From positions 55,571 through 119,570 of the forward strand of contig MFYT01000009.1 in NCBI GenBank assembly GCA_001789205.1: 64,000 bases of DNA, written 5' to 3'. Position numbers and translations under genes: made by a program. A model generated the notes under the pieces. That model was not told the origin of the DNA. It searched no databases and saw only the letters and a program-made list of their open reading frames with translations. Origin of the DNA: Candidatus Raymondbacteria bacterium RIFOXYA2_FULL_49_16 (lineage in GTDB: Bacteria; Fibrobacterota; OXYB2-FULL-49-7; XYB2-FULL-49-35). How positions within the stretch are numbered: position 1 is the stretch's first letter; the number at the start of each line of letters is the position of its first letter. This document shows, in pieces, positions 1 to 64,000 of this stretch.

Positions 1-153
1 GGCGGCAAGAGCCAGCACAACACCCAGCAGCGCAAGTTTCCTGTGGCGCGGAAACCAGCCGTCTTTTTTTCTGCGTCCCGTAACCGAGGCCGTGATGATG
101 CATATCGCGGCAAAGGTCATGAACCCAACATGCAACAGCATGAGCGTATCCAA
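1..153 (-). CDS. Partial small membrane protein (N-terminal 51 residues)
   Basis: An open frame begins at a TTG at 153-151, with an AAAAAGGA ribosome-binding site about 6 bases upstream, and runs off the left edge. An in-frame ATG at 141-139 is the alternative start. The visible peptide has a hydrophobic helix containing LLHVGFMTFAAICII, a basic loop (GRRKKDGWFPRHRK), and the start of a second hydrophobic helix. This His-helix-basic-loop-WF-x-HR pattern recalls small b561-type or similar membrane proteins, but too little is visible for assignment. It starts 15 bases after the stop of the nucleotidyltransferase gene and is probably co-transcribed with it. Confidence 0.4.
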   Translation of the reverse strand, partial: MDTLMLLHVGFMTFAAICIITASVTGRRKKDGWFPRHRKLALLGVVLALAA

Positions 154-167
154 AGTGATCCTTTTTT

Positions 168-698
168 CTATGGTTTTTGCACTTGCTTCTTCAGCTCTTC
201 TGGTAATTGCTCCCACAGGTGCGAATGCGCTTCCACAAGGCGGGCTATGTCTCCCAGGTCTTTGATCCTTTTACTCTGTCTTCGTTCCTGGTCTTTCCAT
301 GCCTCTATTTTGCCGCAAAGCGTGTCTTCAAGCGAGGCAACGCGCAGAAGAATGCCATGGACATCAGCAGGAACCGCACGGGAAGGAAAGTCCCGGTAGA
401 ATTCTTCCGTACTTAATTGAATGCTTACTTTGGATGTACCCTTGAAATTGATGGACCATTCAAACCGTTCGGATTTAAAACCAAGTTTCTCTATGAGCGA
501 AGTCGCACGTTCAATATCCGCCGCAGCCACAACCATATCTAGATCCTGGGTAACCATGGGTTCTTTTGCCCAGTGGTTTACCGCAATGCCGCCTATTATA
601 CACCATTCGATATCTGCCTTTTCCAAACCATCAACCAGGCGCATGACATCGTCTACGCCACCCGATGTTTGCCAGTTAAAGAATTGCTTTCCTGTCAT
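168..698 (-). CDS. Nucleotidyltransferase-fold protein (AbiEii/DUF6036-like)
   Basis: This 176-residue protein has the compact features of minimal nucleotidyltransferases related to AbiEii-type toxins. There is a GGIAVNHW segment at about residues 36-43, then the acidic motif TQDLDMVV near residues 50-57, which would supply the metal-binding Asp pair. A C-terminal RRQSKRIKDLGDIARL helix matches the K-D-x-x-D pattern of this family. The start is ATG with AGGA 5 bases upstream. No antitoxin partner gene is visible beside it; the neighbour downstream is a membrane protein. Function as a toxin, an antibiotic-modifying enzyme or a housekeeping transferase cannot be decided from sequence alone. It lies after argD but is separated from it by a strong terminator-like hairpin. 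Confidence 0.72.
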   Translation of the reverse strand: MTGKQFFNWQTSGGVDDVMRLVDGLEKADIEWCIIGGIAVNHWAKEPMVTQDLDMVVAAADIERATSLIEKLGFKSERFEWSINFKGTSKVSIQLSTEEFYRDFPSRAVPADVHGILLRVASLEDTLCGKIEAWKDQERRQSKRIKDLGDIARLVEAHSHLWEQLPEELKKQVQKP

Positions 699-745
699 AT
701 ATATCCTATTGCATAAAATAGATTTATGTCAAAAACAAGGCAATG

Positions 746-777
746 AAAAAGGCCGCGGGCAAACGCCTGCGGCCTTT
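746..777 (-). terminator. Rho-independent terminator after argD
   Basis: A 13-bp stem (arms 765-777 and 748-760, one G-U pair) with a 4-base loop is followed on the minus strand by a run of five T. It lies 25 bases past the argD stop and closes the argCBD transcript. Confidence 0.75.
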
Positions 778-801
778 AAGAAATTGATTTATTTTGCTTG
801 T

Positions 802-1992
802 TCAGCCTGCTTGTGCCACTGTCTTTGCGACGATCTTGACCGCCTGCCGGATTTCAGCCTCGGTGACATTGAGCGGCGGCAAAAACCTGATGCATTGCGT
901 ACCAGCCTTTGCCGTAAGCAGTCCGTTTTTCCGCAAAGCGTTGATAACATCGCCTGCCTTGTCCTTCATCTCAATTGCTACCCACAACCCTTTGCCCCTG
1001 ACAGCGACGATAGCGTCTGATTTGACGCTGGATAAAAGTTTTATCAAGAGATCGCCTTTTGCGCGAATTGTTGATAAAAACTTTTTATTCGCTACTTTGT
1101 TCAAGATCACCTGTGTGACCGCAAGCGCCACCGGGTTGCCGCCAAACGTGGTGCCATGGTCGCCAGGCTTAATCTGGTCCGCGATCTTCTCTGACATGAG
1201 CACAGCGCCAAGAGGCAGGCCAAGACCAATGGGTTTGGCAAGCGTTATGATCTCGGGTTTTACTCCATAAGCCTGGTGCATCATGAACAAACCGGTCCGG
1301 CCAAGACCGCACTGCACTTCATCGGCAATAAGCAACGCCTTATGCTTTTTGCACAAAGCGGCAATCTTCTGCACAAAGGGCTTTGCCGCGGTATAGCCGC
1401 CGCCTTCGCCCTGCAGAAATTCGAGCATGACCGCGCAGGTGCGTGAACTCATGGCCTTTTCAAGGCCTTTGACATCATTGAAATCCACGTACTTAAACCC
1501 TGCAAGCATGGGCCCAAAGTCTTCCTGGTATTTTGCCTGGGGCGTTGCTGAAAGCGCACCATAGGTCCGTCCATGAAAGGCGTTGTTGAAGGTAATGATC
1601 TCGTACTTCTGTTTGGAATACTTTCTGATGCAATACCGCCGCGCAAATTTGATTGCAGCCTCGTTTGCCTCGGTGCCGCTGTTGCAGAAAAAGGCCCGGT
1701 CAGCGCAGGTATTTTCAACCAGCACTTTTGCGGCTGCTGCATCGAGTCCATTGTGATACAGGTTGGACACATGCATGTATTTCTTCGCCTGATCATTCAT
1801 GGCTCTTAGCACTTCCGGATTCTGGTGGCCAAGCGCGTTTACCGCAATGCCCGTGACAAAGTCCAGGTACTTTTTACCGTTGATGTCCCAAAGCCAGGCA
1901 CCGTTGCCTTTGACTGGGATGAAATCATCGGGCCGCGCGTAGTTGCCCAGCAGGTATTTCTTTTCCGTATTCAATAGTGATTGTGCGTTCAT
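802..1992 (-). CDS. argD: Acetylornithine aminotransferase
   Basis: This 396-residue class III PLP-dependent aminotransferase transfers an amino group from glutamate to N-acetylglutamate semialdehyde in cytoplasmic arginine synthesis. The phosphate-binding NSGTEANEAA motif is at about 104-113, the PLP-pyridine Asp is D224 in LLIADEVQCGLGRTG, and the Schiff-base Lys is K253 in ITLAKPIGLGLPLGA. Length is normal for ArgD. Its ATG overlaps the argB stop by four bases (ATGA), so translation is coupled. Together with argB and argC it covers three consecutive steps of the pathway. Many ArgD enzymes also act as succinyldiaminopimelate aminotransferase (DapC); that cannot be judged here. Confidence 0.96.
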   Translation of the reverse strand: MNAQSLLNTEKKYLLGNYARPDDFIPVKGNGAWLWDINGKKYLDFVTGIAVNALGHQNPEVLRAMNDQAKKYMHVSNLYHNGLDAAAAKVLVENTCADRAFFCNSGTEANEAAIKFARRYCIRKYSKQKYEIITFNNAFHGRTYGALSATPQAKYQEDFGPMLAGFKYVDFNDVKGLEKAMSSRTCAVMLEFLQGEGGGYTAAKPFVQKIAALCKKHKALLIADEVQCGLGRTGLFMMHQAYGVKPEIITLAKPIGLGLPLGAVLMSEKIADQIKPGDHGTTFGGNPVALAVTQVILNKVANKKFLSTIRAKGDLLIKLLSSVKSDAIVAVRGKGLWVAIEMKDKAGDVINALRKNGLLTAKAGTQCIRFLPPLNVTEAEIRQAVKIVAKTVAQAG

Positions 1993-2849
1993 TTCGTTAA
2001 CTCCGTTCCTATGCCGCTGTCCGTAAAAATCTCAAGGAGCAGCGAGTGTGGTATGGTGCCGTTGATAATATGGGTCTTTTTGACCCCTTTATTGATGGCT
2101 TTGACCATCGAAAGCGACTTTGGTATCATGCCGCCTGTGATGACTTTACGGCGGATAAGGCCGCGCACATCGTTGACCGTGAGCGTGGGAATCAGGTTCT
2201 TTCCGTCGTTGATCCCGTCCACGTCGGTCACAAAGATGAGCTTTTCGGCCTTGAGCCTCCCCGCGATCTCGCACGCCGCAATATCAGCGTTTATATTGTA
2301 CACAAAACCGTCTGGTCCAAGGGCCAGCGGCGCCATGACCGGTATTTTTTCAACATTCAGGAGCCGGTAGATGGGATGGGTGTGTATCTGGGTTATTTTT
2401 CCCACATACCCGATATCGACCTTCTTATTGTTGACCTTCTCATACTCTTTGACGCACTGCAGCACGCCATTGTCAGCCGCGGAAAACCCGACCGCTCTGC
2501 CGCCTAGTGCGTTGATCTTGGCGACCAGGCCCTTGTTGATCTCTCCCACAAGCACCTTTTCCACAATTTTGATGGTCGCCTTGTCCGTGACACGCAGGCC
2601 ATTGACAAAAACCGGCTCAATGCCCTTTTTTTTGAGGGCCGCTGAAATGGCCTTGCCGCCGCCGTGCACAATAATGACCCTGATACCCGCCTGTTCGAGG
2701 AAAACCGCGTCCCTGAGGATAGCGGCAATGGTCGTGTCGTCCTCCATGGTGCTGCCGCCAAACTTGATGACAAAGGTCTTGTTCCGGTATTTCTGAAAAT
2801 AGGGCAGCGCCTCAATGAGAATGGAGGCTTTTTTAATAAGGTGCTTCAT
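1989..2849 (-). CDS. argB: Acetylglutamate kinase
   Basis: This 286-residue amino-acid kinase phosphorylates N-acetylglutamate. The KFGGSTM phosphate-binding motif lies near residue 30, VHGGGKAIS follows near 62, and LIFVTDVDGI is the conserved nucleotide-site segment near 207. About 27 residues precede KFGGS (MKHLIKKASILIEALPYF and onward). In the family this N-terminal helix is typical of hexameric, arginine-inhibited kinases and is absent from the short E. coli type, so feedback control by arginine is inferred. The gene overlaps both argC and argD by ATGA. Confidence 0.96.
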   Translation of the reverse strand: MKHLIKKASILIEALPYFQKYRNKTFVIKFGGSTMEDDTTIAAILRDAVFLEQAGIRVIIVHGGGKAISAALKKKGIEPVFVNGLRVTDKATIKIVEKVLVGEINKGLVAKINALGGRAVGFSAADNGVLQCVKEYEKVNNKKVDIGYVGKITQIHTHPIYRLLNVEKIPVMAPLALGPDGFVYNINADIAACEIAGRLKAEKLIFVTDVDGINDGKNLIPTLTVNDVRGLIRRKVITGGMIPKSLSMVKAINKGVKKTHIINGTIPHSLLLEIFTDSGIGTELTK

Positions 2850-3868
2850 GGAAGGCCCGCTGCTTCATCGAACCCGAACATGAGGTTCATGTTCTGCACT
2901 GCCTGGCCTGCCTGGCCCTTGAGCAGGTTGTCTATTGCCGAGAAAATAAGGCAATCGGTCCCTTCGCAATATACTCCGATGTCGCAGAAATTTGTATGAA
3001 TAACATTGCGCAATTCCGGATATTGGCCCTTATCATACACCCGTATGAACCGCTTGCCCGCGTAGAACTGTTTATATAGATCAATCAACTCGTCAACCGA
3101 CTTTTTTGCCTTGAGCCTGATGTTGAGGGTGCTGATGATGCCCCGGCTGAACCCGCCAAGCTCGGGAACAAAATTGAGCGTAAACTTCTCTCCGGCAAGC
3201 GCGGAAAGCTCCTGTTCCATTTCCGGCGTGTGTTGGTGTTTGCCTATCCGGTAGGGCCTGATAGTACCCTCGAGTTCTGCGTGCAGCATGGAAAGCGCGG
3301 CCTTTCTGCCTGCGCCCGACGTGCCGGTAATGGAAACTGAAAACGCGTGCGGCTCAGTCAAACCCTTCTTCAAGAGGGGGGCAAGGCCCAAAATAACAGA
3401 TGTGGGAAAACAGCCTGGATTTGAGAGAAGGTCCGCCTTTTTCACCTCGTCAGCGTTCAGCTCAGGCAGCCCATACACAGCCTTGGCAAGAAGATCGGGC
3501 GCAGACTGGGGCATGCCATAAAAGGCCTCAAAGACTTTGGTGTTCTGTATTCTGAAATCCGCGCTGAAATCAATAACTTTTACCCCTGCCTTAAGGAACA
3601 CGGGCGCCATTTTCATGGCAATGCCGTGTGGCGTGCCAAGCATTGCCACGTCGCACGATTGCGCGAGCGTTGCCGTATCGGCCTTCTGGCAGGTAAGATC
3701 AACCAAGCCGCGCAGGTCCTGGAACGAGTCGCTAATTTTTGTGCCAATGAAGGAATCGTCGGCCGCGACCGATGCGATCTCGACATGCGGGTGCCGTAAA
3801 AACATTTTAATGGTCTCCCTGCCGCCGTAGCCCGTGGCTCCCACAATGCACGCCCGGATCTTTTTCAT
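2846..3868 (-). CDS. argC: N-acetyl-gamma-glutamyl-phosphate reductase
   Basis: This NADPH-dependent reductase makes N-acetylglutamate semialdehyde. The Rossmann motif IVGATGYGGRE is at residues 8-18, and the catalytic Cys is C153 in LLSNPGCFPTSVILGL. HQHTPEMEQEL is the conserved C-terminal His segment. The ATG at 3868 is chosen because it carries GGAG 6-7 bases upstream and gives the usual family start (MKKIRACIVGATG); the frame is open a further 17 codons upstream without a better site. The resulting 340 residues fit the family. It is the first gene of argC-argB-argD. Other arginine genes (argJ, argF, argG, argH) are not in the window. Confidence 0.96.
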   Translation of the reverse strand: MKKIRACIVGATGYGGRETIKMFLRHPHVEIASVAADDSFIGTKISDSFQDLRGLVDLTCQKADTATLAQSCDVAMLGTPHGIAMKMAPVFLKAGVKVIDFSADFRIQNTKVFEAFYGMPQSAPDLLAKAVYGLPELNADEVKKADLLSNPGCFPTSVILGLAPLLKKGLTEPHAFSVSITGTSGAGRKAALSMLHAELEGTIRPYRIGKHQHTPEMEQELSALAGEKFTLNFVPELGGFSRGIISTLNIRLKAKKSVDELIDLYKQFYAGKRFIRVYDKGQYPELRNVIHTNFCDIGVYCEGTDCLIFSAIDNLLKGQAGQAVQNMNLMFGFDEAAGLP

Positions 3869-3960
3869 GGTTTTCTCCTGTTGAAAAAAGGCGGAATTAA
3901 AATAATATTCACTGGGCATGGGAATAAAGAAAAATGCGGGAAAGCGCGGGCGCTGCCCGG

Positions 3961-5190
3961 TTACAATGCTGTAAATGGAACGCCGATGATTTTTTCGCTG
4001 TATTGCTTGAGGCTGTCGTCGTTATTGATAACAATACCAAACTGCAGTTTCCGTTCCTCAATGAAATCGTGCAGCGAACGGAGTTCGCGGCCATCAACCG
4101 CCTGCCGGTATTTGATCTCAATGGGCAAAAGGCCGAAATCCCCTTCAAGGAGCAGGTCAATCTCCGCGCCCGCGCCAGTCCGGTAATAGAAATGGTCGCA
4201 GGGAATGCCCTGACAGGCAATACCCCTCAGTATCTCCTCGATGACCATGCCTTCCCAGGAATGGCCCATGCGCGGATGGGAAATAAGAGTGTCCATGTCG
4301 CGTATTCTCAACAAGTGGTGGAGAAGGCCGGTGTCGCGCATGAAACCCTTGGGATGCTTCACGATACGTTTGAGCGCCTTTTTTTCATAGGGCGGGACCT
4401 GGCGCCAGATAAACGTGCCTGCCGCAATCTCGAAATAATCCCGCACTGTAGGCTGCGATACGCCGAGAGCGCGCGCAACATCGGAATAATTGACAATGGT
4501 TCCGGAAAGATTTGAAAACAGCTGGATAAAAAGCCCGAATTTTACCTTGTCCAGGCCTGGAAAAAGACGGGAAATATCGCGCTCGATATAGGTCTTTACG
4601 TATTGGTCCATCCACGCCAGCCTGAAACTCACAGCTTTCTCCAGCCATGGCTCGGGATAGCCTCCGTTGAGCCAATATGTGTGAGCTTTGTTGACAGTGC
4701 TGCGCGGCCTAAGGGACATGCACGCATTCCTGACGGCCTGCATCTTGCCATGCTTCAGGGCCTTAAAAAACGGGGACGTGAAGTCCTGCCGCGTTTCCGC
4801 AAAGGAAAAAGGCGACATTTCTATGATGCCGATGCGGCCGGCGAGGCTTTCGGAAACCGACCGCAGCAAAGACGGAGAACTTGAGCCGGTAATAATAAAG
4901 CGGCCTTTGGTCTTTCGGTATGCGTCAATGGCGACCCGCAGGGCGGGAAATACGGCCGGGCAGATTTGCGCCTCATCTATGGCGATCCGAAACGGGTTCA
5001 GCTTTAAAAACAGGTCCGGGTCTTTTGAAACAACGGAGAGGTCTGCCTGCCGTTCCAGATCATAGGTCTTCCATGTCTTAGGAAGTTCCGAAAGCAATGT
5101 TGTCTTGCCGCACTGGCGGGGACCAATGATGGCCACGCAGGGAAAAATGGTCAAATATTCGTCAAGCAGTTGTTTATATCCTCTTTTCAT
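3961..5190 (-). CDS. AAA-type ATPase of the DUF4143 family
   Basis: A 409-residue protein with Walker A GPRQCGKTT at 23-31, Walker B FRIAIDEAQ near 67-75, and the sensor segment ITGSSSPSLL near 100-109. A central winged-helix-like segment (SNLSGTIVNYSDVARALG) and a C-terminal DUF4143 nuclease-like region with FYYRTGAGAEIDLLLEG and IEIKYR follow. These are the marks of the widespread ATP-binding DUF4143 proteins, whose cellular role is not established. The start at 5190 has AAGG close upstream and places Walker A at the normal position. It stands alone between argC (same strand, 92 bases away) and galK (divergent). Confidence 0.9.
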   Translation of the reverse strand: MKRGYKQLLDEYLTIFPCVAIIGPRQCGKTTLLSELPKTWKTYDLERQADLSVVSKDPDLFLKLNPFRIAIDEAQICPAVFPALRVAIDAYRKTKGRFIITGSSSPSLLRSVSESLAGRIGIIEMSPFSFAETRQDFTSPFFKALKHGKMQAVRNACMSLRPRSTVNKAHTYWLNGGYPEPWLEKAVSFRLAWMDQYVKTYIERDISRLFPGLDKVKFGLFIQLFSNLSGTIVNYSDVARALGVSQPTVRDYFEIAAGTFIWRQVPPYEKKALKRIVKHPKGFMRDTGLLHHLLRIRDMDTLISHPRMGHSWEGMVIEEILRGIACQGIPCDHFYYRTGAGAEIDLLLEGDFGLLPIEIKYRQAVDGRELRSLHDFIEERKLQFGIVINNDDSLKQYSEKIIGVPFTAL

Positions 5191-5509
5191 ACCTTGTAAA
5201 ATAAAACATGGACTTTGAAAATGCAAGGTTATAATAATTCATCGATAGTGTCTTTTTAAGAATGACGCCGGCAACGTCCTGGGACGGCACACTGGGTAAT
5301 GTGCGTCCGCTCGATATGTGGCACGAACAGATAGGCCTGAAATATGCGGCCGAAAAGCCAGAAAGGAAACCGTTATTATCGCCAAAGGCGCGCACACACC
5401 CAATTGCACGCTCAAAGGCATTGTCAGCAAGCTTCACACAAGCCATGAACGCATGCAGACTGGCTTAATCTGGAAAAACCCAACAGAAAAATAGTAGTTT
5501 AATGGTGCT
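5191..5509. other. Gene-free stretch between the DUF4143 ATPase and galK
   Basis: This 319-base divergent region must hold the promoters of the DUF4143 gene (minus) and galK (plus). Open frames of 68 (plus) and 90 (minus) residues overlap here, but neither has a ribosome-binding site or a recognisable motif. No convincing promoter, hairpin or repeat was found by eye. A decayed gene is possible, since the sequence is GC-rich and unlike the AT-rich spacers elsewhere in the window. Confidence 0.4.
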
Positions 5510-6658
5510 ATGAAGACGAAACTTGTCCGCAACCACCAGCAGAAGTTCCATTTCCCGCCTGCGTTCTGCGTGTTTGCCCCAGGCCGCATAAACTTCATTG
5601 GCGAACACACTGATTACAATGGCGGTCTGGTCATGCCCATGGCGCTGGACAAAGGCGTCTACGTTGCCATTTCGCCAAACGGCGACCGCATGCTCCGCAT
5701 CCAGTCGCTCGATTTCAACCAATACGCGGAATTTTCCCTTGAGGGCCTTGCTCCCGATCCAAGCGCCATGTGGGCCAATTGTCCCAAGGGAATCGTCCGC
5801 ATGCTGCAGGACAAAGGCTGTGCTGTGCCGGGCGCCGACATTACCATTACCGGCGATCTGCCCATTGGCGCCGGTCTTTCGTCGTCCGCCGCAGTTGAAG
5901 TGGCTGTGGGGTTTGCGGTCAAGCGGATGTTCAATCTCAATGTCAGCGATATTGATCTTGCCTTTCTCTGCCAGAAAGCCGAACATGAGTTCACCGGCGC
6001 AAAATGCGGCATCATGGACCAGATGATTTCCATTCTGGGCAAAAAGCGCACCCTCATGAAACTGTCCTGCGCCGATCTCGAGTACGAATATATTCCCTTC
6101 AAATTTTCGGGCGTATCAATCCTGATCACCAATTCGCGCGTGTCGCACAACCTTGCCCAGGGCGAATACAACGTCCGCCGCACCGAATGCGCGCAAATAT
6201 TCGAGATGATCCGGACAATGAACAGCGACGCCGCGACCATTTCCGATTTCTCGCTCAAGGAGATGGGCGAAAACGAGTATTTCTTCAGAGGAACACTCTA
6301 CAACCGGCTTTTGCACATTCTATCCGAAAATTATCGTGTGCGGAAAATGGCACGCATGCTCAAAGACGGAGACCTTTATGCAGTGGGAGATCTTCTGTAC
6401 GAATCGCACAAAAGCATGCGCGACCACTACGAGGTCTCATGTCCCGAGCTGGACTGGCTGGTTGACAACGCAAGCCAGATCCCGGGCGTGTACGGCGCAC
6501 GGATGACCGGAGGCGGGTTTGGCGGCTGCACAATAACGCTGCTGAAACAGAGCGCTGAAAAGGCCTATATCGCCTCACTTGATCAATATGTGAAGGAATT
6601 CGGCATAGAGCCCGAGGTGTATACTGCAGTGCCGTCAGACGGGGTGAGAGTGATTTAA
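5510..6658 (+). CDS. galK: Galactokinase
   Basis: This 382-residue GHMP kinase phosphorylates galactose at C1, the entry step of the Leloir pathway. The galactokinase signature GRINFIGEHTDYNGG is at residues 25-39, the ATP-binding GDLPIGAGLSSSAA motif at about 115-128, CGIMDQM follows near 166, and MTGGGFGGCTI is near the C-terminus. All diagnostic segments are present and the length is normal. It converges with lacZ, and the pair would turn a beta-galactoside into galactose-1-phosphate. galT and galE are not in the window. There is no good SD site before the ATG. Confidence 0.96.
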   Translation: MKTKLVRNHQQKFHFPPAFCVFAPGRINFIGEHTDYNGGLVMPMALDKGVYVAISPNGDRMLRIQSLDFNQYAEFSLEGLAPDPSAMWANCPKGIVRMLQDKGCAVPGADITITGDLPIGAGLSSSAAVEVAVGFAVKRMFNLNVSDIDLAFLCQKAEHEFTGAKCGIMDQMISILGKKRTLMKLSCADLEYEYIPFKFSGVSILITNSRVSHNLAQGEYNVRRTECAQIFEMIRTMNSDAATISDFSLKEMGENEYFFRGTLYNRLLHILSENYRVRKMARMLKDGDLYAVGDLLYESHKSMRDHYEVSCPELDWLVDNASQIPGVYGARMTGGGFGGCTITLLKQSAEKAYIASLDQYVKEFGIEPEVYTAVPSDGVRVI

Positions 6659-6660
6659 AA

Positions 6661-6732
6661 GGAATGAGGTTAGAGGAGCGGAGGCATGAAGCCATATTCC
6701 GGCCTCGTTCCTCGAGCCTCGCACCTCGTTCC
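6661..6732. repeat. GAGG-rich imperfect inverted repeat between galK and lacZ
   Basis: The 75-base gap between the converging galK and lacZ genes holds GGAATGAGGT at 6661-6670 and its near-complement ACCTCGTTCC at 6723-6732, with further GAGG/CCTC units inside. On the minus strand GGAACGAGG occurs twice. It could fold as one long hairpin and act as a two-way terminator, but there is no clear T-run. Confidence 0.45.
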
Positions 6733-9871
<3,139 letters not shown>

Positions 9872-9896
9872 TATATGTTAAAAACATTCCCTGTAT

Positions 9897-11000
9897 TTAT
9901 TTTCCAATTCTTTCCGCTATCTTCCTGAATCCCGGCATCGCATGATTATAAAATCTTTTCCATCCTTCGCACAAATAGGGGCGGGTTTCAAGCCCGCCCC
10001 TGCTTATCCTGTGCTTCAGACAATCGCCTGCACAGAACACGAGGTGCGGGCACTCTGCGCACACGCGAGGCCACCGGGTTTTCTTTTTCCCGAAAGAAAT
10101 ATAGACGTTTGATTTTTGTAACTCTTTCCACGAATGCGCGTTCACATTTCCCAGGCGCGTTTCTTTTGTCACAAAAAAATCGCAGGGATACACGTCGCCG
10201 TTGTATTCAACGACAAAATACTGGCAGCAGTTTTTCCCCGCATGACAGATAGTCGATGTGCCACGGACCAGCTGTGACAGGATCGAGTCAAAAAGCCTGA
10301 CCGACACCTTTTCCGGTCCATGGGCCATCCAGGCGTCAAAAACCTGGCACATGAAATCGCCCCACTCTTCACCGGTTATGGCAAAGGGAAGCAGACCGCC
10401 GTCTTTATCGAATTCAACGCAGGGAATATACTGATGAAAGAAAAATCCATTGTCGCACAGGAATTGAAAGACCTCCCCGCCCTTTTTGACATTTGACTGG
10501 CTGACAAGCGTCAGGATATTGAATTCAACCTCATGCTTTTTCAACAGGCCAATGCCGCGCATAGCATCGTCGAATGACCCACGATCTTTGGTTGCGTACC
10601 TATAGTGATCGTGGATTTCAGGAGGACCGTCGAGGCTGACACCAAGCAGAAATTTGTATTTGCCAAAATGAGCGGCCAGCTCTTCGGAAATGAGCGTGCC
10701 GTTTGTCTGGAGCCCGTTGGCGATGGAAGCGCCCTTGGGCGCATACTGTATCTGAAGTTTGATGACCTGTTTGAAAAAATCAATGCCCATGATGGTTGGT
10801 TCGCCGCCCTGCCAGCCGAACACGTACTGCGGCTGTTCAGTCTTCATGTAGCGGGAAATGAGGGTCTCGAGCGTTTTGTCCGTCATCCGGTGGGTTTTGG
10901 TCTCAGGATACAGCTTTGATTTCGGCAAATAAAAACAATAGGGGCATCGCAGGTTGCAGTCAGCAGACGCGGGTTTTATGAGTAAAGAAAATGGCTTCAT
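9897..11000 (-). CDS. Radical SAM/SPASM maturase, anaerobic sulfatase-maturating enzyme (anSME) type
   Basis: A 367-residue radical S-adenosylmethionine protein. The 4Fe-4S motif CNLRCPYC (C15, C19, C22) is followed by YVFGWQGGEPTIMG and LQTNGTLI. A SPASM-type Cys cluster follows (CHAGKNCC, then VYPCDFFV, then VCAECPHLVFCAGDCLKHR). This layout matches enzymes that oxidise an active-site Cys or Ser of sulfatases to formylglycine. No sulfatase gene is in the window, so the substrate is unknown. The ATG at 11000 is preferred over a TTG at 11021 because it gives the canonical N-terminus. Residues 334-342, between CLKHR and LCEGW, are encoded by a palindromic repeat and look like an in-frame insertion. 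Confidence 0.85.
   Translation of the reverse strand: MKPFSLLIKPASADCNLRCPYCFYLPKSKLYPETKTHRMTDKTLETLISRYMKTEQPQYVFGWQGGEPTIMGIDFFKQVIKLQIQYAPKGASIANGLQTNGTLISEELAAHFGKYKFLLGVSLDGPPEIHDHYRYATKDRGSFDDAMRGIGLLKKHEVEFNILTLVSQSNVKKGGEVFQFLCDNGFFFHQYIPCVEFDKDGGLLPFAITGEEWGDFMCQVFDAWMAHGPEKVSVRLFDSILSQLVRGTSTICHAGKNCCQYFVVEYNGDVYPCDFFVTKETRLGNVNAHSWKELQKSNVYISFGKKKTRWPRVCAECPHLVFCAGDCLKHRISRGGLETRPYLCEGWKRFYNHAMPGFRKIAERIGK
9977..10001. repeat. Palindromic repeat, copy 2, inside the maturase reading frame
   Basis: Arms 9977-9988 and 9990-10001 pair over 12 bases with one G-U and a one-base loop. The core AGGGGCGGGTTT is shared with copy 1. Read on the minus strand it encodes RGGLETRPY without breaking the frame. 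Confidence 0.8.
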
Positions 11001-11001
11001 G

Positions 11002-11811
11002 TCATCCCAGGGCAACGTCAAGGACCATCATAAGGGCAAATCCAGCTATAGTGGCCATGGTCGCGATGTCCGTGTTGTTGTTGTTTTGAGACTCGGGTAT
11101 CAATTCTTCCACCACGACAAAAATCATGGCTCCGGCTGCAAAAGAAAGCGCATAGGGCAGCAGCGGTTTTATCAGGACCACGGCAAAGGCGCCAACCACT
11201 GCTGCAACAGGCTCAACAACGCCCGAAAGCTGGCCAAACCAGAAACTTTTCTTCGCAGACATGCCTTCGCGTCGCAGCGGAACCGAGACCGCTGTTCCTT
11301 CGGGAAAATTCTGTATGCCAATTCCTATTGCGAGCGCCACTGCTCCGGAGAATGTCGCATGCAGGTCTGGAAATGCGAGCGCACCAAACGCAACGCCCAC
11401 GGCAAGCCCTTCGGGTATATTGTGCATGGTAATTGCAAGCACAAGAAGAATGCTCCGTTGCCAGCTGGTTTTAATGCCCTCTGCCTGATTCAAAGAAAGG
11501 CCAATATGAAGATGGGGAAGCAGCTGGTCGATAATGCGCAGAAAAATTGCCCCTGCAATAAACCCAATGGCAGGCGGCGCCCACGCAGACCCACCCTGGG
11601 CAGCGGAAAGCTCAATGGCGGGCGCAAGAAGCGACCAGAAACTCGCGGCAATCATGATTCCCGCGGCAAATCCAAGCATGCTATCAAGGACCTTGCGGCT
11701 CATGTCCTTGAATATAAAGACCATGGAAGCGCCCAATGCGGTCACGCTCCAGGTAAAAAGCCCGGCAACAAGGGCCTGCGCCACGGGGTTGGCATGTGAA
11801 AACCACTCCAT
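11002..11811 (-). CDS. ZIP-family divalent metal transporter
   Basis: A 269-residue inner-membrane protein with about eight hydrophobic helices. The two metal-path helices carry the family motifs HNIPEGLAVGVAFG and GIGIQNFPEGTAVS (H/N-x-x-P-E-G). A short His-containing cytoplasmic loop lies between helices 3 and 4 (DQLLPHLHIG). This is the GufA/ZupT branch that imports zinc, iron or similar ions. Its stop precedes the maturase ATG by a single base, so the two are probably co-expressed. The link may be metal or iron supply, but that is only a guess. Confidence 0.9.
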   Translation of the reverse strand: MEWFSHANPVAQALVAGLFTWSVTALGASMVFIFKDMSRKVLDSMLGFAAGIMIAASFWSLLAPAIELSAAQGGSAWAPPAIGFIAGAIFLRIIDQLLPHLHIGLSLNQAEGIKTSWQRSILLVLAITMHNIPEGLAVGVAFGALAFPDLHATFSGAVALAIGIGIQNFPEGTAVSVPLRREGMSAKKSFWFGQLSGVVEPVAAVVGAFAVVLIKPLLPYALSFAAGAMIFVVVEELIPESQNNNNTDIATMATIAGFALMMVLDVALG

Positions 11812-11888
11812 GGATTAAAATATAATTTCTTCACCGCGATAATTATAGCAGCGCCAAGGATAATGCATTGAATTATATTTTATAGAAA

Positions 11889-12824
11889 ATGGTGTTCCCA
11901 TCCTTTCAATTCATCATCGGTCTTGCCATTCTATATTTTGGAGCCGATTTCTTCCTCAAAGGCGCGGTTAGATCAGCGCGGCTGTTTGGCGTCAGCCCTT
12001 TTATCATTGGTATGACCGTGGTGGGGTTTGGCACCTCAGCGCCCGAACTTTCAGTAAATCTTGCAGCAGCCTTCAATGGCTCCTTTGGACTGGCAATGGG
12101 AAATGTTGTAGGCAGCAACATTGCCAATATCGGTTTAATCCTCGGTTGCGCTGCGCTCATCAGACCCTTGCCCGTGGAACGGAAAATCCTGCGCCTCGAA
12201 GTTCCGGTTATGATTGGCGTCACCTTGCTCTTGTGGTTTCTTGCGCAAAGCTCTGTCATTTCCCGGTTCAATGGCCTCTTGTTTCTCGCCATTTTTATTG
12301 GATTCTTTATCTACCTGTATGTATCGTCTAAAAAAACCAAGGACCCGGACAACACGTCTGACACTAATGTCTCCCCCTTGGTCATTATTCTCCAACTCGC
12401 TGTCGGTCTTGGCGGACTAGTCTTTGGCGCTGAATGCATGGTCAGGGCTGCGGTGACGGTTGCCAGTCTCCTGGGTATCAGCGAACAGGTAATCGGCGTT
12501 ACGGTAGTGGCGTTTGGTACCTCGTTGCCCGAACTTGCCTCGGCAACGGTCGCGGCCTTCAGAAAAGAAGCTGACATTGCCGTGGGCACTGTGGTAGGAT
12601 CAAATATTTTCAACATTCTTCTTGTGCTGGGTGCAACGTCGATTGTTCACGAACTGCCGGTAACCGGGTCCATGCTTTCGTTTGACATGCCAATCATGGC
12701 CCTTTTTGCCCTTGCCCTTTTTGTTATTATACTGTGGCGCAACCGGATAAGCCGTATTGCCGGAATACTGCTGTGCGCAGGTTATGCGGCCTTTGTGCTG
12801 CGCCAGGTTATGCAGACGCAATGA
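11889..12824 (+). CDS. Calcium/sodium antiporter of the CaCA family (YrbG-like)
   Basis: This 311-residue membrane exchanger has two inverted halves, each with a conserved alpha-repeat: GFGTSAPELSVNLAAA with GNVVGSNIANIGLILG in the first half, and VVAFGTSLPELASATV with GTVVGSNIFNILLVLG in the second. It would exchange Ca2+ for Na+ or H+ across the inner membrane. There is no SD site; a TATATT hexamer ends 9 bases before the ATG, which would fit a leaderless mRNA. Its stop overlaps the start of the MFS gene. Confidence 0.93.
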   Translation: MVFPSFQFIIGLAILYFGADFFLKGAVRSARLFGVSPFIIGMTVVGFGTSAPELSVNLAAAFNGSFGLAMGNVVGSNIANIGLILGCAALIRPLPVERKILRLEVPVMIGVTLLLWFLAQSSVISRFNGLLFLAIFIGFFIYLYVSSKKTKDPDNTSDTNVSPLVIILQLAVGLGGLVFGAECMVRAAVTVASLLGISEQVIGVTVVAFGTSLPELASATVAAFRKEADIAVGTVVGSNIFNILLVLGATSIVHELPVTGSMLSFDMPIMALFALALFVIILWRNRISRIAGILLCAGYAAFVLRQVMQTQ

Positions 12825-14065
12825 TGCACCCATCAGCTAGAATCCACTACTGCTGGTTTGTCCTTGCCATGTCCGTATGCACGGTCTTTGCCTCGCTCGG
12901 GCTTGCGCGCTTCGGCTATTCAATGGTCCTGCCTTCCATGCAGGCTGGCCTTGGCCTCACAAACACCCAAGCGGGCGCGCTTGCCACTGCCAATCTGGCA
13001 GGCTACCTCATCATGTCAGCCATAGCCGGCGCTATTGCGCTCAGGTTCGGTGCGCGCGCCACTATTTCAGCCGGCCTGGCCCTTGCGGGCGCGTCCATGG
13101 TCCTCACAGGCCTTGCGCGCTCGTGGTCTGACGCGGCAGCGCTCCGTTTTGTGACCGGCACAGGCAGTGCGGCCGCAAACGTGGTGGTCATGGGCCTTAT
13201 ATCAGCCTGGTTTGGGCCGCAGCGTCGCGGCTTTGCCGCAGGCATTGCCGTTACCGGGTCGTCCTTTGCCCTTATCCTTCTCGGTAGCTGCGTGCCCCGT
13301 ATTGTAACAGCCGCTGGCGCCGCAGGATGGCGCACAAGCTGGTTCCTCTTTGGCGCGGCCGCGCTTATGATAGCGATTTGCGCAGCTGTTGTGCTGCGCA
13401 ACAAGCCCCAGGACCAGGGCCTTGCGCCGTTTTCCGGAGACAGCGCCCCAGCGGCTTGCCCGGCAGAAAAAGACACCCCTGCGCGGTTAGCGAGCGTCTA
13501 TGTGTCAAAAACCGTATGGCGCCTGGGCCTGGTCTATGCCGCATTTGGTTTTTCGTATATCATTTACATGACCTTCTTTGCAAAATACCTCATTGCTGAG
13601 GCCCGCTATACCAGGGAAGCCGCGGGCAGGCTCTTCATGACCATGGGATGGTTCGCGCTTCTCTGCGGCGTCCTCTGGGGTTCGTTGTCTGACAAGGCCG
13701 GCCGCAAGCGAACGCTTGTGGCCCTTTTCCTGGTGCACGCTGTAGCGTTCGGCCTTTTTGCCGTGCGGCCAGCGCCAGCGGCGTTCATTGTCTCCGCGGT
13801 CCTCTTCGGCCTTTCAGCATGGAGCATCCCGGCAATAATGGCAGCAGCGTGCGGCGATGTCGTGGGTCCACGGCTCGCGCCCTCTGCCCTCGGGTTTATC
13901 ACGCTATTTTTCGGCATAGGCCAGGCGTTCGGGCCCGCTGTTGCGGGCGCAATAGCGGACAGGACCGGCTCCTTCTCGCCGGCTTTTCTGCTTGCCGCGG
14001 GCGTGGCGCTTGCGGGCGCTGTCGCTGCCTCGTTCCTCAGGCCGCTCAGGCCTTCCGCGCGATAA
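12821..14065 (+). CDS. Major facilitator superfamily transporter (YbfB/MFS_1-type)
   Basis: A 414-residue, 12-helix permease. SLGLARFGYSMVLPSMQ in helix 1 and the MGWFALLCGVLWGSLSDKAGRKRTL segment (motif A, after helix 8) identify an MFS protein of the OFA/YbfB-like group. Substrate cannot be predicted. The ATG at 12821 overlaps the antiporter stop (ATGA) and gives the normal first helix; the frame is open upstream inside the antiporter gene. Its last 20 bases overlap the 3' end of the converging methyltransferase gene. Confidence 0.88.
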   Translation: MMHPSARIHYCWFVLAMSVCTVFASLGLARFGYSMVLPSMQAGLGLTNTQAGALATANLAGYLIMSAIAGAIALRFGARATISAGLALAGASMVLTGLARSWSDAAALRFVTGTGSAAANVVVMGLISAWFGPQRRGFAAGIAVTGSSFALILLGSCVPRIVTAAGAAGWRTSWFLFGAAALMIAICAAVVLRNKPQDQGLAPFSGDSAPAACPAEKDTPARLASVYVSKTVWRLGLVYAAFGFSYIIYMTFFAKYLIAEARYTREAAGRLFMTMGWFALLCGVLWGSLSDKAGRKRTLVALFLVHAVAFGLFAVRPAPAAFIVSAVLFGLSAWSIPAIMAAACGDVVGPRLAPSALGFITLFFGIGQAFGPAVAGAIADRTGSFSPAFLLAAGVALAGAVAASFLRPLRPSAR

Positions 14066-15146
14066 TAAGCCAATGCGCGCCCATTGACCCTATCACGGGT
14101 ATGCGTGAATATATCCGGAAGAGCCCGGAGGCAACGCGGGCATACCCCTCCTCGGTCACGGAAAATGGCAGCCTGTTCAGTAGCAGGTAGAGCGTATGCA
14201 GAAAGGGAAATGAAGATTGAAATTCGACAACGAATCCGCTCTCTTCGAGGACCTTTCGTATTTCCGACTTTGAAAAGGCGGTATGATAATAATACAGGCT
14301 GTTGTCAGCGTTTCTCCATAGCACGGACCGCACAGGCAGCAGCGGCTCATACAAAAGGCCCGCCGCCTTTTCGAGTATCTTGAGGGGATTACACAGGTCT
14401 TCCCATAACATTTCATGCCGGTTGTCCGTAGAAAGAAGCAGCTTGCCGCCAGGCACAAGCGCGTTGCGCAGTTCGCCAAGCACAGCGAACGGGTCGAGCA
14501 GGTGTTCAAGCACCTCGGTGAAGCTAATGGCGCCGAGTGATCCTTTCTTGAAGGGCAGATGTTCGGCGCTGCCGATTACCGCATGGGGCCCGACTCTGCG
14601 TCTGAATTCGGGCATTCCCATGGATTGAAAGTCAAAACCAATGACATTCCTCCACCCGTGCAGGAATTCCTCGGACATGGTGCCATAGTGGCAGCCAACA
14701 TCCACGACCGTGTTTCCCGTGAACCTTCCCGAACGCACAATAGACCTGATGATAAATTTCCTGGTACAGTGGATAGGGTTCACATCACGTATTGAGCGTT
14801 TCCCGAACAAGGCAATATCTTCCCGTTCGACCGCTGCTATCTTGTTGTCCTTATAAAAATGGTCGGATTCCCCGGCAATGTATTTCCGCAGAAGCGCGAT
14901 TTCCATGGACAGCTTGAACCGCCGTCCCCTTCTGGCGACCCATAGGTCGGCAATCCACACCACAGCGGCAATGCATGCGATGAGAAAAACAGGCGCGCCA
15001 AAAATTAACCCTGCGGCAAGCGCGCATTCAATGCCAACAAGGTATCGCAGCCGCCAGGGGGACCATATACCAGGCCTGGAAAGCGCCTTTTTCTCAAGGT
15101 TGAATAGGAATTCCGGCGTTACGGTGAATCTTTTTTTAATTTTCAT
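14046..15146 (-). CDS. SAM-dependent methyltransferase with N-terminal membrane segment
   Basis: The 366-residue protein begins with about 100 residues containing two hydrophobic helices (YLVGIECALAAGLIFGAP; FLIACIAAVVWIADLWV). A class I methyltransferase domain follows, with motif I VVDVGCHYGTM near residues 147-157 and the downstream ISFTEVLEHLLDPF segment. It is likely tethered to the inner membrane and may modify a lipid-linked or surface molecule; the substrate is unknown. No SD site is present, but TATTTT ends exactly 10 bases before the ATG. Confidence 0.82.
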   Translation of the reverse strand: MKIKKRFTVTPEFLFNLEKKALSRPGIWSPWRLRYLVGIECALAAGLIFGAPVFLIACIAAVVWIADLWVARRGRRFKLSMEIALLRKYIAGESDHFYKDNKIAAVEREDIALFGKRSIRDVNPIHCTRKFIIRSIVRSGRFTGNTVVDVGCHYGTMSEEFLHGWRNVIGFDFQSMGMPEFRRRVGPHAVIGSAEHLPFKKGSLGAISFTEVLEHLLDPFAVLGELRNALVPGGKLLLSTDNRHEMLWEDLCNPLKILEKAAGLLYEPLLPVRSVLWRNADNSLYYYHTAFSKSEIRKVLEESGFVVEFQSSFPFLHTLYLLLNRLPFSVTEEGYARVASGLFRIYSRIPVIGSMGAHWLIIARKA

Positions 15147-15179
15147 GGGGTTTTAGAAAATAAGTAATAATGCTGTTAA

Positions 15180-15353
15180 TATCTAGCTGGAACTTGTTTA
15201 ATAAAATTGGTCAATGTTGACAGCTTCGACGAGATAACCATCCTGAAGCTAAAAGACAAAAAATTATTGGCCAAAGTGAACATGGTAACAGCAAAAGCCA
15301 AGGAATCAATTCTAAAAATCCATAAAAACGTCAACTCGAAAACAATGCGTTAA
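15180..15353 (+). other. Short open frame without a clear start, possible gene remnant
   Basis: An open frame with a possible TTG start at 15207 encodes about 48 lysine-rich residues, including VNVDSFDEITILKLKDKK. It has no ATG near its beginning, no ribosome-binding site and no recognised motif. It looks protein-like in composition and may be a fragment of a lost gene. The rest of 15147-15394 shows nothing else recognisable. Confidence 0.2.
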
Positions 15354-15394
15354 AACTGCTAATAAAAAAACCGTTTCTCAGAGGGAAAGTGCTG

Positions 15395-15430
15395 ATAAAA
15401 AAAGGGCTTACATGTTACTGCAAGCCCTTC
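15395..15430 (-). terminator. Terminator after tRNA-Lys
   Basis: On the minus strand an 8-bp stem (15429-15422 with 15409-15402, GGGCTT core) with a 12-base loop is followed by a run of seven T. It begins 10 bases after the 3' end of the tRNA. Confidence 0.65.
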
Positions 15431-15438
15431 TCTATTTA

Positions 15439-15511
15439 TACCCCAATCAGGATTTGAACCTGAGACTCTTTCCTTAAAAAGGAAATACTCTACCAACTGA
15501 GTTATTGGGGC
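15439..15511 (-). tRNA. tRNA-Lys (anticodon TTT)
   Basis: The 73-base minus-strand sequence folds as a cloverleaf. Its acceptor arms are GCCCCAA and TTGGGGT (one G-U), its D arm ACTC/GAGT has an AGTTGGTA loop, and its anticodon stem TTTCC/GGAAA has loop TTTTTAA. The T arm is TCAGG-TTCAAAT-CCTGA, and the discriminator base is A. The 3' CCA is not encoded. It stands alone and is followed by its own terminator. Confidence 0.94.
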
Positions 15512-15567
15512 TCTAATTCAAAGTCCTTTAAAATAAAAAAAACATATCCCCCAATTCAATTATCTTT

Positions 15568-15600
15568 TTGACTTGCACCGGTTCCCTGCCATTTAAGATA
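15568..15600 (+). promoter_or_regulatory. Possible promoter of the psd operon
   Basis: TTGACT at 15568-15573 is followed about 20 bases later by an AT-rich TAAGAT segment. It sits about 50 bases before psd, the first gene of the long operon, in an AT-rich spacer. The spacing is longer than ideal, so this is tentative. Confidence 0.3.
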
Positions 15601-15648
15601 TTTTAATACCTTGATTTAAAACAACCTGCGTCAAAATAAGGGCACCCT

Positions 15649-16296
15649 ATGGCAAAAGAAGGTCTTCCTATCCTCGCGGTTGTACTGCTGATTTTTCTCG
15701 CTTTTCTTTTCCTCTTCTTAAAAACCGAATCAACCGTGGTCTCTGGTTTCATGATTTTATCAGGCATATTCACACTCTTCACGCTCTTCTTCTTCAGAGA
15801 CCCTGAGAGAAACATCCCCAGGGAAGGGCAGAATGTGCTTGTGTCCGCAGCTGACGGAAAAATCGTGGAGATAAAGGAAATTGACTGCGAATACCTGGGC
15901 GGAAAAGCGCGGCAAATATCCACCTTTCTTTCAGTCTTCAATGTGCACGTAAACCGCATACCTGAAAAAGGCACAATCGAGTTATACAAATACTATCCGG
16001 GAAAGTTCCTTGCCGCATGGGACCACAAGGCATCACTCGAAAATGAACAGACCCACGTGGGAATAAACTGCGGCACATACAAAATCCTGGTAAAACAGAT
16101 CGCAGGCCTTATTGCCCGCCGCGTTATCTGCAAGGCGCGCGAAGGCGTGGTATACAACCGGGGAGACCGCTTTGGCCTTATCAGGTTTGGGTCGCGCACC
16201 GATGTTATCTGCCCGCTCGATTTCACGGTAAAGGTGAAGATCGGCGATGTGGTAAAAGGCGGCGAATCCATACTCGCGATAAAAGAAACCCCATGA
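15649..16296 (+). CDS. psd: Phosphatidylserine decarboxylase proenzyme
   Basis: This 215-residue protein is the short PSD type with two N-terminal hydrophobic segments (LPILAVVLLIFLAFLFLFL; FMILSGIFTLFTLFFF). The conserved FRDPERNIP and VSAADGKIVEI segments are followed by STFLSVFNVHVNR. The self-cleavage site is G181-S182 in IRFGSRTDV, where Ser becomes the pyruvoyl group. It makes phosphatidylethanolamine at the inner membrane from the product of the next gene, pssA. An AAGGG site lies upstream of the ATG. First gene of an eight-gene run. Confidence 0.93.
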   Translation: MAKEGLPILAVVLLIFLAFLFLFLKTESTVVSGFMILSGIFTLFTLFFFRDPERNIPREGQNVLVSAADGKIVEIKEIDCEYLGGKARQISTFLSVFNVHVNRIPEKGTIELYKYYPGKFLAAWDHKASLENEQTHVGINCGTYKILVKQIAGLIARRVICKAREGVVYNRGDRFGLIRFGSRTDVICPLDFTVKVKIGDVVKGGESILAIKETP

Positions 16297-17108
16297 ACAT
16301 CAGAAAGTATAAAATCGCCATTCCCAGCATGCTGACCAGCATCAGCATTCTTGCGGGCATCATGGCCATTTTCATCTGCATCGACGGAACCAGGGAAAAT
16401 TACAGCCTGGCCTGCTGGCTCATTATTATGGCTGCGGTCATCGACGGGCTTGACGGCAAGGTAGCGCGCCTTACCCGCACCTCAAGCGAATTTGGCATAC
16501 AGTTCGACTCCATCGCGGATGTCATCACCTTTGGGGCAGCAGCCACCGCGGTGCTGTTCAGGTCAATCTTTCTCGACCGGGTGGGATCAAACCCCATCTT
16601 CTACGTCTTTCCAGTCATCTTCCTGATCTGCGGCGCTGTGCGGCTCGCGCGATTCAACATCACCGCAACCACGGGAAAAAAAACCGGCTTCACGGGCCTG
16701 CCCATTCCCACGGCAGCGGGCGCGCTCATGTCCCTGCTGCTCATTTTCACCTGGATGGACAATGCCGGCAATGGCGCGTGGCTTGCCGCGTGGTTGGCAC
16801 ACAAAGGCATTGCGGTACCCGATGACCTGAAACTCCGCATCACCATCGGCTATCTTGTCGTGGTCTCTTTCCTCATGGTATCGCTGGTAAAATACCCCAC
16901 GTCGTTTGGTTTCTTTTTCAACGATATCCGCGGCCACAAAATACGGTCTTTTATTAACGCGCTGCTCGTTGTTATCCTGTTTATATATCCCAGCGTCACC
17001 TTTTTCCTTGTATCGGTCTTCTATATAGCGTACGGATTCGCAACCAGCACGCAGGACCCGGTCCAGGACAATGGCGAAACCGAAAAACTGACTATTGACG
17101 TTCAATAA
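16293..17108 (+). CDS. pssA: CDP-diacylglycerol--serine O-phosphatidyltransferase
   Basis: This 271-residue integral membrane enzyme makes phosphatidylserine from CDP-diacylglycerol and serine. The CDP-alcohol phosphotransferase signature (D-G-x2-A-R-x8-G-x3-D-x3-D) is present as DGLDGKVARLTRTS, then GIQFDSIAD, near residues 50-73. About eight hydrophobic helices follow. The ATG overlaps the psd stop by four bases, matching the sequential reactions PssA then Psd. Confidence 0.93.
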   Translation: MNIRKYKIAIPSMLTSISILAGIMAIFICIDGTRENYSLACWLIIMAAVIDGLDGKVARLTRTSSEFGIQFDSIADVITFGAAATAVLFRSIFLDRVGSNPIFYVFPVIFLICGAVRLARFNITATTGKKTGFTGLPIPTAAGALMSLLLIFTWMDNAGNGAWLAAWLAHKGIAVPDDLKLRITIGYLVVVSFLMVSLVKYPTSFGFFFNDIRGHKIRSFINALLVVILFIYPSVTFFLVSVFYIAYGFATSTQDPVQDNGETEKLTIDVQ

Positions 17109-17122
17109 ACAAAGGGTGGTTC

Positions 17123-17374
17123 ATGTACAGAGCAAAAGTCGTTGTTACCTTGAAAAAAAGCGTCATGGATCCGCAGGGCGCCACCATTCGCAGCGCGCTT
17201 GAGTCGCTGGGCTATAGCGGGGTCGATAATGTGCGCATGGGAAAATTTTTGGAAATCGACATTGCGGAAACCACCCGGGACAAGGCCGAGAAAAAACTCG
17301 ACGACATGTGCGGCCGGCTGCTGTCCAACCCTGTGATCGAAAACTACACTTTTGAAATGGAAGAACTGAAATGA
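17123..17374 (+). CDS. purS: Phosphoribosylformylglycinamidine synthase subunit PurS
   Basis: This 83-residue protein has the PurS pattern: [18 protein letters not shown], then [19 protein letters not shown], then the beta-strand LEIDI. PurS bridges PurQ and the small PurL in the three-part FGAM synthase of purine synthesis. It has a GGTGG-type site before the ATG and overlaps purQ by ATGA. purL is not in the window. Confidence 0.93.
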
Positions 17375-18063
17375 AATTCGGCATTGTCACCTTTCCCGGG
17401 TCAAACTGCGACCACGACTGCTACTCTGTTACGCGCGACGTACTCGGCGCAGAGGCTGAATACCTCTGGTACAAGGAACGCGACCTTAAGGGCAGCGACT
17501 GTATCATCCTTCCGGGCGGATTTTCGTACGGCGACTATCTCCGGTGCGGCGCCATTGCCAAGTTCGCGCCCATCATGACCGAGGTGATCGCCTTTGCGGA
17601 AAAGGGCGGCCCTGTGGTGGGCATCTGCAACGGCTTCCAGATACTGGTCGAATCAGGCCTGCTTCCAGGAGCGCTCATCAAAAACAAAAATGTCAAATTC
17701 ATCTGTAAAAACGTGCGCCTCCGGGTCGAGACCGCCACCCGTTTCACCAGCGGTTATACCGCGGGCCAGGTGATCACCGTGCCCATTGCCCATGGCGAAG
17801 GCGCCTATTTCGCGGACACTGAGACCATTGAAAAGCTCGAAAACGAGGGATGCGTGGTGTTCAGGTACTGTTCGGTCGACGGCCGGGTGGTGGATGAGGC
17901 AAACCCCAACGGGTCAATCAATAATATCGCGGGCATCAGAAACAGCGCAGGAAACGTGCTGGGCATGATGCCGCATCCTGAACGCTGTTCCGAAGAGGTA
18001 CTCGGAAACGCGGATGGCGCAATCCTCTTCAGATCTATCATGGAAAACATAGGGCCATCATGA
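17371..18063 (+). CDS. purQ: Phosphoribosylformylglycinamidine synthase, glutaminase subunit PurQ
   Basis: A 230-residue class I glutamine amidotransferase that supplies ammonia to PurL. The nucleophile is C86 in [19 protein letters not shown], and the His-x-Glu pair lies in MMPHPERC near the C-terminus. FPGSNCDHD at the start is typical of PurQ. It overlaps purS and the next gene by ATGA on both sides. Confidence 0.96.
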
Positions 18064-18335
18064 ACGAAAAATCCCTGGGAACGCTTGTTCTTGTTGTTGT
18101 CGTGGGACTTATTATTGGCTCGGTGCTGGGCCAGGTGGTGGGCAATCTGCTTCCCGACTCCACGCCCAGGACCTTTCTCCTGGGATCATACTCGCCAAGC
18201 TTCGGTTTTGACAACGACACCTTCCTTATCGACCTGTATGTCATTAAAATAAAAATGGGGCTCAAATTCACATTCAATATCATGGGGTTGATTGGCCTTG
18301 CCATAAGTGTGTACCTTTTCAGATGGTATAAATGA
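18060..18335 (+). CDS. DUF4321 small membrane protein
   Basis: A 91-residue protein with an N-terminal helix ([20 protein letters not shown]), a soluble middle part ([20 protein letters not shown]) and a C-terminal helix ([14 protein letters not shown]). This matches the DUF4321 family, whose function is unknown. ATGA overlaps link it to purQ and batD. Confidence 0.85.
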
Positions 18336-20155
18336 CCTCTCGTGCACATACTATGCGGTGTTTTTTTAGTTTCAGTATAACGTGCCTGCTGTTCCTTGCC
18401 CCCCTGCCCGTCTTGTCAATGCAGTTCGAGGCCAGTATTGATAAAAACAAGATGACCCTTGATGAGGACGTCACGGTCACCATCCAGGTCTCGGGCGAGG
18501 ATGTGCAGGACAATGTTCCCTTTCCCGCAATCCAGGAAAGCCCTGACTTCAAGTTCGTGAACAAGAACAACTACCAGAACAGCTCCCAGAACATCACGGT
18601 CATCAACGGCAGGTTCAAAAAAAGCATTGTACGTACCGTCACCTTCCAGTTCGTGTTCAAGCCAGTGCGCATAGGCGAATGCCAGCTTCCCTCGTTCGCG
18701 TTCAATTACAACAACACGCAGAAAAATTTCGCCGGGTCAAAAATCCAAGTGTTAAAAGAAAGCCCGGAAAGCGCTGACATCGACTTTTTCTTCACCTTCA
18801 GCAAAAACAAGCTCTTTGTGAACGAACAGATGGTGCTCACCGCGGTGCTGCGCAAAAAAGCCGGGTCAGCGGTCAACCAGATCAAGCGGCCCGAGATTGA
18901 AAAAAACCTCTCCCGTTATTTCTGGATGAAGCCCGTGACCGACAAGGTTGAGGGAAAAATTGAGAGTGTAAACGGCCAGAACTACGAGGTCTACCGGATC
19001 AGCTTCATCGCCTTCCCGGTGCTGGCGGGGACCATTAAAATTCCCTCCGTGCCCCTCGAATACACGGTGGTGGAACGGAGGCGCCAGCAAAACCGCGACC
19101 CCTTCTTCAACGACGCTTTTTTCAATTCGTTTTTTGACAACGCGACCACCAAAACAAAGACCAAGTACTCGTCCCCGGTAACGCTCGAGGTAAAGGACCT
19201 CCCTTCGCTGCGCAAGCCCGCGGACTTCCAGGGTGCCGTGGGCGTATTTTCAATCGCCGCAATGGTTGATAAAACAAACATTAAGGCGGGCGAGGCGTTA
19301 AACCTCAAGGTGACGGTCTCGGGCAGGGGAAACGAAAAGAGCTTTAACGCCGTGCACATCAAAAACATCGACCGGTTTGAGGTCTTTGACCCGGAGATCA
19401 CCGCAACCGCCGATGTAAAAGGCGGAGAGGTGCGGATAACCAAGATATTCAAATACGTGCTCATTCCCCAGGTCGAGGGCGCCTACAGCATTGGCCCCAT
19501 CACCCTCTACTATTTCAATCCTGACCGCGGCGTGTACGACAGCGCCCAGACCGAAATCGCGATCTCGGTAAAGCCGGGAAAGGTCTCGCGGACCAGCGGC
19601 GAGCGCTACCTGTCAAAGGAGGAGATAAAACTGGTTGGCAAGGACATCCAGTACATCAAGACCAGCGCCGGCCGTCTCACCGACCAGTCAAAACGGCTCT
19701 ACCGCGAGCCGCTTTTCGCCCTGCTCACGGTTTTTCCCTTCCTTTTCACACTCGTCTTTGCCCTGGTGCAGCGCCAGCGCGAACGGCTCGAGACCGACAT
19801 TGAGTATGCGCGCATGAAAAAGGCCCGGAAAAAGGCCGCGCGCCTGCTCGCGGGCGCGGAAACGCAGGTGGCCCATTCAGCGGGCGGAGAGTTCTTCGCC
19901 ACCATCAATAAATCGCTCTCGGGATATATTGCGGACAAGCTCAACCTTGCCGCGGCCGGCCTTACCAACGACATGATCAGGGAGACGCTGTTGAAACGGG
20001 GGGTTGGGAACGTTGCTGTGGATGAAGTGCTCGGCTTCTTTAATGAATGTGATCTCTACCGCTTTGGCAGCATGAGCGCCAGTGAGACCGAGCGACGCGC
20101 CCAGTACCGGAAAGCCGAGGCCCTCATTACCCGGCTTGAAAAGGAGCTGAAATAA
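18332..20155 (+). CDS. batD: BatD-like oxygen-tolerance membrane protein
   Basis: The 607-residue protein has a signal peptide (CFFSFSITCLLFLAPLPVLS) and a long periplasmic part of Ig-like repeats beginning FEASIDKNKMTLDEDVTVTI. One C-terminal helix (ALLTVFPFLFTLVFALV) at about 465-481 and a cytoplasmic tail of about 120 residues follow. This is the BatD layout; Bat proteins are tied to aerotolerance and envelope quality in Bacteroides and Leptospira. BatA/BatB (VWA proteins) and the MoxR ATPase that usually accompany it are not in this window; here it is flanked by DUF4321 and a BatE-like gene. The ATG at 18332 overlaps the previous stop; an in-frame ATG 21 bases later is possible. Confidence 0.87.
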   Translation: MTSRAHTMRCFFSFSITCLLFLAPLPVLSMQFEASIDKNKMTLDEDVTVTIQVSGEDVQDNVPFPAIQESPDFKFVNKNNYQNSSQNITVINGRFKKSIVRTVTFQFVFKPVRIGECQLPSFAFNYNNTQKNFAGSKIQVLKESPESADIDFFFTFSKNKLFVNEQMVLTAVLRKKAGSAVNQIKRPEIEKNLSRYFWMKPVTDKVEGKIESVNGQNYEVYRISFIAFPVLAGTIKIPSVPLEYTVVERRRQQNRDPFFNDAFFNSFFDNATTKTKTKYSSPVTLEVKDLPSLRKPADFQGAVGVFSIAAMVDKTNIKAGEALNLKVTVSGRGNEKSFNAVHIKNIDRFEVFDPEITATADVKGGEVRITKIFKYVLIPQVEGAYSIGPITLYYFNPDRGVYDSAQTEIAISVKPGKVSRTSGERYLSKEEIKLVGKDIQYIKTSAGRLTDQSKRLYREPLFALLTVFPFLFTLVFALVQRQRERLETDIEYARMKKARKKAARLLAGAETQVAHSAGGEFFATINKSLSGYIADKLNLAAAGLTNDMIRETLLKRGVGNVAVDEVLGFFNECDLYRFGSMSASETERRAQYRKAEALITRLEKELK

Positions 20156-20156
20156 C

Positions 20157-20927
20157 ATGCGATACGCCGCGTATTGCGCCTTGGTTCTGGCTGCGCTGGC
20201 AACAGCGCCCTGCATGGCCGCGACTGACCTGGGGCTCGAATATTTCTCCAGGGGCAACTCGTTCTACGAAAAGACGCTGTACGACTCCGCTTTTGCCTGC
20301 TATGACAAAATCCTCTCCATGGGCCTGCACAACGCCAGCGTCTATTATAACATTGGCAATGCCTTGTACCGGAAAAAGGAGATTGGCCGGGCCATCCTCA
20401 ATTTTGAACGCGCCAGCCTGCTCGATCCTTCTGACCGCGACATTGCGGCGAACCTCAGGTTCGCCTACATGGCAACGGTTGATAAAATACCTCCGCGTGA
20501 AATTGGCTTTTTCGCGGCCGCCATCCTGAAACTCCATACCATGTTTAGCATCAGGACGCAGACCCTGCTCTTCCTAGCCCTGCTCTACCTGACCACGCTC
20601 TTTTTCCTGGTGTTCCGGTATGCCCATCCCCGTTTCAGGAACATGTCCCTTACTCTGTGCATTGTGTGCGGCGCCCTCTTTGCCATGCTGTCAGCATCCT
20701 TCTTCACAAAGATATACCGGGAAAACACGGTAAAAGACGCCATTGTGCTTGTTGATAAGCTGAACGCGCGCAACGCGCCCGACGGCGACCAGGTGCTTTT
20801 CTCGGTCCACGAAGGCGCCAAGTTCACCCTGGTCCGCAAGGTGGGCGGCTGGTACTACGCCGCGCTCGACAATGGCGTGGCCGGATGGATACCCGAAGAT
20901 GAAATCGGGGTCGTTGAAATAGAATGA
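20157..20927 (+). CDS. batE: BatE-like TPR protein with C-terminal SH3 domain
   Basis: This 256-residue protein has a signal peptide (AAYCALVLAALATAPCMAA) and two tetratricopeptide repeats (YFSRGNSFYEKTLYDSAFAC; VYYNIGNALYRKKEIGRAIL). Two membrane helices follow (TLLFLALLYLTTLFFLVF; LCIVCGALFAMLSASFF). A C-terminal bacterial SH3 fold ends WYYAALDNGVAGWIPEDEI. This is the BatE layout, and the position directly after batD supports it. It probably scaffolds the Bat complex in the envelope. Confidence 0.8.
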   Translation: MRYAAYCALVLAALATAPCMAATDLGLEYFSRGNSFYEKTLYDSAFACYDKILSMGLHNASVYYNIGNALYRKKEIGRAILNFERASLLDPSDRDIAANLRFAYMATVDKIPPREIGFFAAAILKLHTMFSIRTQTLLFLALLYLTTLFFLVFRYAHPRFRNMSLTLCIVCGALFAMLSASFFTKIYRENTVKDAIVLVDKLNARNAPDGDQVLFSVHEGAKFTLVRKVGGWYYAALDNGVAGWIPEDEIGVVEIE

Positions 20928-21880
20928 CCGCTCCCCGCATCCAAAACGAGCTCTCCTGGTCAGCCTCGCGCGCCGATATTTTCAACCGCTGCAAACGCGA
21001 ATACTATTACTCCTATTATGGTTCGTTCGGCGGATGGGACCGGAACGCCCTGCCCGAAAAACGGGAGCTCTATATACTGAAAAACACGCGTAACCGGTAT
21101 GCCTGGATGGGCGATGTGGTGCACCAGACCCTTGAGCGGTTTCTGACTGATTTCCAGAATAATAAAAAACTTTCGCGCGAAGAACTGACCGCGCTTGCTG
21201 ACGCGCGCATGCGGAGCGAATACCGCGACTCGCTTGAGCAGCGCTATCGCGAGCGGCCCGGAAGCATCAAGGGGCTGGTGGAGCATGAGAATACTATGAC
21301 CATTGACAAGGGCCAATGGCGCGCCATTCACGAAAACGTGGTTACCTGCACGGGAAATTTCTTTTTCACCGATTTTTACAGGGACATTATTGAAAACAAG
21401 ATTGGCACTATCAAGCGCATGGAAAAACTCGACCATTTCATGTTTCGGGACGTGAAGGTCTATGCCAAGCCCGATGTTGCCTATGTGCAGGACGATAGAC
21501 TCACTATTCTTGACTGGAAAACCGGCAAGCAGGCGGATGAGCACGAGTTTCAGCTCTATTACTATGTTCTCTACGGCGTGCACAAGCTCGGGGTTGCACT
21601 CGATTGCATTGACGCCAGTATTGTGTACCTGAAAGACAATAAGGTAAGTAAAGTGATCATTGAGCCTGACAATGCACAGAGGGCGCTCGCATACATTGAC
21701 CGCACCCACGCTGCCATGGAAGAACTCATTGATCCTGACCACCCTGACCTCATGGACATTGAGCGTTGCCCGCCCTGTCTAGCCGCAGCCACCTGCCGGC
21801 TCTGCAGGTTCTGGAAAAAATGCCACTCCGGGCCTGCGGACCAGTCGCATCTTTCCGGCGGCTCAGAGGCCGCCGGTTAA
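20924..21880 (+). CDS. PD-(D/E)XK nuclease-family protein (RecB/Cas4-like domain)
   Basis: This 318-residue protein shows the RecB-type nuclease pattern: WSASRADIFNRCKREYYY at the start, GDVVHQTLERFL (motif I His), AKPDVAYV (motif II Asp), ILDWKTGK (D-x-K) and FQLYYYVLYG. A C-terminal Cys group (CPPCLAAATCRLCRFWKKC) could bind an iron-sulfur cluster as in Cas4/AddB relatives. No cas genes or helicase are adjacent, so a stand-alone repair role is likelier. It is the last gene of the operon and overlaps batE by ATGA. Its last codons form a hairpin. Confidence 0.85.
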   Translation: MTAPRIQNELSWSASRADIFNRCKREYYYSYYGSFGGWDRNALPEKRELYILKNTRNRYAWMGDVVHQTLERFLTDFQNNKKLSREELTALADARMRSEYRDSLEQRYRERPGSIKGLVEHENTMTIDKGQWRAIHENVVTCTGNFFFTDFYRDIIENKIGTIKRMEKLDHFMFRDVKVYAKPDVAYVQDDRLTILDWKTGKQADEHEFQLYYYVLYGVHKLGVALDCIDASIVYLKDNKVSKVIIEPDNAQRALAYIDRTHAAMEELIDPDHPDLMDIERCPPCLAAATCRLCRFWKKCHSGPADQSHLSGGSEAAG

Positions 21881-22018
21881 TCAATGTGTTATTTTCTATA
21901 AATCGAGGCCAGTGACGGCCTCGTAATATTATTTACCGGTTTGTTTTCGAGCCGTCTGGCTCGATCTTTAAAACAAAAAATGATGGTCAACAGGCAGCCT
22001 CTGTGCTGCCTGCTGGCC
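21855..22018. repeat. Run of four short hairpins at the operon end
   Basis: Four perfect small hairpins of different sequence occur within 164 bases: arms 21855-21862/21869-21876 (CCGGCGGC), 21904-21910/21917-21923 (CGAGGCC), 21947-21953/21958-21964 (TCGAGCC) and 21991-21998/22005-22012 (CAGGCAGC). The last extends to 21985-22018 with two imperfect pairs. Loops are 6, 6, 4 and 6 bases. The first overlaps the nuclease gene end. The third is followed by TCTTTAAAA and may terminate transcription. Confidence 0.7.
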
Positions 22019-22066
22019 CCAACGAGCGGCCTTGCAATTTTCGTTAGAAAAGTCTTCGGGAATTTC

Positions 22067-22118
22067 CTCTTTTTCGCATTGTTCCGCTTCGTGCTCAACT
22101 ATTATTTTCTTGTTCATG
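22067..22118 (+). promoter_or_regulatory. Leaderless-type promoter element, copy A
   Basis: CGCATTGTTC at 22075-22084, then TATTAT at 22100-22105, then exactly 10 bases to the ATG at 22116. The segment GCTnAACnATTATnTTCTTG just before the ATG is nearly repeated, with the same spacing, before the HEAT gene at 29233. No SD site is present, so the hexamer is read as a -10 box whose transcript would start at or near the ATG. Confidence 0.45.
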
Positions 22119-24074
22119 CCTGCTATTCTTTCACTTTGCATCCTTGTCTTCTCTGTCATGCTGGAGCCGCTTGAGGCGCAGGTCCTTTTTTACGAAGATT
22201 TCGAAAACACGGACGTCAGTCTTTCGTGGGAGCAACCTGAAGGCCCAAAACCGTGGCTTACCTTGTCAGAAAAGAGCGCATTTTCAGGGACCCGCGGTGT
22301 CAATATCACAAATGGCGAAAGTCACATGGCGCGGCGTAACCTGATGTGGCCCGTTGCCTCGTCGGCCTGCACGGCCGGGGTCTATCTGGCTTTTCGGTGC
22401 AGGTTCAACGCGCCCGGCCTTGGCGATACGGCTGGCGCACTAGAACGTTTTCCCCTGGTACATTGGGAAATTACCGCGGGAAACAGCAAGTTCAGTAACC
22501 CCACGCTGCTGGTGGTTCAGAACAGCCAGGGCAATCCCTGCTTTCGCATGCTGTCACGAAACCATAAAAGCGCGGAACCTGTGACGACCGGAGACACACC
22601 GCTTACAACCGTGACTCCGGATACGTGGTATTCGCTTGGCATCTATGTCCGGCTCAACGGCGCTGCGCTTATCGACTCCCTGTTCATAAACGGACAATGC
22701 GCGGGCGCGGCGAACATTGCGCTTGAGCAGGCGCCCCTGTTTCTGAATTATATCTCCTTTGGATTCAACAGAAAATCGAGCCTTCCCCTGAACAGCGTTG
22801 ACATTGACGATATTATTCTCACGCGTACGCGGACCGACCCCTTTCTTCCCTATCGGGTGGTCCGCAGACCAGCCGCCTTTGAGTATGTTGGTTCACCTCC
22901 TGTCAAATTCGAAATTCAACCGGACGCCATACCCGAAGGTTCACGTTCAATTCTCGTACATATATTACAGGATCACGCATGTATTGCCCAGAGCGTGTGC
23001 GCCATTGATTCACTAGTGACCTTTGACAATGTACTTGCCCCTCATATACCCTACACCTATTGCCTGATTTTCCAGGGAGGCGAATGCAGGTTTCCTGAAC
23101 AGCGGGGCGGTCCCTTTATGATCGCCGAACACGCAGAGGAGGAAGAAACGCGGTCTTTTGGCGCAGGCACAATCCGGTTTGTGTTGCCGCACGCCAATGC
23201 TGGCCGGGTGATGGCGGGCGATACGCTTTTGGTGGAACTTTCCTTTGAACCGCAGAAAGATGGGACCTGTTTTATTGATCTGAACATAGGATCGGTGAAG
23301 TTCTCCGAATCGCGGCACGAACGGTTCGGCGTGTATGATCCGGGAAAAAACCTGGTTTTCAGTCTCTGCAAACAGGACCTGGTCTATGGTAAGTACCAGG
23401 AAGGGACCAACCAGTTGAAAGCGGTCTCTCTTGTCGATACAGGAAGCGAGTATCCCTTTAATTTCATAGATGCCGGAGGATATTCGTTTGATCAGCGCAA
23501 AGGGAATGCGCGCTTTCCCTTTGTCATAACCCGGGACATGGAGCCTGGCATATGGACCATACGCGCGTATCTGGTGAACGAACACACGGGTCTGCGCCTT
23601 TCGTTCAATTCCCTCTTCTTTACTGTTGGCCGCCCTCTTTTTTCAGCAACGCACGTGCTGTTGGTCCTTTTCTGTGTGTGCGGCGCAATTGTTATACGTG
23701 TCCTTCTTCGCCGCAGGCAACGCAAAAACGAGCCGCCTTCCTCATCGTGGCTTTCCGTGGCTGATTCCATCGAAGAATTGATCATACAGACGTATAGAGA
23801 TACAAATCTTTCGAACAACACCATTGCCCAACACGTGAATTTGAGCACCCCCAAGGTTACTGAAATATACCAACGGGTAAAAGGAAAAACACCTGTGCAG
23901 CATATCCGGGAGATACGGCTCGAAAAAGCGGGTTTGCTGCTTAAAACCACCATGAAATCCGTTTCTGAAATAGCGTATGAGGCCGGCTTTTCAGATCCGG
24001 TCGTTTTTCAACGCAACTTCAAGAAACACAAAGGGTTAACCCCTGGCCAGTATCGGGATAAAAAATCTGATTAA
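22116..24074 (+). CDS. Transmembrane AraC-family regulator with periplasmic LamG-like sensor
   Basis: From the ATG at 22116 this is a 652-residue protein. A signal peptide or anchor (LSLCILVFSVMLEPLEA) is followed by a concanavalin/LamG-like periplasmic domain (about 24-240, LFYEDFENT to NSVDIDDIIL). An Ig-like region follows (about 375-505, with GVYDPGKNLVFSL). One membrane helix lies at about 511-532 (ATHVLLVLFCVCGAIVIRVL), and an AraC double helix-turn-helix at about 551-652 (TIAQHVNLSTP; SVSEIAYEAGFSDPVVFQRN). It likely senses a glycan outside and binds DNA directly. A full-length paralogue lies at 33030. The target is probably the next gene. The frame is open 28 codons upstream, but the ATG at 22116 starts the hydrophobic segment. 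Confidence 0.87.
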   Translation: MPAILSLCILVFSVMLEPLEAQVLFYEDFENTDVSLSWEQPEGPKPWLTLSEKSAFSGTRGVNITNGESHMARRNLMWPVASSACTAGVYLAFRCRFNAPGLGDTAGALERFPLVHWEITAGNSKFSNPTLLVVQNSQGNPCFRMLSRNHKSAEPVTTGDTPLTTVTPDTWYSLGIYVRLNGAALIDSLFINGQCAGAANIALEQAPLFLNYISFGFNRKSSLPLNSVDIDDIILTRTRTDPFLPYRVVRRPAAFEYVGSPPVKFEIQPDAIPEGSRSILVHILQDHACIAQSVCAIDSLVTFDNVLAPHIPYTYCLIFQGGECRFPEQRGGPFMIAEHAEEEETRSFGAGTIRFVLPHANAGRVMAGDTLLVELSFEPQKDGTCFIDLNIGSVKFSESRHERFGVYDPGKNLVFSLCKQDLVYGKYQEGTNQLKAVSLVDTGSEYPFNFIDAGGYSFDQRKGNARFPFVITRDMEPGIWTIRAYLVNEHTGLRLSFNSLFFTVGRPLFSATHVLLVLFCVCGAIVIRVLLRRRQRKNEPPSSSWLSVADSIEELIIQTYRDTNLSNNTIAQHVNLSTPKVTEIYQRVKGKTPVQHIREIRLEKAGLLLKTTMKSVSEIAYEAGFSDPVVFQRNFKKHKGLTPGQYRDKKSD

Positions 24075-24078
24075 TAAA

Positions 24079-24176
24079 AAGTCTCTTTTATTTTAAAATA
24101 GTCTCATCTGTTTTCATATAATCTGCTGTTTTATTTCCATTATCATTGTTTTAAAATTTCCCTGAAATTATATTTG
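24079..24176 (+). promoter_or_regulatory. Possible phased operator and promoter before the DUF6250 gene
   Basis: AAGTCTC at 24079, TAGTCTC at 24099 and TAATCTG at 24119 recur at exactly 20 bases, with a weaker TTATCAT at 24140. TATATTTG at 24169-24176 is a possible -10 box 29 bases beyond the last unit. The helical phasing and the adjacent regulator gene suggest AraC-type binding, but the region is AT-rich, so chance is possible. Confidence 0.4.
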
Positions 24177-24197
24177 CATTTAATAGTAGGGAGGTAA

Positions 24198-25262
24198 ATG
24201 ATGAAAACAGTGATCCGTGTTCTGGCACTGGCCGGTTTCTTCTCGGTTTCCCAGGGTTATGTTGTTGATTCCCTGTTGTTTGGCGATGATTTCGATGGTG
24301 CTCTTGAGAACTGGGTGTGCGAAACCGTCATCGGCGGCAGCGTGAACATCGTAAGCGGGGTTGTTGATATTGACGACAATGGCGGCACCGCGGTCTGGTA
24401 TAAATATCCACTGTCCGACAGCATTGCCATTGAATACAGCGCCCGCTGCTTAAGTGATGGCGCAAATTTGACTGATCTGAACTGTTTCTGGATGGCGCGC
24501 GACCGCGAAAGTACGCCTGTATTGTCGTTGGATAGCGCTTCGTTTTTCAATGCCGGCCGCACAGGCCTGTGGGCCACCTATCATTCGCTTGAGGCGTATT
24601 ACTTCGGCTATGGCGCAAATCTCAACACCACGTTTAACCTGCGCCGGTATTATGACCCAAACGCTCTTCCAACAGAAGTGCTGAGCATGCCGCGCGATGG
24701 TCACCGGGTCATTATTGCCAGCGACAACCAGACAGGCCTCATCACTGCGGGAACGTGGTACCGCTTCAAGGTGGTATATTTTAAGGGTCTCATAGAGGTA
24801 TGGGTAAACAATGTCAAACAATTTACCTATACTGAACAATCGTATGACGTGCCGTATAATCGCGGGTATTTTGGATTCCGTACCACCTATTCTGTCCATG
24901 CGCAGTTCGATTCTGTGCGCATCTTCCTGCTGAAAACAAGTTCAGCGAGCATAGACGACCACGGCATGAGAAACACCAAAGAGCAGGGGATCAAATGTTC
25001 TCCTAACCCGTTTAATCCAATGACAAAAATAACAATTCCGAATTTAATATTACAAAATACGAATGAAGAATTTAAAATATTTGACATACGGGGTAAACTG
25101 GTTAAGGACCTGACACCGGAAATTCGCTCGCCTCGCGTCGCCGCAGGCGAAGCGGGTAATTCCATTACCTGGGACGCCTCGGCCCTGCCATCGGGCGCTT
25201 ATATAATAAAAGCCCAGGCCGGTGCAAACGTGCTCACAAAAAAAGTAATTCTGGCGCGGTAA
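24198..25262 (+). CDS. Secreted DUF6250-like beta-sandwich protein with sorting-like C-terminal domain
   Basis: A 354-residue protein with a signal peptide (VIRVLALAGFFSVSQG). A DUF6250-type lectin-fold domain spans about 25-245. Its marks are FGDDFDGALENWVCE, TAVWYKYPLSDSIAIEYSA, LNCFWMARD, YYFGYGANLNTTFNLRRY and GYFGFRTTYSVHAQFDSV. Such domains occur beside polysaccharide-degrading enzymes; no catalytic activity can be assigned. The sorting-like tail starts at about 269 (SPNPFNPMTKITI). Its two loops contain repeat-like DNA, including a TCGCCT/AGGCGA palindrome. GGGAGG lies before a double ATG. It is the first gene after the membrane regulator. Confidence 0.8.
   Translation: MMKTVIRVLALAGFFSVSQGYVVDSLLFGDDFDGALENWVCETVIGGSVNIVSGVVDIDDNGGTAVWYKYPLSDSIAIEYSARCLSDGANLTDLNCFWMARDRESTPVLSLDSASFFNAGRTGLWATYHSLEAYYFGYGANLNTTFNLRRYYDPNALPTEVLSMPRDGHRVIIASDNQTGLITAGTWYRFKVVYFKGLIEVWVNNVKQFTYTEQSYDVPYNRGYFGFRTTYSVHAQFDSVRIFLLKTSSASIDDHGMRNTKEQGIKCSPNPFNPMTKITIPNLILQNTNEEFKIFDIRGKLVKDLTPEIRSPRVAAGEAGNSITWDASALPSGAYIIKAQAGANVLTKKVILAR
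25125..25154. repeat. Palindrome inside a sorting-domain loop
   Basis: CGCTCGCCT (25125-25133) pairs with AGGCGA-A-GCG (25145-25154) with one bulged base and an 11-base loop. It encodes RSPRVAAGEA, extra residues between the DL and W-D-A strands of the sorting-like domain. Confidence 0.5.
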
Positions 25263-25306
25263 TTGCGTTAATCCATGGCATGAGCCCAACCGAAAAGGAG
25301 CACACA

Positions 25307-26941
25307 ATGAGAAAGATATTCCTCATGTTTTTTTGTCTTTCTATGTTAAGCGGTTTGGCATTTTCTCAAAACAACACCAAACAACTGCTTAAGGGCCGCT
25401 ACTTGAACGTTGTGGGCGGATTTGACGTTCCCAATGTGCGAATTGATAATATGAACCTGATCTGGAGCCGTCTGCAGATCGACAAGCTGCCTGGAACAAA
25501 CACATGGGCCATCAGCCATCCATCCGGGTATGTGCTGGAACTGATTGAACCCGAGAGCCTCGGGGTGGTGGGAGAACCCTGGCCCGCAATGACAGAGGGC
25601 CGGCGCCAAGCTGCTTTTACTTCCGTGGATAAGATTAGTCCCCAAGGTGTGTTCTGGCTGAACCAGAACGAACTGCTGACTTCTGGCCGTAGATCATACC
25701 GCGGGCCGTTCGAACCTAACTGGATGGCTAGAATCAATATTCAAACCGGCGAGGAAATTCTTTACACCATAACATCTGAAGAGAATGAAGAGGGCCCTAA
25801 TTTCCATATGATGCAGGGACTGGGAGCGGGTTTTGTGCGGATCAGCGATACTGCCTGGGCCGCGACTTATGCAAACGGCAACGCCTTCCTTCTTGGCCGT
25901 GGAGGCTACGACGTACTCGGTTCACCGCTTGGCCCTGCCTTGGGGGTCTGGAACATTGATGAGCCTCACGCAAGATATCTGCTCGATTTTCCCATGGATC
26001 ATCCTCTTCGACGGGATCCTTACTATACCTATGCTGGCGGGGAAGCGCAGCAGCTCCTCATGTGGAAGGACCCGGATTCAAACGGGGGCTTCTGGCAGGC
26101 CGGGGACGTAGGCGGTTTGGCATTTATCAACCACCCGCAAGTCAAAGGTATTGTGGCAACCCACAATCATGGCCGGGGCCTGCACGACTATCGCGCCCAG
26201 GGAGACGGGGGTAGTGGAAGTTTTTTTCTTGTTCTTGATCCAGCCGTGTTTTACAGCACTGAAAGCAGCGGAGGCAACCGCGGCGACCATGAAAGCGATA
26301 CCAGTCTGGCACACTACCCCAAGGGCGTGTATGCGAGAGTTGGCCACATTTTTGACCCTGACCATCTTGCAGAGGTGGCCCAGGGTACTCGGCAGCCCTG
26401 GGAGTGTCCTTCCGAGCGTTTTGAATGGCCGCGCGCGGGCATCGAATGGAACGAGCAAGACAGGCCTACCCTGCTGGGCGCCGTGTATTGGGACAATGAG
26501 CGCCAATTGCTCTGGCTGGCCTTGGGCATGCCTGTGGTAAAACTGGTCGCTTACGAGATTGTCGTGGACGACAGCCGTCCAGAGGAACCGATGCGCCTGC
26601 CCGAGAGCTGGCTGGATAACGAGAAAAACCTGGTTCAGGCGGATATTACGGCAGATGATGTAATACAGGTTACCCCGAATCCGTTCAACCCGAGCACGGT
26701 GATAACCATCAATGCGGCATCTGCGCCGCAATTGAGGATATACAATATTCAGGGAACATGCGTCGCTTCTTTCCACCCCGGCGCGATTGCGTCTGGAGAT
26801 ACGTATTCCAGCCTGCACGGCAACGCACAGATAAAGACCGCATACACGTGGCGCGCCGCCGGCCAAGCGTCCGGTCTCTATATCGTCCATGCGGTTGTAC
26901 ATAAGCGTGTTTATACAAAACGAATAATATTTGAGAAATAA
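25307..26941 (+). CDS. Secreted protein of unknown function (propeller-like) with sorting-like C-terminal domain
   Basis: From the ATG at 25307, which has AAAAGGAG upstream, this is 544 residues. The signal peptide is RKIFLMFFCLSMLSGLAFS. The body (about 25-440) is rich in Trp, Gly and Asp with repeated short beta segments and looks like a beta-propeller or beta-solenoid. It shares segments with the protein at 43318: an AGGEAQQLLMWKDPD-like stretch, DPDHLAEVAQGTRQPWE (compare DPADVADVVQGQKQPYE), and a final Y-D-x-R/E-R-x-L/V-L-x-L/V-A strand. No family was recognised. The sorting-like tail begins at about 455 (TPNPFNPSTVITI). It follows the DUF6250 gene by 44 bases in the same direction. Confidence 0.75.
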   Translation: MRKIFLMFFCLSMLSGLAFSQNNTKQLLKGRYLNVVGGFDVPNVRIDNMNLIWSRLQIDKLPGTNTWAISHPSGYVLELIEPESLGVVGEPWPAMTEGRRQAAFTSVDKISPQGVFWLNQNELLTSGRRSYRGPFEPNWMARINIQTGEEILYTITSEENEEGPNFHMMQGLGAGFVRISDTAWAATYANGNAFLLGRGGYDVLGSPLGPALGVWNIDEPHARYLLDFPMDHPLRRDPYYTYAGGEAQQLLMWKDPDSNGGFWQAGDVGGLAFINHPQVKGIVATHNHGRGLHDYRAQGDGGSGSFFLVLDPAVFYSTESSGGNRGDHESDTSLAHYPKGVYARVGHIFDPDHLAEVAQGTRQPWECPSERFEWPRAGIEWNEQDRPTLLGAVYWDNERQLLWLALGMPVVKLVAYEIVVDDSRPEEPMRLPESWLDNEKNLVQADITADDVIQVTPNPFNPSTVITINAASAPQLRIYNIQGTCVASFHPGAIASGDTYSSLHGNAQIKTAYTWRAAGQASGLYIVHAVVHKRVYTKRIIFEK

Positions 26942-26960
26942 TTCCTTAGTGGAGGCAAAT

Positions 26961-29129
26961 ATGCATACGAAGTTCCTGGTTCCAGTCGTACTGTTTTCCA
27001 TTTATGGATTCGTTGCCGGGGCTGCTCCGGATAGCCTGACCGCAGTCCATAGACATGGTCAAACTTTTTTAACCTGGAAAGATGTTCCAGGCGCCACTGC
27101 ATACCGGATTTATAGAGCTGGAGGAGCAATGTCTCCCGCGGACCTGATTGTGGCGAACCGAATTGCGGAAATTCAAAGCGGTTCTTCAAAAATCGGATAC
27201 TGGGACATCACCCAAATAAAAGGAACCGCGGTCCGGGACTTCACCACGGCCATCGGTTCTGATTTTTACCGTATCGATGATCTGGGAACGCCTTTGAACG
27301 ATTCAAATGAACTGTTTGTATGGACCACCCAGGAATCAGGCGGCGGCGCCTTCCACTATACCGTTACGGCCGTAACCGGCGCTTCCGAGGATGCTTCCAT
27401 CGGCGCTGGAAACCGCGTTGGGCCTGTTTCTGAAAATGAATGCGTCATGATTTGGCCCGTGGAACAGGCCCGCACCGCCGACCAGTCGGGCCACGTATTC
27501 ATGATGTGGATGCCCTATGACAAATGGGCCCTTGATTTTCAGGGATATGCCTATCCCATATACCTGGCCGCAAAACCGGAATTTATTGGACAAAAGAAAA
27601 AGGTGGTCCTGCACATGCATGGCGCGAGCGCCTATTTCAACGCATGGATGAATGACGGTTCCACCATTAAAACCGCTGTCGAGGCCCTTGCGTCCGACTA
27701 TCTCATGGTCATTGCCGATGACCCGGGCATGTCCTGGCATTTCGGGTTTGCAGACACCAAGCAGAACGGCGTCAACACCATTGCCGATGGCAGTGTGGTT
27801 AAAAACTACACTCAATACCGTAACTGGTGCATGATACGCTGGCTCATCTCGGGTCAGGCACCGTGGCTTGGCGACAGCAACGAAGTGGCGGCGCTAGGCC
27901 ATTCCATGGGAGGCACGGGCTCCATGACCTTTGCCATCCAGCATCCCGAGATATTCGCCTATGTGGAGTATGCTTCCGAGGGGATCAACAACTGGCTCAT
28001 GGACCCGCCCTACCGGGCAGACGGCTGGGCAAAAAATTTCGCCTACTGCATAGGAAGCGAGGACCAGGACCTGGAATATCGGGACCTTATCAGCAAGGAT
28101 AAGCTGATTGACAACCAGGATATGGGCATGCGCGCCTGGGCATGGCTCTCAATGCGCGACAGCGTTACCCTGGCATACAGGAACCGGGACGATCTGCCCT
28201 TTCTCAATTTTTGTCATGGTACGCAGGACGGATCTATAGACTGGGAACCACAGGGCCTGCCGGTGTGGCAAGACCACAATGCCAACCCGTTTGCGGCCAA
28301 CCTGTTTCCTTATTCGGGCTGCTGGGTAAACAGGGGCCATTCGAGTCAGGGCGCCAAGGGCGCCAACCCCAGCGGATATGTGCCAAAAAACCATTTTGTA
28401 CTGGCCTTGAAAAATGCCTCCTCTGACGATCAGCTCAATCCAGCATGCGATGCCGTGTCCTGCGCGGACAGCGGTCAGTTCAATGCGCGTATTCTCTGGT
28501 CAACGGAGCGGACAACCATTAACGAACCGCCAGTAGATAGCCCCGATGAATTCAGCACAACAATCAAGCTCGATACAAAAACCATTTATTACCTCCCGGT
28601 ATACGGCGGATCTGGAACCGAGACTGTGGACATAACGCCAAGGCGGCTCCAGCAATTCCCGCGCATTCCGTATGCGGAGTATGACTGGCAGAACATTCCA
28701 GCCGGAGGCGGTGCTCCAGTGCAGAACGGAACTGCTATTGCTGATCAATACGGCATGTTTACCATTGAGGGTTTTCGATTCAGCGTTGCAGGAAACAAGC
28801 TGGTGGTTACAACTTCCAGTGCGGGCGCAACCGTCAATGCCGGTTTAGATGATCAGGAAGTCATGATCAAAACAAGTCCAAATCCGTTCAATCCGGTAGT
28901 GACAATAGCTGTCAGAAATCAGCAGGCAATTGGCAGCAAGACCATCGTGTTTGAAATATTCGACGTTCACGGAAACCTTGTTGCTAAACTGCCGGCTGTT
29001 AGTCCGGCCTGCGGCGGACTGCCTGCTGAAATAACCTGGAACGCGGCAGGAAAGGCTTCCGGTGTGTATATTGTCCGCGCTGTGGCAAAGAATCGCGTAC
29101 ATACTACCCGTATAATATATTCAAAATAA
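26961..29129 (+). CDS. Secreted alpha/beta-hydrolase (esterase-like) with Fn3-like N-domain and sorting-like tail
   Basis: From the ATG at 26961 (GGAGG upstream) this is 722 residues. The order is signal peptide (FLVPVVLFSIYGFVAGA), an Fn3-like domain (about 20-150, HGQTFLTWKDVPGATAYRIY to GPVSENE), then an alpha/beta-hydrolase. The nucleophile elbow is GHSMGGTGS with S315. A CHGTQDGSIDW segment would give the acid and NRGHSSQG a His. A further beta domain (DITPRRLQQFPRIP) precedes the sorting-like tail at about 638. Three relatives are at 34904, 46137 and 61830. An esterase acting on acylated glycans is the best guess. The second tail loop carries an AGTCCG/CGGACT palindrome. Confidence 0.8.
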   Translation: MHTKFLVPVVLFSIYGFVAGAAPDSLTAVHRHGQTFLTWKDVPGATAYRIYRAGGAMSPADLIVANRIAEIQSGSSKIGYWDITQIKGTAVRDFTTAIGSDFYRIDDLGTPLNDSNELFVWTTQESGGGAFHYTVTAVTGASEDASIGAGNRVGPVSENECVMIWPVEQARTADQSGHVFMMWMPYDKWALDFQGYAYPIYLAAKPEFIGQKKKVVLHMHGASAYFNAWMNDGSTIKTAVEALASDYLMVIADDPGMSWHFGFADTKQNGVNTIADGSVVKNYTQYRNWCMIRWLISGQAPWLGDSNEVAALGHSMGGTGSMTFAIQHPEIFAYVEYASEGINNWLMDPPYRADGWAKNFAYCIGSEDQDLEYRDLISKDKLIDNQDMGMRAWAWLSMRDSVTLAYRNRDDLPFLNFCHGTQDGSIDWEPQGLPVWQDHNANPFAANLFPYSGCWVNRGHSSQGAKGANPSGYVPKNHFVLALKNASSDDQLNPACDAVSCADSGQFNARILWSTERTTINEPPVDSPDEFSTTIKLDTKTIYYLPVYGGSGTETVDITPRRLQQFPRIPYAEYDWQNIPAGGGAPVQNGTAIADQYGMFTIEGFRFSVAGNKLVVTTSSAGATVNAGLDDQEVMIKTSPNPFNPVVTIAVRNQQAIGSKTIVFEIFDVHGNLVAKLPAVSPACGGLPAEITWNAAGKASGVYIVRAVAKNRVHTTRIIYSK
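29001..29020. repeat. Palindrome inside a sorting-domain loop
   Basis: AGTCCG (29001-29006) and CGGACT (29015-29020) flank 8 GC-rich bases. It falls at the same loop of the sorting-like domain as the palindromes at 25125 and 61363. Confidence 0.45.
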
Positions 29130-29141
29130 AAATCACGCTCG

Positions 29142-29181
29142 CCCGGCCGGCAACAAACCCCCTCTTGCGCCGGCCGGGTTT
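29142..29181 (+). terminator. Terminator after the DUF6250-to-esterase gene group
   Basis: Perfect 10-bp arms CCCGGCCGGC (29142-29151) and GCCGGCCGGG (29169-29178) with a 17-base loop are followed by TTT. It lies 13 bases after the esterase stop and separates this operon from the HEAT-GT2-YaiO group. Confidence 0.7.
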
Positions 29182-29182
29182 C

Positions 29183-29235
29183 CCCGTTTCCCGCATTGTT
29201 CTTACGTCCGCTGAACGATTATCTTCTTGGTCATG
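29183..29235 (+). promoter_or_regulatory. Leaderless-type promoter element, copy B
   Basis: CGCATTGTTC at 29192-29201, then GATTAT at 29217-29222, then 10 bases to the ATG at 29233. The distances between these parts are the same as before the regulator at 22116, and 16 of the last 20 bases before the ATG match that copy. Confidence 0.45.
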
Positions 29236-30342
29236 CACAATGCCCTTCCCCAGGCAAGCGAAACCCTGCACCAGATTTCGCTCAATACGCTCGCGGGGCT
29301 CCTTGTTCTTCTTGCCGCCATTACACTCTACGCGCTGCTGAAACATCGGACCAACAACAGGCTCCAGGAAATTATGGACCGCCTTATCCCGCGTTTTGAA
29401 GGGCTTATTGCCGCAGGCCGGGCAGGCGCCTTTGATCTTGCGCTCATTGCCGATGTACTGCAGCCAACGCATTATGATTTTTTCGAGCGCTTCTTGCGAA
29501 ACAAGATCAGCCATCTCGAACCCGCTGATCTTTCGGTGGAACGAAGGCTGGCCAATATTTCAGGCTTTGTGTCATGGGTGAGGAAACGGGCGCAAGAAAA
29601 GAAAAAATGGCAGCAGGCCATTGCCCTGCGCACTCTCACCTATTTCCGCGACCCGGCCGACATTCCTCTTTTCAGGTCCATACTCGACACCTGGACCTTT
29701 TTTCCCTGCGCCTATGCAGCTGTCATAGGCCTTGGCCTGTGCAACGACACCCAGTCAATAGAACCAATCATCTGCCGGATCTCACGCACAAACAGTCCCA
29801 ACCGCGATGTTCTGCTCACCGTGCTCAACCCGCTGGTAAAAGACGGGGCCGAGGAAATGCACCGGTTGCTCAAGTCAGGCAAACTGCACGAGGCAGCGGT
29901 GTGCGTGCTCATAGACCTGCTGCGCGAACACGGTTACCGGCCCGCTCACAACACGCTCGAAAGCCTGTTGGAAAAATCAGAAAGCGAAGAAATCCGCATC
30001 CACTGCATTGAAGCGCTCAGTGTTCTCGGCGATGCCGAGAGCGTGGATATCCTGATTCCCTTTTTAGTCGAGGACAATTTCAAGCTCCGGCTCAAAGCCA
30101 TTAGCGCGGTTGCACGGTTGTTCGGCGGCCGCGCCCTTCCCTTTGTTGAAAAATACATCCGCGACATGAACTGGTGGGTAAAGCGGACTGCGGCAGAGGC
30201 CCTCTACCGCATGGGCAGCCAGGGCCAGGAACGGCTCGCCGCGATAGCCGCCGCGCCGGGCGACCAGGCCTCCATGATGGCCAAACTGATTCTTGCGGAG
30301 GCCGCGTGCGGCAGGCTGCGGGGGGAAATCAAGGGTGTATAA
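29233..30342 (+). CDS. Membrane-anchored HEAT-repeat protein
   Basis: A 369-residue protein with one N-terminal helix at about 18-37 (NTLAGLLVLLAAITLYALL). Alpha-helical HEAT-like repeats fill the rest, for example IRIHCIEALSVLGDAESVDI and FKLRLKAISAVARLFGGRAL, then WVKRTAAEALYRMGSQGQE. It most likely scaffolds the glycosyltransferase encoded directly after it, whose ATG begins one base beyond this stop. The ATG at 29233 has no SD site; a TTG two codons earlier is less likely. Confidence 0.8.
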   Translation: MHNALPQASETLHQISLNTLAGLLVLLAAITLYALLKHRTNNRLQEIMDRLIPRFEGLIAAGRAGAFDLALIADVLQPTHYDFFERFLRNKISHLEPADLSVERRLANISGFVSWVRKRAQEKKKWQQAIALRTLTYFRDPADIPLFRSILDTWTFFPCAYAAVIGLGLCNDTQSIEPIICRISRTNSPNRDVLLTVLNPLVKDGAEEMHRLLKSGKLHEAAVCVLIDLLREHGYRPAHNTLESLLEKSESEEIRIHCIEALSVLGDAESVDILIPFLVEDNFKLRLKAISAVARLFGGRALPFVEKYIRDMNWWVKRTAAEALYRMGSQGQERLAAIAAAPGDQASMMAKLILAEAACGRLRGEIKGV

Positions 30343-30343
30343 C

Positions 30344-31771
30344 ATGTTCCTGGAGTTCCTCTACTGGTTCAACTGGTTTATCCTTGGATATTTCATTCTT
30401 CTCAATGGCTTTTATTTTCTGCTGCTCATCATCTCCTCGTTCGCCGTGGCCCGGTACAACAAGGAATTCGTGGTGACCAAAGGCGTGAGACTGCCCATCA
30501 CTTTTGTCAAGCCCTTTTCCATCCTGGTCCCGGCTTACAACGAGGCCTCGGTGATCGTGGAGGCGCTGCGCTCGTTTCTCTCTCTTGATTTTGAGGAATA
30601 TGAGGTGATTGTGTGCAACGACGGGTCCAAGGACAACACACTCCAGGTGCTCATGGACGAATTCGCCCTGGTCCCTGTCGAAGGCGCCATAAAATACCGT
30701 TTCCCCTGCAAGCCCATTAAAACGGTCTATTTTTCAAAGACCCATTCGCGGCTCGTGGTGCTGGACAAAGAGAACGGCGGCAAGGCCGATGCCCAAAACG
30801 CGGGCGCCAATATCGCCCGGTATCCGTATATGGGCGCCGTGGACTCTGATTCGCTCCTCTCGTTTGACAGCATGCGTAAGCTCATGGCGCGCTTTTCCGC
30901 GTCGCCCGAGACCGTGGGCGTGGGCGGTATTGTTCGTATCAGCAACGGCAGCCGCATTGAAAACGGCCATGTGGTCGATGTGCGCCTGCCCACCTCACTG
31001 TTGGAAAACATCCAGGTGGTCGAATATTTGCGCGCCTTCCTGTATGGCCGCATGGGCTGGTCGCACCTCAATATATTAATGATTATTTCCGGCGCGTTCG
31101 GCGTGTTCCGCCAGGACGTGCTTGCGCGCGTGGGCGGGTGGAACAGCAAGGCATTGGGCGAAGATATTGACGTGGTGCTTAAGATCCACCGGCTCATCCA
31201 CGAAAACAAGCTGCCCATGCGCCTCTCGTTTGCGCCCGATCCCGTGTGCTGGACCCAGGCGCCGGCAGACCTCAAGGGCCTGGGCGTGCAGCGCGATCGG
31301 TGGCAGCGCGGCCTCATGCAGACGCTCTTCTTGAATATCAGGTTGTTTTTCAATCCTCGCTACAAGCAGATTGGTATGCTGGGCTACCCTTATTTTTTCC
31401 TTTTTGAAATGCTGGGCGGCGTCTTTGAGTTCATTTCATATCCCATCATATTCGCCTGCTTTTTCTTTGGTATAGTAAACCTCAGCTTTTTCGTGCTCTT
31501 TATGAGCGTGGCCCTGATCTGGGGGCTTTGCATATCGTATATGTCCGTGGCGCTTGAAGAGGTCTCGTACCGCAGATACAGCAAAAAAGGCGATATTTTC
31601 AAACTCTTTGCCGCGGGCTTTTTTGAAAATTTCGGCTACCGCCAAATCCATTCATGGTGGCGCGTACGCGGGTTTTTCAAATACATATTCGGCATCAACT
31701 CAGGATGGGGCACCATTCAGCGCGCGCAGTTTAAGAAACGGACCGTCATCCAGGAGAACCCAATATCATAA
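30344..31771 (+). CDS. Processive family 2 glycosyltransferase, membrane-bound
   Basis: The 475-residue enzyme has an N-terminal helix pair (FILGYFILLNGFYFLLLII), then the GT-A domain. That domain shows SILVPAYNEASVIVEAL, VIVCNDGSKDNTLQVL, ENGGKADAQNAGAN, the D-x-D-like VDSDSLL, the catalytic GEDIDVVLKIHR, and the Q-x-x-R-W motif as QRDRWQRG. Three to four C-terminal helices follow. This is the bacterial chitin/hyaluronan/PNAG synthase-like type that extrudes a beta-linked polymer through the inner membrane. The product sugar cannot be told. Genes before (HEAT) and after (YaiO-like barrel) suggest a three-gene synthesis and export unit. Confidence 0.88.
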   Translation: MFLEFLYWFNWFILGYFILLNGFYFLLLIISSFAVARYNKEFVVTKGVRLPITFVKPFSILVPAYNEASVIVEALRSFLSLDFEEYEVIVCNDGSKDNTLQVLMDEFALVPVEGAIKYRFPCKPIKTVYFSKTHSRLVVLDKENGGKADAQNAGANIARYPYMGAVDSDSLLSFDSMRKLMARFSASPETVGVGGIVRISNGSRIENGHVVDVRLPTSLLENIQVVEYLRAFLYGRMGWSHLNILMIISGAFGVFRQDVLARVGGWNSKALGEDIDVVLKIHRLIHENKLPMRLSFAPDPVCWTQAPADLKGLGVQRDRWQRGLMQTLFLNIRLFFNPRYKQIGMLGYPYFFLFEMLGGVFEFISYPIIFACFFFGIVNLSFFVLFMSVALIWGLCISYMSVALEEVSYRRYSKKGDIFKLFAAGFFENFGYRQIHSWWRVRGFFKYIFGINSGWGTIQRAQFKKRTVIQENPIS

Positions 31772-32970
31772 TGAAACCATACGCTTGTGTCCGGGTCCTC
31801 GTATTGTACGCTGCCATGCACTGGTCTGGGATGTTGCTTTTTGCTCAGCCTGTTGTTCCCACCTACGAAGATCGCATGACAGAGGCCCTTGAATTGCGGC
31901 GACAGGGCCATGCCGCCTTAGCGGAAAAACTGTACGACACTGTTTTGCGTGACAACCCCAAGGACGTTGACGCGCTGGTGGGCAGGGGCTTTTGCCGGCT
32001 TGGGGACCCGTCGCGGGCCCATGAGGCGCTCAATGACTTCAGGACAGCGGCCGCCCTTGCCCCGCGCTACGCGGACGCCTATATCGGCATGGCGCGCGCG
32101 TGCGAGCTCAAAGGCAAACGCTCCATGGCCACGGCGATCCTGAAAGACGGCATAAATGCCCTGGCAACGGACAGCGCGGCATCGCGGTATTTTGCGCATC
32201 TCTGCTGGGAAAACAGCTTTTTCCCCACTGCGCGCGCGGTTGACAAAGCTTTTAAGCCCGATCCTGGCCGCGCACTTATCGCACGGCCCTTTTCGGCCAT
32301 GGCCGACGAGTCATACGACCGGCTGTTCAACGATGATACGTGGTGGGTGTCGAGTCTTGTGGTCCAGTACAAACCCAGGCCCGACCTGCAGGCGTGGGCA
32401 GCGGCAATGCCTGTGGGCAGATACCAGCGCACGGATTTTCTGGCAGGCGCTGGTGCGGCCTTCAGGTACGACAAGTTCCTCTCCCTGACCTACGAAGGCC
32501 TGTTCTCGGACAAGGCTGGTTTTTGTCCGGTCCAGAAGCATCGGCCCCTGGTCTTGTACGCACTGTTACGTTCCACAGTGCTTGGTCTTGGCGCTGACCT
32601 TTCCGCATATGCGGACGGTTGGGCGCGTCTTGGCAGGGCCGAGATCACCCAGTATGCGGGCGATTCGTATGCCCATTACGCGTTCATAGCCGGCAAGGAC
32701 AATGTTGACCAGAATATTGTCGCGCATGTGGGCGACATGCAGTATGTGCGCGATGGAAAATTTGCCATTGGTTTTGGCGGTTCCTATGGTAACGAGACCG
32801 CTGACCTCGTGGGAAGCGAGTATACGCAGAGCCTTGTGCAGTCGATTTTCGCCTCATTTTCATTTGTTATAAATCCCCTGGTCGCACTACGGACAACGCT
32901 GGGCAGGGAATGGCGCGACCATGATTCCTTCAGGACCATGGTGAATGTGGGAACAACGGTGAATTTTTAG
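31771..32970 (+). CDS. TPR protein with YaiO-type outer-membrane beta-barrel
   Basis: A 399-residue protein with a signal peptide (ending LLFAQP). TPR-like helices follow at about 32-150 (ALELRRQGHAALAEKLYDTV). The C-terminal part of about 180 residues has alternating strands typical of the YaiO barrel family and ends in VNVGTTVNF with a terminal Phe. YaiO-like barrels accompany polysaccharide synthases and probably let the polymer cross the outer membrane. Its ATG shares one base with the glycosyltransferase stop (TAATG). Confidence 0.8.
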   Translation: MKPYACVRVLVLYAAMHWSGMLLFAQPVVPTYEDRMTEALELRRQGHAALAEKLYDTVLRDNPKDVDALVGRGFCRLGDPSRAHEALNDFRTAAALAPRYADAYIGMARACELKGKRSMATAILKDGINALATDSAASRYFAHLCWENSFFPTARAVDKAFKPDPGRALIARPFSAMADESYDRLFNDDTWWVSSLVVQYKPRPDLQAWAAAMPVGRYQRTDFLAGAGAAFRYDKFLSLTYEGLFSDKAGFCPVQKHRPLVLYALLRSTVLGLGADLSAYADGWARLGRAEITQYAGDSYAHYAFIAGKDNVDQNIVAHVGDMQYVRDGKFAIGFGGSYGNETADLVGSEYTQSLVQSIFASFSFVINPLVALRTTLGREWRDHDSFRTMVNVGTTVNF

Positions 32971-33029
32971 GCCCTGTCCTGTTTGGACATGTCAATAATG
33001 AAGGGGAAAAAAGTATATTTTCACCGTCA

Positions 33030-34697
33030 ATGAAAAAAATTCTCCGGTTCCTTATCGCCCTCGCTGTTCCATGTCTTTGCGCAAACGTGACTGATGGACC
33101 TTTGTTTCTTGACGGTTTTGAAAACGCCAATCCCTTTGCCGGTTGGGAAATTATCTCCCCCGATCCTGTGGAAACATGGGCCCTGGTTGAGACCAGAACA
33201 GCGTCTTCCGGCGCAAAGTGCCTCCGGCTGGTTCCAGGAAACCTGCATATTCTGATCAAACGGACCCTTATGCCTGTCCATGCTGCCTCTGTGGCCAAAG
33301 GGTTCTATTTCTCATTCGATTTCAAGATAGACAAGGCCAGTATAACAGCCGGACCCAGCGGTCCTCTCTGGGGCACGCTCCTTTCATGCGTTATGTCCGG
33401 GTCTTGGCCATTGTATGGCAATCCAACGGTGCTTATCGAAAAACAAGGGTCTGATCTTTTCTTAAAAATGCTCATGCGCCAGAAGCACGGCGACATGCCG
33501 CTTACCATCCCGCCCGATCCCGTGGTACGCGTTGCACCGGATAGATGGCATGCGCTCTCAGTGTTTGTGAGCATACGGGATTCCGTGCTGATTGATTCGC
33601 TTTTCTATGATGACCGTTGCATAGGCGCTGGTACGCGCAGGTTCATAGTCATGCCGGCCATGATCGAGAAAATCGAATTGGGGCAAGAACGCAAAGATGG
33701 CCTGCCGGTTTCCTCAATTTGTTTTGATAATGTCAGCATATCAGCCAAGCGGACGGTAAACACACAACCCGCAAACCTGATGACACTGCGGCCGGATCGC
33801 GGCAACAACCCGGTATTCTCGGTTGGGGACACGCTGTATCTTGACTTTATCGTTAACCCAATGACACGGAATGATTATATTGACCTGAATTTCCGGTTGA
33901 CGTCATTTGAGGGATCAAAATTAGACCGGTACGGGGTTTTGGATAAAAAAAGAAACCTTGTCTTTAGTTTGTATGATTCAGCGCGAGTCCCCTATAAAGA
34001 CCAGGAAGGGCTCAATTCATGGGGCGCCGTCTCCAAGGACGCCATTGCTTTGCGTTCATATCCCTTTACAACGCTTCTCATGGACGCATACTATTTCAAT
34101 CCGCGTAATGGAGAAGGGACCATTGCATTGCGTATTAACAAGGACTTTGAACCAGGGCGCTGGGAGATCAATGCCTGCATGGTGCATACAGGGCAAAGTA
34201 ATGACGCGCAGGTCCTGCCGTCACTATCTTTTTATATAAAACCGCGTTATCCAAAATTGCGGCTGTTGATCGGCTTGGCGGCCGGCCTGATCAGCCTTGT
34301 TATTGTGTCAATGGTCTATACGAGACGCTCCGTGGTAAAAGACACCGCGTTAAAAGGGGACCTTAGCGACATTGTGCTGAAAATAGACGACTTTCTTGCC
34401 AACAACTACGCAAACAACGACCTATCGCATGAAGATATCGCGAAACATGTATTTTTAAGCAAACCGCACACAAATATGCTCTATAAGCGGTCCCAGGGCA
34501 TATCACCCATGCAAAAATTACGTGATATCCGGATGCAAAAAGCCTGTGAATTGCTGCTTTCCACTGAAAAATCCATTTCCGACATTGGTTTTGCGGTTGG
34601 CTTTCAGGACCAGAACAATTTTCTGAGAAGTTTCAAAAAATCGATTGGTTTTTCACCAAGCGATTATCGAAAAACGAGGAAAAACCAGCCCAGGTAA
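33030..34697 (+). CDS. Transmembrane AraC-family regulator with periplasmic LamG-like sensor (paralogue)
   Basis: A 555-residue paralogue of the protein at 22116. A signal peptide (ILRFLIALAVPCLCA) and a LamG-like domain (about 24-245, LFLDGFENANPFAGWEI; IDSLFYDDRCIGAG; ICFDNVSIS) come first. An Ig-like domain (about 265-405, with GVLDKKRNLVFSLYD), a membrane helix at about 412-430 (LIGLAAGLISLVIVSMVY) and an AraC domain at about 447-555 (DIAKHVFLSKPHTNML; SISDIGFAVGFQDQNNFLRS) follow. Periplasmic and DNA-binding parts are both conserved with the paralogue. TATATT ends 10 bases before the ATG and no SD site is close. The gene after it, with a phased repeat array in front, is the likely target. 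Confidence 0.87.
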   Translation: MKKILRFLIALAVPCLCANVTDGPLFLDGFENANPFAGWEIISPDPVETWALVETRTASSGAKCLRLVPGNLHILIKRTLMPVHAASVAKGFYFSFDFKIDKASITAGPSGPLWGTLLSCVMSGSWPLYGNPTVLIEKQGSDLFLKMLMRQKHGDMPLTIPPDPVVRVAPDRWHALSVFVSIRDSVLIDSLFYDDRCIGAGTRRFIVMPAMIEKIELGQERKDGLPVSSICFDNVSISAKRTVNTQPANLMTLRPDRGNNPVFSVGDTLYLDFIVNPMTRNDYIDLNFRLTSFEGSKLDRYGVLDKKRNLVFSLYDSARVPYKDQEGLNSWGAVSKDAIALRSYPFTTLLMDAYYFNPRNGEGTIALRINKDFEPGRWEINACMVHTGQSNDAQVLPSLSFYIKPRYPKLRLLIGLAAGLISLVIVSMVYTRRSVVKDTALKGDLSDIVLKIDDFLANNYANNDLSHEDIAKHVFLSKPHTNMLYKRSQGISPMQKLRDIRMQKACELLLSTEKSISDIGFAVGFQDQNNFLRSFKKSIGFSPSDYRKTRKNQPR

Positions 34698-34766
34698 CAT
34701 ATCTTCTTATTTTTCAATGCATTACTATCAAAACAAGCTTTACCCGTAGCGTCCTTTTCATAGAAA

Positions 34767-34864
34767 ATGCCGAAAATCTTAGAAAAAGCCGAACGATTCT
34801 TCATAAATGCTGAATCAATTGCAGTAAAATGCCTTTGCAACGAACCAGTTGGGAAATATATTAT
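34767..34864 (+). promoter_or_regulatory. Phased half-site array and promoter of the 852-residue esterase
   Basis: AAATGCCGAA (34767-34776), AAAAGCCGAA (34786-34795), AAATGCTGAA (34807-34816) and AAATGCCTTT (34828-34837) are spaced 19, 21 and 21 bases, all on one face of the helix. AATATTAT (34857-34864), 29 bases after the last unit, is a fitting -10 box. This is the layout of an AraC-type activator bound next to RNA polymerase. The membrane regulator immediately upstream is the prime candidate. Confidence 0.55.
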
Positions 34865-34903
34865 TAAAAAATAATCGCCATAACCCGCAAAAAGGAGGAG
34901 TGT

Positions 34904-37462
34904 ATGAAATATGTACTCATGTGTTTCTTGGCTGTCAGCGCCATAACCGTTTTTTGCGCCACTTCCACGCGAAGCTTTACCAATAGTCCAAGCAGGGGTT
35001 CGGACCCGGCAACGCTGTCAAAATCCAGCAACACAATCACCGTGAACCTGTCCGCCATCCAGGACGCCCAGGTATACCGGGCCGTACTGAATCCATATGT
35101 CAATGTACACTGGCAGAACAACGGCTGCACGGCCAATGACGCCAGGGTTGTACTTACCAGCGGGGACACTGTCCGGCCAATGCCGCCCCGGTATCTTTCG
35201 TTTGACCTGACAGAAGCGGTGGCCGCCGCAATCGCGTCCGGGACCATTACCTTTACCCTTACCGGCATCCAGTGCATCCACTTGACAGACCTTATCTCGC
35301 TTGATGTTATGTGCGACAGAGCTGCTCCCGCGGCCATTGCCCAGGTAACAGGGACCGAGGCGCGGTTCAAGGACGGGGACGCCATGATCACGTTCCATGA
35401 AGTGAATCCCTTTTTTACCACGGACAGCGTTACCTGCACGGACGTGATCAATGCCAAGGCAGCCATGAGTGACCCAAAAGTGCGTTACCGGATCTACCGT
35501 TCAAACCAGCCATTGACAACTGAAGAGGCTATCCGGACAGCGACCTTTGTCGACGAAATAGGGCCGTTGTCAAATTGGAATCCCATGTTCTACGGCGACG
35601 GCAACTGCAACTGGTCATGGACCGCCTCAAAACTTCTCCAGATAGTCCCCCGGCTCCCCAAGGACGACCTGGTGCTGACCGATCCCGATGAAGGCATATA
35701 TGTCAATCGATTCACCGGGACCGGCATTGAAACAGCGTATTATTTTGTGAGTCATTCGGTTGACGGAGCAGAGGACTTCTCGCTGTTAGAGAATGACCGC
35801 AATGCGGCCGGTCCTGTCGAGGAGTCAACTGGTCCTGGCATGGTCGTCAAACGTGTAGAGGAAAGTCCGGCTGTCTGGCAGTTTATCACCAATCCAACGC
35901 TGCATTATTACGTACGCTGGGAATGCCCGCCAACGTGCAACAAACCGAGTCAGGCGTACGATTATCTTGTGGCAATACCTTCATCCGGAATGAAGGCCAG
36001 CAATGGCCTCAGCGTGGCATTGCATTGTTGGGGAGCAAGCCTGCAAGAACCAGTGCCAGGATGGACCCCGGGCCTGACCGGGAGCAAAGGCTATCTCCTT
36101 CTTTCCACGAACCAGTGGCCGTATGACTGGTGGACCGCCTATAATGAAAATTACGAGACATTGAAAAACTTGGGCAAAGGATCGGTAAAGCCCTTTACCG
36201 AGGTCCGCATACTGTCCTTTCTCTATGATTTCGTCAAAGATGGCTATAGTATTGACATGAACCGGGTGACCCTGGGCGGCCAGTCAATGGGCGGGACAGG
36301 CACTTCCCTGTGGGGTCTGCGGAGCGGTCATATTTTTTCCATGTTGTTTTCCTATGTCGGCGTTCACAAGCCCTCTGAATCGCCTTCATTCACCTCTTCG
36401 TTCAAAGGTATTTTCGGGGATCCTGCTGTCTATACCTGTTATTACTCCAACGAAGCGCTGGAACGGTTCGGGTATCCGGTCATCCGGCCCCAAGACAGCG
36501 TATATGTGTGGGATTACTGGGACAATACGCAATGGCTGCGCGCGAACCCGACAACGGAGACCCCGTGGATAGCGTTGTCCAACGGCCTGAACGATGGACA
36601 AATCGGCTGGCCGCAAGCGACAAAAAATGAGGCTGCGCTGCGAGAGACCAAACGGCCCTATAACTTTCATTGGGACATGCAGGGCCACGGATGCCAGGTC
36701 CGGTATCCCGGGTCAGGGATTGTTGAATTCAAAAAGTACCAGTCCGTGCCTGTATTCTCAAATTGCTCATTTAATACCGATATCCCGCCCTCGGTCTCCG
36801 ATACTACCGCGACCAACTCTAAAGGGGAGGTCAACAGGTATTTTGACTGGAAGGCGGACAGCATTGTCGATCAGACTGACCGCTGGGAAATAAGTCTCAA
36901 ACTCGCGTATGTTGATAACGTCTATCCGCCAACACTGCCCCCGGCGGACTCATGCGCAGTAGACATTACCCCCCGCAAGCTGCAGGCCCTTGAGCATGGT
37001 CCTGGATCCACCTATTCCTGGGAACTGGCGCAGGGCGTAACAACGCTTGCAAACGGCACTGCGACAGCGGATTCAAACGGGCTGGTCACCATTCCGCAAT
37101 TGTCAGTCACAAAAACATACCGTACCCTGAAACTTTCATGCATCCAGTGCACGGCCGGGGCCGGCAAGCCGCAAACACCGATGATGGAGTCTTATTCCCT
37201 TCGTAACGCGCCCAACCCGTTCAACCCGGGCACAGTGATAGAATTCGACGCGGGAAAGACAACGCAGAAGGTCACGGTTTCAGTATACGATCTTTCAGGC
37301 AAACTGATAAAAAAACTGGCGGACCAGAGACTGTCTGGAAAGCATTCCGTTTCCTGGAACGGCAAAGACATGCGCAACACTGATGCGGCAAGCGGTATCT
37401 ATATCACCAGGATGAGCGTGGGCAACCGGGTGGTTGTGAACAGAATGGTCCTTGTCAGGTAA
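34904..37462 (+). CDS. Large secreted alpha/beta-hydrolase (esterase-like) with extra N-terminal beta domain and sorting-like tail
   Basis: The longest of the four related esterases, 852 residues. A signal peptide (YVLMCFLAVSAITVFCA) is followed by an additional N-terminal domain of about 120 residues (to LDVMCDRA) resembling a carbohydrate-binding jelly roll. The Fn3-like domain (AMITFHEVNPF to RNAAGPVEES) and the hydrolase follow. Its elbow is GGQSMGGTGTS with S461, its likely acid segment SNGLNDGQIGWPQ, and its likely His segment MQGHGCQVRYPGSG. A DITPRKLQALEHGPG domain precedes the tail at about 768 (APNPFNPGTVIEF). GGAGG precedes the ATG. It lies directly after the membrane regulator at 33030. 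Confidence 0.8.
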   Translation: MKYVLMCFLAVSAITVFCATSTRSFTNSPSRGSDPATLSKSSNTITVNLSAIQDAQVYRAVLNPYVNVHWQNNGCTANDARVVLTSGDTVRPMPPRYLSFDLTEAVAAAIASGTITFTLTGIQCIHLTDLISLDVMCDRAAPAAIAQVTGTEARFKDGDAMITFHEVNPFFTTDSVTCTDVINAKAAMSDPKVRYRIYRSNQPLTTEEAIRTATFVDEIGPLSNWNPMFYGDGNCNWSWTASKLLQIVPRLPKDDLVLTDPDEGIYVNRFTGTGIETAYYFVSHSVDGAEDFSLLENDRNAAGPVEESTGPGMVVKRVEESPAVWQFITNPTLHYYVRWECPPTCNKPSQAYDYLVAIPSSGMKASNGLSVALHCWGASLQEPVPGWTPGLTGSKGYLLLSTNQWPYDWWTAYNENYETLKNLGKGSVKPFTEVRILSFLYDFVKDGYSIDMNRVTLGGQSMGGTGTSLWGLRSGHIFSMLFSYVGVHKPSESPSFTSSFKGIFGDPAVYTCYYSNEALERFGYPVIRPQDSVYVWDYWDNTQWLRANPTTETPWIALSNGLNDGQIGWPQATKNEAALRETKRPYNFHWDMQGHGCQVRYPGSGIVEFKKYQSVPVFSNCSFNTDIPPSVSDTTATNSKGEVNRYFDWKADSIVDQTDRWEISLKLAYVDNVYPPTLPPADSCAVDITPRKLQALEHGPGSTYSWELAQGVTTLANGTATADSNGLVTIPQLSVTKTYRTLKLSCIQCTAGAGKPQTPMMESYSLRNAPNPFNPGTVIEFDAGKTTQKVTVSVYDLSGKLIKKLADQRLSGKHSVSWNGKDMRNTDAASGIYITRMSVGNRVVVNRMVLVR

Positions 37463-37483
37463 CGCGACATCCACCCGAATCAG

Positions 37484-37518
37484 GCCCGGTGCGTCCCTAA
37501 AAACGCGCCGGGCTTTTT
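37484..37518 (+). terminator. Terminator after the large esterase gene
   Basis: Arms GCCCGGTGCGT (37484-37494) and ACGCGCCGGGC (37503-37513) pair over 11 bases with one G-U and an 8-base loop, followed by TTTTT. Confidence 0.8.
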
Positions 37519-37616
37519 AAAAATCCACCATACACGCAAAAAATCCAAAAAATACCAAGGTGTTCGCTTTCAAAAGTAATCATTGATGCCGGAAAGAATA
37601 TATATTTTAAAACAGT

Positions 37617-39176
37617 ATGCGGGTCTCCAAAGTCTTCATTATTTCTTTCCCGTTGGTCCTGCTCATGCTTTTTCTCCCAATCATACGGCCACACCATGCA
37701 TCCGCAGCCCCCTGCTTAACAAAACCGGTCAATGGAAGCGTGCTTTCAGCCTCGCTTGTACGCGTGGCCGTGGACGTTGACACGAATATGGATGCCGTCA
37801 AGAAAGTGACCTTCCTTGCCGGCTACTACAAATCACTCGATGTCCTCAAGATATACCGCTTTCCGGAACAACTGCCCGTGGATACCATCGGCATTGCTGA
37901 AAAATCGCCCTACGAGGTCTTGTGGGACATTTCCGGAATCCCTGATCAGGACCAATACCGCCTTTCATTCGGATTCGCTGTGGAATACAAGGATGGTGCA
38001 ACATTCACGAAAGATATGCAATACGGTGTGGCAAAGGAGCAGTTTTATATCATCGACAGGAATCCGGTCCTGAAAGGCATTACCCTGAATTCATTGTTCA
38101 TGGAACCGGCCCCTGTGGTCGACGGCGCGCTCAACGAATGGCGCACGTGCGATTCCGCTGTCTTTCACAACAATGACAACACCATCACCATCTGGTCGGC
38201 ATGGGACCAGCAACGGCTCTTTTTTGCCGCACGCGTACTTGACGACACCCTGGTAGCATTGCCTCACCGTGATTTCTCGGTCAGCAGGAGTGGTGAACAG
38301 TTCCTGAGAAACTTCCTCTGGGACGGCGTGGAGTTTGACTTTGATTTTAACAACAATCACAGTGAATTCAAGGATTCTGGCGACGCGGAGATTTGTATTG
38401 GCGTTGATTCCTCGTTTGTGGGACGCAAAGACTACGTTGTCAATGGCGGGAACATTGAACGGTTCGGCGCCGGGATAGCGTATTGCGTCCAGCGGATGTC
38501 CGAAGGATACTGCGTTGAAGTGGCTGTCCCCTGGAAGGACGCGGGCGTGCGGCCCAACAACGGAAAGACCATTGGGTTCGATGTCATCAACAAGGACCGG
38601 GACGACACTGCGGGCTACGCGCTCTTTTCATCGTGGAGCGGAGTCCAGAGCTTCAACAGCGACAACCCCAGCGAATGGGGCAATCTCAAGCTGACCGGGA
38701 ACAAAAAACCCTTCAAGGCCTTGCCCGTTGCGAGCATTGCCCTGTGCTTTTTATTGGCTGCCGTCCTTCTGGTTCTATGGAGGAAAAAGCCGGCAACAGC
38801 GCCTGCCGGAAACATGCCGGCAACAGCGTTCAGCCAGAGAGGCAGCGATGAGGACAGGATACGGATGATACGGGAGTATATTGAAGCGCATTACATGACC
38901 GAGGAATTCAACCTGAAACAGGCGGCTGACCATTTCAAGATGAATTATTCCTATTTCAGCACCCTTTTCAAGGATTTGCTGGGCCAGACGTTCCCGGATT
39001 ATATTAACAAGAAACGCATTGAAAAGGCCAAGGGACTGCTGAGAACAACCAATGCGTCCATCACCCAGATCGCCCTGGACCTTGGGTTTAAGACCCCTTC
39101 CTATTTCAACAAGATATTCAAGGACCTGGAGGGCGTTACGCCCTCTGATTACCGGGGTTCCGGTATCCAGGGATAA
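37617..39176 (+). CDS. Transmembrane AraC-family regulator with periplasmic CBM9-like domain
   Basis: A 519-residue protein. A signal segment (IISFPLVLLMLFLPIIRP) is followed by an Ig-like domain (about 30-140) and a CBM9/DOMON-like domain at about 165-360. That domain shows PVVDGALNEWRTCDSAVF, WSAWDQQRLFFAARVLDD, FLWDGVEFDFDFNN and YCVEVAVPWKDAGVRP. One helix lies at about 368-388 (LPVASIALCFLLAAVLLVLW), and an AraC domain at about 415-519 (QAADHFKMNYSYFSTL; SITQIALDLGFKTPSYFNKI). CBM9-like domains bind sugars, so direct glycan sensing is inferred. TATATT ends 10 bases before the ATG and there is no SD site. It converges with the PAS-AraC gene, 12 bases apart; its target is not evident. Confidence 0.87.
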   Translation: MRVSKVFIISFPLVLLMLFLPIIRPHHASAAPCLTKPVNGSVLSASLVRVAVDVDTNMDAVKKVTFLAGYYKSLDVLKIYRFPEQLPVDTIGIAEKSPYEVLWDISGIPDQDQYRLSFGFAVEYKDGATFTKDMQYGVAKEQFYIIDRNPVLKGITLNSLFMEPAPVVDGALNEWRTCDSAVFHNNDNTITIWSAWDQQRLFFAARVLDDTLVALPHRDFSVSRSGEQFLRNFLWDGVEFDFDFNNNHSEFKDSGDAEICIGVDSSFVGRKDYVVNGGNIERFGAGIAYCVQRMSEGYCVEVAVPWKDAGVRPNNGKTIGFDVINKDRDDTAGYALFSSWSGVQSFNSDNPSEWGNLKLTGNKKPFKALPVASIALCFLLAAVLLVLWRKKPATAPAGNMPATAFSQRGSDEDRIRMIREYIEAHYMTEEFNLKQAADHFKMNYSYFSTLFKDLLGQTFPDYINKKRIEKAKGLLRTTNASITQIALDLGFKTPSYFNKIFKDLEGVTPSDYRGSGIQG

Positions 39177-39188
39177 CTCTGATGAAAG

Positions 39189-40868
39189 CTATTGTTCCTG
39201 GTGCCCATATTCTCCAAGGCTGCACCCAAACCGTTTTTTAAAAAGCTTCCGGAAATTCGACGCGTCATCGAAACCCACCATTTCGTACACCTCGACGATC
39301 TTAAACTTTTTGCTGTCCAGCAATGTCTGGGCCTCCCGTAAACGCAATTCCGTCTGATACGCCTTGGGGCTTGCGCCGAAAAAGGCCTTGAATTTTGTTA
39401 TGAAATATTCATAACTCATATAGCATTTCTTCGCAAGGCTTCTGAAATCGATTCGCCGAAAAAAATTCTTCTGGATATATTCTCGCGCATCTTCAAAATA
39501 AGTGAGATAATAATCTTTTTTATTATACGAAGGGAGTATTGGTACCGGGTAAAATCTAACCGCAAGAACGGATTTATTGTTCAGATAACTTATTGGCTCC
39601 GTTGAAAACCGGAAGAGTTTGCCCGGCGTGGAAACAAAAGAAATCAGCTGCGGCTCCTTTTCCTCCATTTCTTCTATGTTGAAAAGGGTCGGCCGGGTCT
39701 TAATGGTAAAAGCGTCAATGACCAGCGGTTTTGTATACACGTACAAGGAGATAAAGGAAGCGCGGGGCCCGAAAATAGGCTGCGTATCGTTGTAGCACAC
39801 GGCAGGAACACCGTTCAGGTCAATGGTGAATTGGGCGCCAATACGCCGTAGAGTAATTTTGGTGCGTGAATTTTTACGGCCCATGTCCGCGCTGCCGGTG
39901 CATATCTCCACCATCCTCCGGTTAAATGCGTATAAGAACCGGTCCCGTATCTGCAAATCGAAATGATAGGCCAACTCGAACTTTGCCGAAACCGTTCCTC
40001 CGGAAAACAGATGATCAAAACCTATTGTCACGTCATTGTCAGACAGGTTCGCGAATTGCATGTCCACCTCAATGTCCTGCTCCGGGAAATTCACCGCTTT
40101 ATTCAATAGGACAAGGGGGTTCCTGTGGGTTTCGCGATCGTCCCTTTCAAGCACTAGCCGGTTGCTCCGGCAGCGAACGTGGGCGTGGTTCGTTATAAAA
40201 ATCTCTTTCAACAGCGCATCGGTCAGCGGGTCCTTTAAAAGATTATAAATGGTTTTCCACTCATGCCCTTTTCTTGCCGCGGTTTTTTTTATATAATCGA
40301 CCTTTTTATGCGACATGAAAAGGTTGGCGGTTTTATATTCCGCGGGCAAAAGATCCGTGACCGGCTTGTCGGCGATCGCATCTTCGTTAACATAATTTAG
40401 CATGTCAAGAAACAGAAGGTTGTACGAGATTATCCTCATGTCCGGATCAAGAAAAATCACCGGGGTGTTTTCACTCCGGTAGAGCGTGGCGAACGTTTTG
40501 ACAAGAGGAGCGGTATATGTCTGCGGAGAAAGCGTTATCAGAGTATACCGTTTGCCGGCGGCGCTAAACCATTGTGAAAACGAAAAAAGATAGATGCTCT
40601 CATTGTCCATGTTTCCCGGATGGCCGGCTTGCACGTACAGCTCCGGTGGGCACGGGGAAAGAGCCGTACCGCTTCGTGGGTTGAGATACCGGTTCGCTTC
40701 AAAACTTAAGGGGACCAGGAACTTGCCAAGCATCTGTCCATATATATCGCGTTCTTTGAACTTTTTCATTTCACCAGGGAGTGAAATTATTTTCCTGATT
40801 TTCCCATTTTTATCGACAATAAACTGGCCAATCGTTGGACTCTGGGGGAGCGTAAACCGGGTTTTCAT
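39189..40868 (-). CDS. Cytoplasmic AraC-family regulator with PAS-like and lectin-fold-like domains
   Basis: A 559-residue protein without signal peptide or membrane helix. A PAS-like domain lies at about 125-195 (TPVIFLDPDMRIISYNLLFL). A beta-rich middle part (about 240-420, with QFANLSDNDVTIGFDHL) resembles a concanavalin-type sandwich. The AraC domain is at about 462-559 (SLAKKCYMSYEYFITK; KIVEVYEMVGFDDASNFRKL). It is divergent from the SGNH gene at 41135. Paired TACCCTT sites begin 30 bases upstream of its ATG, which suggests it controls both itself and the neighbour, and perhaps two more genes with the same site arrangement. The ligand is unknown. Confidence 0.82.
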   Translation of the reverse strand: MKTRFTLPQSPTIGQFIVDKNGKIRKIISLPGEMKKFKERDIYGQMLGKFLVPLSFEANRYLNPRSGTALSPCPPELYVQAGHPGNMDNESIYLFSFSQWFSAAGKRYTLITLSPQTYTAPLVKTFATLYRSENTPVIFLDPDMRIISYNLLFLDMLNYVNEDAIADKPVTDLLPAEYKTANLFMSHKKVDYIKKTAARKGHEWKTIYNLLKDPLTDALLKEIFITNHAHVRCRSNRLVLERDDRETHRNPLVLLNKAVNFPEQDIEVDMQFANLSDNDVTIGFDHLFSGGTVSAKFELAYHFDLQIRDRFLYAFNRRMVEICTGSADMGRKNSRTKITLRRIGAQFTIDLNGVPAVCYNDTQPIFGPRASFISLYVYTKPLVIDAFTIKTRPTLFNIEEMEEKEPQLISFVSTPGKLFRFSTEPISYLNNKSVLAVRFYPVPILPSYNKKDYYLTYFEDAREYIQKNFFRRIDFRSLAKKCYMSYEYFITKFKAFFGASPKAYQTELRLREAQTLLDSKKFKIVEVYEMVGFDDASNFRKLFKKRFGCSLGEYGHQEQ

Positions 40869-40897
40869 ATATATCGGGAGATGAATTGTTAAATAAA

Positions 40898-40954
40898 TAC
40901 CCTTGATCGTGTAATTTTTACCCTTATGATTTTACCTTTTCTATAATATATTAT
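40898..40954 (+). promoter_or_regulatory. TACCC-TACCC-TATATTAT promoter, copy 1
   Basis: TACCCTT at 40898 and again at 40919 (21 bases apart), then TATATTAT at 40947-40954, 28 bases after the second site. The same arrangement is found before the genes at 51952 and 61830. The promoter reads toward the SGNH gene with a leader of about 180 bases, and the sites also sit at the start of the divergent regulator gene. Confidence 0.6.
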
Positions 40955-41040
40955 AATCGGAACCAGTGATGGAATGAGGACATGCAGCATCAACTATCAT
41001 AAAAAATGTCCCTAGGAAAATAATGCCCGCGAAAAGGCCG

Positions 41041-41091
41041 GCAGCAGCGTCCGGTTTAACCCCATCCCCCCCCCAAACCGGGCGCTGCTGC
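41041..41091. repeat. Long hairpin in the leader of the SGNH gene
   Basis: Arms 41041-41057 and 41075-41091 pair over 17 bases (GCAGCAGCG core) with one G-U. The 17-base loop ends in nine C. TTT follows on the plus strand. It could be a terminator or attenuator, or a mobile palindrome. It lies between the shared promoter and the SGNH start. Confidence 0.6.
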
Positions 41092-41134
41092 TTTATGCAC
41101 TAATGATACAGTATGTTGTTCTTGGAGGATACAT

Positions 41135-42247
41135 ATGAAAAAACAAGCGCTGTTATTCATCGCATGCGCCGCGCTTTCAATCCATGGTTTGGATTTTAGC
41201 GTATACACAACCATTGACCAGGAAACCAAGGATTCCCTGCGCGCTAACTGGCTCGCTAAATTCCCTGCGTCCGGCTATGTACATGGTAATGTGGCCACGT
41301 TTGGCGCAAGTGTAACAAACTCACGCGCCTTTTGGTGCCCTTTTCCAGGCAGCGCCACTGGCGTTGTTCCCAACACCAATGCGGAAAGCTACCTCATTGA
41401 CAAGGACGATGACGCCAATTGCGCGGTCAACGGATATACTGTCGACGACGGGATATTGTGCCTTTCCGGCGCCATGAACACGTTAAAGCCCGAAGTCATC
41501 ATCTGTAAATATGGCGGAAACGACATCTTTAAAAACAAGCTTTCCACTTTTCCACGCAGGTTCCGCCAGTATATTACAATAATTCTTTTAAAAGGCATCA
41601 TTCCTATCATGAGCACTATAAACCCGGTCATGGATAACGGTATTGATCTTACGCCTGAGGTCCTGGCGGCAAATGATTCGGTGAGGGCTATCGCGCGGGA
41701 AAAGCACGTTGTTTTAGTGGATTACTGGCAGGCCTTCATGGATTATACAAACAACAATCCTTTCACAGCCACATGGTTTGGTGACCAGTATGTCCATCCT
41801 TCCGGCGGATGCAATCTGACCGATACCGCGACCCCCGCGTGCGGATATGGGATCAGAAACGCCGTGTCGTGGCATGCGGTAAATAAAGTCTACCGAATCA
41901 TCGTAGAAAATGGCACGCCTGATCACGTGGGACTTGAACAGCAAGCCGCACGCTCCGGAGGCTTCATACATGCGCTTGAAGCATATCCAAATCCGTTCAA
42001 TGCGAACACGGTAATAACAATGACGAATGACGAATTATCAGACATAGCGGGAATGAATCCTGAATTGAAGATATATAATATACGGGGCAAGATGGTCGCT
42101 GATTTATCATCGAATACTCGTAATCCGAAATTCATAATTCATAATTCTTTTAAATGGAACGCTTCGAATTTCCCAAGCGGGGTCTATACGATACGGGCCA
42201 AAAAGGGGAACACGATTGCATCGAAAAACATATTCCTGATAAAATGA
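41135..42247 (+). CDS. Secreted SGNH/GDSL-family hydrolase with sorting-like tail
   Basis: This 370-residue protein has a short signal peptide (ALLFIACAALSIHG) and an SGNH hydrolase domain (about 25-275). Block I is TFGASVTNS (Ser nucleophile, GAS in place of GDS), block III is CKYGGNDIF, and the C-terminal Asp/His segment is FGDQYVHPSGG. Such enzymes remove acetyl or other acyl groups from carbohydrates. The sorting-like tail starts at about 283 (YPNPFNANTVITM); both of its loops are encoded by 7-base tandem repeats. GGAGG precedes the ATG. It is first in a run of same-strand genes reaching 51779. Confidence 0.82.
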   Translation: MKKQALLFIACAALSIHGLDFSVYTTIDQETKDSLRANWLAKFPASGYVHGNVATFGASVTNSRAFWCPFPGSATGVVPNTNAESYLIDKDDDANCAVNGYTVDDGILCLSGAMNTLKPEVIICKYGGNDIFKNKLSTFPRRFRQYITIILLKGIIPIMSTINPVMDNGIDLTPEVLAANDSVRAIAREKHVVLVDYWQAFMDYTNNNPFTATWFGDQYVHPSGGCNLTDTATPACGYGIRNAVSWHAVNKVYRIIVENGTPDHVGLEQQAARSGGFIHALEAYPNPFNANTVITMTNDELSDIAGMNPELKIYNIRGKMVADLSSNTRNPKFIIHNSFKWNASNFPSGVYTIRAKKGNTIASKNIFLIK

Positions 42248-42282
42248 CGATAGACCTGGTTCTTAAAAAAGGGGGTACTGCA

Positions 42283-43254
42283 ATGTCAGTTATTAAATCA
42301 ATGATCTGCATTATAAGTCTTACCAGCATCGCTTTTGGATATTTTCCTACGGATTATACCGGATACGAGATGATTGAATTGCGCAACACAAAACAGGCCT
42401 GGCTCAGCAGCGCTTCCGCGGAGCAGTCTGGAAATCTTTGGCCGTCTTTTACATTTTACAAGTTTAATGTTTCGCATCTCCTGCTCATGGACTGGGATGT
42501 CTCATCTCTACCGCCGTTTGAGGAAATAGCCGGGGTTCAGATGGTTTTTGGCGAAGATGAAAGATGGCTAACAACAGTCTCGGGTATTTATTATAATTGC
42601 GTACGATCCGACAGCGATTGGACGCAGGCATCGGGTTCCGCGTTTACAGTTTCCGCACCGCACGGAGAACCAAGTTATTTATTTTGTCAAAGTCCTGATG
42701 TGCCATGGGCTGCCAGCGCTGCGAACCTAAAGGAATTGTTGATGGCATCAGACACCTACAGGCCATTGGAAAACAATAGGGCCAATGAATTTCATGCATC
42801 AGGAGTCTGCCTTGGTGAAATTATCTTTGATCTTGACCTGCCGGCAATAAAGGATCTGCTTGAAGGAACCTGTCACGGCCTTTGTTTTTGGGGGGGCTCA
42901 CCGGATAGATATATATGCAATTTATATAGATTACGCGTGTATAAAAATCAGGATAAAATTGAAGCTGCGACCCAAAAAAACAACACCAGCGATCAAATAT
43001 TGCTATTTCCTAATCCCGCAAACCCCTCGATTAACATTCAGTGTCCTGAAGAGATGGTCGAGGCGCACATTTCAATATTTTCAATTAATGGGGATAAACT
43101 AAAAACCATATCAACATCAAAGAACAGCGTGTTCTGGGATGGAACGGATAGTGATGGTAAAAAGGTTACTACTGGTCTTTATATATATAAGGTATCGGGG
43201 AGCATTAATGGTACACATACTCTTTTTACGGGAAAATTTATTGTAAACAAATAA
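42283..43254 (+). CDS. Secreted DNRLRE/CBM-like protein with sorting-like tail
   Basis: From the ATG at 42283 (GGGGG upstream) this is 323 residues with a signal peptide (IKSMICIISLTSIAFG). The single domain (about 22-225) shares with the protein at 54299 the segments GYEMIELRNTKQAWLSS, LLMDWDVSSLPPFEEIAGV, CVRSDSDWTQA and LKDLLEG-like (IKDLLEGTCHGLCFWGGS). This jelly-roll pattern resembles DNRLRE/disaggregatase-type carbohydrate-binding modules. No catalytic motif was seen. The tail starts at about 241 (FPNPANPSINIQC), a divergent form of the motif. Confidence 0.72.
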   Translation: MSVIKSMICIISLTSIAFGYFPTDYTGYEMIELRNTKQAWLSSASAEQSGNLWPSFTFYKFNVSHLLLMDWDVSSLPPFEEIAGVQMVFGEDERWLTTVSGIYYNCVRSDSDWTQASGSAFTVSAPHGEPSYLFCQSPDVPWAASAANLKELLMASDTYRPLENNRANEFHASGVCLGEIIFDLDLPAIKDLLEGTCHGLCFWGGSPDRYICNLYRLRVYKNQDKIEAATQKNNTSDQILLFPNPANPSINIQCPEEMVEAHISIFSINGDKLKTISTSKNSVFWDGTDSDGKKVTTGLYIYKVSGSINGTHTLFTGKFIVNK

Positions 43255-43317
43255 AAGTAATATATATTATAAAAGAGGTTATTTCAATCTTGGGGTCAAA
43301 TTACATGGGGAGGATAA

Positions 43318-44895
43318 ATGAATGCTTCTAAAAAGCCTGGAACCAGCGCTTGCCGCGTACAAATACCGGCATGGTGGCTGGTAACCATTTTTAGCCTGGG
43401 AATGGCTGTTCCAGCGCTCATTTTTGCACAACAGGATTCCGCAAAGGTCCTTTTTCCCTGGAACCTTACCTATCAGGGCGCTTTTCGTCCAAAAGCAGGA
43501 CCAGTAACCAGCGACAATACCTCGTTCCGCTATGGCGGTGACGCATTTGCCTATTATCCTAATGGCGATCCGAGCGGACCCAACGACGAGTATCCTGGTT
43601 CTTTGTACGGCGGCGGTTTTGGCGAGGACGATTATGTGTCGGAAATAACCATTCCCGCACCCGTCATCTCACCGGCAAAAACCATGGCCGACCTTCCGGA
43701 ATCCGCTCCTTTGCAAACATTCGTCAACCCATTCACAAGTCTTCCGGGCTATGCAAAAATGGGGGTTACCGGCCTTACGTACCTTCCTGCCCAAGGCCAG
43801 CAGACCTCTCCAAAACTGTACGCAAACATCTGCGATGGCTATAAATCCATGTCCAACGCAGTGACAATGGCATGGATGGACCTTGACCTGTCCAACCCCA
43901 ACATAGCTGGATTCTGGCGGGCCGGAAGTTCCATTGAATGGAACATAGGTTCCTATATGTTTGAAATTCCCGCTTCCTGGGCTGATATCTACGCGCCTGG
44001 CAGGATACTTGCTTCAGGAAGGATGCGCAACTGGGGAGGCATGGGTCCAAACCTTTTCGCCTGCGCCCCGTGGAAAGAGGGCAATCCGCCTGCTTCGGGT
44101 GACACCCTGGATAGCGTCACAACGTTAATGGAATATGGGACAGCTGAAGAGCAGGAAGACCGTTCATTTTCAATCTGCAGTTGGTATACTGCCGGCGCAT
44201 GGCTTACTTTTGGAAGCAGGTCCGCGATTGTCATGGCAGCAACAAACAATTACAGCCTGGATTGGAGCTATTTCAGCGGTCCTTTTGGCACTGGCATATA
44301 TCCCAGCCTGCTCTTTTACGATCCTGCCGACGTTGCGGATGTCGTACAGGGCCAAAAGCAGCCCTATGAACCCAAATGGTATGCCAGGAAAAATCTTGAT
44401 AAATATTATATCGGGTTGAAAGTCCCTCCGACCAACAGCGGTAATCTCAATATTGAAGAAGGCCGGTACGAGAATGCCGGCATGGCCTATGACCGCCAGA
44501 GAGGCGTATTGTACGTGGCCCAGAGAGGGCATTTCGGTACCAGTAGTTATCCGATTGTACACGTGTTCCGGATCGATACGACAGTCACTGCCTCTATGGA
44601 AAAGACCGGTTTGAGGAAAACGGACGCCTTTTATTTATCGGCAAGTCCCAATCCTTTTAATCCCCGGGTGACCATTTCATTGTTCCCGCACGCCCCTGGC
44701 TTTACTCCCCTGGAAGAGGGAATGGTCCTGGACATTTACTCCCTGCAGGGAATGCGCGTCACGAGCCTTTCCGCATTATCGGGCAATCCGTATGCATTCA
44801 ACTGGCATGCGGCCGCATGTCCAAGCGGCATATATATCGCCCGGATAAGGATTGGGAAGGCAATACTCTCAAAAGCGATTACACTGCTGAAATAA
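43318..44895 (+). CDS. Secreted protein of unknown function (propeller-like), relative of the protein at 25307
   Basis: A 525-residue protein with a signal peptide (WWLVTIFSLGMAVPALIFA). The body (about 40-430) is Gly/Trp/Pro-rich with repeated beta segments and shares motifs with the protein at 25307. Examples are RMRNWGGMGPNLFACAPWKE, DPADVADVVQGQKQPYEPKW and AYDRQRGVLYVAQRG. No known family was recognised. The tail begins at about 442 (SPNPFNPRVTISL). GGGGAGG precedes the ATG, and TATATTAT at 43263-43270 may be a local -10 box. Confidence 0.72.
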   Translation: MNASKKPGTSACRVQIPAWWLVTIFSLGMAVPALIFAQQDSAKVLFPWNLTYQGAFRPKAGPVTSDNTSFRYGGDAFAYYPNGDPSGPNDEYPGSLYGGGFGEDDYVSEITIPAPVISPAKTMADLPESAPLQTFVNPFTSLPGYAKMGVTGLTYLPAQGQQTSPKLYANICDGYKSMSNAVTMAWMDLDLSNPNIAGFWRAGSSIEWNIGSYMFEIPASWADIYAPGRILASGRMRNWGGMGPNLFACAPWKEGNPPASGDTLDSVTTLMEYGTAEEQEDRSFSICSWYTAGAWLTFGSRSAIVMAATNNYSLDWSYFSGPFGTGIYPSLLFYDPADVADVVQGQKQPYEPKWYARKNLDKYYIGLKVPPTNSGNLNIEEGRYENAGMAYDRQRGVLYVAQRGHFGTSSYPIVHVFRIDTTVTASMEKTGLRKTDAFYLSASPNPFNPRVTISLFPHAPGFTPLEEGMVLDIYSLQGMRVTSLSALSGNPYAFNWHAAACPSGIYIARIRIGKAILSKAITLLK

Positions 44896-44908
44896 AAAAG
44901 GGGATGCG

Positions 44909-46066
44909 ATGAAAACAATACCACTTGCCTGTATTCTATGCGTCCTGTGGGCGGCCAATGGTTTTTCCCAGGCCCCGGACGTACTGTGGACAAAATATTT
45001 TTCGAAAGACTCTCTCCATAACGACAAAACCGGCGATCAAAACGGCATCCGTTCGCATTACATCATTGAAACACAGGACAAAGGATTTGCCATAACAGGC
45101 CATTGCTGCTGTTATCATTGTACCGGCGACCTCTTTGCCATGAAAACGGATTCAGCTGGCAGGATTGTGTGGTCGCAAAGATTTGACGACAATGATAAGG
45201 ATGAGGTTGGAAACTGCATCCAGCAGACCGCGGACGGAGGATATATCATAGGAGGTGTCACCGAGGGCAGTCTGTTTATTATCCGGACCGATGCTTTGGG
45301 GAATGAGACCTGGAGAAGGATCTACAGTAAAAGCGGCACGTATTTTGGCTCCATCTATTCATTACGTGTGACATTTGACAATGGATTCATCGCCAGCGGC
45401 TATAGTTTTCCCGTTGGTTCAGGCAGCAGTGATGCCTACCTCCTCCGCTTGGATTCCAATGGGGACACTCTGTGGACCAAGACCTTTGGCGGAAGCGCTC
45501 ACGACTGGGGCCGGTGTGTGCAGCAGACGCAAGACAGCGGATTTATTATTTGCGGCGCCACAAATGCCTGTGGTGCGGGACAGGAGGATCTGTATTTTAT
45601 CCGCACCAATGCATCCGGGAACACACTGTGGACAAAGCAATTCGGAAAGCCAGAAGTGAACAGCGGCGGTTATTATATAGCACAGATGCAGGACAATGGA
45701 TTCGCTGTTGTGGGACATACCAACGACTACCAGGACATATATCTGCTCAGGACCAATGCGAATGGCGACACCCTTTGGACCAAGACAATTGGGGCAGATA
45801 GTACGACAGAATGGGGCAGGTCATTGAAGCTCATGCCTGATGGAGGATTCCTGATTGGCGGCCTTATTGGCGTAAACCGTCCTTCAGGGTATCTGGTCCG
45901 CACCGATGCTTCGGGAAACGTGGCATGGACAAAAGTCCTGGACAATGGCAAGAGGACACTCATTATGGGCATGGAATTGACGTCAGACAACGGAATCGTT
46001 GTCACAACACGGATACACACAGGATCAACAGCTGAAGACGGGTTTGACGTCATTAAACTTAAATAG
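44909..46066 (+). CDS. Secreted beta-propeller-like repeat protein without a sorting-like tail
   Basis: This 385-residue protein has a signal peptide (IPLACILCVLWAANGFS), then about six units of roughly 55 residues with the pattern x-T-x-D-G/S-G-F-I-I-x-G-x-T, then L/I-R-T-D/N-A-x-G-D/N-x-L-W-T-K. Examples are QQTQDSGFIICGATN and RTNANGDTLWTKTIGA. This is the delta-60/propeller-like repeat of extracellular proteins. It ends at FDVIKLK with no PNPFNP domain, the only secreted non-regulator of the island without one, so it may stay periplasmic or leave by another route. It begins 13 bases after the previous stop. Confidence 0.78.
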   Translation: MKTIPLACILCVLWAANGFSQAPDVLWTKYFSKDSLHNDKTGDQNGIRSHYIIETQDKGFAITGHCCCYHCTGDLFAMKTDSAGRIVWSQRFDDNDKDEVGNCIQQTADGGYIIGGVTEGSLFIIRTDALGNETWRRIYSKSGTYFGSIYSLRVTFDNGFIASGYSFPVGSGSSDAYLLRLDSNGDTLWTKTFGGSAHDWGRCVQQTQDSGFIICGATNACGAGQEDLYFIRTNASGNTLWTKQFGKPEVNSGGYYIAQMQDNGFAVVGHTNDYQDIYLLRTNANGDTLWTKTIGADSTTEWGRSLKLMPDGGFLIGGLIGVNRPSGYLVRTDASGNVAWTKVLDNGKRTLIMGMELTSDNGIVVTTRIHTGSTAEDGFDVIKLK

Positions 46067-46136
46067 TTTCTGTTTAAATTCGTTGATTTTGACAGGATAA
46101 TCCATAGCAAATTTAAATTATCAAAAAGGAGAATTC

Positions 46137-48263
46137 GTGAAAGGCTTTTCAGTTTTCGTTACGCTTATGGTCATACTGACCATTCAAGCGCCTCTATTTT
46201 CAGCACAACCCGCTAACTGCGCCGCCTTTTTCAGGTCCGGCCAGGTCTTTATCACCTGGGATGAAGTGGCAAACGGTGAAAAATATATCGTTTACAGCAA
46301 CACTGCTCCAATAACAACGGAGAATATCGCTTCCGCGGTAAAAAGGATTGAAAGGGCCCAGGGATCCGCGGGGAATAAAATGTTGGAATATCTGGGCGGG
46401 GCCGCGTTTTCAACCCTTACTCCGCCCTGCACTTTTACACGTAATGTTATTACCCCATTGGCGGATGGGCAGTCAGGAATGGCTGATGAGGTCGACTCGG
46501 GTGTGGGCATGATAGTCCTAACTTCACATCAGGCAGGCAGCTATTATTATGCCGTAACAGCGGTTACAGGCGGCGTGGAGGATAAAAGTTGCAGTGCCGG
46601 TAATTCGGTTGGTCCGGTTGAAGAAGTTGTTGAGGAGCCTGTTCCGGTTCTCATCTGGCGGTCAAGTATCATGCTTGCACGGGCATATCTTCAATACACA
46701 GATGTGGACTCCTTTAACCCTACCATGTGCAACACCTATGCTTTTACCTATTGGATAGGCGTGACTCCTGATTATAATACGACTTCCGGAACATTGCCAT
46801 TGGAGCTTCATGTGGATGGTTCTCCGGGGAATATGCCGGCGGTAGGCAATGATTGCAGATATTTTTGCGAGGGCATCCATCTGAAAGTCCAGGACAACCG
46901 TACGTGGTGGTATGGGTATAGCCAAACTTTCCCATACGATACGTCATATTTGTATTTTGCGGGTGGTCCTGCTGCGACCAGCGGGCCTGTAATTAATTTC
47001 ACACAAGCGCGGATTATGAACATGCTTAAATGGATGATTCTAAGGGAGCCTTATTATTCCAGCCGTATAGATACAAACCGAATACATGTCCTTGGCGGCT
47101 CCATGGGCGGCGGCGGGACCCTTATGTTCCTTCAGAATTATCCTGATTTTTTCGCATATGGCCGCGCCGATGTTCCGCCCACAAATTTCCTGGAAATCGC
47201 CTGGCAATATACCGGATGGCTTACGCCTATTTGGGGCCTTGGCAACAATGATAATATTAAAGTAGGTTTTACTGGGTGGCGCAGCGAAAAGCTGAATGAA
47301 AAATACGCCGGCATGACGGTCCATAAATGGCTGAACCTGGAAACCTTTCTTGTAGATAATAAGGACGTGGAAATGCCGTTTTTGGGGATCTGTTCCGGCG
47401 GACAGGACAACAGCGTTAACTGGCCTCAGCAAGGGAAAAACTATTATACAAACTTGAATGCTACTAAAAGAGGCTTTCTGGGCAATATAAGCGGAGGCTA
47501 TGGCCATAATTGCGAAGGTAATTCGAACGACCAACTTCTGACTATCCGTAAAAACCATTCCTTTATGGCATTTTCAAATGCGCATCAGAATGCCCCGCTT
47601 CCCTTGCCCGATGATCCATTAAGCATAAATTACCCGTTTAACGCTCATTTTCGCTGGAGCACGCCGGTGTATCGCGTTGGGGGATATCAAGACCAAATTG
47701 ATTCGACCAACAGATATGAAATTGTGCTCGCCTCGCTGAGCGGCGATGATACCGCTGATGCGACCCCAAGGAAATTACAGAATTTCGTCACAATCCCGGG
47801 AGCGGAATATATCGTGAAAAACACCGCTGTCGGCAATACGAACACCATATACCAGATTGATACAATTACTGCCGACTCATTGGGTCTGGTGACCTTTCCA
47901 GGTTTTTCCATAAAGTCCGGGACCACCAGCAGCGGCGGCTGCCGTTTCGTCATGGTTCCTGTGGAGCCTGTCACTGCCACGGGGAAATTCGCCAACCAAT
48001 TGGGAGGGCGGTGTATTGAAGTGAGTCCGAATCCGTTTAATCCGCATACCAGAATCACGGTCCAGGGGGCCGGTTTAGACGACAGATGCGATATCAGGAT
48101 ATACGGCATTACCGGTCATTTCGTGGACAAACTGGCCGTTCGCGCGTCCCAGCGCTCGGCAAGCGCTGTATGGGACGCGACCGCTTTCCCGTCCGGTATT
48201 TATATCGTTAAGGTTGCGACTAGCGGCAGTATACTGACAAAACAATTGATATTGTTAAAATAA
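46137..48263 (+). CDS. Secreted alpha/beta-hydrolase (esterase-like) with Fn3-like domain and sorting-like tail
   Basis: This 708-residue protein starts at GTG with AAAAAGGAG upstream. A signal peptide (VFVTLMVILTIQAPLFS) precedes an Fn3-like domain (FFRSGQVFITWDEVANGEKY to GNSVGPVEE). The hydrolase has the elbow LGGSMGGGG with S322, acid segment CSGGQDNSVNWPQQ and His segment GYGHNCEG. A beta domain (DATPRKLQNFVTIPG) and the tail at about 629 (SPNPFNPHTRITV) follow. It aligns along its full length with the protein at 61830 and more loosely with those at 26961 and 34904. All catalytic residues appear intact. Confidence 0.8.
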   Translation: MKGFSVFVTLMVILTIQAPLFSAQPANCAAFFRSGQVFITWDEVANGEKYIVYSNTAPITTENIASAVKRIERAQGSAGNKMLEYLGGAAFSTLTPPCTFTRNVITPLADGQSGMADEVDSGVGMIVLTSHQAGSYYYAVTAVTGGVEDKSCSAGNSVGPVEEVVEEPVPVLIWRSSIMLARAYLQYTDVDSFNPTMCNTYAFTYWIGVTPDYNTTSGTLPLELHVDGSPGNMPAVGNDCRYFCEGIHLKVQDNRTWWYGYSQTFPYDTSYLYFAGGPAATSGPVINFTQARIMNMLKWMILREPYYSSRIDTNRIHVLGGSMGGGGTLMFLQNYPDFFAYGRADVPPTNFLEIAWQYTGWLTPIWGLGNNDNIKVGFTGWRSEKLNEKYAGMTVHKWLNLETFLVDNKDVEMPFLGICSGGQDNSVNWPQQGKNYYTNLNATKRGFLGNISGGYGHNCEGNSNDQLLTIRKNHSFMAFSNAHQNAPLPLPDDPLSINYPFNAHFRWSTPVYRVGGYQDQIDSTNRYEIVLASLSGDDTADATPRKLQNFVTIPGAEYIVKNTAVGNTNTIYQIDTITADSLGLVTFPGFSIKSGTTSSGGCRFVMVPVEPVTATGKFANQLGGRCIEVSPNPFNPHTRITVQGAGLDDRCDIRIYGITGHFVDKLAVRASQRSASAVWDATAFPSGIYIVKVATSGSILTKQLILLK

Positions 48264-48293
48264 CTTCCAGCTGAATTACTAAAAAGGGCGCGC

Positions 48294-50156
48294 ATGAAAA
48301 TTATTATTGTTCTTCTTTTCAGTTTTTCCCAACTATTCGCCTTAAAATTCATGACCTTTAACATTTTAGATGGCGCAACAACCGCCTGGCAGCATGTTTT
48401 GAATATTATCAGGAATTCTGGCGCGGAAATCATTACTATTAATGAGGCGAACGACCCAAGCATCTTTTATAGGATCGCGGACAGCCTTGGATATTACCGC
48501 GTCCTCTCTGTCCATAATACATATAACGTTGGAATACTAAGCAAATATGACATTAAGGATAGCGCTATTTACACGTCCTCAACATTGTCCAAATCCCTCT
48601 TGGAGGCAAAAATCGAGGTTTCTCCCGATACCTTCATTTACGTATTTACCTCCCATTTTTATCCCTTTGGAACAGACAATGAAAGGCGCCTTGAAGAAAT
48701 AAAAGAAATCCTGCCCATAATGGCGGCAAAATCAAAATTCCCCATTCTATTTGCCGGAGATCTTAATTCACAATCACAGCTTGATGGACTTTCCGGCGAC
48801 TATGGCGCGGTAACAACGCTTATAGCGGACAGCGGCTTTTCAGATGTGTATCGTTCCGTATATCCTGACCACAATTCTCAGCCAGGTTTCACATACAATG
48901 CACAAGGCGCAGCTGATCGAAGAATCGATTACATATTTATAAATTCGGGATTCAACGCTGTTAGTGCGACCGTTCTGGATAGCGGGGACTATGCGCAATG
49001 GCCTTCCGACCATTTTGCGGTTTTTGCCGATCTGGATGTCGGTTCCATAATAGATACAACACCGCCGGAGATATCATCGATCCATATAGAAAATGATACG
49101 ATTATTACCATTACATTTAGTGAACCCTTGGACTCTTTCTCCGCTTCAAATCCTTCCAATTATTGTATAACAAATGACATTGTAGTGAAAAATGCGTCTT
49201 TGGATCAAAACGGATGCGTTGTTACGCTTTTAACCTTATCGCATACGCTGGGAAACGAGTATATGTTAACGGCCAGGGAAATAAAAGATATCGCTGATAT
49301 GCCGAACAGTACCGGCGATACCGGCGTTTCCGCGGCGTACCTCTATATGATAGTACAAAAAGGCGATACATGTTTTACTTTCGAGGACACCTATGTATCG
49401 GGCGCAGCGCCAACAACAAACTATGGCGCTGAACACATTCTGCATATTGATGGCGACCAAGGCATCCAGATAGCATTCTTAAAATTCGACCTTTCAGCCT
49501 TTAAACCCGACTCCTTGGATGTAGACAGCGTTCACTTGGTTGTAAAAGTCGCTAATGGGACCTACTCCAACAGCGCCTTTGGCGGAAACATAATGGCTGT
49601 CTACGATAATTCATGGTCAGAGAATACTGTGACGTTCGCCGCACAACCGAGTATTTCTCAGGACACCCTTGGCAGTTTCAGTCAGGTGAACAACAATCAA
49701 ATCCATGAGATCAGGCTAAACAATACGATTCTTCTTGGCGAAACGCTTTCTGTCGCGCTTGCAACGGACAATAGTGATGCGGCTGAATATTTTTCAAAAG
49801 AAGGGGGCTATGCCGCTTATTTGGTTGTGTATGCCCATGAACGGATATCTACTCTGCTCGATGATGTTAATGGCGGCTTCGATAATAATATTACAGTAAG
49901 CCCAAATCCATTCAACAGCTGCATTGCCATGCAATACAGGCTAGACCAAGAAACAATGGTAAATCTTTCCATTTACAAAGTTTCAGGTCAAAAAATAAAA
50001 AGGTATAGTAACGAGAAGCAGTCTCCTGGATTAAAAAGACTTATCTGGGAGGCAAAAGATGATTTTGGCAATGATATGGCCGCGGGCGTTTATCTGTGCC
50101 ATTTTCAGTTTGATAATGGCTTTCAAACCGTGAAGAGAATATTGTTGGTTAAGTAA
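48294..50156 (+). CDS. Secreted endonuclease/exonuclease/phosphatase (EEP) domain protein, copy 1
   Basis: This 620-residue protein has a signal peptide (IIVLLFSFSQLFA) and an EEP domain (about 18-245). That domain contains TFNILDG, ITINEAND (metal-binding Glu), LFAGDLNSQS (D-x-N) and PSDHFAVFADL (S-D-H). An Ig-like domain (PEISSIHIENDTIITITFSE), a DNRLRE-type jelly roll (about 360-510, CFTFEDTYVSGAAPTTNYGA) and the tail at about 535 (SPNPFNSCIAMQY) follow. The substrate could be nucleic acid or a phosphoester on a polymer. AAGGG precedes the ATG. A close copy is at 56520. Confidence 0.82.
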   Translation: MKIIIVLLFSFSQLFALKFMTFNILDGATTAWQHVLNIIRNSGAEIITINEANDPSIFYRIADSLGYYRVLSVHNTYNVGILSKYDIKDSAIYTSSTLSKSLLEAKIEVSPDTFIYVFTSHFYPFGTDNERRLEEIKEILPIMAAKSKFPILFAGDLNSQSQLDGLSGDYGAVTTLIADSGFSDVYRSVYPDHNSQPGFTYNAQGAADRRIDYIFINSGFNAVSATVLDSGDYAQWPSDHFAVFADLDVGSIIDTTPPEISSIHIENDTIITITFSEPLDSFSASNPSNYCITNDIVVKNASLDQNGCVVTLLTLSHTLGNEYMLTAREIKDIADMPNSTGDTGVSAAYLYMIVQKGDTCFTFEDTYVSGAAPTTNYGAEHILHIDGDQGIQIAFLKFDLSAFKPDSLDVDSVHLVVKVANGTYSNSAFGGNIMAVYDNSWSENTVTFAAQPSISQDTLGSFSQVNNNQIHEIRLNNTILLGETLSVALATDNSDAAEYFSKEGGYAAYLVVYAHERISTLLDDVNGGFDNNITVSPNPFNSCIAMQYRLDQETMVNLSIYKVSGQKIKRYSNEKQSPGLKRLIWEAKDDFGNDMAAGVYLCHFQFDNGFQTVKRILLVK

Positions 50157-50177
50157 GATAATTTTCCGGGAAGTTTC

Positions 50178-51779
50178 ATGAAATCTTTTGCCTTGATCGT
50201 TCTATTTTTTTGTCTCTCAGCCAGTTTTGCGGCTGATACGCTCACCACTTCCGTGAACCAGCAGGCAAACGGCGGCCAGTGGAATTCTCTTGGTGTCTTC
50301 TACTTTGATGCGGGAGATGCCGGTTCACTGACCGTCAGAAACGACGCCACTAACGGTTATGTGATTGTGGACGCGGTTATGTTCCGCAAGGACACGGTAC
50401 AGCAAATAGTTGACAACACCGACCCTTCCGGCGTATCCATTACCGGTACCTGGACTTCCTCCAGCAGTACCCCGGGTTTCATCGGGACCAATTATATCCA
50501 CGACAACAATGCGGACAAGGGAGCCATGCGGGTCAGATTTGTCCCGTTCCTGCCCGACACCGGCCATTACGAGGTACTGTTGCGCTGGACCGATGGCGGC
50601 AACCGCGCTTCCATCGTGCCAGTGGACATTATTTATAACGCGCCTTCAGCCCGCTATCCGCTCACGGTCATCAACGGCAATGGAAGCGGATCATATATCT
50701 GCGGCCAAGCCGTGTCTATCATTGCCAATGTCCCTGATGCGGGCAAGGTGTTTTACCGGTGGATGGCGCATGACAGTTCGCTCTTCCGGGGATATGGAAA
50801 AGTCACGGCCAGCTTCCCCATGCCCGGGCATTCACTGACCGCGACAGCTATGTATGCGGATTCGGACGTGCCGGTTACAAGCCTTCTCATAGGCAACCTA
50901 AAGCTGGGTCACGCACAGACAATGGTAACGTATGGAACCAGCATTACCGCGGGCGGCATCTATCAACACCAGCTTGACAGCATTTGCGCCATCCAATATC
51001 CCGGACATTTAACAATTGTCAATAGTGGCGGGTCGGGCATGAACTCCCGCTGGGGCATAACCAATCTCGATAACTACGTTCTGGCCTGCCATCCTGACGC
51101 GGTTTTCATTGAATTCGCCATCAATGACGCGGCACATACGATTGTCATGTCCGTGGACTCCAGCAAGATAAACTTAAACACCATGATCGACAGAATACTC
51201 GCCGGCAACCCCGACTGCCAGATATTTCCCATGACCATGAATCCCGTTAATGCCCCGGGCTTTTCTCCCCGTGATTCACTTGAGGATTATTATGAGGGAT
51301 ATCGCGATGTGGCCGCCCAGCGGGGGCTTCTGCTGATTGACAACTATGCGGTATGGAAACCCATCTTTGACAATGACATGGATCTCTTTCTGAGTTACAC
51401 CGCGGACGGGCTTCATCCCAACGCCCTCGGCATCTCAACAATCGTAACGCCAACCATTATGAAGGCGCTGGATCCTTCTGATACCTTGACCACTTCGACC
51501 AACTCATTATCCCAGTCAGAAAGCGTTGGTATTCCAGAAATCACCGTGAGGCCAAACCCTTTCAATCCCCGAGTAACTATCCGCCTGAGTAACGCGGGCA
51601 ACGCCCCGTTCCGGCTGGTGGTTTACGACCTGACAGGCCATTGCCTGGCGACCCTGTCGGATGCGGTAATACGGGGCACAATTGTGTGGGATGCACGGGA
51701 TCGGATAAGCGGCCTATATATCGTGCGTATTACAGTGGGGCATAAAGTTTTTTCACGAAAAATCATGCTGGTAAAATAG
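50178..51779 (+). CDS. Secreted SGNH-family hydrolase with rearranged golvesin-like domains and sorting-like tail
   Basis: A 533-residue protein. After the signal peptide (ALIVLFFCLSASFA), residues about 20-70 match the last part of a golvesin-C-like domain (QANGGQWNSLGVFYFDAGD; GYVIVDAVMF). Residues about 75-150 match the first part of another (VDNTDPSGVSITGTWTSS; HYEVLLRWTDGGNRAS). A short beta repeat (about 155-225) follows. The SGNH domain (about 230-435) has VTYGTSITAG, NSGGSGMNSRWG, FIEFAINDA and DGLHPN. The tail begins at about 457 (RPNPFNPRVTIRL). It follows the EEP gene by 21 bases. Confidence 0.82.
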   Translation: MKSFALIVLFFCLSASFAADTLTTSVNQQANGGQWNSLGVFYFDAGDAGSLTVRNDATNGYVIVDAVMFRKDTVQQIVDNTDPSGVSITGTWTSSSSTPGFIGTNYIHDNNADKGAMRVRFVPFLPDTGHYEVLLRWTDGGNRASIVPVDIIYNAPSARYPLTVINGNGSGSYICGQAVSIIANVPDAGKVFYRWMAHDSSLFRGYGKVTASFPMPGHSLTATAMYADSDVPVTSLLIGNLKLGHAQTMVTYGTSITAGGIYQHQLDSICAIQYPGHLTIVNSGGSGMNSRWGITNLDNYVLACHPDAVFIEFAINDAAHTIVMSVDSSKINLNTMIDRILAGNPDCQIFPMTMNPVNAPGFSPRDSLEDYYEGYRDVAAQRGLLLIDNYAVWKPIFDNDMDLFLSYTADGLHPNALGISTIVTPTIMKALDPSDTLTTSTNSLSQSESVGIPEITVRPNPFNPRVTIRLSNAGNAPFRLVVYDLTGHCLATLSDAVIRGTIVWDARDRISGLYIVRITVGHKVFSRKIMLVK

Positions 51780-51823
51780 TCCATGAAACATGTGACCCCT
51801 GGCCAAATACGCATATTTTAAAG

Positions 51824-51884
51824 AATTACCCGCCGTTATCATAACATCTACCCTCTCGATTTTAGGTCTCTAAATTTATATTAT
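51824..51884 (+). promoter_or_regulatory. TACCC-TACCC-TATATTAT promoter, copy 2
   Basis: AATTACCC (TACCC at 51827) and CTACCCTC (TACCC at 51849), 22 bases apart, then TATATTAT at 51877-51884, 28 bases after the second. Intervening bases are also similar to copy 3 (TCATAACANCTACCCTC). Confidence 0.65.
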
Positions 51885-51951
51885 GTCCAAGGCGATACGG
51901 TAAAACCAGAATAATCTATAACGAACTAACGTCCTTTTAAAGGGGGTCTTT

Positions 51952-54258
51952 ATGAAGTATGTATGCTTTTTCCTCATGGTTTTACTAGTATTGTGCCATG
52001 TTTCGTATGCGAAAATCAGAAACCCCTGGATTCTTGTCGATCATTCGCTCAATACTTGGAGCAGCATAAAATCCACAACCACCCATGACCATTTTCCTTC
52101 TTTTCCGGAATACGATTCAACCAATCCGGACGCTTTTTTCAAGGCGTGGCACGATTCCATATGCGCCGGAGAACATCGTTGCGGCGGGTATGTCTACGAT
52201 GACTGGGGCGGTGACTGCAACTATGCACGGAAAAACGAGATTTTTTTCCACAATGGAGATACGTATTTGGAGTTCCCCATTCAAAGCGACGGATACGCCA
52301 TGTGTGTATCTGATCCTGTCAAGCTTTTTAACGTGTTTGGCTTTGGGTTCTGCGCTCCCACAAGCGCGAACGAAGTCAATTATTATCAGCTCCTTGGACA
52401 CGAGGGAAGAAAATTGTCCCTTCCCGGCCACCATGTGTGCGATACGTACTATAACGGTGGGTGGCATTATTTTGATTGGGACGAAGGAGGGTGGGGCGCC
52501 AATTCCCTGGGAGTGACATATGGATTGGATTCCGCCACTATTTTCGGGGCCAATTGGGACCAGGTTCCTGTAAAATCAGACTACTTCTGGAGCTATGGAG
52601 GAGACCTTACTTTTATCAAAGGCGCGTTGCCCTATCCGCAGGCTTTGTTTTTCGGCTCAGATGTAAACACCGGCGGCGGAGCAGACATGAGCTTTTGCCT
52701 GCACATTGGGGAAAAAATAGAGCGTTTTTATAACCCCATTAATACAAACTATAGGATAAGACTTTCGGGCATAACGAGTTACAGCGTGCCGGTATGGGGA
52801 AATTCACGGATCACTTATGACCCTGTGCTGGGAAGCGGTTATGCTGATTATGAAGACGGTATCTATGATGAAGAAAACACTGTGTTGGAACCAGATGGCG
52901 TGCGCCTGACAGATGGTTATGTGATATGGGCAATACGTTCTCCATATCCAATGTTTGATTCAGATGTTTCCTTGGATACCACGGGTAACTTAACTGTTGA
53001 GCTCTCATTTGATCTTGGTAATACATGGGCTGCCTATACTGAACAAACCTATTCCCCAAGCTATCGGTATGCCGCATTGAACCAGACCGAGGGGCAATAT
53101 GACTACCTGTTGAGAGTAGCGGGAAACGGAAAAATAACCGGCTTAAAGGTAGTCACCATAGGACAGCTTAATCCCGGCGGCCTGCCCTTATTGCGCGCTG
53201 GCGACAACAATGTCAGGTTTCTGCTCTATGACAACGACGAGACCCTGTCACTTCTGCCAGACTGGAGCACTGTCGATGGCTACAACAAATATGTTGTCAA
53301 TGCCGCAGGATATACGTGGAGTAATGGCCGCGTCACAGGCGACTCTGGCTCATATATAACCCTTAAATTAGACGGTCCCAGAAACAGCGACGTTGTTTCC
53401 GTAAGCGGGTATTTTCCAGTAACACGCAACAAACGTTTCAGTGAGTTTGTTCCTTCTCCAACAAACACCTTTCATATAAAGACCGGGAACAGCAGTACAA
53501 ACCTCGCCTTGAGAACAACGGCCCCTTCCCCTATGCACACAACACCGGAATTCATGGCCAGGACAGACAGGGGGGGCTTTGCGGGCTCTCAACAACCGGT
53601 AAGTTTTGAGCGCGACTCCATCAGCGATCCCGGAACCGACGGATATGTCCAGTTCTATAGCACTGGTCAAAACTCCAGTGTTAATGCGCCTCGTTTGTAC
53701 ATGCACTATCATGCGAATCACCTGCAAGAGGACTATCTAAACGATATTAAAATAACGCACATTTTTAAAACCATTAACGGTAATGGCAGGGACACGGTAA
53801 TAAATAAATTTACAGCGGACGATATTTTTCAGGCAAACGGCCTGATTGACTATACCGTTACATGCGCCAACGCCTGGGTAAAGGACCCAAGTTTCTGTAA
53901 TATCATGGAAGTTGAGGGCGGCGTGACGTTCGATCACCTTCATAACAATCCTGTTATTAACACCGCTGTCCGGGACAATGCCATGCTCGAAAATAATGTT
54001 CCAAACCCATTTGCATTGACAACCAATATACGGTTTTCAATACAATGCGACGTAAAACAAAATGTCCGGCTTGCGGTATACAATCCAAACGGCGTCATGG
54101 TTAAAATGCTCAAAAATGGCTTTCTGAATACCGGCAAATATGCCGTGGATTGGGATGGTTTCGATGCCAGGGGCATGAAGGCGCCAAATGGGATATATTT
54201 ATGCAGGCTCTGGGCGGGCAACAAGGTTCAAACAAAGAAAATCACAATGTTGCGATAA
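51952..54258 (+). CDS. Secreted transglutaminase-like protein with sorting-like tail
   Basis: A 768-residue protein with a signal peptide (VCFFLMVLLVLCHVSYA). A transglutaminase-like Cys-His-Asp core lies at about 125-180: C134 in FGFGFCAPTS, H160/H161 in LPGHHVCDTYY and D175 in WHYFDWDEGG. Whether it cross-links, hydrolyses or only binds is unknown. About 500 residues of beta-rich sequence follow without a recognised domain. The tail starts at about 682 (VPNPFALTTNIRF), a shortened motif. AGGGGG precedes the ATG, and it is the first gene after a shared promoter. Confidence 0.75.
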   Translation: MKYVCFFLMVLLVLCHVSYAKIRNPWILVDHSLNTWSSIKSTTTHDHFPSFPEYDSTNPDAFFKAWHDSICAGEHRCGGYVYDDWGGDCNYARKNEIFFHNGDTYLEFPIQSDGYAMCVSDPVKLFNVFGFGFCAPTSANEVNYYQLLGHEGRKLSLPGHHVCDTYYNGGWHYFDWDEGGWGANSLGVTYGLDSATIFGANWDQVPVKSDYFWSYGGDLTFIKGALPYPQALFFGSDVNTGGGADMSFCLHIGEKIERFYNPINTNYRIRLSGITSYSVPVWGNSRITYDPVLGSGYADYEDGIYDEENTVLEPDGVRLTDGYVIWAIRSPYPMFDSDVSLDTTGNLTVELSFDLGNTWAAYTEQTYSPSYRYAALNQTEGQYDYLLRVAGNGKITGLKVVTIGQLNPGGLPLLRAGDNNVRFLLYDNDETLSLLPDWSTVDGYNKYVVNAAGYTWSNGRVTGDSGSYITLKLDGPRNSDVVSVSGYFPVTRNKRFSEFVPSPTNTFHIKTGNSSTNLALRTTAPSPMHTTPEFMARTDRGGFAGSQQPVSFERDSISDPGTDGYVQFYSTGQNSSVNAPRLYMHYHANHLQEDYLNDIKITHIFKTINGNGRDTVINKFTADDIFQANGLIDYTVTCANAWVKDPSFCNIMEVEGGVTFDHLHNNPVINTAVRDNAMLENNVPNPFALTTNIRFSIQCDVKQNVRLAVYNPNGVMVKMLKNGFLNTGKYAVDWDGFDARGMKAPNGIYLCRLWAGNKVQTKKITMLR

Positions 54259-54298
54259 CCGATAATTCGATACATCTCAATAAAAGAAGGGGTTCCCT

Positions 54299-55294
54299 AT
54301 GTGCAAACCATTAACGCCGCTGATGCTTATGCTGGGTGCAATCGTGAACATATTCGCCGCACCCATTGATTATTCAGGGTGTGAAGTAATTAAGCTGGAG
54401 CACACAAAAGACGCCTGGCTAAGCAGCTACCCTGGTGAACAAAACGGCAATTTCTATGCCTGGGAATATTACCGGTTTCATACGAACAGCCATTTATTGA
54501 TTGATTTTGACGTGTCGTCACTGCCGGCTTTTTCCGAAATTGCCGGCGTACAGCTCGCGTTTAAAGAGGACGAACCATGGAAGGCTTTTTCAGAGGTTTC
54601 CTACAACTGCATCCGGTCGGACAATGACTGGAACCAGGCAACATTCGGCGACCGCGAATTCACCTCGCCCGCCCCTGCTGGCGATCCCAGCTACACATGG
54701 GCGCAGACCCCCGATGTTCCATGGAAAACCGGCCTTCCGAACATATATTTTGCCATACGCATAGGCGCAGGATCGCTGACCTTCGACGGACGGGAACTGG
54801 TGAGGAACAAAGATTCCGTCTATAATATTTTCATTGATCTGGATAAAACCATCCTGAAAGACCTCCTTGAAGGCAATTCTAATGGCTTGTGCCTGTGGGG
54901 CGGTTCTATGAACATATACATCTGGAGAATGTTTCAATTGCGGGTATACACCGGCGATTGCAGAACAGCCACAGAAACAAACTCCAGCGGGCCACAGGAT
55001 ATTGAAGTAAATATCCAGCCCAATCCATTCAGCTCGGGCACGACAATTTCCCTAACGGGCAATGGATCCGGCTCCCTGGCAAATGCGCGCCTGGCATTAT
55101 TTGACGTTCGCGGGGCCCTTGTTTGCCAACTGCCCCTGTCCAGCAATATGAATCCAGGGCTCGGGAACTTTCATTGGGACGGCACGAACAGCCTTGGACA
55201 ACGCGTCAAGGGCGGGGTCTATGTTTACAGATTAACGGCATTTGTTGACGGCAAAAAAGTGAATAAAACCGGGCGCCTGATTTTGAGCAGGTAA
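54299..55294 (+). CDS. Secreted DNRLRE/CBM-like protein with sorting-like tail, paralogue of the one at 42283
   Basis: A 331-residue protein with a signal peptide (PLTPLMLMLGAIVNIFA). The domain (about 20-220) parallels the protein at 42283 segment by segment: GCEVIKLEHTKDAWLSS, LLIDFDVSSLPAFSEIAGV, CIRSDNDWNQA and LKDLLEGNSNGLCLWGGS. The tail starts at about 239 (QPNPFSSGTTISL). A carbohydrate-binding role is inferred; no catalytic motif is visible. AAGGGG precedes the ATG, 40 bases after the transglutaminase-like gene. Confidence 0.73.
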   Translation: MCKPLTPLMLMLGAIVNIFAAPIDYSGCEVIKLEHTKDAWLSSYPGEQNGNFYAWEYYRFHTNSHLLIDFDVSSLPAFSEIAGVQLAFKEDEPWKAFSEVSYNCIRSDNDWNQATFGDREFTSPAPAGDPSYTWAQTPDVPWKTGLPNIYFAIRIGAGSLTFDGRELVRNKDSVYNIFIDLDKTILKDLLEGNSNGLCLWGGSMNIYIWRMFQLRVYTGDCRTATETNSSGPQDIEVNIQPNPFSSGTTISLTGNGSGSLANARLALFDVRGALVCQLPLSSNMNPGLGNFHWDGTNSLGQRVKGGVYVYRLTAFVDGKKVNKTGRLILSR

Positions 55295-55397
55295 CTATTT
55301 TCTTGTTTTTGACGCCGGGATGGCTTATTTTATTGACGAGAAGAGCGAATTCCGGTGCAACGAGAGGGATGCAAGGGTTATTTTCTAAACAAATACC

Positions 55398-56453
55398 ATG
55401 GCTTTCCAACCACGCTACACTATCACCCCCAGGATGCTCGATAGCTTGATGCTGATAGCTGAAGGACGCGCTGTTATTGAAAACGCGCGCCTCCTGCCCT
55501 CCCGGGAAGCGCAACTCAGGCGAAACGCGCAGATTAGCAGCACTCACTCTTCAACCGCGATCGAAGGCAATAAACTTACCCTGGAACAGGTTCAAACCCT
55601 TGCCCAGGGTGGAAAAGTGGCGGCAACTGAGAAAGACAAGCAGGAGGTGCTCAATTACCTGAATGCTCTGGAAAAAATACAAGGATTGGCTGTAAAAGGA
55701 AAAATTTCAGCCGCAGACCTGCTGAAGATGCATGGCGCGGTTTCAAGGAAAGTATTGAATGACGACCGCCAGAGCGGGGCATTCAGAGATGTCCAGGTCT
55801 TTGTGGGCAAAGTCGTATTCAGCGGCACCAGTTTCAAGGAAGAGGTCGCCTACACGCCTCCTCCTGCAGCTGAAGTAAAAGGGCTGGTCGAGGAATTCAT
55901 CGCCTGGTTGAACATTGAACAGACATGGGAAACAAACCCGGTCCTGCTGGCCGGAATTTCGCATTACGAGATCGCCAGGATACACCCCTTTGTTGACGGC
56001 AATGGACGTACCGCCCGCCTTTTCGCATCACTTGTACTGTATCTAAGCGGATTCGATCATCGCAGGCTTTTTACCCTTGACGAATTTTACGACCGGGACA
56101 GGAAGTCATATTATGCGGCATTGAAAGCCGTGCAGGAAGATAATGGCGACCTGACCCGCTGGCTCGAATATTTTACGCAAGGTGTTTCTGTTTCCGTGAA
56201 TGAGGTGAGAAATGCCGTAGCGAAAACAGGCGGCCGGTCAAAGGGCGTCACGGACCGGCAAATCACCTTGTCCTCCCGGCAAACTGAAATGATTGAGTAC
56301 CTTACTTCGCATGGAAAACTGACCAATCAAGATGTTCAGAAGATGTATAAAATATCAGCCCAAGCAGCCCACAAAGAACTATCTAAGCTTATTAAAATCA
56401 ATGCAATAAAATCTAAGGGGCATGGCCGTTCAGTGCATTATCTTTTGAAATAA
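55398..56453 (+). CDS. Fic-family protein (AMP-transferase type) with C-terminal winged helix
   Basis: A cytoplasmic 351-residue protein. The Fic motif HPFVDGNGRTARL starts at H196 and is complete. An N-terminal inhibitory helix with S-S-T-A-I-E-G-N (Glu near 56) is present, as in self-inhibited Fic proteins. The last 70 residues (QTEMIEYLTSHGKLTNQDVQ; SAQAAHKELSKLI) form a winged-helix DNA-binding fold. Fic enzymes attach AMP or similar groups to protein hydroxyls. It has no antitoxin gene beside it and is unrelated to the secreted genes around it, so it may be a late insertion into the cluster. Confidence 0.88.
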   Translation: MAFQPRYTITPRMLDSLMLIAEGRAVIENARLLPSREAQLRRNAQISSTHSSTAIEGNKLTLEQVQTLAQGGKVAATEKDKQEVLNYLNALEKIQGLAVKGKISAADLLKMHGAVSRKVLNDDRQSGAFRDVQVFVGKVVFSGTSFKEEVAYTPPPAAEVKGLVEEFIAWLNIEQTWETNPVLLAGISHYEIARIHPFVDGNGRTARLFASLVLYLSGFDHRRLFTLDEFYDRDRKSYYAALKAVQEDNGDLTRWLEYFTQGVSVSVNEVRNAVAKTGGRSKGVTDRQITLSSRQTEMIEYLTSHGKLTNQDVQKMYKISAQAAHKELSKLIKINAIKSKGHGRSVHYLLK

Positions 56454-56460
56454 TCCCTGG

Positions 56461-56496
56461 TTGATGATTAGACTGATGATTAGGTTGATGATTAAT
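56461..56496. repeat. Triple 12-base tandem repeat
   Basis: TTGATGATTAGA, CTGATGATTAGG and TTGATGATTAAT stand end to end just after the Fic gene and before the second EEP copy. The spacing is a little more than one helical turn. Confidence 0.7.
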
Positions 56497-56519
56497 TCCT
56501 TTAACCGCATTCGTTGAAA

Positions 56520-58376
56520 ATGAAAACTATCATTATTCTCCTTTTCAGTTTTTCCCAGATATTCGCCTTAAAATTCATGACCTTTAACATTTTAGATGGC
56601 GCGACAACCAGCTGGCAGCATGTTTTGAATATTATCAGGAATTCTGGCGCGGAAATCATTACAATTAATGAGGCGAATGACCCGGGTGTATTTTACAGAA
56701 TAGCTGACAGCCTTGGATATTATCGCGTTCTTTCCGTACATAATACTTACAATGTTGGAATACTAAGCAAATACGTCATTAAGGATAGCGCTATTTACAC
56801 GTCCTCAACATTATCCAAATCCCTTTTAGAAGCCAAAATCGAAGTTTCGCCCGATACATTCATTTATGTATTTACATCACATTTATATCCCTTTGGAACA
56901 GACAATGAAAGGCGCCTTGAAGAAATAAAAGAGATCCTGCCCATTATGGCGACAAAATCAAAGTTTCCCATTGTTTTTGCGGGAGACCTGAATTCACGGT
57001 CACAGCTTGACGGTCTTTCCGGAGATTATGGCGCCGTAACAACACTCATGGCGGATAGCGGCTTTTCAGACGTGTATCGTTCCGCATATCCTGATCACAG
57101 TGTCCAGCCAGGATTCACATACAATGCCCAAGGCGCAGCTGACCGGAGAATCGATTATATTTTTACGAATCCGGGATTCAGCGCTATCAGCGCGAATGTA
57201 CTTGATAGCGGGGATTATGCGCAGTGGCCCTCTGACCATTTTGCGGTTTTTGCCGAACTGGATGTCGGTTCCATTGCAGATTCAACACCACCAGAGATAT
57301 CATCGATAGGCATTGTAAATGATACCATCATTACTATTACGTTTAATGAACCCTTGGATTCTCTCTCTGCTTCAAATCCTTCCAACTATTCAATAACAAA
57401 TGGCATTTTAGTGGAAAATGCGTCTTTGGGCCAAACCGGGACCATTGTTACGCTTTTAACCTCCCCCCATATGCTGGGAAGTGAATATGTGTTAACAGCT
57501 AAAAATATCCTGGATATTTCTGATACGCCGAACAGCACCGGCGATACCGGTGTCACTGCAGTTTACAGCTATGTATTATTGCAAAGAGGCGATACTTGTT
57601 TTGCGTTTGAGGACACATACATATCGGGCGCAGCGCCAACCGCAAACTATGGCGCTGAACCAATTCTGCTTATTGATGGCGACCAGGGGATCAAAACAGC
57701 CTTTTTAAAGTTCAACCTGTCGGCCATTAAACCCGATTCCTTGATTTTGGACAGTGTTCATTTGATTATAAAAGTTGCTACTGGCACTTATTCCAACAGT
57801 ATCTTTGGCGGATATGCAATGGCAGTCTATGACAATTCATGGTCCGAGGACAATGTAACGTTCAATACGCAACCTGTTATTTCCCAAGATACCCTTGGTA
57901 ATTTTAATCAGGTGAATAACAATCAAATTTATACAATAAAATTAAACAATACAATCCTTCTTAGCGAGACGCTTTCCATCGCACTCGTAACCAGCAACAG
58001 CGATGCGGCTGAATATCTTTCAAAAGAAGGGGGCTATGCCGCTTATTTGGTTGTATATACTCATGAACCAACATCTGCCATACAGAAAGATGTTAATAAC
58101 TGCTTCGATATTACATTATGCCCAAATCCATTCAACAACCACATTGCCATGCAATACAGAATAGCCGGAGAAACCACCGTAAGTATTTCCATTTTTAATA
58201 TTTTGGGTGATAAAATTATAGGTTATGTTAAAAAAAAGCAGTCGCCTGGATTGAAACGATTTAATTGGGAAGCAAAAGATGGTTCTGGCAATGACCTCGC
58301 CGCGGGAATTTACATATGCAATTTTCAGTTTGATAATGGCTTTCAAACCATTAAGAGAATATTGTTGGTTAAGTAA
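56520..58376 (+). CDS. Secreted EEP-domain protein, copy 2 (duplicate of the gene at 48294)
   Basis: A 618-residue near copy of the protein at 48294 with the same order: signal peptide (IIILLFSFSQIFA), EEP domain with TFNILDG, ITINEAND, VFAGDLNSRS and PSDHFAVFAEL, Ig-like domain, DNRLRE-type domain and tail (CPNPFNNHIAMQY). Catalytic motifs are intact. DNA similarity begins at the start codon and continues about 40 bases past the stop. Unlike copy 1 there is no SD site before the ATG at 56520; a TTG two codons upstream is the alternative. Expression may therefore differ or be lost. Confidence 0.8.
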   Translation: MKTIIILLFSFSQIFALKFMTFNILDGATTSWQHVLNIIRNSGAEIITINEANDPGVFYRIADSLGYYRVLSVHNTYNVGILSKYVIKDSAIYTSSTLSKSLLEAKIEVSPDTFIYVFTSHLYPFGTDNERRLEEIKEILPIMATKSKFPIVFAGDLNSRSQLDGLSGDYGAVTTLMADSGFSDVYRSAYPDHSVQPGFTYNAQGAADRRIDYIFTNPGFSAISANVLDSGDYAQWPSDHFAVFAELDVGSIADSTPPEISSIGIVNDTIITITFNEPLDSLSASNPSNYSITNGILVENASLGQTGTIVTLLTSPHMLGSEYVLTAKNILDISDTPNSTGDTGVTAVYSYVLLQRGDTCFAFEDTYISGAAPTANYGAEPILLIDGDQGIKTAFLKFNLSAIKPDSLILDSVHLIIKVATGTYSNSIFGGYAMAVYDNSWSEDNVTFNTQPVISQDTLGNFNQVNNNQIYTIKLNNTILLSETLSIALVTSNSDAAEYLSKEGGYAAYLVVYTHEPTSAIQKDVNNCFDITLCPNPFNNHIAMQYRIAGETTVSISIFNILGDKIIGYVKKKQSPGLKRFNWEAKDGSGNDLAAGIYICNFQFDNGFQTIKRILLVK

Positions 58377-58417
58377 GATAATTTTACAGGAAGCTTCATA
58401 AAATCTCTTGTCTTGAA
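58377..58417 (+). pseudogene. Decayed 5' end of an SGNH gene, left by duplication
   Basis: The 40 bases after the second EEP copy match those after the first, including the ribosome-binding site and first codons of the SGNH gene at 50178. Here its ATG has become ATA (58398-58400) and similarity ends after CTTGA. It is a remnant that shows the EEP gene was copied from the 48-50 kb locus. Confidence 0.6.
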
Positions 58418-58446
58418 AGTAACCTTGTTAAAATGAGGCTATATTC

Positions 58447-59325
58447 ATGAAAATCCAGGAAGGAAAAATCCGGGTAAACGGCCATGAAGTCTGGTATCGC
58501 CGGGTTGGCAGCACAGGGACGCCGCTATTGACCCTCCATGGCGGCCCTGGCGCTGGCCACGACTATCTGGAACCACTGGAAAAATTGGCCACAAACCGTC
58601 CTGTCATATTTTACGACCAGCTTGGTTGCGGCAAATCTGACAAACCCAATGACCGGTCTCTCTGGAAAATAGAGCGTTTTGTCGCCGAGATAGACGCCCT
58701 CCGCCAGGCTTTGGACTTGGAACACATCCATCTACTGGGCCATTCGTGGGGCGGCTGGCTGGCCATCGAATATATGTCCACACATCCAACCGGTATAAAA
58801 AGCCTGATCCTTGCCAGCACCTCGGCCAGCACTTCTCAGTTTGTATCTGAAGCAAAGCGCCTTATATCTGAGTTGCCCCTGGAGATCCACGAAACACTGC
58901 ACCGTTTTGAGGCTGCCAGTGATTACACTAATCCAGATTATATAAAGGCTGTCAGGGAATTCTATAAACGCCACAACTGCCGTCTTGCAGAGAGACCTGA
59001 ACCATTCCAACGCACCCTTGTTAACCTCAGCAAAACGCCTGTTTATGAAACAATGAATGGTCCCAATGAATTCACGGTGATTGGAAATCTGAAAAATTGG
59101 GACCATACCCACAGTCTTGGTGAAATATCCGTCCCAACGATGATTACGGTTGGCAGGTATGATGAAGTCACGCCTGCGTGCGCAGAAACATTGCATCAAG
59201 GCATCCCACATTCACAAATGGCCGTCTTTGAACAAAGCTCCCATGTCGCCCATCTTGAAGAGCCGGAAAAATATCTGCGCGTAGTTGGTGATTTCCTGGA
59301 TGCGGTTGATGCTACATGTGACTAA
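58447..59325 (+). CDS. Alpha/beta-hydrolase of the prolyl aminopeptidase (tricorn-interacting F1) type
   Basis: This 292-residue cytoplasmic protein has the HGGPGAGHDYL oxyanion segment near 35-45 and the nucleophile elbow LLGHSWGGWLAIEY with S100. The acid lies in VGRYDEVTP and His in SSHVAHLEEPEKY. This is the proline iminopeptidase pattern: removal of N-terminal Pro or similar residues from short peptides. There is no signal peptide or sorting tail. GAGG lies upstream of the ATG. It could process peptides freed by the secreted enzymes, but that is speculation. Confidence 0.85.
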   Translation: MKIQEGKIRVNGHEVWYRRVGSTGTPLLTLHGGPGAGHDYLEPLEKLATNRPVIFYDQLGCGKSDKPNDRSLWKIERFVAEIDALRQALDLEHIHLLGHSWGGWLAIEYMSTHPTGIKSLILASTSASTSQFVSEAKRLISELPLEIHETLHRFEAASDYTNPDYIKAVREFYKRHNCRLAERPEPFQRTLVNLSKTPVYETMNGPNEFTVIGNLKNWDHTHSLGEISVPTMITVGRYDEVTPACAETLHQGIPHSQMAVFEQSSHVAHLEEPEKYLRVVGDFLDAVDATCD

Positions 59326-59547
59326 GCACTAATTTTCTCATGCGACTTTTTCTTTCGCCTTTTAGTGGCAACCGGCCATCTTTTATATTTTAGTTAAGAA
59401 ACGACCCTGATATGCCTGACCTGACATGAAATAAATTGTATCATTTATTATACATTCTTGCTCTTATTTGTATCATAATCGATATCAGATTCCTGAAATT
59501 TAAAAAACATTGCAATGGTATATATATTGCTTTATTTTATTTATATT

Positions 59548-61509
59548 ATGAGACACTTTATTGTATTTGCTGGTTTAATATTATCTGTAAATATATTCGC
59601 TGCGCGCACGGTCATGGGCTTTGACCCCCCTGACCAAGCCTTTGTGTTCCGTGACAGCAGTTTAACCGCAGATACGCTTATCATAATAAACAGCGGCTCT
59701 TTTACTGCGGTAAATTCTACTATTGCCCTTAATTGTCTATTTGTTCTGAACTCTGGAACAATGGAGGTCAGGTCCTGCCATTTTTCTATCGACGGCCCGC
59801 TGGTAGCAGGAGGAAATAGTAGGGCCTTTATTTACGACAGTGTTATCATACGGGGCAATATCATCGGTTTTGAACAAGCGGTTATGGTCTTTGACAGCGC
59901 AACCCTTATTATGCCTACAACGTATGTCGGACAATATTCGATCAACGGGTCAAACCAGGCAAATATCACTATACAGAACTCCCTTCTCGATGTCGGGCTG
60001 GTAAAGCTGGGGGGCGGGCTCGTGGATTCTGCACGCATAACCCACAGAAACAACCGGTTCAACAAGCCGGGCGGGCTTTCCATGACATTCGGGATGTCCG
60101 GGAATAGCACTCTGATCGCAGAAGATTGCGAGTATGGGTTTGAACTGCCGATCTGGCACAGCTGTTCAATATCGATAAAAAACATCAATTCGGCCGTCAT
60201 TTGGTTTTCGATACCGGAAAGCGCATCAGTTACAATAGTTTTTCCTGACCCTGACTATCCCACTGTACCTGGTGCCAGTGCAGTAGATTCCTTTTCATTC
60301 AACAGCGGAGTGAATGGGCTGGCGGATATCCCTTACAAGGTTGAGGTTCGGTCTGTGCCTTTGGTATTCTGGTGTCTGCTTCCCCAGTCCGGCTCATCTG
60401 CAACGATCAATAATTCTTTTATCCGTGCCTGCGGTATCCAGTATTTCGGGTCGGGGACCGATACGGTTCAGGGGTTGTACAATGACTCTCTCTATGCTGC
60501 AGCCACAATGCCAATCTCGGACCGAACACTTGTTATGAACAATTCCCTGGTTGATGCCTGGACCCTCTATCCCATGGATTCCGTGACCCTTGTCATCAAA
60601 GACTGTATATTCGGAGAAATGCTCGCCTTCCAAAAATGCCATGTGATTATAGAAAACAGCGAATGTGACGGTACCGGCGGGTATTTCGGTGGAGAGCAAT
60701 CATCACGGATTGATGTGTATAATTCCACGATCCGGGATATTGAGGAAAACACCCCGATAGTCCATAAACAAACTTCTGTGCTCAGGCTGTTCAATTCCGA
60801 GGTCATAGGTCCCATTACCCTTTCACAGTCTTCCAGGATTCTCTTGGCCTCATCACGCTATGATACCGATCCGGCAGTGAATGACCAGGCTTATTTTCTG
60901 GCTGCATCAATTGATACTGTTGCCGTGGAGGGTAACACGGCCGCAGTCATCGGGTCAATAAAGGAATTCGCAGGACCGCAGAGTACCACGGCTTTCTCAG
61001 GGCTTATTTTCCAATATGACAGTGCCGGAGGCGGTACAGTGCTTATCGAAGACATCAGCAAGAACGGAGTGGTCGATGCTGATACACTCTATGTCTGGGA
61101 CCGTTCCGGTGTGGAAGAAGGCGCGTATAATCTCCATGCGGGAATTAAGGTTGATGGTGATACGGTCATTTCACTGTCTAGGGCAGTGCTGCTTCCTCAA
61201 CGGGTAAGTGTTGAAGCAATATTCGCCGGAGAGGCCGGTCCTGAATTATCCTGTTACCCGAATCCGTTTAATCCCTCAACTACAATACATATTCAGACAA
61301 AAGTCAAAGGTCTAAAGTCTAAAATCGTGGCAGATATATTTGATTTGCGAGGGCGTTGTGTGGAGACGGTCCACCGGACCGTCTCTGCCAACGACATGGG
61401 ACATATGACAATTGTGTGGGATGCATCGAACCACCCTAGCAATGTCTATATCGTGCAGGCAGAGGTAGGCGGAAAAGTACTTACAAAGAGGATCGTGCTG
61501 ATTAAATGA
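59548..61509 (+). CDS. Secreted right-handed beta-helix protein with sorting-like tail
   Basis: From the ATG at 59548 this is 653 residues with a signal peptide (FIVFAGLILSVNIFA). Residues about 30-480 are a long series of short beta-strand turns rich in N, S, I and V (for example ITIQNSLLDVGLVKLGG; LVIKDCIFGEMLAFQKC; RIDVYNSTIRDIEENTP), as in pectate-lyase-like parallel beta-helices. No clear catalytic triad was seen, so it may be a lyase, a hydrolase or an adhesin. The tail begins at about 569 (YPNPFNPSTTIHI) with repeat DNA in both loops. The start is uncertain; an ATG 11 codons upstream is possible and neither has an SD site. Confidence 0.75.
   Translation: MRHFIVFAGLILSVNIFAARTVMGFDPPDQAFVFRDSSLTADTLIIINSGSFTAVNSTIALNCLFVLNSGTMEVRSCHFSIDGPLVAGGNSRAFIYDSVIIRGNIIGFEQAVMVFDSATLIMPTTYVGQYSINGSNQANITIQNSLLDVGLVKLGGGLVDSARITHRNNRFNKPGGLSMTFGMSGNSTLIAEDCEYGFELPIWHSCSISIKNINSAVIWFSIPESASVTIVFPDPDYPTVPGASAVDSFSFNSGVNGLADIPYKVEVRSVPLVFWCLLPQSGSSATINNSFIRACGIQYFGSGTDTVQGLYNDSLYAAATMPISDRTLVMNNSLVDAWTLYPMDSVTLVIKDCIFGEMLAFQKCHVIIENSECDGTGGYFGGEQSSRIDVYNSTIRDIEENTPIVHKQTSVLRLFNSEVIGPITLSQSSRILLASSRYDTDPAVNDQAYFLAASIDTVAVEGNTAAVIGSIKEFAGPQSTTAFSGLIFQYDSAGGGTVLIEDISKNGVVDADTLYVWDRSGVEEGAYNLHAGIKVDGDTVISLSRAVLLPQRVSVEAIFAGEAGPELSCYPNPFNPSTTIHIQTKVKGLKSKIVADIFDLRGRCVETVHRTVSANDMGHMTIVWDASNHPSNVYIVQAEVGGKVLTKRIVLIK
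61299..61323. repeat. Simple tandem repeat in sorting-domain loop 1
   Basis: AAAGTC, AAAGGTCT, AAAGTCT and AAAA follow each other and encode KVKGLKSK between the first two strands of the tail of the beta-helix protein. Confidence 0.5.
61363..61385. repeat. Perfect palindrome in sorting-domain loop 2
   Basis: GAGACGGTCC (61363-61372) and GGACCGTCTC (61376-61385) form a perfect 10-bp stem with a 3-base loop. In frame it encodes ETVHRTVS, extra residues between the VE and W-D-A-S strands of the tail. Confidence 0.75.
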
Positions 61510-61829
61510 TCTGATCGCGCACCTTGCCGCATATGGATCAATACAAGAATTTTATAATTAGTCCAGAATTTTGGTATGGCCTAACTGATCTTATAAAGGG
61601 TTCCATGTTTTCCTTACTTGGAGCAAAGGCAAATAAACTGACATACAGAATCCAAATCGGATATTTTTTCAATTAATACACTCACCCCAGGGTGAAGAGC
61701 GGTGGATCTCATTGAAGTTGGACATGGTTGAGCGCTTAATCTCTTAAATAATTACCTGCTGTATTCATAACAACTACCCTCGCTATTTTTCGTTTCCTGG
61801 TATATATTATATATTAAAAAGGGGAAACC
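61510..61829. other. Gene-free stretch before the last esterase gene
   Basis: This 320-base spacer holds the third TACCC-type promoter at its right end. A small TCACCC/GGGTGA hairpin lies near 61684-61697. No open frame of substance or terminator with a T-run was seen after the beta-helix gene. Confidence 0.5.
61750..61810 (+). promoter_or_regulatory. TACCT-TACCC-TATATTAT promoter, copy 3
   Basis: AATTACCT (TACCT at 61753) and CTACCCTC (TACCC at 61775), 22 bases apart, then TATATTAT at 61803-61810, 28 bases after the second. The SD site AAAAAGGGG and the ATG follow within 20 bases. Confidence 0.65.
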
Positions 61830-63992
61830 ATGATCCAGTATTTTGTGTTAGCAAGTATTCTGTTGACGGTTACTGTTTTCAGCGCTGTTCCAACAAATAT
61901 GTCCGGCTTTTTCCGTTCGGGCCAGGTCTTTCTTACCTGGGACGAAGTAACCAGCGGACAAAAATACATCATATACAGAAGCACCTCGCCTATTACAACC
62001 GGTGACCTAACAACAGCGAATAAAAGATTTGAGGTGGGCCCAGGCTCGTTAAACAATAAAATGCTTAAATATCTATCTGATTCCCTATCGAATCTTACTG
62101 GCGGGTCAAATTTCCCACTTCTGATACCGCCCTGCACAATAAGCAAGAATATCATATTGCCCTTGGATCCTTCCCTGTCTGGCAATGCTTCTGCCGCCTC
62201 AGAAGGGACCGGCATGGTTGTTTTAACAACACATACAGCAGGCGTCTATTATTATGCAGTCACAGCAGTGGTGGGCGGCGTTGAAGACAAGACCATTGGT
62301 GCGGGCAATACTGCCGACCCCATTACTGAGGCAGTCCAGGACCCGGCGCCGGTACTTATGTATCAAACAGACATAAAATGCGGTCGGCTATATCTGCTGT
62401 ATACCGATGTGGACTCGTTCAATCCCACCTATAGTGGCACCTATGCGTGGCCGTTCTGGGTTGCTGTCAAACAGGATTATAACACAACATCTGACAAAGT
62501 GGACCTTCTGTTGACCATTGAAGGCATGTCCGGCCCAATCCGTTACACGCAGAATTACGCACTGTGGAATTCCGATGGAATCGAAGTAAAGGCGTGCGAA
62601 ACAGGCAGCTGGTGGTTCGGATACAGCCAGACCTTTCCATTTGATACGAGCAAACTGCAGCCTACTGCGTCTGATCCCATGGCAGACCAGGGACCCGTGG
62701 TCAACTTCGTGCAAGCGAGAATAATGAATTTCTTCAAATGGATGATCCAGGTAGAGCCATATTATGCCAATCGGATAGACACAAACCGCATCCACGTTGC
62801 CGGTGGTTCAATGGGCGGCGGCGGCACGCTTCTGTTCTGCCAATATTATCCTGATTTTTTCGCCTATGGAAACGGCGATGTTCCCCCGACAAATTATCTT
62901 GAGACCGATTGGCATTGGCTCAGGCAGGCGGAGGCGCGCTGGGGATCGCATACAAACGATAATATTACGATCCATTTTACAGGCTGGCGCAGCGAAAGGC
63001 TGGAACAGGCGTATGGCGGCATGATACTGCACCAGTTTCTGAATACGGAACAAATGGTCCTGTCCATGGAGGGCATGGACCTGCCATGGATCTCCTTTGG
63101 CAGCGGCGGACTCGACGGAAGCGTTGATTGGCCGCAACAGGGAAAAAACTATTTTACCAATCTGGATGCGACAAGGCGCGGCTGGAACGGAGGATGCGAC
63201 GGTGACGGCGGTCACGGTACTGGCGGAAATATCCGGGCCCTTGCCCAGGCCGAAACCATACGGAAGAACAATTCATTCCCGGCTTTTTCCAGTGTTTCCG
63301 GAAATCCGGCGCTGCCATTGCCGGATTCTACTGCCGCGGTGGACTACCTTTTCAACAAACAGTTTATCTGGAGCACTCCCCATTATAAAGTGGGCAACTA
63401 TCAAAATCAGGTTGACGAGACAAACCAGTATGAAATTGTCATAGCCTCAACAACCGGCGACAACACGGCAGATATAACGCCCCGAAGGCTGCAGAACTTT
63501 GTGATTCTTCCAGGACAAGATTATATCGTCTCAAATACTGCCGTGAACAGTCCAGGTACGGTTTTTCAGACAGACACTGTGACGGCCGACAGTTTCGGTC
63601 TGGTAACGTTCAGGGGTTTTCAGGTTAAATCCGGCGACCAGAACACGGGCGGCAGCCGTTTTATCATGGTCCCGTTGAACCCGGTATCGGGTACAACAGC
63701 CCAATTATTGAAAGGCGACGGAGTCTTTATTACGGCTGCACCCAATCCGTTTAACCCGCAAACTGTTATCACAGTTAAGATGAAGGTGAAGGAAAAAGGT
63801 GAAAAGGAAAACCCGGGAATAAAAATCTTTAATATCCATGGAAAAATAATGAAAACAGTATATGACCTTCACCTCTCACCTAACACCTTCACCTTTTCCT
63901 GGGACGCTTCCAACCTGCCAAGCGGGGTCTATATCATCAAAGCAAACATCGGGAACACGGTTTTATCGAAAAAAGTCATGCTGATGAAATAA
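61830..63992 (+). CDS. Secreted alpha/beta-hydrolase (esterase-like) with Fn3-like domain and sorting-like tail
   Basis: A 720-residue protein with a signal peptide (YFVLASILLTVTVFS) and an Fn3-like domain (FFRSGQVFLTWDEVTSGQKY). The hydrolase has the elbow AGGSMGGGG with S327, acid segment SGGLDGSVDWPQQ and His segment DGGHGTGG. A beta domain (DITPRRLQNFVILPG) and the tail at about 636 (APNPFNPQTVITV) follow. It is the closest relative of the protein at 46137. AAGGGG precedes the ATG. It ends 8 bases before the window edge. Both loops of the tail carry GGTGAAGG-type repeat DNA in opposite orientation. Confidence 0.8.
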   Translation: MIQYFVLASILLTVTVFSAVPTNMSGFFRSGQVFLTWDEVTSGQKYIIYRSTSPITTGDLTTANKRFEVGPGSLNNKMLKYLSDSLSNLTGGSNFPLLIPPCTISKNIILPLDPSLSGNASAASEGTGMVVLTTHTAGVYYYAVTAVVGGVEDKTIGAGNTADPITEAVQDPAPVLMYQTDIKCGRLYLLYTDVDSFNPTYSGTYAWPFWVAVKQDYNTTSDKVDLLLTIEGMSGPIRYTQNYALWNSDGIEVKACETGSWWFGYSQTFPFDTSKLQPTASDPMADQGPVVNFVQARIMNFFKWMIQVEPYYANRIDTNRIHVAGGSMGGGGTLLFCQYYPDFFAYGNGDVPPTNYLETDWHWLRQAEARWGSHTNDNITIHFTGWRSERLEQAYGGMILHQFLNTEQMVLSMEGMDLPWISFGSGGLDGSVDWPQQGKNYFTNLDATRRGWNGGCDGDGGHGTGGNIRALAQAETIRKNNSFPAFSSVSGNPALPLPDSTAAVDYLFNKQFIWSTPHYKVGNYQNQVDETNQYEIVIASTTGDNTADITPRRLQNFVILPGQDYIVSNTAVNSPGTVFQTDTVTADSFGLVTFRGFQVKSGDQNTGGSRFIMVPLNPVSGTTAQLLKGDGVFITAAPNPFNPQTVITVKMKVKEKGEKENPGIKIFNIHGKIMKTVYDLHLSPNTFTFSWDASNLPSGVYIIKANIGNTVLSKKVMLMK
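63782..63900. repeat. GGTGAAGG-type repeats in both loops of one sorting domain
   Basis: Loop 1 (about 63782-63812) contains AAGGTGAAGG and AAGGTGAAAAGG. Loop 2 (about 63867-63900) contains CCTTCACCTCTCACC and ACCTTCACCTTTTCC, the reverse complement of the same unit. They encode KVKEKGEKE and DLHLSPNTFTF in frame. Confidence 0.55.
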
Positions 63993-64000
63993 AAAAAAGG

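Follow-up and report, generated by a model that had tools for sequence, protein, structure and literature searches.

Single-chain membrane AraC regulators and the T9SS genes beside them in Candidatus Raymondbacteria

Results

Three regulator genes in Candidatus Raymondbacteria bacterium RIFOXYA2_FULL_49_16 pair a predicted periplasmic sensor with an AraC domain in one chain, and they raise the question of what such proteins would sense and which genes they would control. They lie in a 64,000-nucleotide stretch of contig MFYT01000009.1 (the window). Named by their start positions, 22116, 33030, and 37617 are intact open reading frames with products of 652, 555, and 519 amino acids, respectively:

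22116 to 24074, + strand: class A membrane AraC regulator 22116 (signal peptide, jellyroll, extra domain, Ig-like domain, membrane helix at about 23652 to 23708, AraC HTH_18 at 23823 to 24059)
33030 to 34697, + strand: class A membrane AraC regulator 33030, from profile and AlphaFold2 model (signal peptide 33033 to 33083, jellyroll 33099 to 33749, Ig-like domain 33777 to 34238, membrane helix 34251 to 34343, AraC 34362 to 34682)
37617 to 39176, + strand: class B membrane AraC regulator 37617 (signal peptide, N-terminal beta domain, CBM9_1 38163 to 38699, membrane helix 38721 to 38777, AraC HTH_18 38925 to 39155)

Pfam placed HTH_18 at the C terminus of each product (E values of 1.4e-19, 4e-19, and 5.2e-22 in the order above) and CBM9_1 (PF06452) at residues 183 to 361 of 37617 (2.5e-15); only HTH and CBM9 exceeded the Pfam cut-off in the three regulators. 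Each product has an N-terminal hydrophobic stretch and a single strong helix 36 to 47 residues ahead of the HTH, and in 22116 the additional domain separates the jellyroll from the shared Ig-like domain. For 33030, AlphaFold2 (mean pLDDT of 85.7) gave a signal peptide helix (residues 2 to 18), a beta jellyroll (about 24 to 240), an Ig-like beta domain (about 250 to 403), a helix (408 to 438), and the AraC domain (445 to 551). Compared with AraT (6swi), the AraC domain of this predicted model gave a VIA Z score of 18.1 and an rmsd of 2.7 over 113 aligned residues. The HTH_18 matches and this fold comparison assign the C-terminal domain to the double-HTH AraC/XylS type. Thus, all three regulators have the layout proposed from the sequence-only reading, in which periplasmic beta domains follow a signal peptide and a single membrane helix leads to a C-terminal AraC domain. 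With topology predicted, each also joins its sensor and helix to a DNA-binding domain within a single chain that lacks kinase and receiver.

The genome holds 24 membrane AraC regulators, of which 18 combine a jellyroll with an Ig-like domain (class A) and 6 carry CBM9 (class B), along with 10 cytoplasmic PAS-lectin-AraC paralogues (class C). Short AraC proteins (class D) served only as a comparison set. A cytoplasmic AraC domain is expected to have the K/R excess on its own side of the membrane helix, and 21 of the 24 membrane paralogues fit, with more K/R on the HTH side (p = 3e-4). 37617 is among the three exceptions (three K/R after the helix, four before), and 33030 is a tie. Two profile scans of a collection of genome contigs, run with sensor alignments of class A and class B, turned up no relative, and tblastn of 33030 against plasmids returned AraC-domain matches only, none covering 80% of the protein.

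Membrane-bound and cytoplasmic regulators differ in gene order. The genes concerned in the window are as follows:

24198 to 25262, + strand: presumed target of 22116, secreted DUF6250 protein with a T9SS tail, 123 bp downstream
34904 to 37462, + strand: presumed target of 33030, secreted esterase-like protein with a T9SS tail, 206 bp downstream
39189 to 40868, − strand: class C cytoplasmic paralogue beyond the range described earlier (PAS-like N-terminal region, lectin-like jellyroll at about residues 200 to 395, AraC), with neither signal peptide nor membrane helix
41135 to 42247, + strand: presumed target of the class C regulator, secreted GDSL lipase with a T9SS tail, divergent from 39189 to 40868

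A T9SS gene lay immediately downstream on the same strand for 15 of the 24 membrane regulators, compared to 12 of 124 ordinary genes (9.7%; p = 8e-8) and none of the 10 class C genes (p = 7e-4). Conversely, 8 of the 10 class C genes and none of the 24 membrane regulators were divergent from a T9SS gene (p = 2.5e-6). The median gap between regulator and target was 167 bp, compared to 39 bp between T9SS genes (p = 4e-4), and therefore leaves room for a promoter. Directly downstream of 37617 there is no gene on its strand, only a convergent one 12 bp away, and 37617 thus has no assigned target; a secreted gene upstream is the closest candidate. The neighbors had been described as secreted and glycan directed. 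They are T9SS secreted, but most are esterases, GDSL proteins, or hydrolases of other kinds, and clear glycan enzymes are few (GH30 and Sde182-like).

To what the sensors respond is a separate matter. Residues 23 to 247 of the 33030 model matched the PL20 glucuronan lyase 2zzj (Z of 19.2, rmsd of 3.1 over 202 residues), Cip1 3zyp (Z of 18.3 over 189), and X122 8q2a (Z of 17.7 over 195); the VIA rows for 33030 cover mainly residues 22 to 247, and we assign the Ig-like domain to no family. The model has the jellyroll fold that PL20, Cip1, and X122 share, and these, with GH131, are the solved folds nearest to the class A jellyroll. Arg150 of 33030 is invariant across the class A alignment; the conserved inner-face site of the PL20/Cip1/X122 jellyroll is Arg100 in Cip1 and Arg118 in TtX122A. 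The LamG-like plus Ig-like sensors proposed earlier were right in outline as a jellyroll and Ig layout. However, we dropped the family name LamG because Pfam gave no LamG match at an E value below 1 for the regulators, the jellyroll class being similar in outline. Clostridial neurotoxin binding domains were among the top Foldseek rows for 33030; these were not taken as a relationship because they are large-rmsd matches of low TM (under 0.3) that reflect a common jellyroll-plus-beta layout. The CBM9-like sensor, in turn, proved real, with the Pfam match in 37617 joined by a class B profile match to TmCBM9-2 (1i82; E value of 3e-14). TmCBM9-2 clamps sugar between two aromatics, Trp71 and Trp175. 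By eye, in alignments whose register is uncertain because of low identity, the first is kept in about five of six class B members, while the second is Tyr in two of six and absent in 37617.

The folds therefore bear out the term “carbohydrate-binding-like” in outline only; glycan binding by the regulators is putative, Cip1 and X122 being folds with no known ligand. It is also conceivable, if unlikely, that the periplasmic domains monitor partner proteins or the state of export, T9SS cargo or the envelope being examples, and that the folds are retained scaffolds. No clear carbohydrate binding was seen in the nearest characterized X122 folds (PMC10916295), nor has it been shown for Cip1; the clamp of 37617 looks incomplete; T9SS export unites the targets more than glycan chemistry does; and CBM9-TM-AraC orthologues of other genera adjoin housekeeping genes such as nadA. 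However, strong sensor divergence and differing target enzyme classes are more in keeping with many ligands than with a single export signal, one clamp aromatic is retained in most class B members, and some targets are glycan directed.

Candidate binding sites for the AraC domain were found just past the regulator genes, most clearly behind 33030:

34755 to 34834, + strand: four tandem direct repeats of the TTTTCATAGAAAATGCCG type, spaced 20, 21, and 21 bp, presumed operator after 33030
34834 to 34862, + strand: sigma-70-like promoter match (TTTGCA, 17 nt, TATATT), its −35 hexamer abutting the last repeat

This gap holds three overlapping promoter-like matches (0.6 expected), and a search of it for a terminator found none. 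Regulator-target gaps often hold two to four tandem repeats about 21 bp apart. When the gaps are pooled, self-similarity is highest at a 21-bp lag (z of 4.5), and the motif likelihood was 190, compared to 61 to 83 in shuffles. Near-identical repeats lie behind each of the three closest paralogues (33030, L022, and L027). The genome-wide motif model recovered five training gaps at E values of 2e-9 or better, with the next place at 3e-3. The motif was derived from the gaps themselves, and the independent evidence is confined to a held-out test, in which 6 of 14 class A gaps ranked in the top 1.3% when set against 150 intergenic control strands, and an untrained match behind another class A regulator (C79:2425-2482). 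A literal search for the paired-repeat pattern found only C79:2439 and one unrelated place. Eight of the 14 class A gaps, that of 22116 among them, and the class B gaps had no significant array with this motif; the evidence for the presumed operator is therefore limited to some of the loci. A search across loci for a fixed distance from the repeats to the −10 element gave no constant value.

Position and operator-like repeats together support the earlier view of these proteins as local sensors. We consider it improbable that they act globally or on distant genes, with adjacency reflecting mere clustering in secreted-enzyme islands. Nine of the 24 regulators lack an immediate downstream T9SS gene, and an array-like site (C64:30783-30837; E value of 3e-3) lies between two divergent secreted genes far from AraC genes. 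Against this stand the strict orientation bias, the promoter-sized gaps, and the strongest genome-wide arrays, all of which are in regulator-target gaps, though the model was trained on those.

Discussion

Taken together, these data make it likely, as judged from sequence and predicted structure, that the three proteins are membrane-bound one-component activators, each mainly wired to its own downstream T9SS operon. The periplasmic jellyroll/Ig or CBM9 domains would respond to a signal, probably a product that hydrolases secreted by the cell itself set free, and the single membrane helix may relay it through an altered dimer or cluster state. The cytoplasmic AraC domain would then occupy the tandem sites that follow its gene at intervals of about 21 bp and bring RNA polymerase to the neighboring operon, which encodes T9SS-exported enzymes. 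For several class A members, 33030 included, both the sites and their position are visible in the sequence. The cytoplasmic PAS-lectin-AraC regulators would serve other, divergent, T9SS operons in parallel.

How a tethered AraC domain reaches its promoter had been called open, which overstates the case, as work on CadC supports diffusion of the intact protein followed by its capture (PMC7888679). By analogy, the regulators may diffuse in the membrane until captured at their locus. Release of the AraC domain by regulated proteolysis near the helix, to act as a soluble factor, would suit the single-pass topology and the juxtamembrane linker of 32 to 49 residues between helix and HTH in all 24 membrane paralogues, but it is very unlikely given the evidence from CadC, a comparable single-pass regulator. 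We also rejected transertion as the cause of adjacency; CadC relocation experiments argue against its being required.

Membrane AraC proteins have precedents. In Saccharophagus degradans, 16 of 31 AraC proteins were reported in 2008 to be membrane bound, 13 of them paralogous, and an expansion for polysaccharide sensing was already proposed (PMC2386152). The Raymondbacteria set resembles that account in its lineage-specific expansion, in having several genes beside polysaccharide-degradation enzymes, and in the proposed role, whereas the examples given there have two or six to seven membrane regions rather than a signal peptide and one helix (PMC2386152). Relative to what that account describes, the Raymondbacteria set stands out by its T9SS targets, its constant gene order, and its operator-like tandem repeats. 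A literature search for membrane AraC proteins in Fibrobacter-type bacteria found nothing on point. Bacteroides SusR is likewise a membrane one-component regulator with a periplasmic sensor, a cytoplasmic DNA-binding domain, and predicted direct-repeat sites, but its repeats are 67 or 77 bp apart, and its DNA-binding domain, reported only in Bacteroidetes, has no significant similarity to known families (PMC3878776), while that of our regulators is AraC.

The hybrid two-component systems (HTCS) of Bacteroidota also join a periplasmic sensor to an AraC output in one chain, and an HTCS is also the solved structure that the AraC domain of 37617 matches best in sequence. Unlike HTCS, the regulators have no histidine kinase or receiver between helix and AraC domain, and their sensor is jellyroll/Ig or CBM9 instead of the usual COG3292. 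A search for Bacteroidota-type machinery gave no SusD match and no Y_Y_Y match above the cut-off. Members of the CadC/ToxR family are single-pass inner-membrane activators with a periplasmic sensor that act directly on DNA, but their output is an N-terminal winged helix, as opposed to the C-terminal AraC domain here. In the YesS/YtdP-type regulators of Bacillus, a membrane protein likewise carries an AraC output, and YesS belongs to a pectin-related locus; these regulators come from a Gram-positive host and differ in extracytoplasmic sensor and topology.

More tentatively, and with rather less than even confidence in the whole, we suggest a lineage-specific modular scheme replacing the SusCD/HTCS of Bacteroidota, in which each T9SS operon has its own sensor and signals outside and inside are read separately. 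In this joint proposal, a membrane AraC regulator with a lyase-like or CBM-like sensor would sit codirectionally upstream with a tandem 21-bp operator array, and a PAS-lectin-AraC regulator would sit divergently.

The regulators probably respond to something beyond the inner membrane and themselves switch on adjacent genes whose products are exported enzymes, which would make them a simpler form of the multipart sugar-sensing systems of gut bacteria. With SusR, CadC, and Saccharophagus already known, the Raymondbacteria set is a larger and better-organized example of the published Saccharophagus idea. It would allow an extracytoplasmic signal to prompt the export of degrading enzymes without a kinase, through a regulator-operator-target unit that recurs many times in one genome. 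The repeats may render the code of 24 regulators with adjacent sites readable, and the sensors would be a stock of single-gene biosensor parts. Finally, the strict contrast in orientation between membrane-bound and soluble regulators bears on whether tethering limits where a target promoter can lie.

Three classes of AraC regulators

The sequence-only reading held that three genes, named by their start positions in the window (22116, 33030, and 37617), each encode a signal peptide, large periplasmic beta domains, one membrane helix, and a C-terminal AraC domain in a single chain. Open reading frames (ORFs), Pfam domains, a structure model of 33030, and a charge count around the helix confirmed that the genes are real and have these parts. 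The window (C9:55571-119570) belongs to a 5.43-Mb assembly of 112 contigs, in which HTH_18 occurs at 54 places and type IX secretion (T9SS) tails number at least 150. We extracted the large HTH_18 proteins and grouped them by comparing the regions N-terminal to the AraC domain.

Regulator classes in the genome
Class A: 18 proteins, about 550-770 aa; signal peptide, jellyroll, Ig-like domain, one transmembrane helix; includes 22116 (+) and 33030 (+)
Class B: 6 proteins; N-terminal beta domain, CBM9, one transmembrane helix; includes 37617 (+)
Class C: 10 proteins, about 550-590 aa; no signal peptide or transmembrane helix; includes 39189-40868 (-)

If the AraC domain is cytoplasmic, an excess of K/R after the helix is expected. 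K/R on the HTH side outnumbered those before the helix in 21 of the 24 class A and B proteins (102 versus 54 in total). The predicted topology, with the AraC domain in the cytoplasm, fits this bias, although 33030 is tied and 37617 breaks the rule (3 after, 4 before).

Sensor folds

The 33030 model (pLDDT 85.7) was compared with solved structures. Its jellyroll matched PL20 glucuronan lyase 2zzj (Z 19.2, rmsd 3.1, 202 aligned), Cip1 3zyp (Z 18.3), X122 domains (Z 17.7), and GH131 (Z 17.4), which indicates that the modeled 33030 fold is that of polysaccharide-active proteins. By sequence, the sole match below 0.01 was Cip1 3zyp (E 0.0025, over 47 residues). The paper on X122 structures reports no clear activity and no clear binding for these domains, and it describes Cip1 as without demonstrated function (PMC10916295).

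The class B CBM9 aligned with TmCBM9-2 (E 3e-14). Sugar is held between Trp71 and Trp175 in TmCBM9-2 and between Tyr89 and Trp191 in CBM9.3 (PMC8280721). In alignments judged by eye, 37617 has an aromatic only in the region of the first clamp position.

The class C model was less confident (pLDDT 78.3). An N-terminal PAS-like region, whose sequence weakly matches DosP and PpsR, is followed by a galectin/L-type-lectin-like jellyroll (1oq1, Z 17.3, 185 aligned in the model comparison) and then AraC; 1oq1, the nearest structure, is a B. subtilis galectin-like protein. A lectin-like domain inside the cell on an AraC protein seems unusual.

Gene order and targets

We called ORFs and marked T9SS tails around all 34 genes. 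A same-strand T9SS gene, the presumed target, lay directly behind 15 of 24 class A/B genes, and none of the 24 was divergent from one. Class C (39189-40868 and nine paralogues) has the opposite arrangement: 8/10 were divergent from a T9SS gene and 0/10 had one directly behind. Among ordinary genes of the same stretches, a T9SS gene came next in 12/124. The ORFs were called with a basic script and the paralogues are partly dependent on one another, so individual cases and exact p values are approximate. The gap between regulator and T9SS gene was typically 150-220 bp, whereas T9SS genes were separated from one another by a median of 39 bp.

The secreted products behind the regulators were esterase-like, GDSL, metallophosphoesterase, FAD oxidoreductase, GH30, and Sde182-like proteins. 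Given this list, the earlier description of the neighbors as glycan-directed holds only in part. Elsewhere in the window, two similar secreted Exo_endo_phos + CBM96 proteins with T9SS tails (48294-50156 and 56514-58376) flank a Fic/DOC gene (55398-56453). Two ORFs inside the secreted cluster (43318-44895, 525 aa; 44909-46066, 385 aa) gave no convincing Pfam match.

Repeats behind class A regulators

Gaps behind class A regulators were self-similar at 18-21 bp and had in common a TTTYCnnnAAAAAnGCCG-type motif, repeated in tandem every 19-22 bp in the manner of an operator. When chains of at least two motifs were scanned in 486 kb, regulator gaps ranked top, and C79:2425-2482, a class A gap outside the training set, also scored. 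In a held-out test that left out three close paralogues together, the 33030 gap and those of stretches L080, L081, L085, L087, and L090 fell within the highest-scoring 1.3% of controls. This was not so for eight other class A gaps, including that of 22116.

With a genome-wide motif model, the five training gaps scored at E 2e-9 or better. The next-best place, C64:30783-30837 in L115 (E 3e-3), lies between two divergent secreted genes and is a possible distal target, as a member of a class A regulon. Its repeats are array-like, and no AraC gene is nearby.

In the 33030 gap (34698-34903), a promoter-like match starts right at the end of the repeats (34834); the gap gave no terminator-like site. 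This layout resembles AraC sites adjoining a -35 box; araI1 and araI2 are spaced at 21 bp. We infer that the regulators respond to a ligand, bind DNA, and act as activators.

Distribution across the phylum

The phylum was represented by 167 genomes from 40 genera, in which listed relatives were no closer than phylum level. In this set, the class A and class C sensors had no strong match outside their own genome. The class B sensor matched in 36 genomes of 22 genera, own genome counted. Eleven class B relatives (L057-L067) were inspected first; an AraC match stood at the C terminus in 10, and all had a strong hydrophobic helix ahead of that region. Pfam confirmed HTH_18 in three relatives (two of these and a third) and CBM9_1 in two of the three. 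To the extent that these genomes tell, CBM9-TM-AraC appears to be an old arrangement in the phylum, and the jellyroll form looks like an expansion of this genome's own lineage.

Class B orthologues in other genera adjoin nadA, aminotransferase, sugar transferase, or HD-domain response regulator genes, so polymer degradation need not be the ancestral role. Several orthologues from other genera (L133-L149) combine a weak AraC match with an acidic C-terminal tail.

Relation to known systems

Membrane-anchored CadC finds its site in about 4-5 min whatever the site's position (PMC7888679), and SusR of Bacteroides is a membrane one-component regulator (PMC3878776). For Saccharophagus, expansions of membrane AraC proteins next to cellulase genes have been reported (PMC2386152). 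The present regulators are a variation on this theme: single-pass proteins in 24 copies, with sensors of lyase/CBM type, T9SS targets, tandem repeats close by, and a soluble sister class of opposite gene orientation. Our data establish their domain layout, predicted topology, gene order, and repeats. Membrane AraC expansion and membrane one-component regulation were already known; what is new is the form they take here.

Follow-up and report, generated by a model that had tools for sequence, protein, structure and literature searches.

The sugar-responsive AraC protein of Escherichia coli uses direct half-sites about 21 bp apart at araI, with the near one extending to the -35 region; it carries a cupin-type sugar-binding domain and acts with DNA looping. 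At the Pm promoter of the TOL plasmid, XylS recognizes two homologous 15-bp direct repeats, each made up of two short boxes that are contacted by two recognition helices; two monomers bind, first at the near site and then at the far one, and RNA polymerase is contacted (PMC5481539). The AraC/XylS activator MtlR of Pseudomonas fluorescens acts at PmtlE, where 15-bp blocks with direct repeats lie at -72 to -58 and -50 to -36, 22 bp apart and next to the -35 element (PMC4514859); the operator layout predicted for the three sites described here is the same.

These three sites fall within a 21-kb cluster of secreted-enzyme genes in the window, by which we mean the whole stretch of 64,000 nucleotides that was analysed, and each reads TACCY / TACCC / TATATTAT. 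The two TAC boxes start at 40898 and 40919 in copy 1, at 51827 and 51849 in copy 2, and at 61753 and 61775 in copy 3, giving spacings of 21, 22 and 22 bases. In 3 of 3 copies TATATTAT begins 28 bases past the second box, at 40947, 51877 and 61803. A sequence-only reading of this DNA had reported just these positions and distances, and we recovered all of them.

The boxes are surrounded by longer half-sites (for example, TTAAATAATTACCC), all on the forward strand. Copy 1 consists of a far, or distal, half-site gttaaataaaTACCCTTG (40888-40905), a near, or proximal, half-site gtgtaattttTACCCTTA 21 bp from it (40909-40926), and a predicted -10 box TATATTAT (40947-40954). In copy 2 the far half-site tttaaagaatTACCCGCC (51817-51834) and the near half-site tcataacatcTACCCTCT (51839-51856) are 22 bp apart, and the predicted -10 box TATATTAT is at 51877-51884. 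Copy 3 has the same 22-bp spacing between cttaaataatTACCTGCT (61743-61760) and tcataacaacTACCCTCG (61765-61782), with the predicted -10 box TATATTAT at 61803-61810. Taking TATATTAT as the -10 box, with its first base at about -12, puts the far half-site at about -72 to -58 and the near half-site at about -50 to -36. The spacings of 21, 22 and 22, together with the 22 bp of the paralog promoters considered below, are those of AraC/XylS class II operators.

The likeness to the described systems is one of layout. Mannitol, arabitol and glucitol are the compounds to which MtlR responds, and its half-sites, sensor domains and targets are unlike those of P0001, our candidate regulator. The TGCA and GGTA boxes of XylS and its benzoate-sensing domain likewise differ from the P0001 system, and where AraC has a cupin-type domain, P0001 has predicted PAS and lectin-like domains.

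The far half-sites of the three copies can be aligned as TTAAATAAATACCC, TTAAAGAATTACCC and TTAAATAATTACCT, and the near half-sites of copies 2 and 3 have TCATAACANCTACCCT in common. Some shared bases between the boxes of copies 2 and 3 had been noticed before; the shared stretch is in fact longer, with identity at 39 of the 50 operator positions, compared with 19 of 85 in the upstream flank and 13 of 52 in the downstream flank, both at background level. Within copy 1, the far and near half-sites are identical at 11 of 16 positions at an offset of 21 bp. By itself, TATATTAT is unremarkable: it occurs 9 times in the window, where 1.3 copies are expected, and is therefore probably the ordinary -10 box of this DNA. 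A perfect 14-bp palindrome, TATAATATATTATA (40942-40955), holds the -10 box of copy 1, so that a -10-like box is present there on both strands.

Our genome-wide statements are based on pattern and protein searches of the 5,431,435 bases in 112 contigs. With loose spacing, the pattern matched the whole genome exactly three times, at the three sites, while the reversed control gave 0 matches. By chance, about 0.015 matches per genome are expected when the spacing is loose and 0.0006 when it is tight, figures that overstate the evidence somewhat because the pattern was drawn post hoc from the data; the tests on paralog promoters are independent of it. A scan of this kind had been proposed as a check on the sites, and it places the pattern far above chance, with every match inside the cluster. 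Relaxing the -10 box to TAWAWTAT yielded no further matches in the whole genome, and a further genome pattern search returned copies 2 and 3 as its sole matches. We also scanned 452 kb with a matrix derived from the six half-sites: the three sites ranked highest, and the fourth match was the promoter of a P0001 paralog (L057). A genome search allowing up to 3 mismatches gave 7 forward and 5 reverse matches, compared with 1 and 4 for the control, and those besides the three sites look like noise. A single match in another genome of the phylum (G044) is within chance, as reversed controls matched 3 times in the same 60 genomes.

P0001 is encoded on the reverse strand at 39189-40868, divergent from copy 1, and its start codon is 30 bases from that copy. 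Pfam and the AlphaFold model (mean pLDDT 78.7) indicate one or more PAS-like regions, a lectin/ConA-like beta-sandwich at residues about 202-395, and an AraC-type DNA-binding domain at about 450-556. The last of these is matched by HTH_18 (E 1.2e-16) and, in two stretches, by HTH_AraC, and its predicted structure matches the C-terminal domain of AraT (Z 14.5, 2.6 A over 108 residues); Pfam and the structure match together give the C-terminal AraC-type domain with two helix-turn-helix motifs by which AraC/XylS proteins are recognized. For the beta-sandwich (residues 202-395), the best structure match is 1oq1 (Z 16.8, 3.1 A over 186 residues). Such a lectin-like fold is no proof of sugar binding, and a ligand of this kind is putative. 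The protein had been labelled PAS-AraC from its translation. The AraC part of that label holds, while PAS is weak in P0001 itself (E 0.018, residues 136-177, below the cut-off) and clear in its paralogs: PAS_9 is found in 9 of 10 family members, with E values of up to 1 and a best value of 7e-11. About 54 AraC-type helix-turn-helix matches occur in the genome, several of them on the same contig. Two more AraC families with paralogs of their own are represented in the window by the genes at 33030 and 37617, and the window member of the latter type has a CBM9 domain.

Nine full-length paralogs of P0001 exist in this genome, at 31-38% identity, which makes a family of 10 members. At least 7 of the 9 are divergent from a neighbouring gene with a signal-peptide-like start, whose product is apparently secreted; the divergent neighbour at L041 is an oxidoreductase, and L046 is close to a contig end. 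Among 166 other genomes of the phylum, we found no full-length relative of P0001, and in the named genomes that were also searched, as in those 166, only the DNA-binding domain was matched; operators thus cannot be compared between species.

The promoters of these paralogs provide an independent check on the geometry. All spacings between 8 and 40 were examined for direct repeats in the nine paralog intergenic regions, in a scan that was not anchored to a -10 box and used neither TACCC nor the three sites. A spacing of 22 gave a total of 96, compared with 77.9 +/- 3.1 for the other spacings (maximum 85; z about 5.8), and in 400 dinucleotide shuffles no spacing reached that total. A divergent regulator with a 22-bp direct repeat between the two genes is what characterizes a P0001-type family, and both elements are found here. 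When a -10 box lying 27-29 bases downstream was scored jointly with the repeat, the result was 144, compared with an average of 120.4 (sd 3.6) for shuffles. The repeat-to-box distance is only broadly defined: a gap scan without preset anchors showed a wide optimum at 25-29 in this AT-rich DNA. A TAC lies 49-50 bases ahead of a -10-like box in 7 of the 9 paralog regions and in 8 of 79 controls (Fisher p 3e-5, in a test framed after the paralogs had been viewed). The clearest case is L053, in which two copies of TTCTACTA are 22 bp apart and TATATTAT begins 28 bases past TACTA. Most of the paralogs have half-site sequences of their own.

We consider it likely that the three sites are operators of an AraC/XylS-type activator, most probably P0001, that works by class II activation. 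Computation gave us the sites, the fact that they are unique, the layout of their half-sites, the paralogs with their matching operators and the predicted folds; from these we infer binding by P0001, activation, the kind of ligand and the extents of the operons. The signal would probably be a sugar-containing compound, sensed through the lectin-like and PAS regions of P0001. With ligand bound, P0001 would fill both half-sites: two of its DNA-binding domains would occupy one face of the DNA, each on a direct-repeat half-site of about 15-18 bp, with 21-22 bp from one half-site to the other. As the near half-site would extend to the -35 region, the bound protein could recruit RNA polymerase to the TATATTAT -10 box in the class II manner. 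When the signal is present, P0001 would in this way turn on three transcription units encoding mostly secreted, sorting-tagged hydrolases. Both the AraC-type interpretation of the direct repeats and the choice of the gene at 39189-40868 as regulator had been put forward from the window alone; they now draw independent support from the nine paralogs of P0001, from the promoters divergent from these and from the published AraC/XylS geometry, with binding itself predicted.

The geometry by itself is compatible with any AraC protein. Because most paralogs have half-sites of their own, the specificity of P0001 for TACCC is presumed from its position. We weighed an assignment of the same operators to another local regulator, encoded at 33030-34697, at 37617-39176 or, for a 265-residue AraC protein, just beyond the downstream end of the window. 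The contig does carry five AraC-type genes in addition to P0001, most of them no more than about 30 kb from the sites, and the regions beside non-P0001 AraC genes have a weak excess of 21-bp repeats. However, it is the P0001 start codon that is 30 bases from copy 1, a pairing with 22-bp repeats and with esterases of the copy-3 type was demonstrated for P0001 paralogs only, and the 33030 and 37617 regulators belong to other families, each with its own paralogs. We regard such a reassignment as unlikely.

Two further explanations dispense with a common AraC-type regulator. The resemblance among the sites might be a remnant of recent copying of a promoter fragment, or a coincidence; since copies 2 and 3 match at so many operator positions, one may derive from the other. 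Nevertheless, their similarity ends sharply at the operator edges and the genes downstream are unrelated apart from the sorting tails, while copy 1 has mainly the half-sites in common with them and differs in spacing (21). The same layout recurs at nine separate promoters next to paralogous regulators, and coincidence is further opposed by the low chance expectation given above, so that we hold this explanation to be very improbable. OmpR-type response regulators commonly bind repeats 10-11 bp apart. An alternative sigma factor or a two-component response regulator might read the boxes with no AraC protein involved, given that the near TACCC box is close to the -35 position and that direct repeats are used by many regulators. 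Two boxes separated by two helical turns, at 21 or 22, would be unexpected in a sigma factor -35 element, though, and the 21-22 seen here is unlike the OmpR spacing; the layout follows the AraC paralogs instead. Of all the explanations considered, we give this one the least credence.

P0001 may also regulate itself, a proposal whose plausibility comes only from the distance of 30 bases between copy 1 and the P0001 start codon and from the palindrome that holds the -10 box of copy 1. Taken as an operator system of P0001 and its paralogs, the locus has the look of a real gene switch of a conventional kind, multiplied by copying to about ten within one bacterium.

The first gene past copy 1 (41135-42247, forward strand) encodes an SGNH/GDSL hydrolase with a sorting tail (Pfam Lipase_GDSL_2 and Por_Secre_tail), and the genes from 41135 onward are mostly secreted hydrolases with T9SS-type sorting tails. 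Copy 2 is followed by a secreted protein (51952-54258, forward strand) in which a domain search found a C-terminal sorting/FlgD-Ig tail and recognized no further domain, and copy 3 by a secreted esterase-like serine hydrolase (61830-63992, forward strand) with a sorting tail (Pfam Por_Secre_tail; weak PETase/S9 matches). The three products had been described as unrelated secreted proteins. This is correct apart from their sorting tails, whereas the description of the 51952 protein as transglutaminase-like was not borne out, the sorting tail alone being found.

Within the window, the copy-3 esterase has an operator yet is located 21 kb from P0001. Three of its close paralogs (47-50% by blastp) are encoded immediately divergent from the P0001-type regulators of L055, L057 and L061, which makes the pairing of such an enzyme with such a regulator a recurrent one. 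The remaining close esterase paralogs mostly appear to be intra-operon and so add no operator tests. The esterase family as a whole is expanded, with 14 close full-length paralogs (46-71% identity; L072-L085) and many weaker ones.

These pairings raise the possibility, which we put forward tentatively, that gene duplication has produced about ten parallel glycan-sensing switches, in which regulators with PAS, lectin-like and AraC regions, each with its own operator but all with one geometry, mostly drive an expanded family of secreted esterases; the pairs may not cross-react. The mechanism is of a known kind, and the unusual part is the presence of ten regulator-operator pairs in one genome. 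By sequence alone, a regulator family is tied to its operators in a genome with no close relatives among those compared, and a prediction follows as to which secreted enzymes respond as a group. The ten pairs also pose the question of how duplicated AraC regulators hold their promoter geometry while the sequence that they read changes, and of which ligands they sense.

Several other features of the cluster deserve mention. A strong 17-bp hairpin is predicted by folding at 41041-41091 (forward strand), within the 5' leader that the copy 1 transcript is predicted to have ahead of the SGNH hydrolase gene; this leader of 174 nt has a folding energy of -56.6 kcal/mol (z -3.6 compared with shuffles), and the hairpin could serve as an attenuator or in transcript protection. 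The genes at 48294-50156 and 56514-58376, 6 kb apart, share one order of domains, Exo_endo_phos + CBM96 + sorting tail, and are probably a duplication. Just past the window is a gene for a GH106 alpha-L-rhamnosidase (L014:3748-6513), to which the copy-3 unit appears to reach; its place in that apparent unit suggests a plant pectin-type substrate. Finally, the intergenic regions beside non-P0001 AraC genes among L017-L061 have a weak direct-repeat excess at 19-23 bp, with a peak at 21, suggesting that other AraC operators could be found by the same approach.
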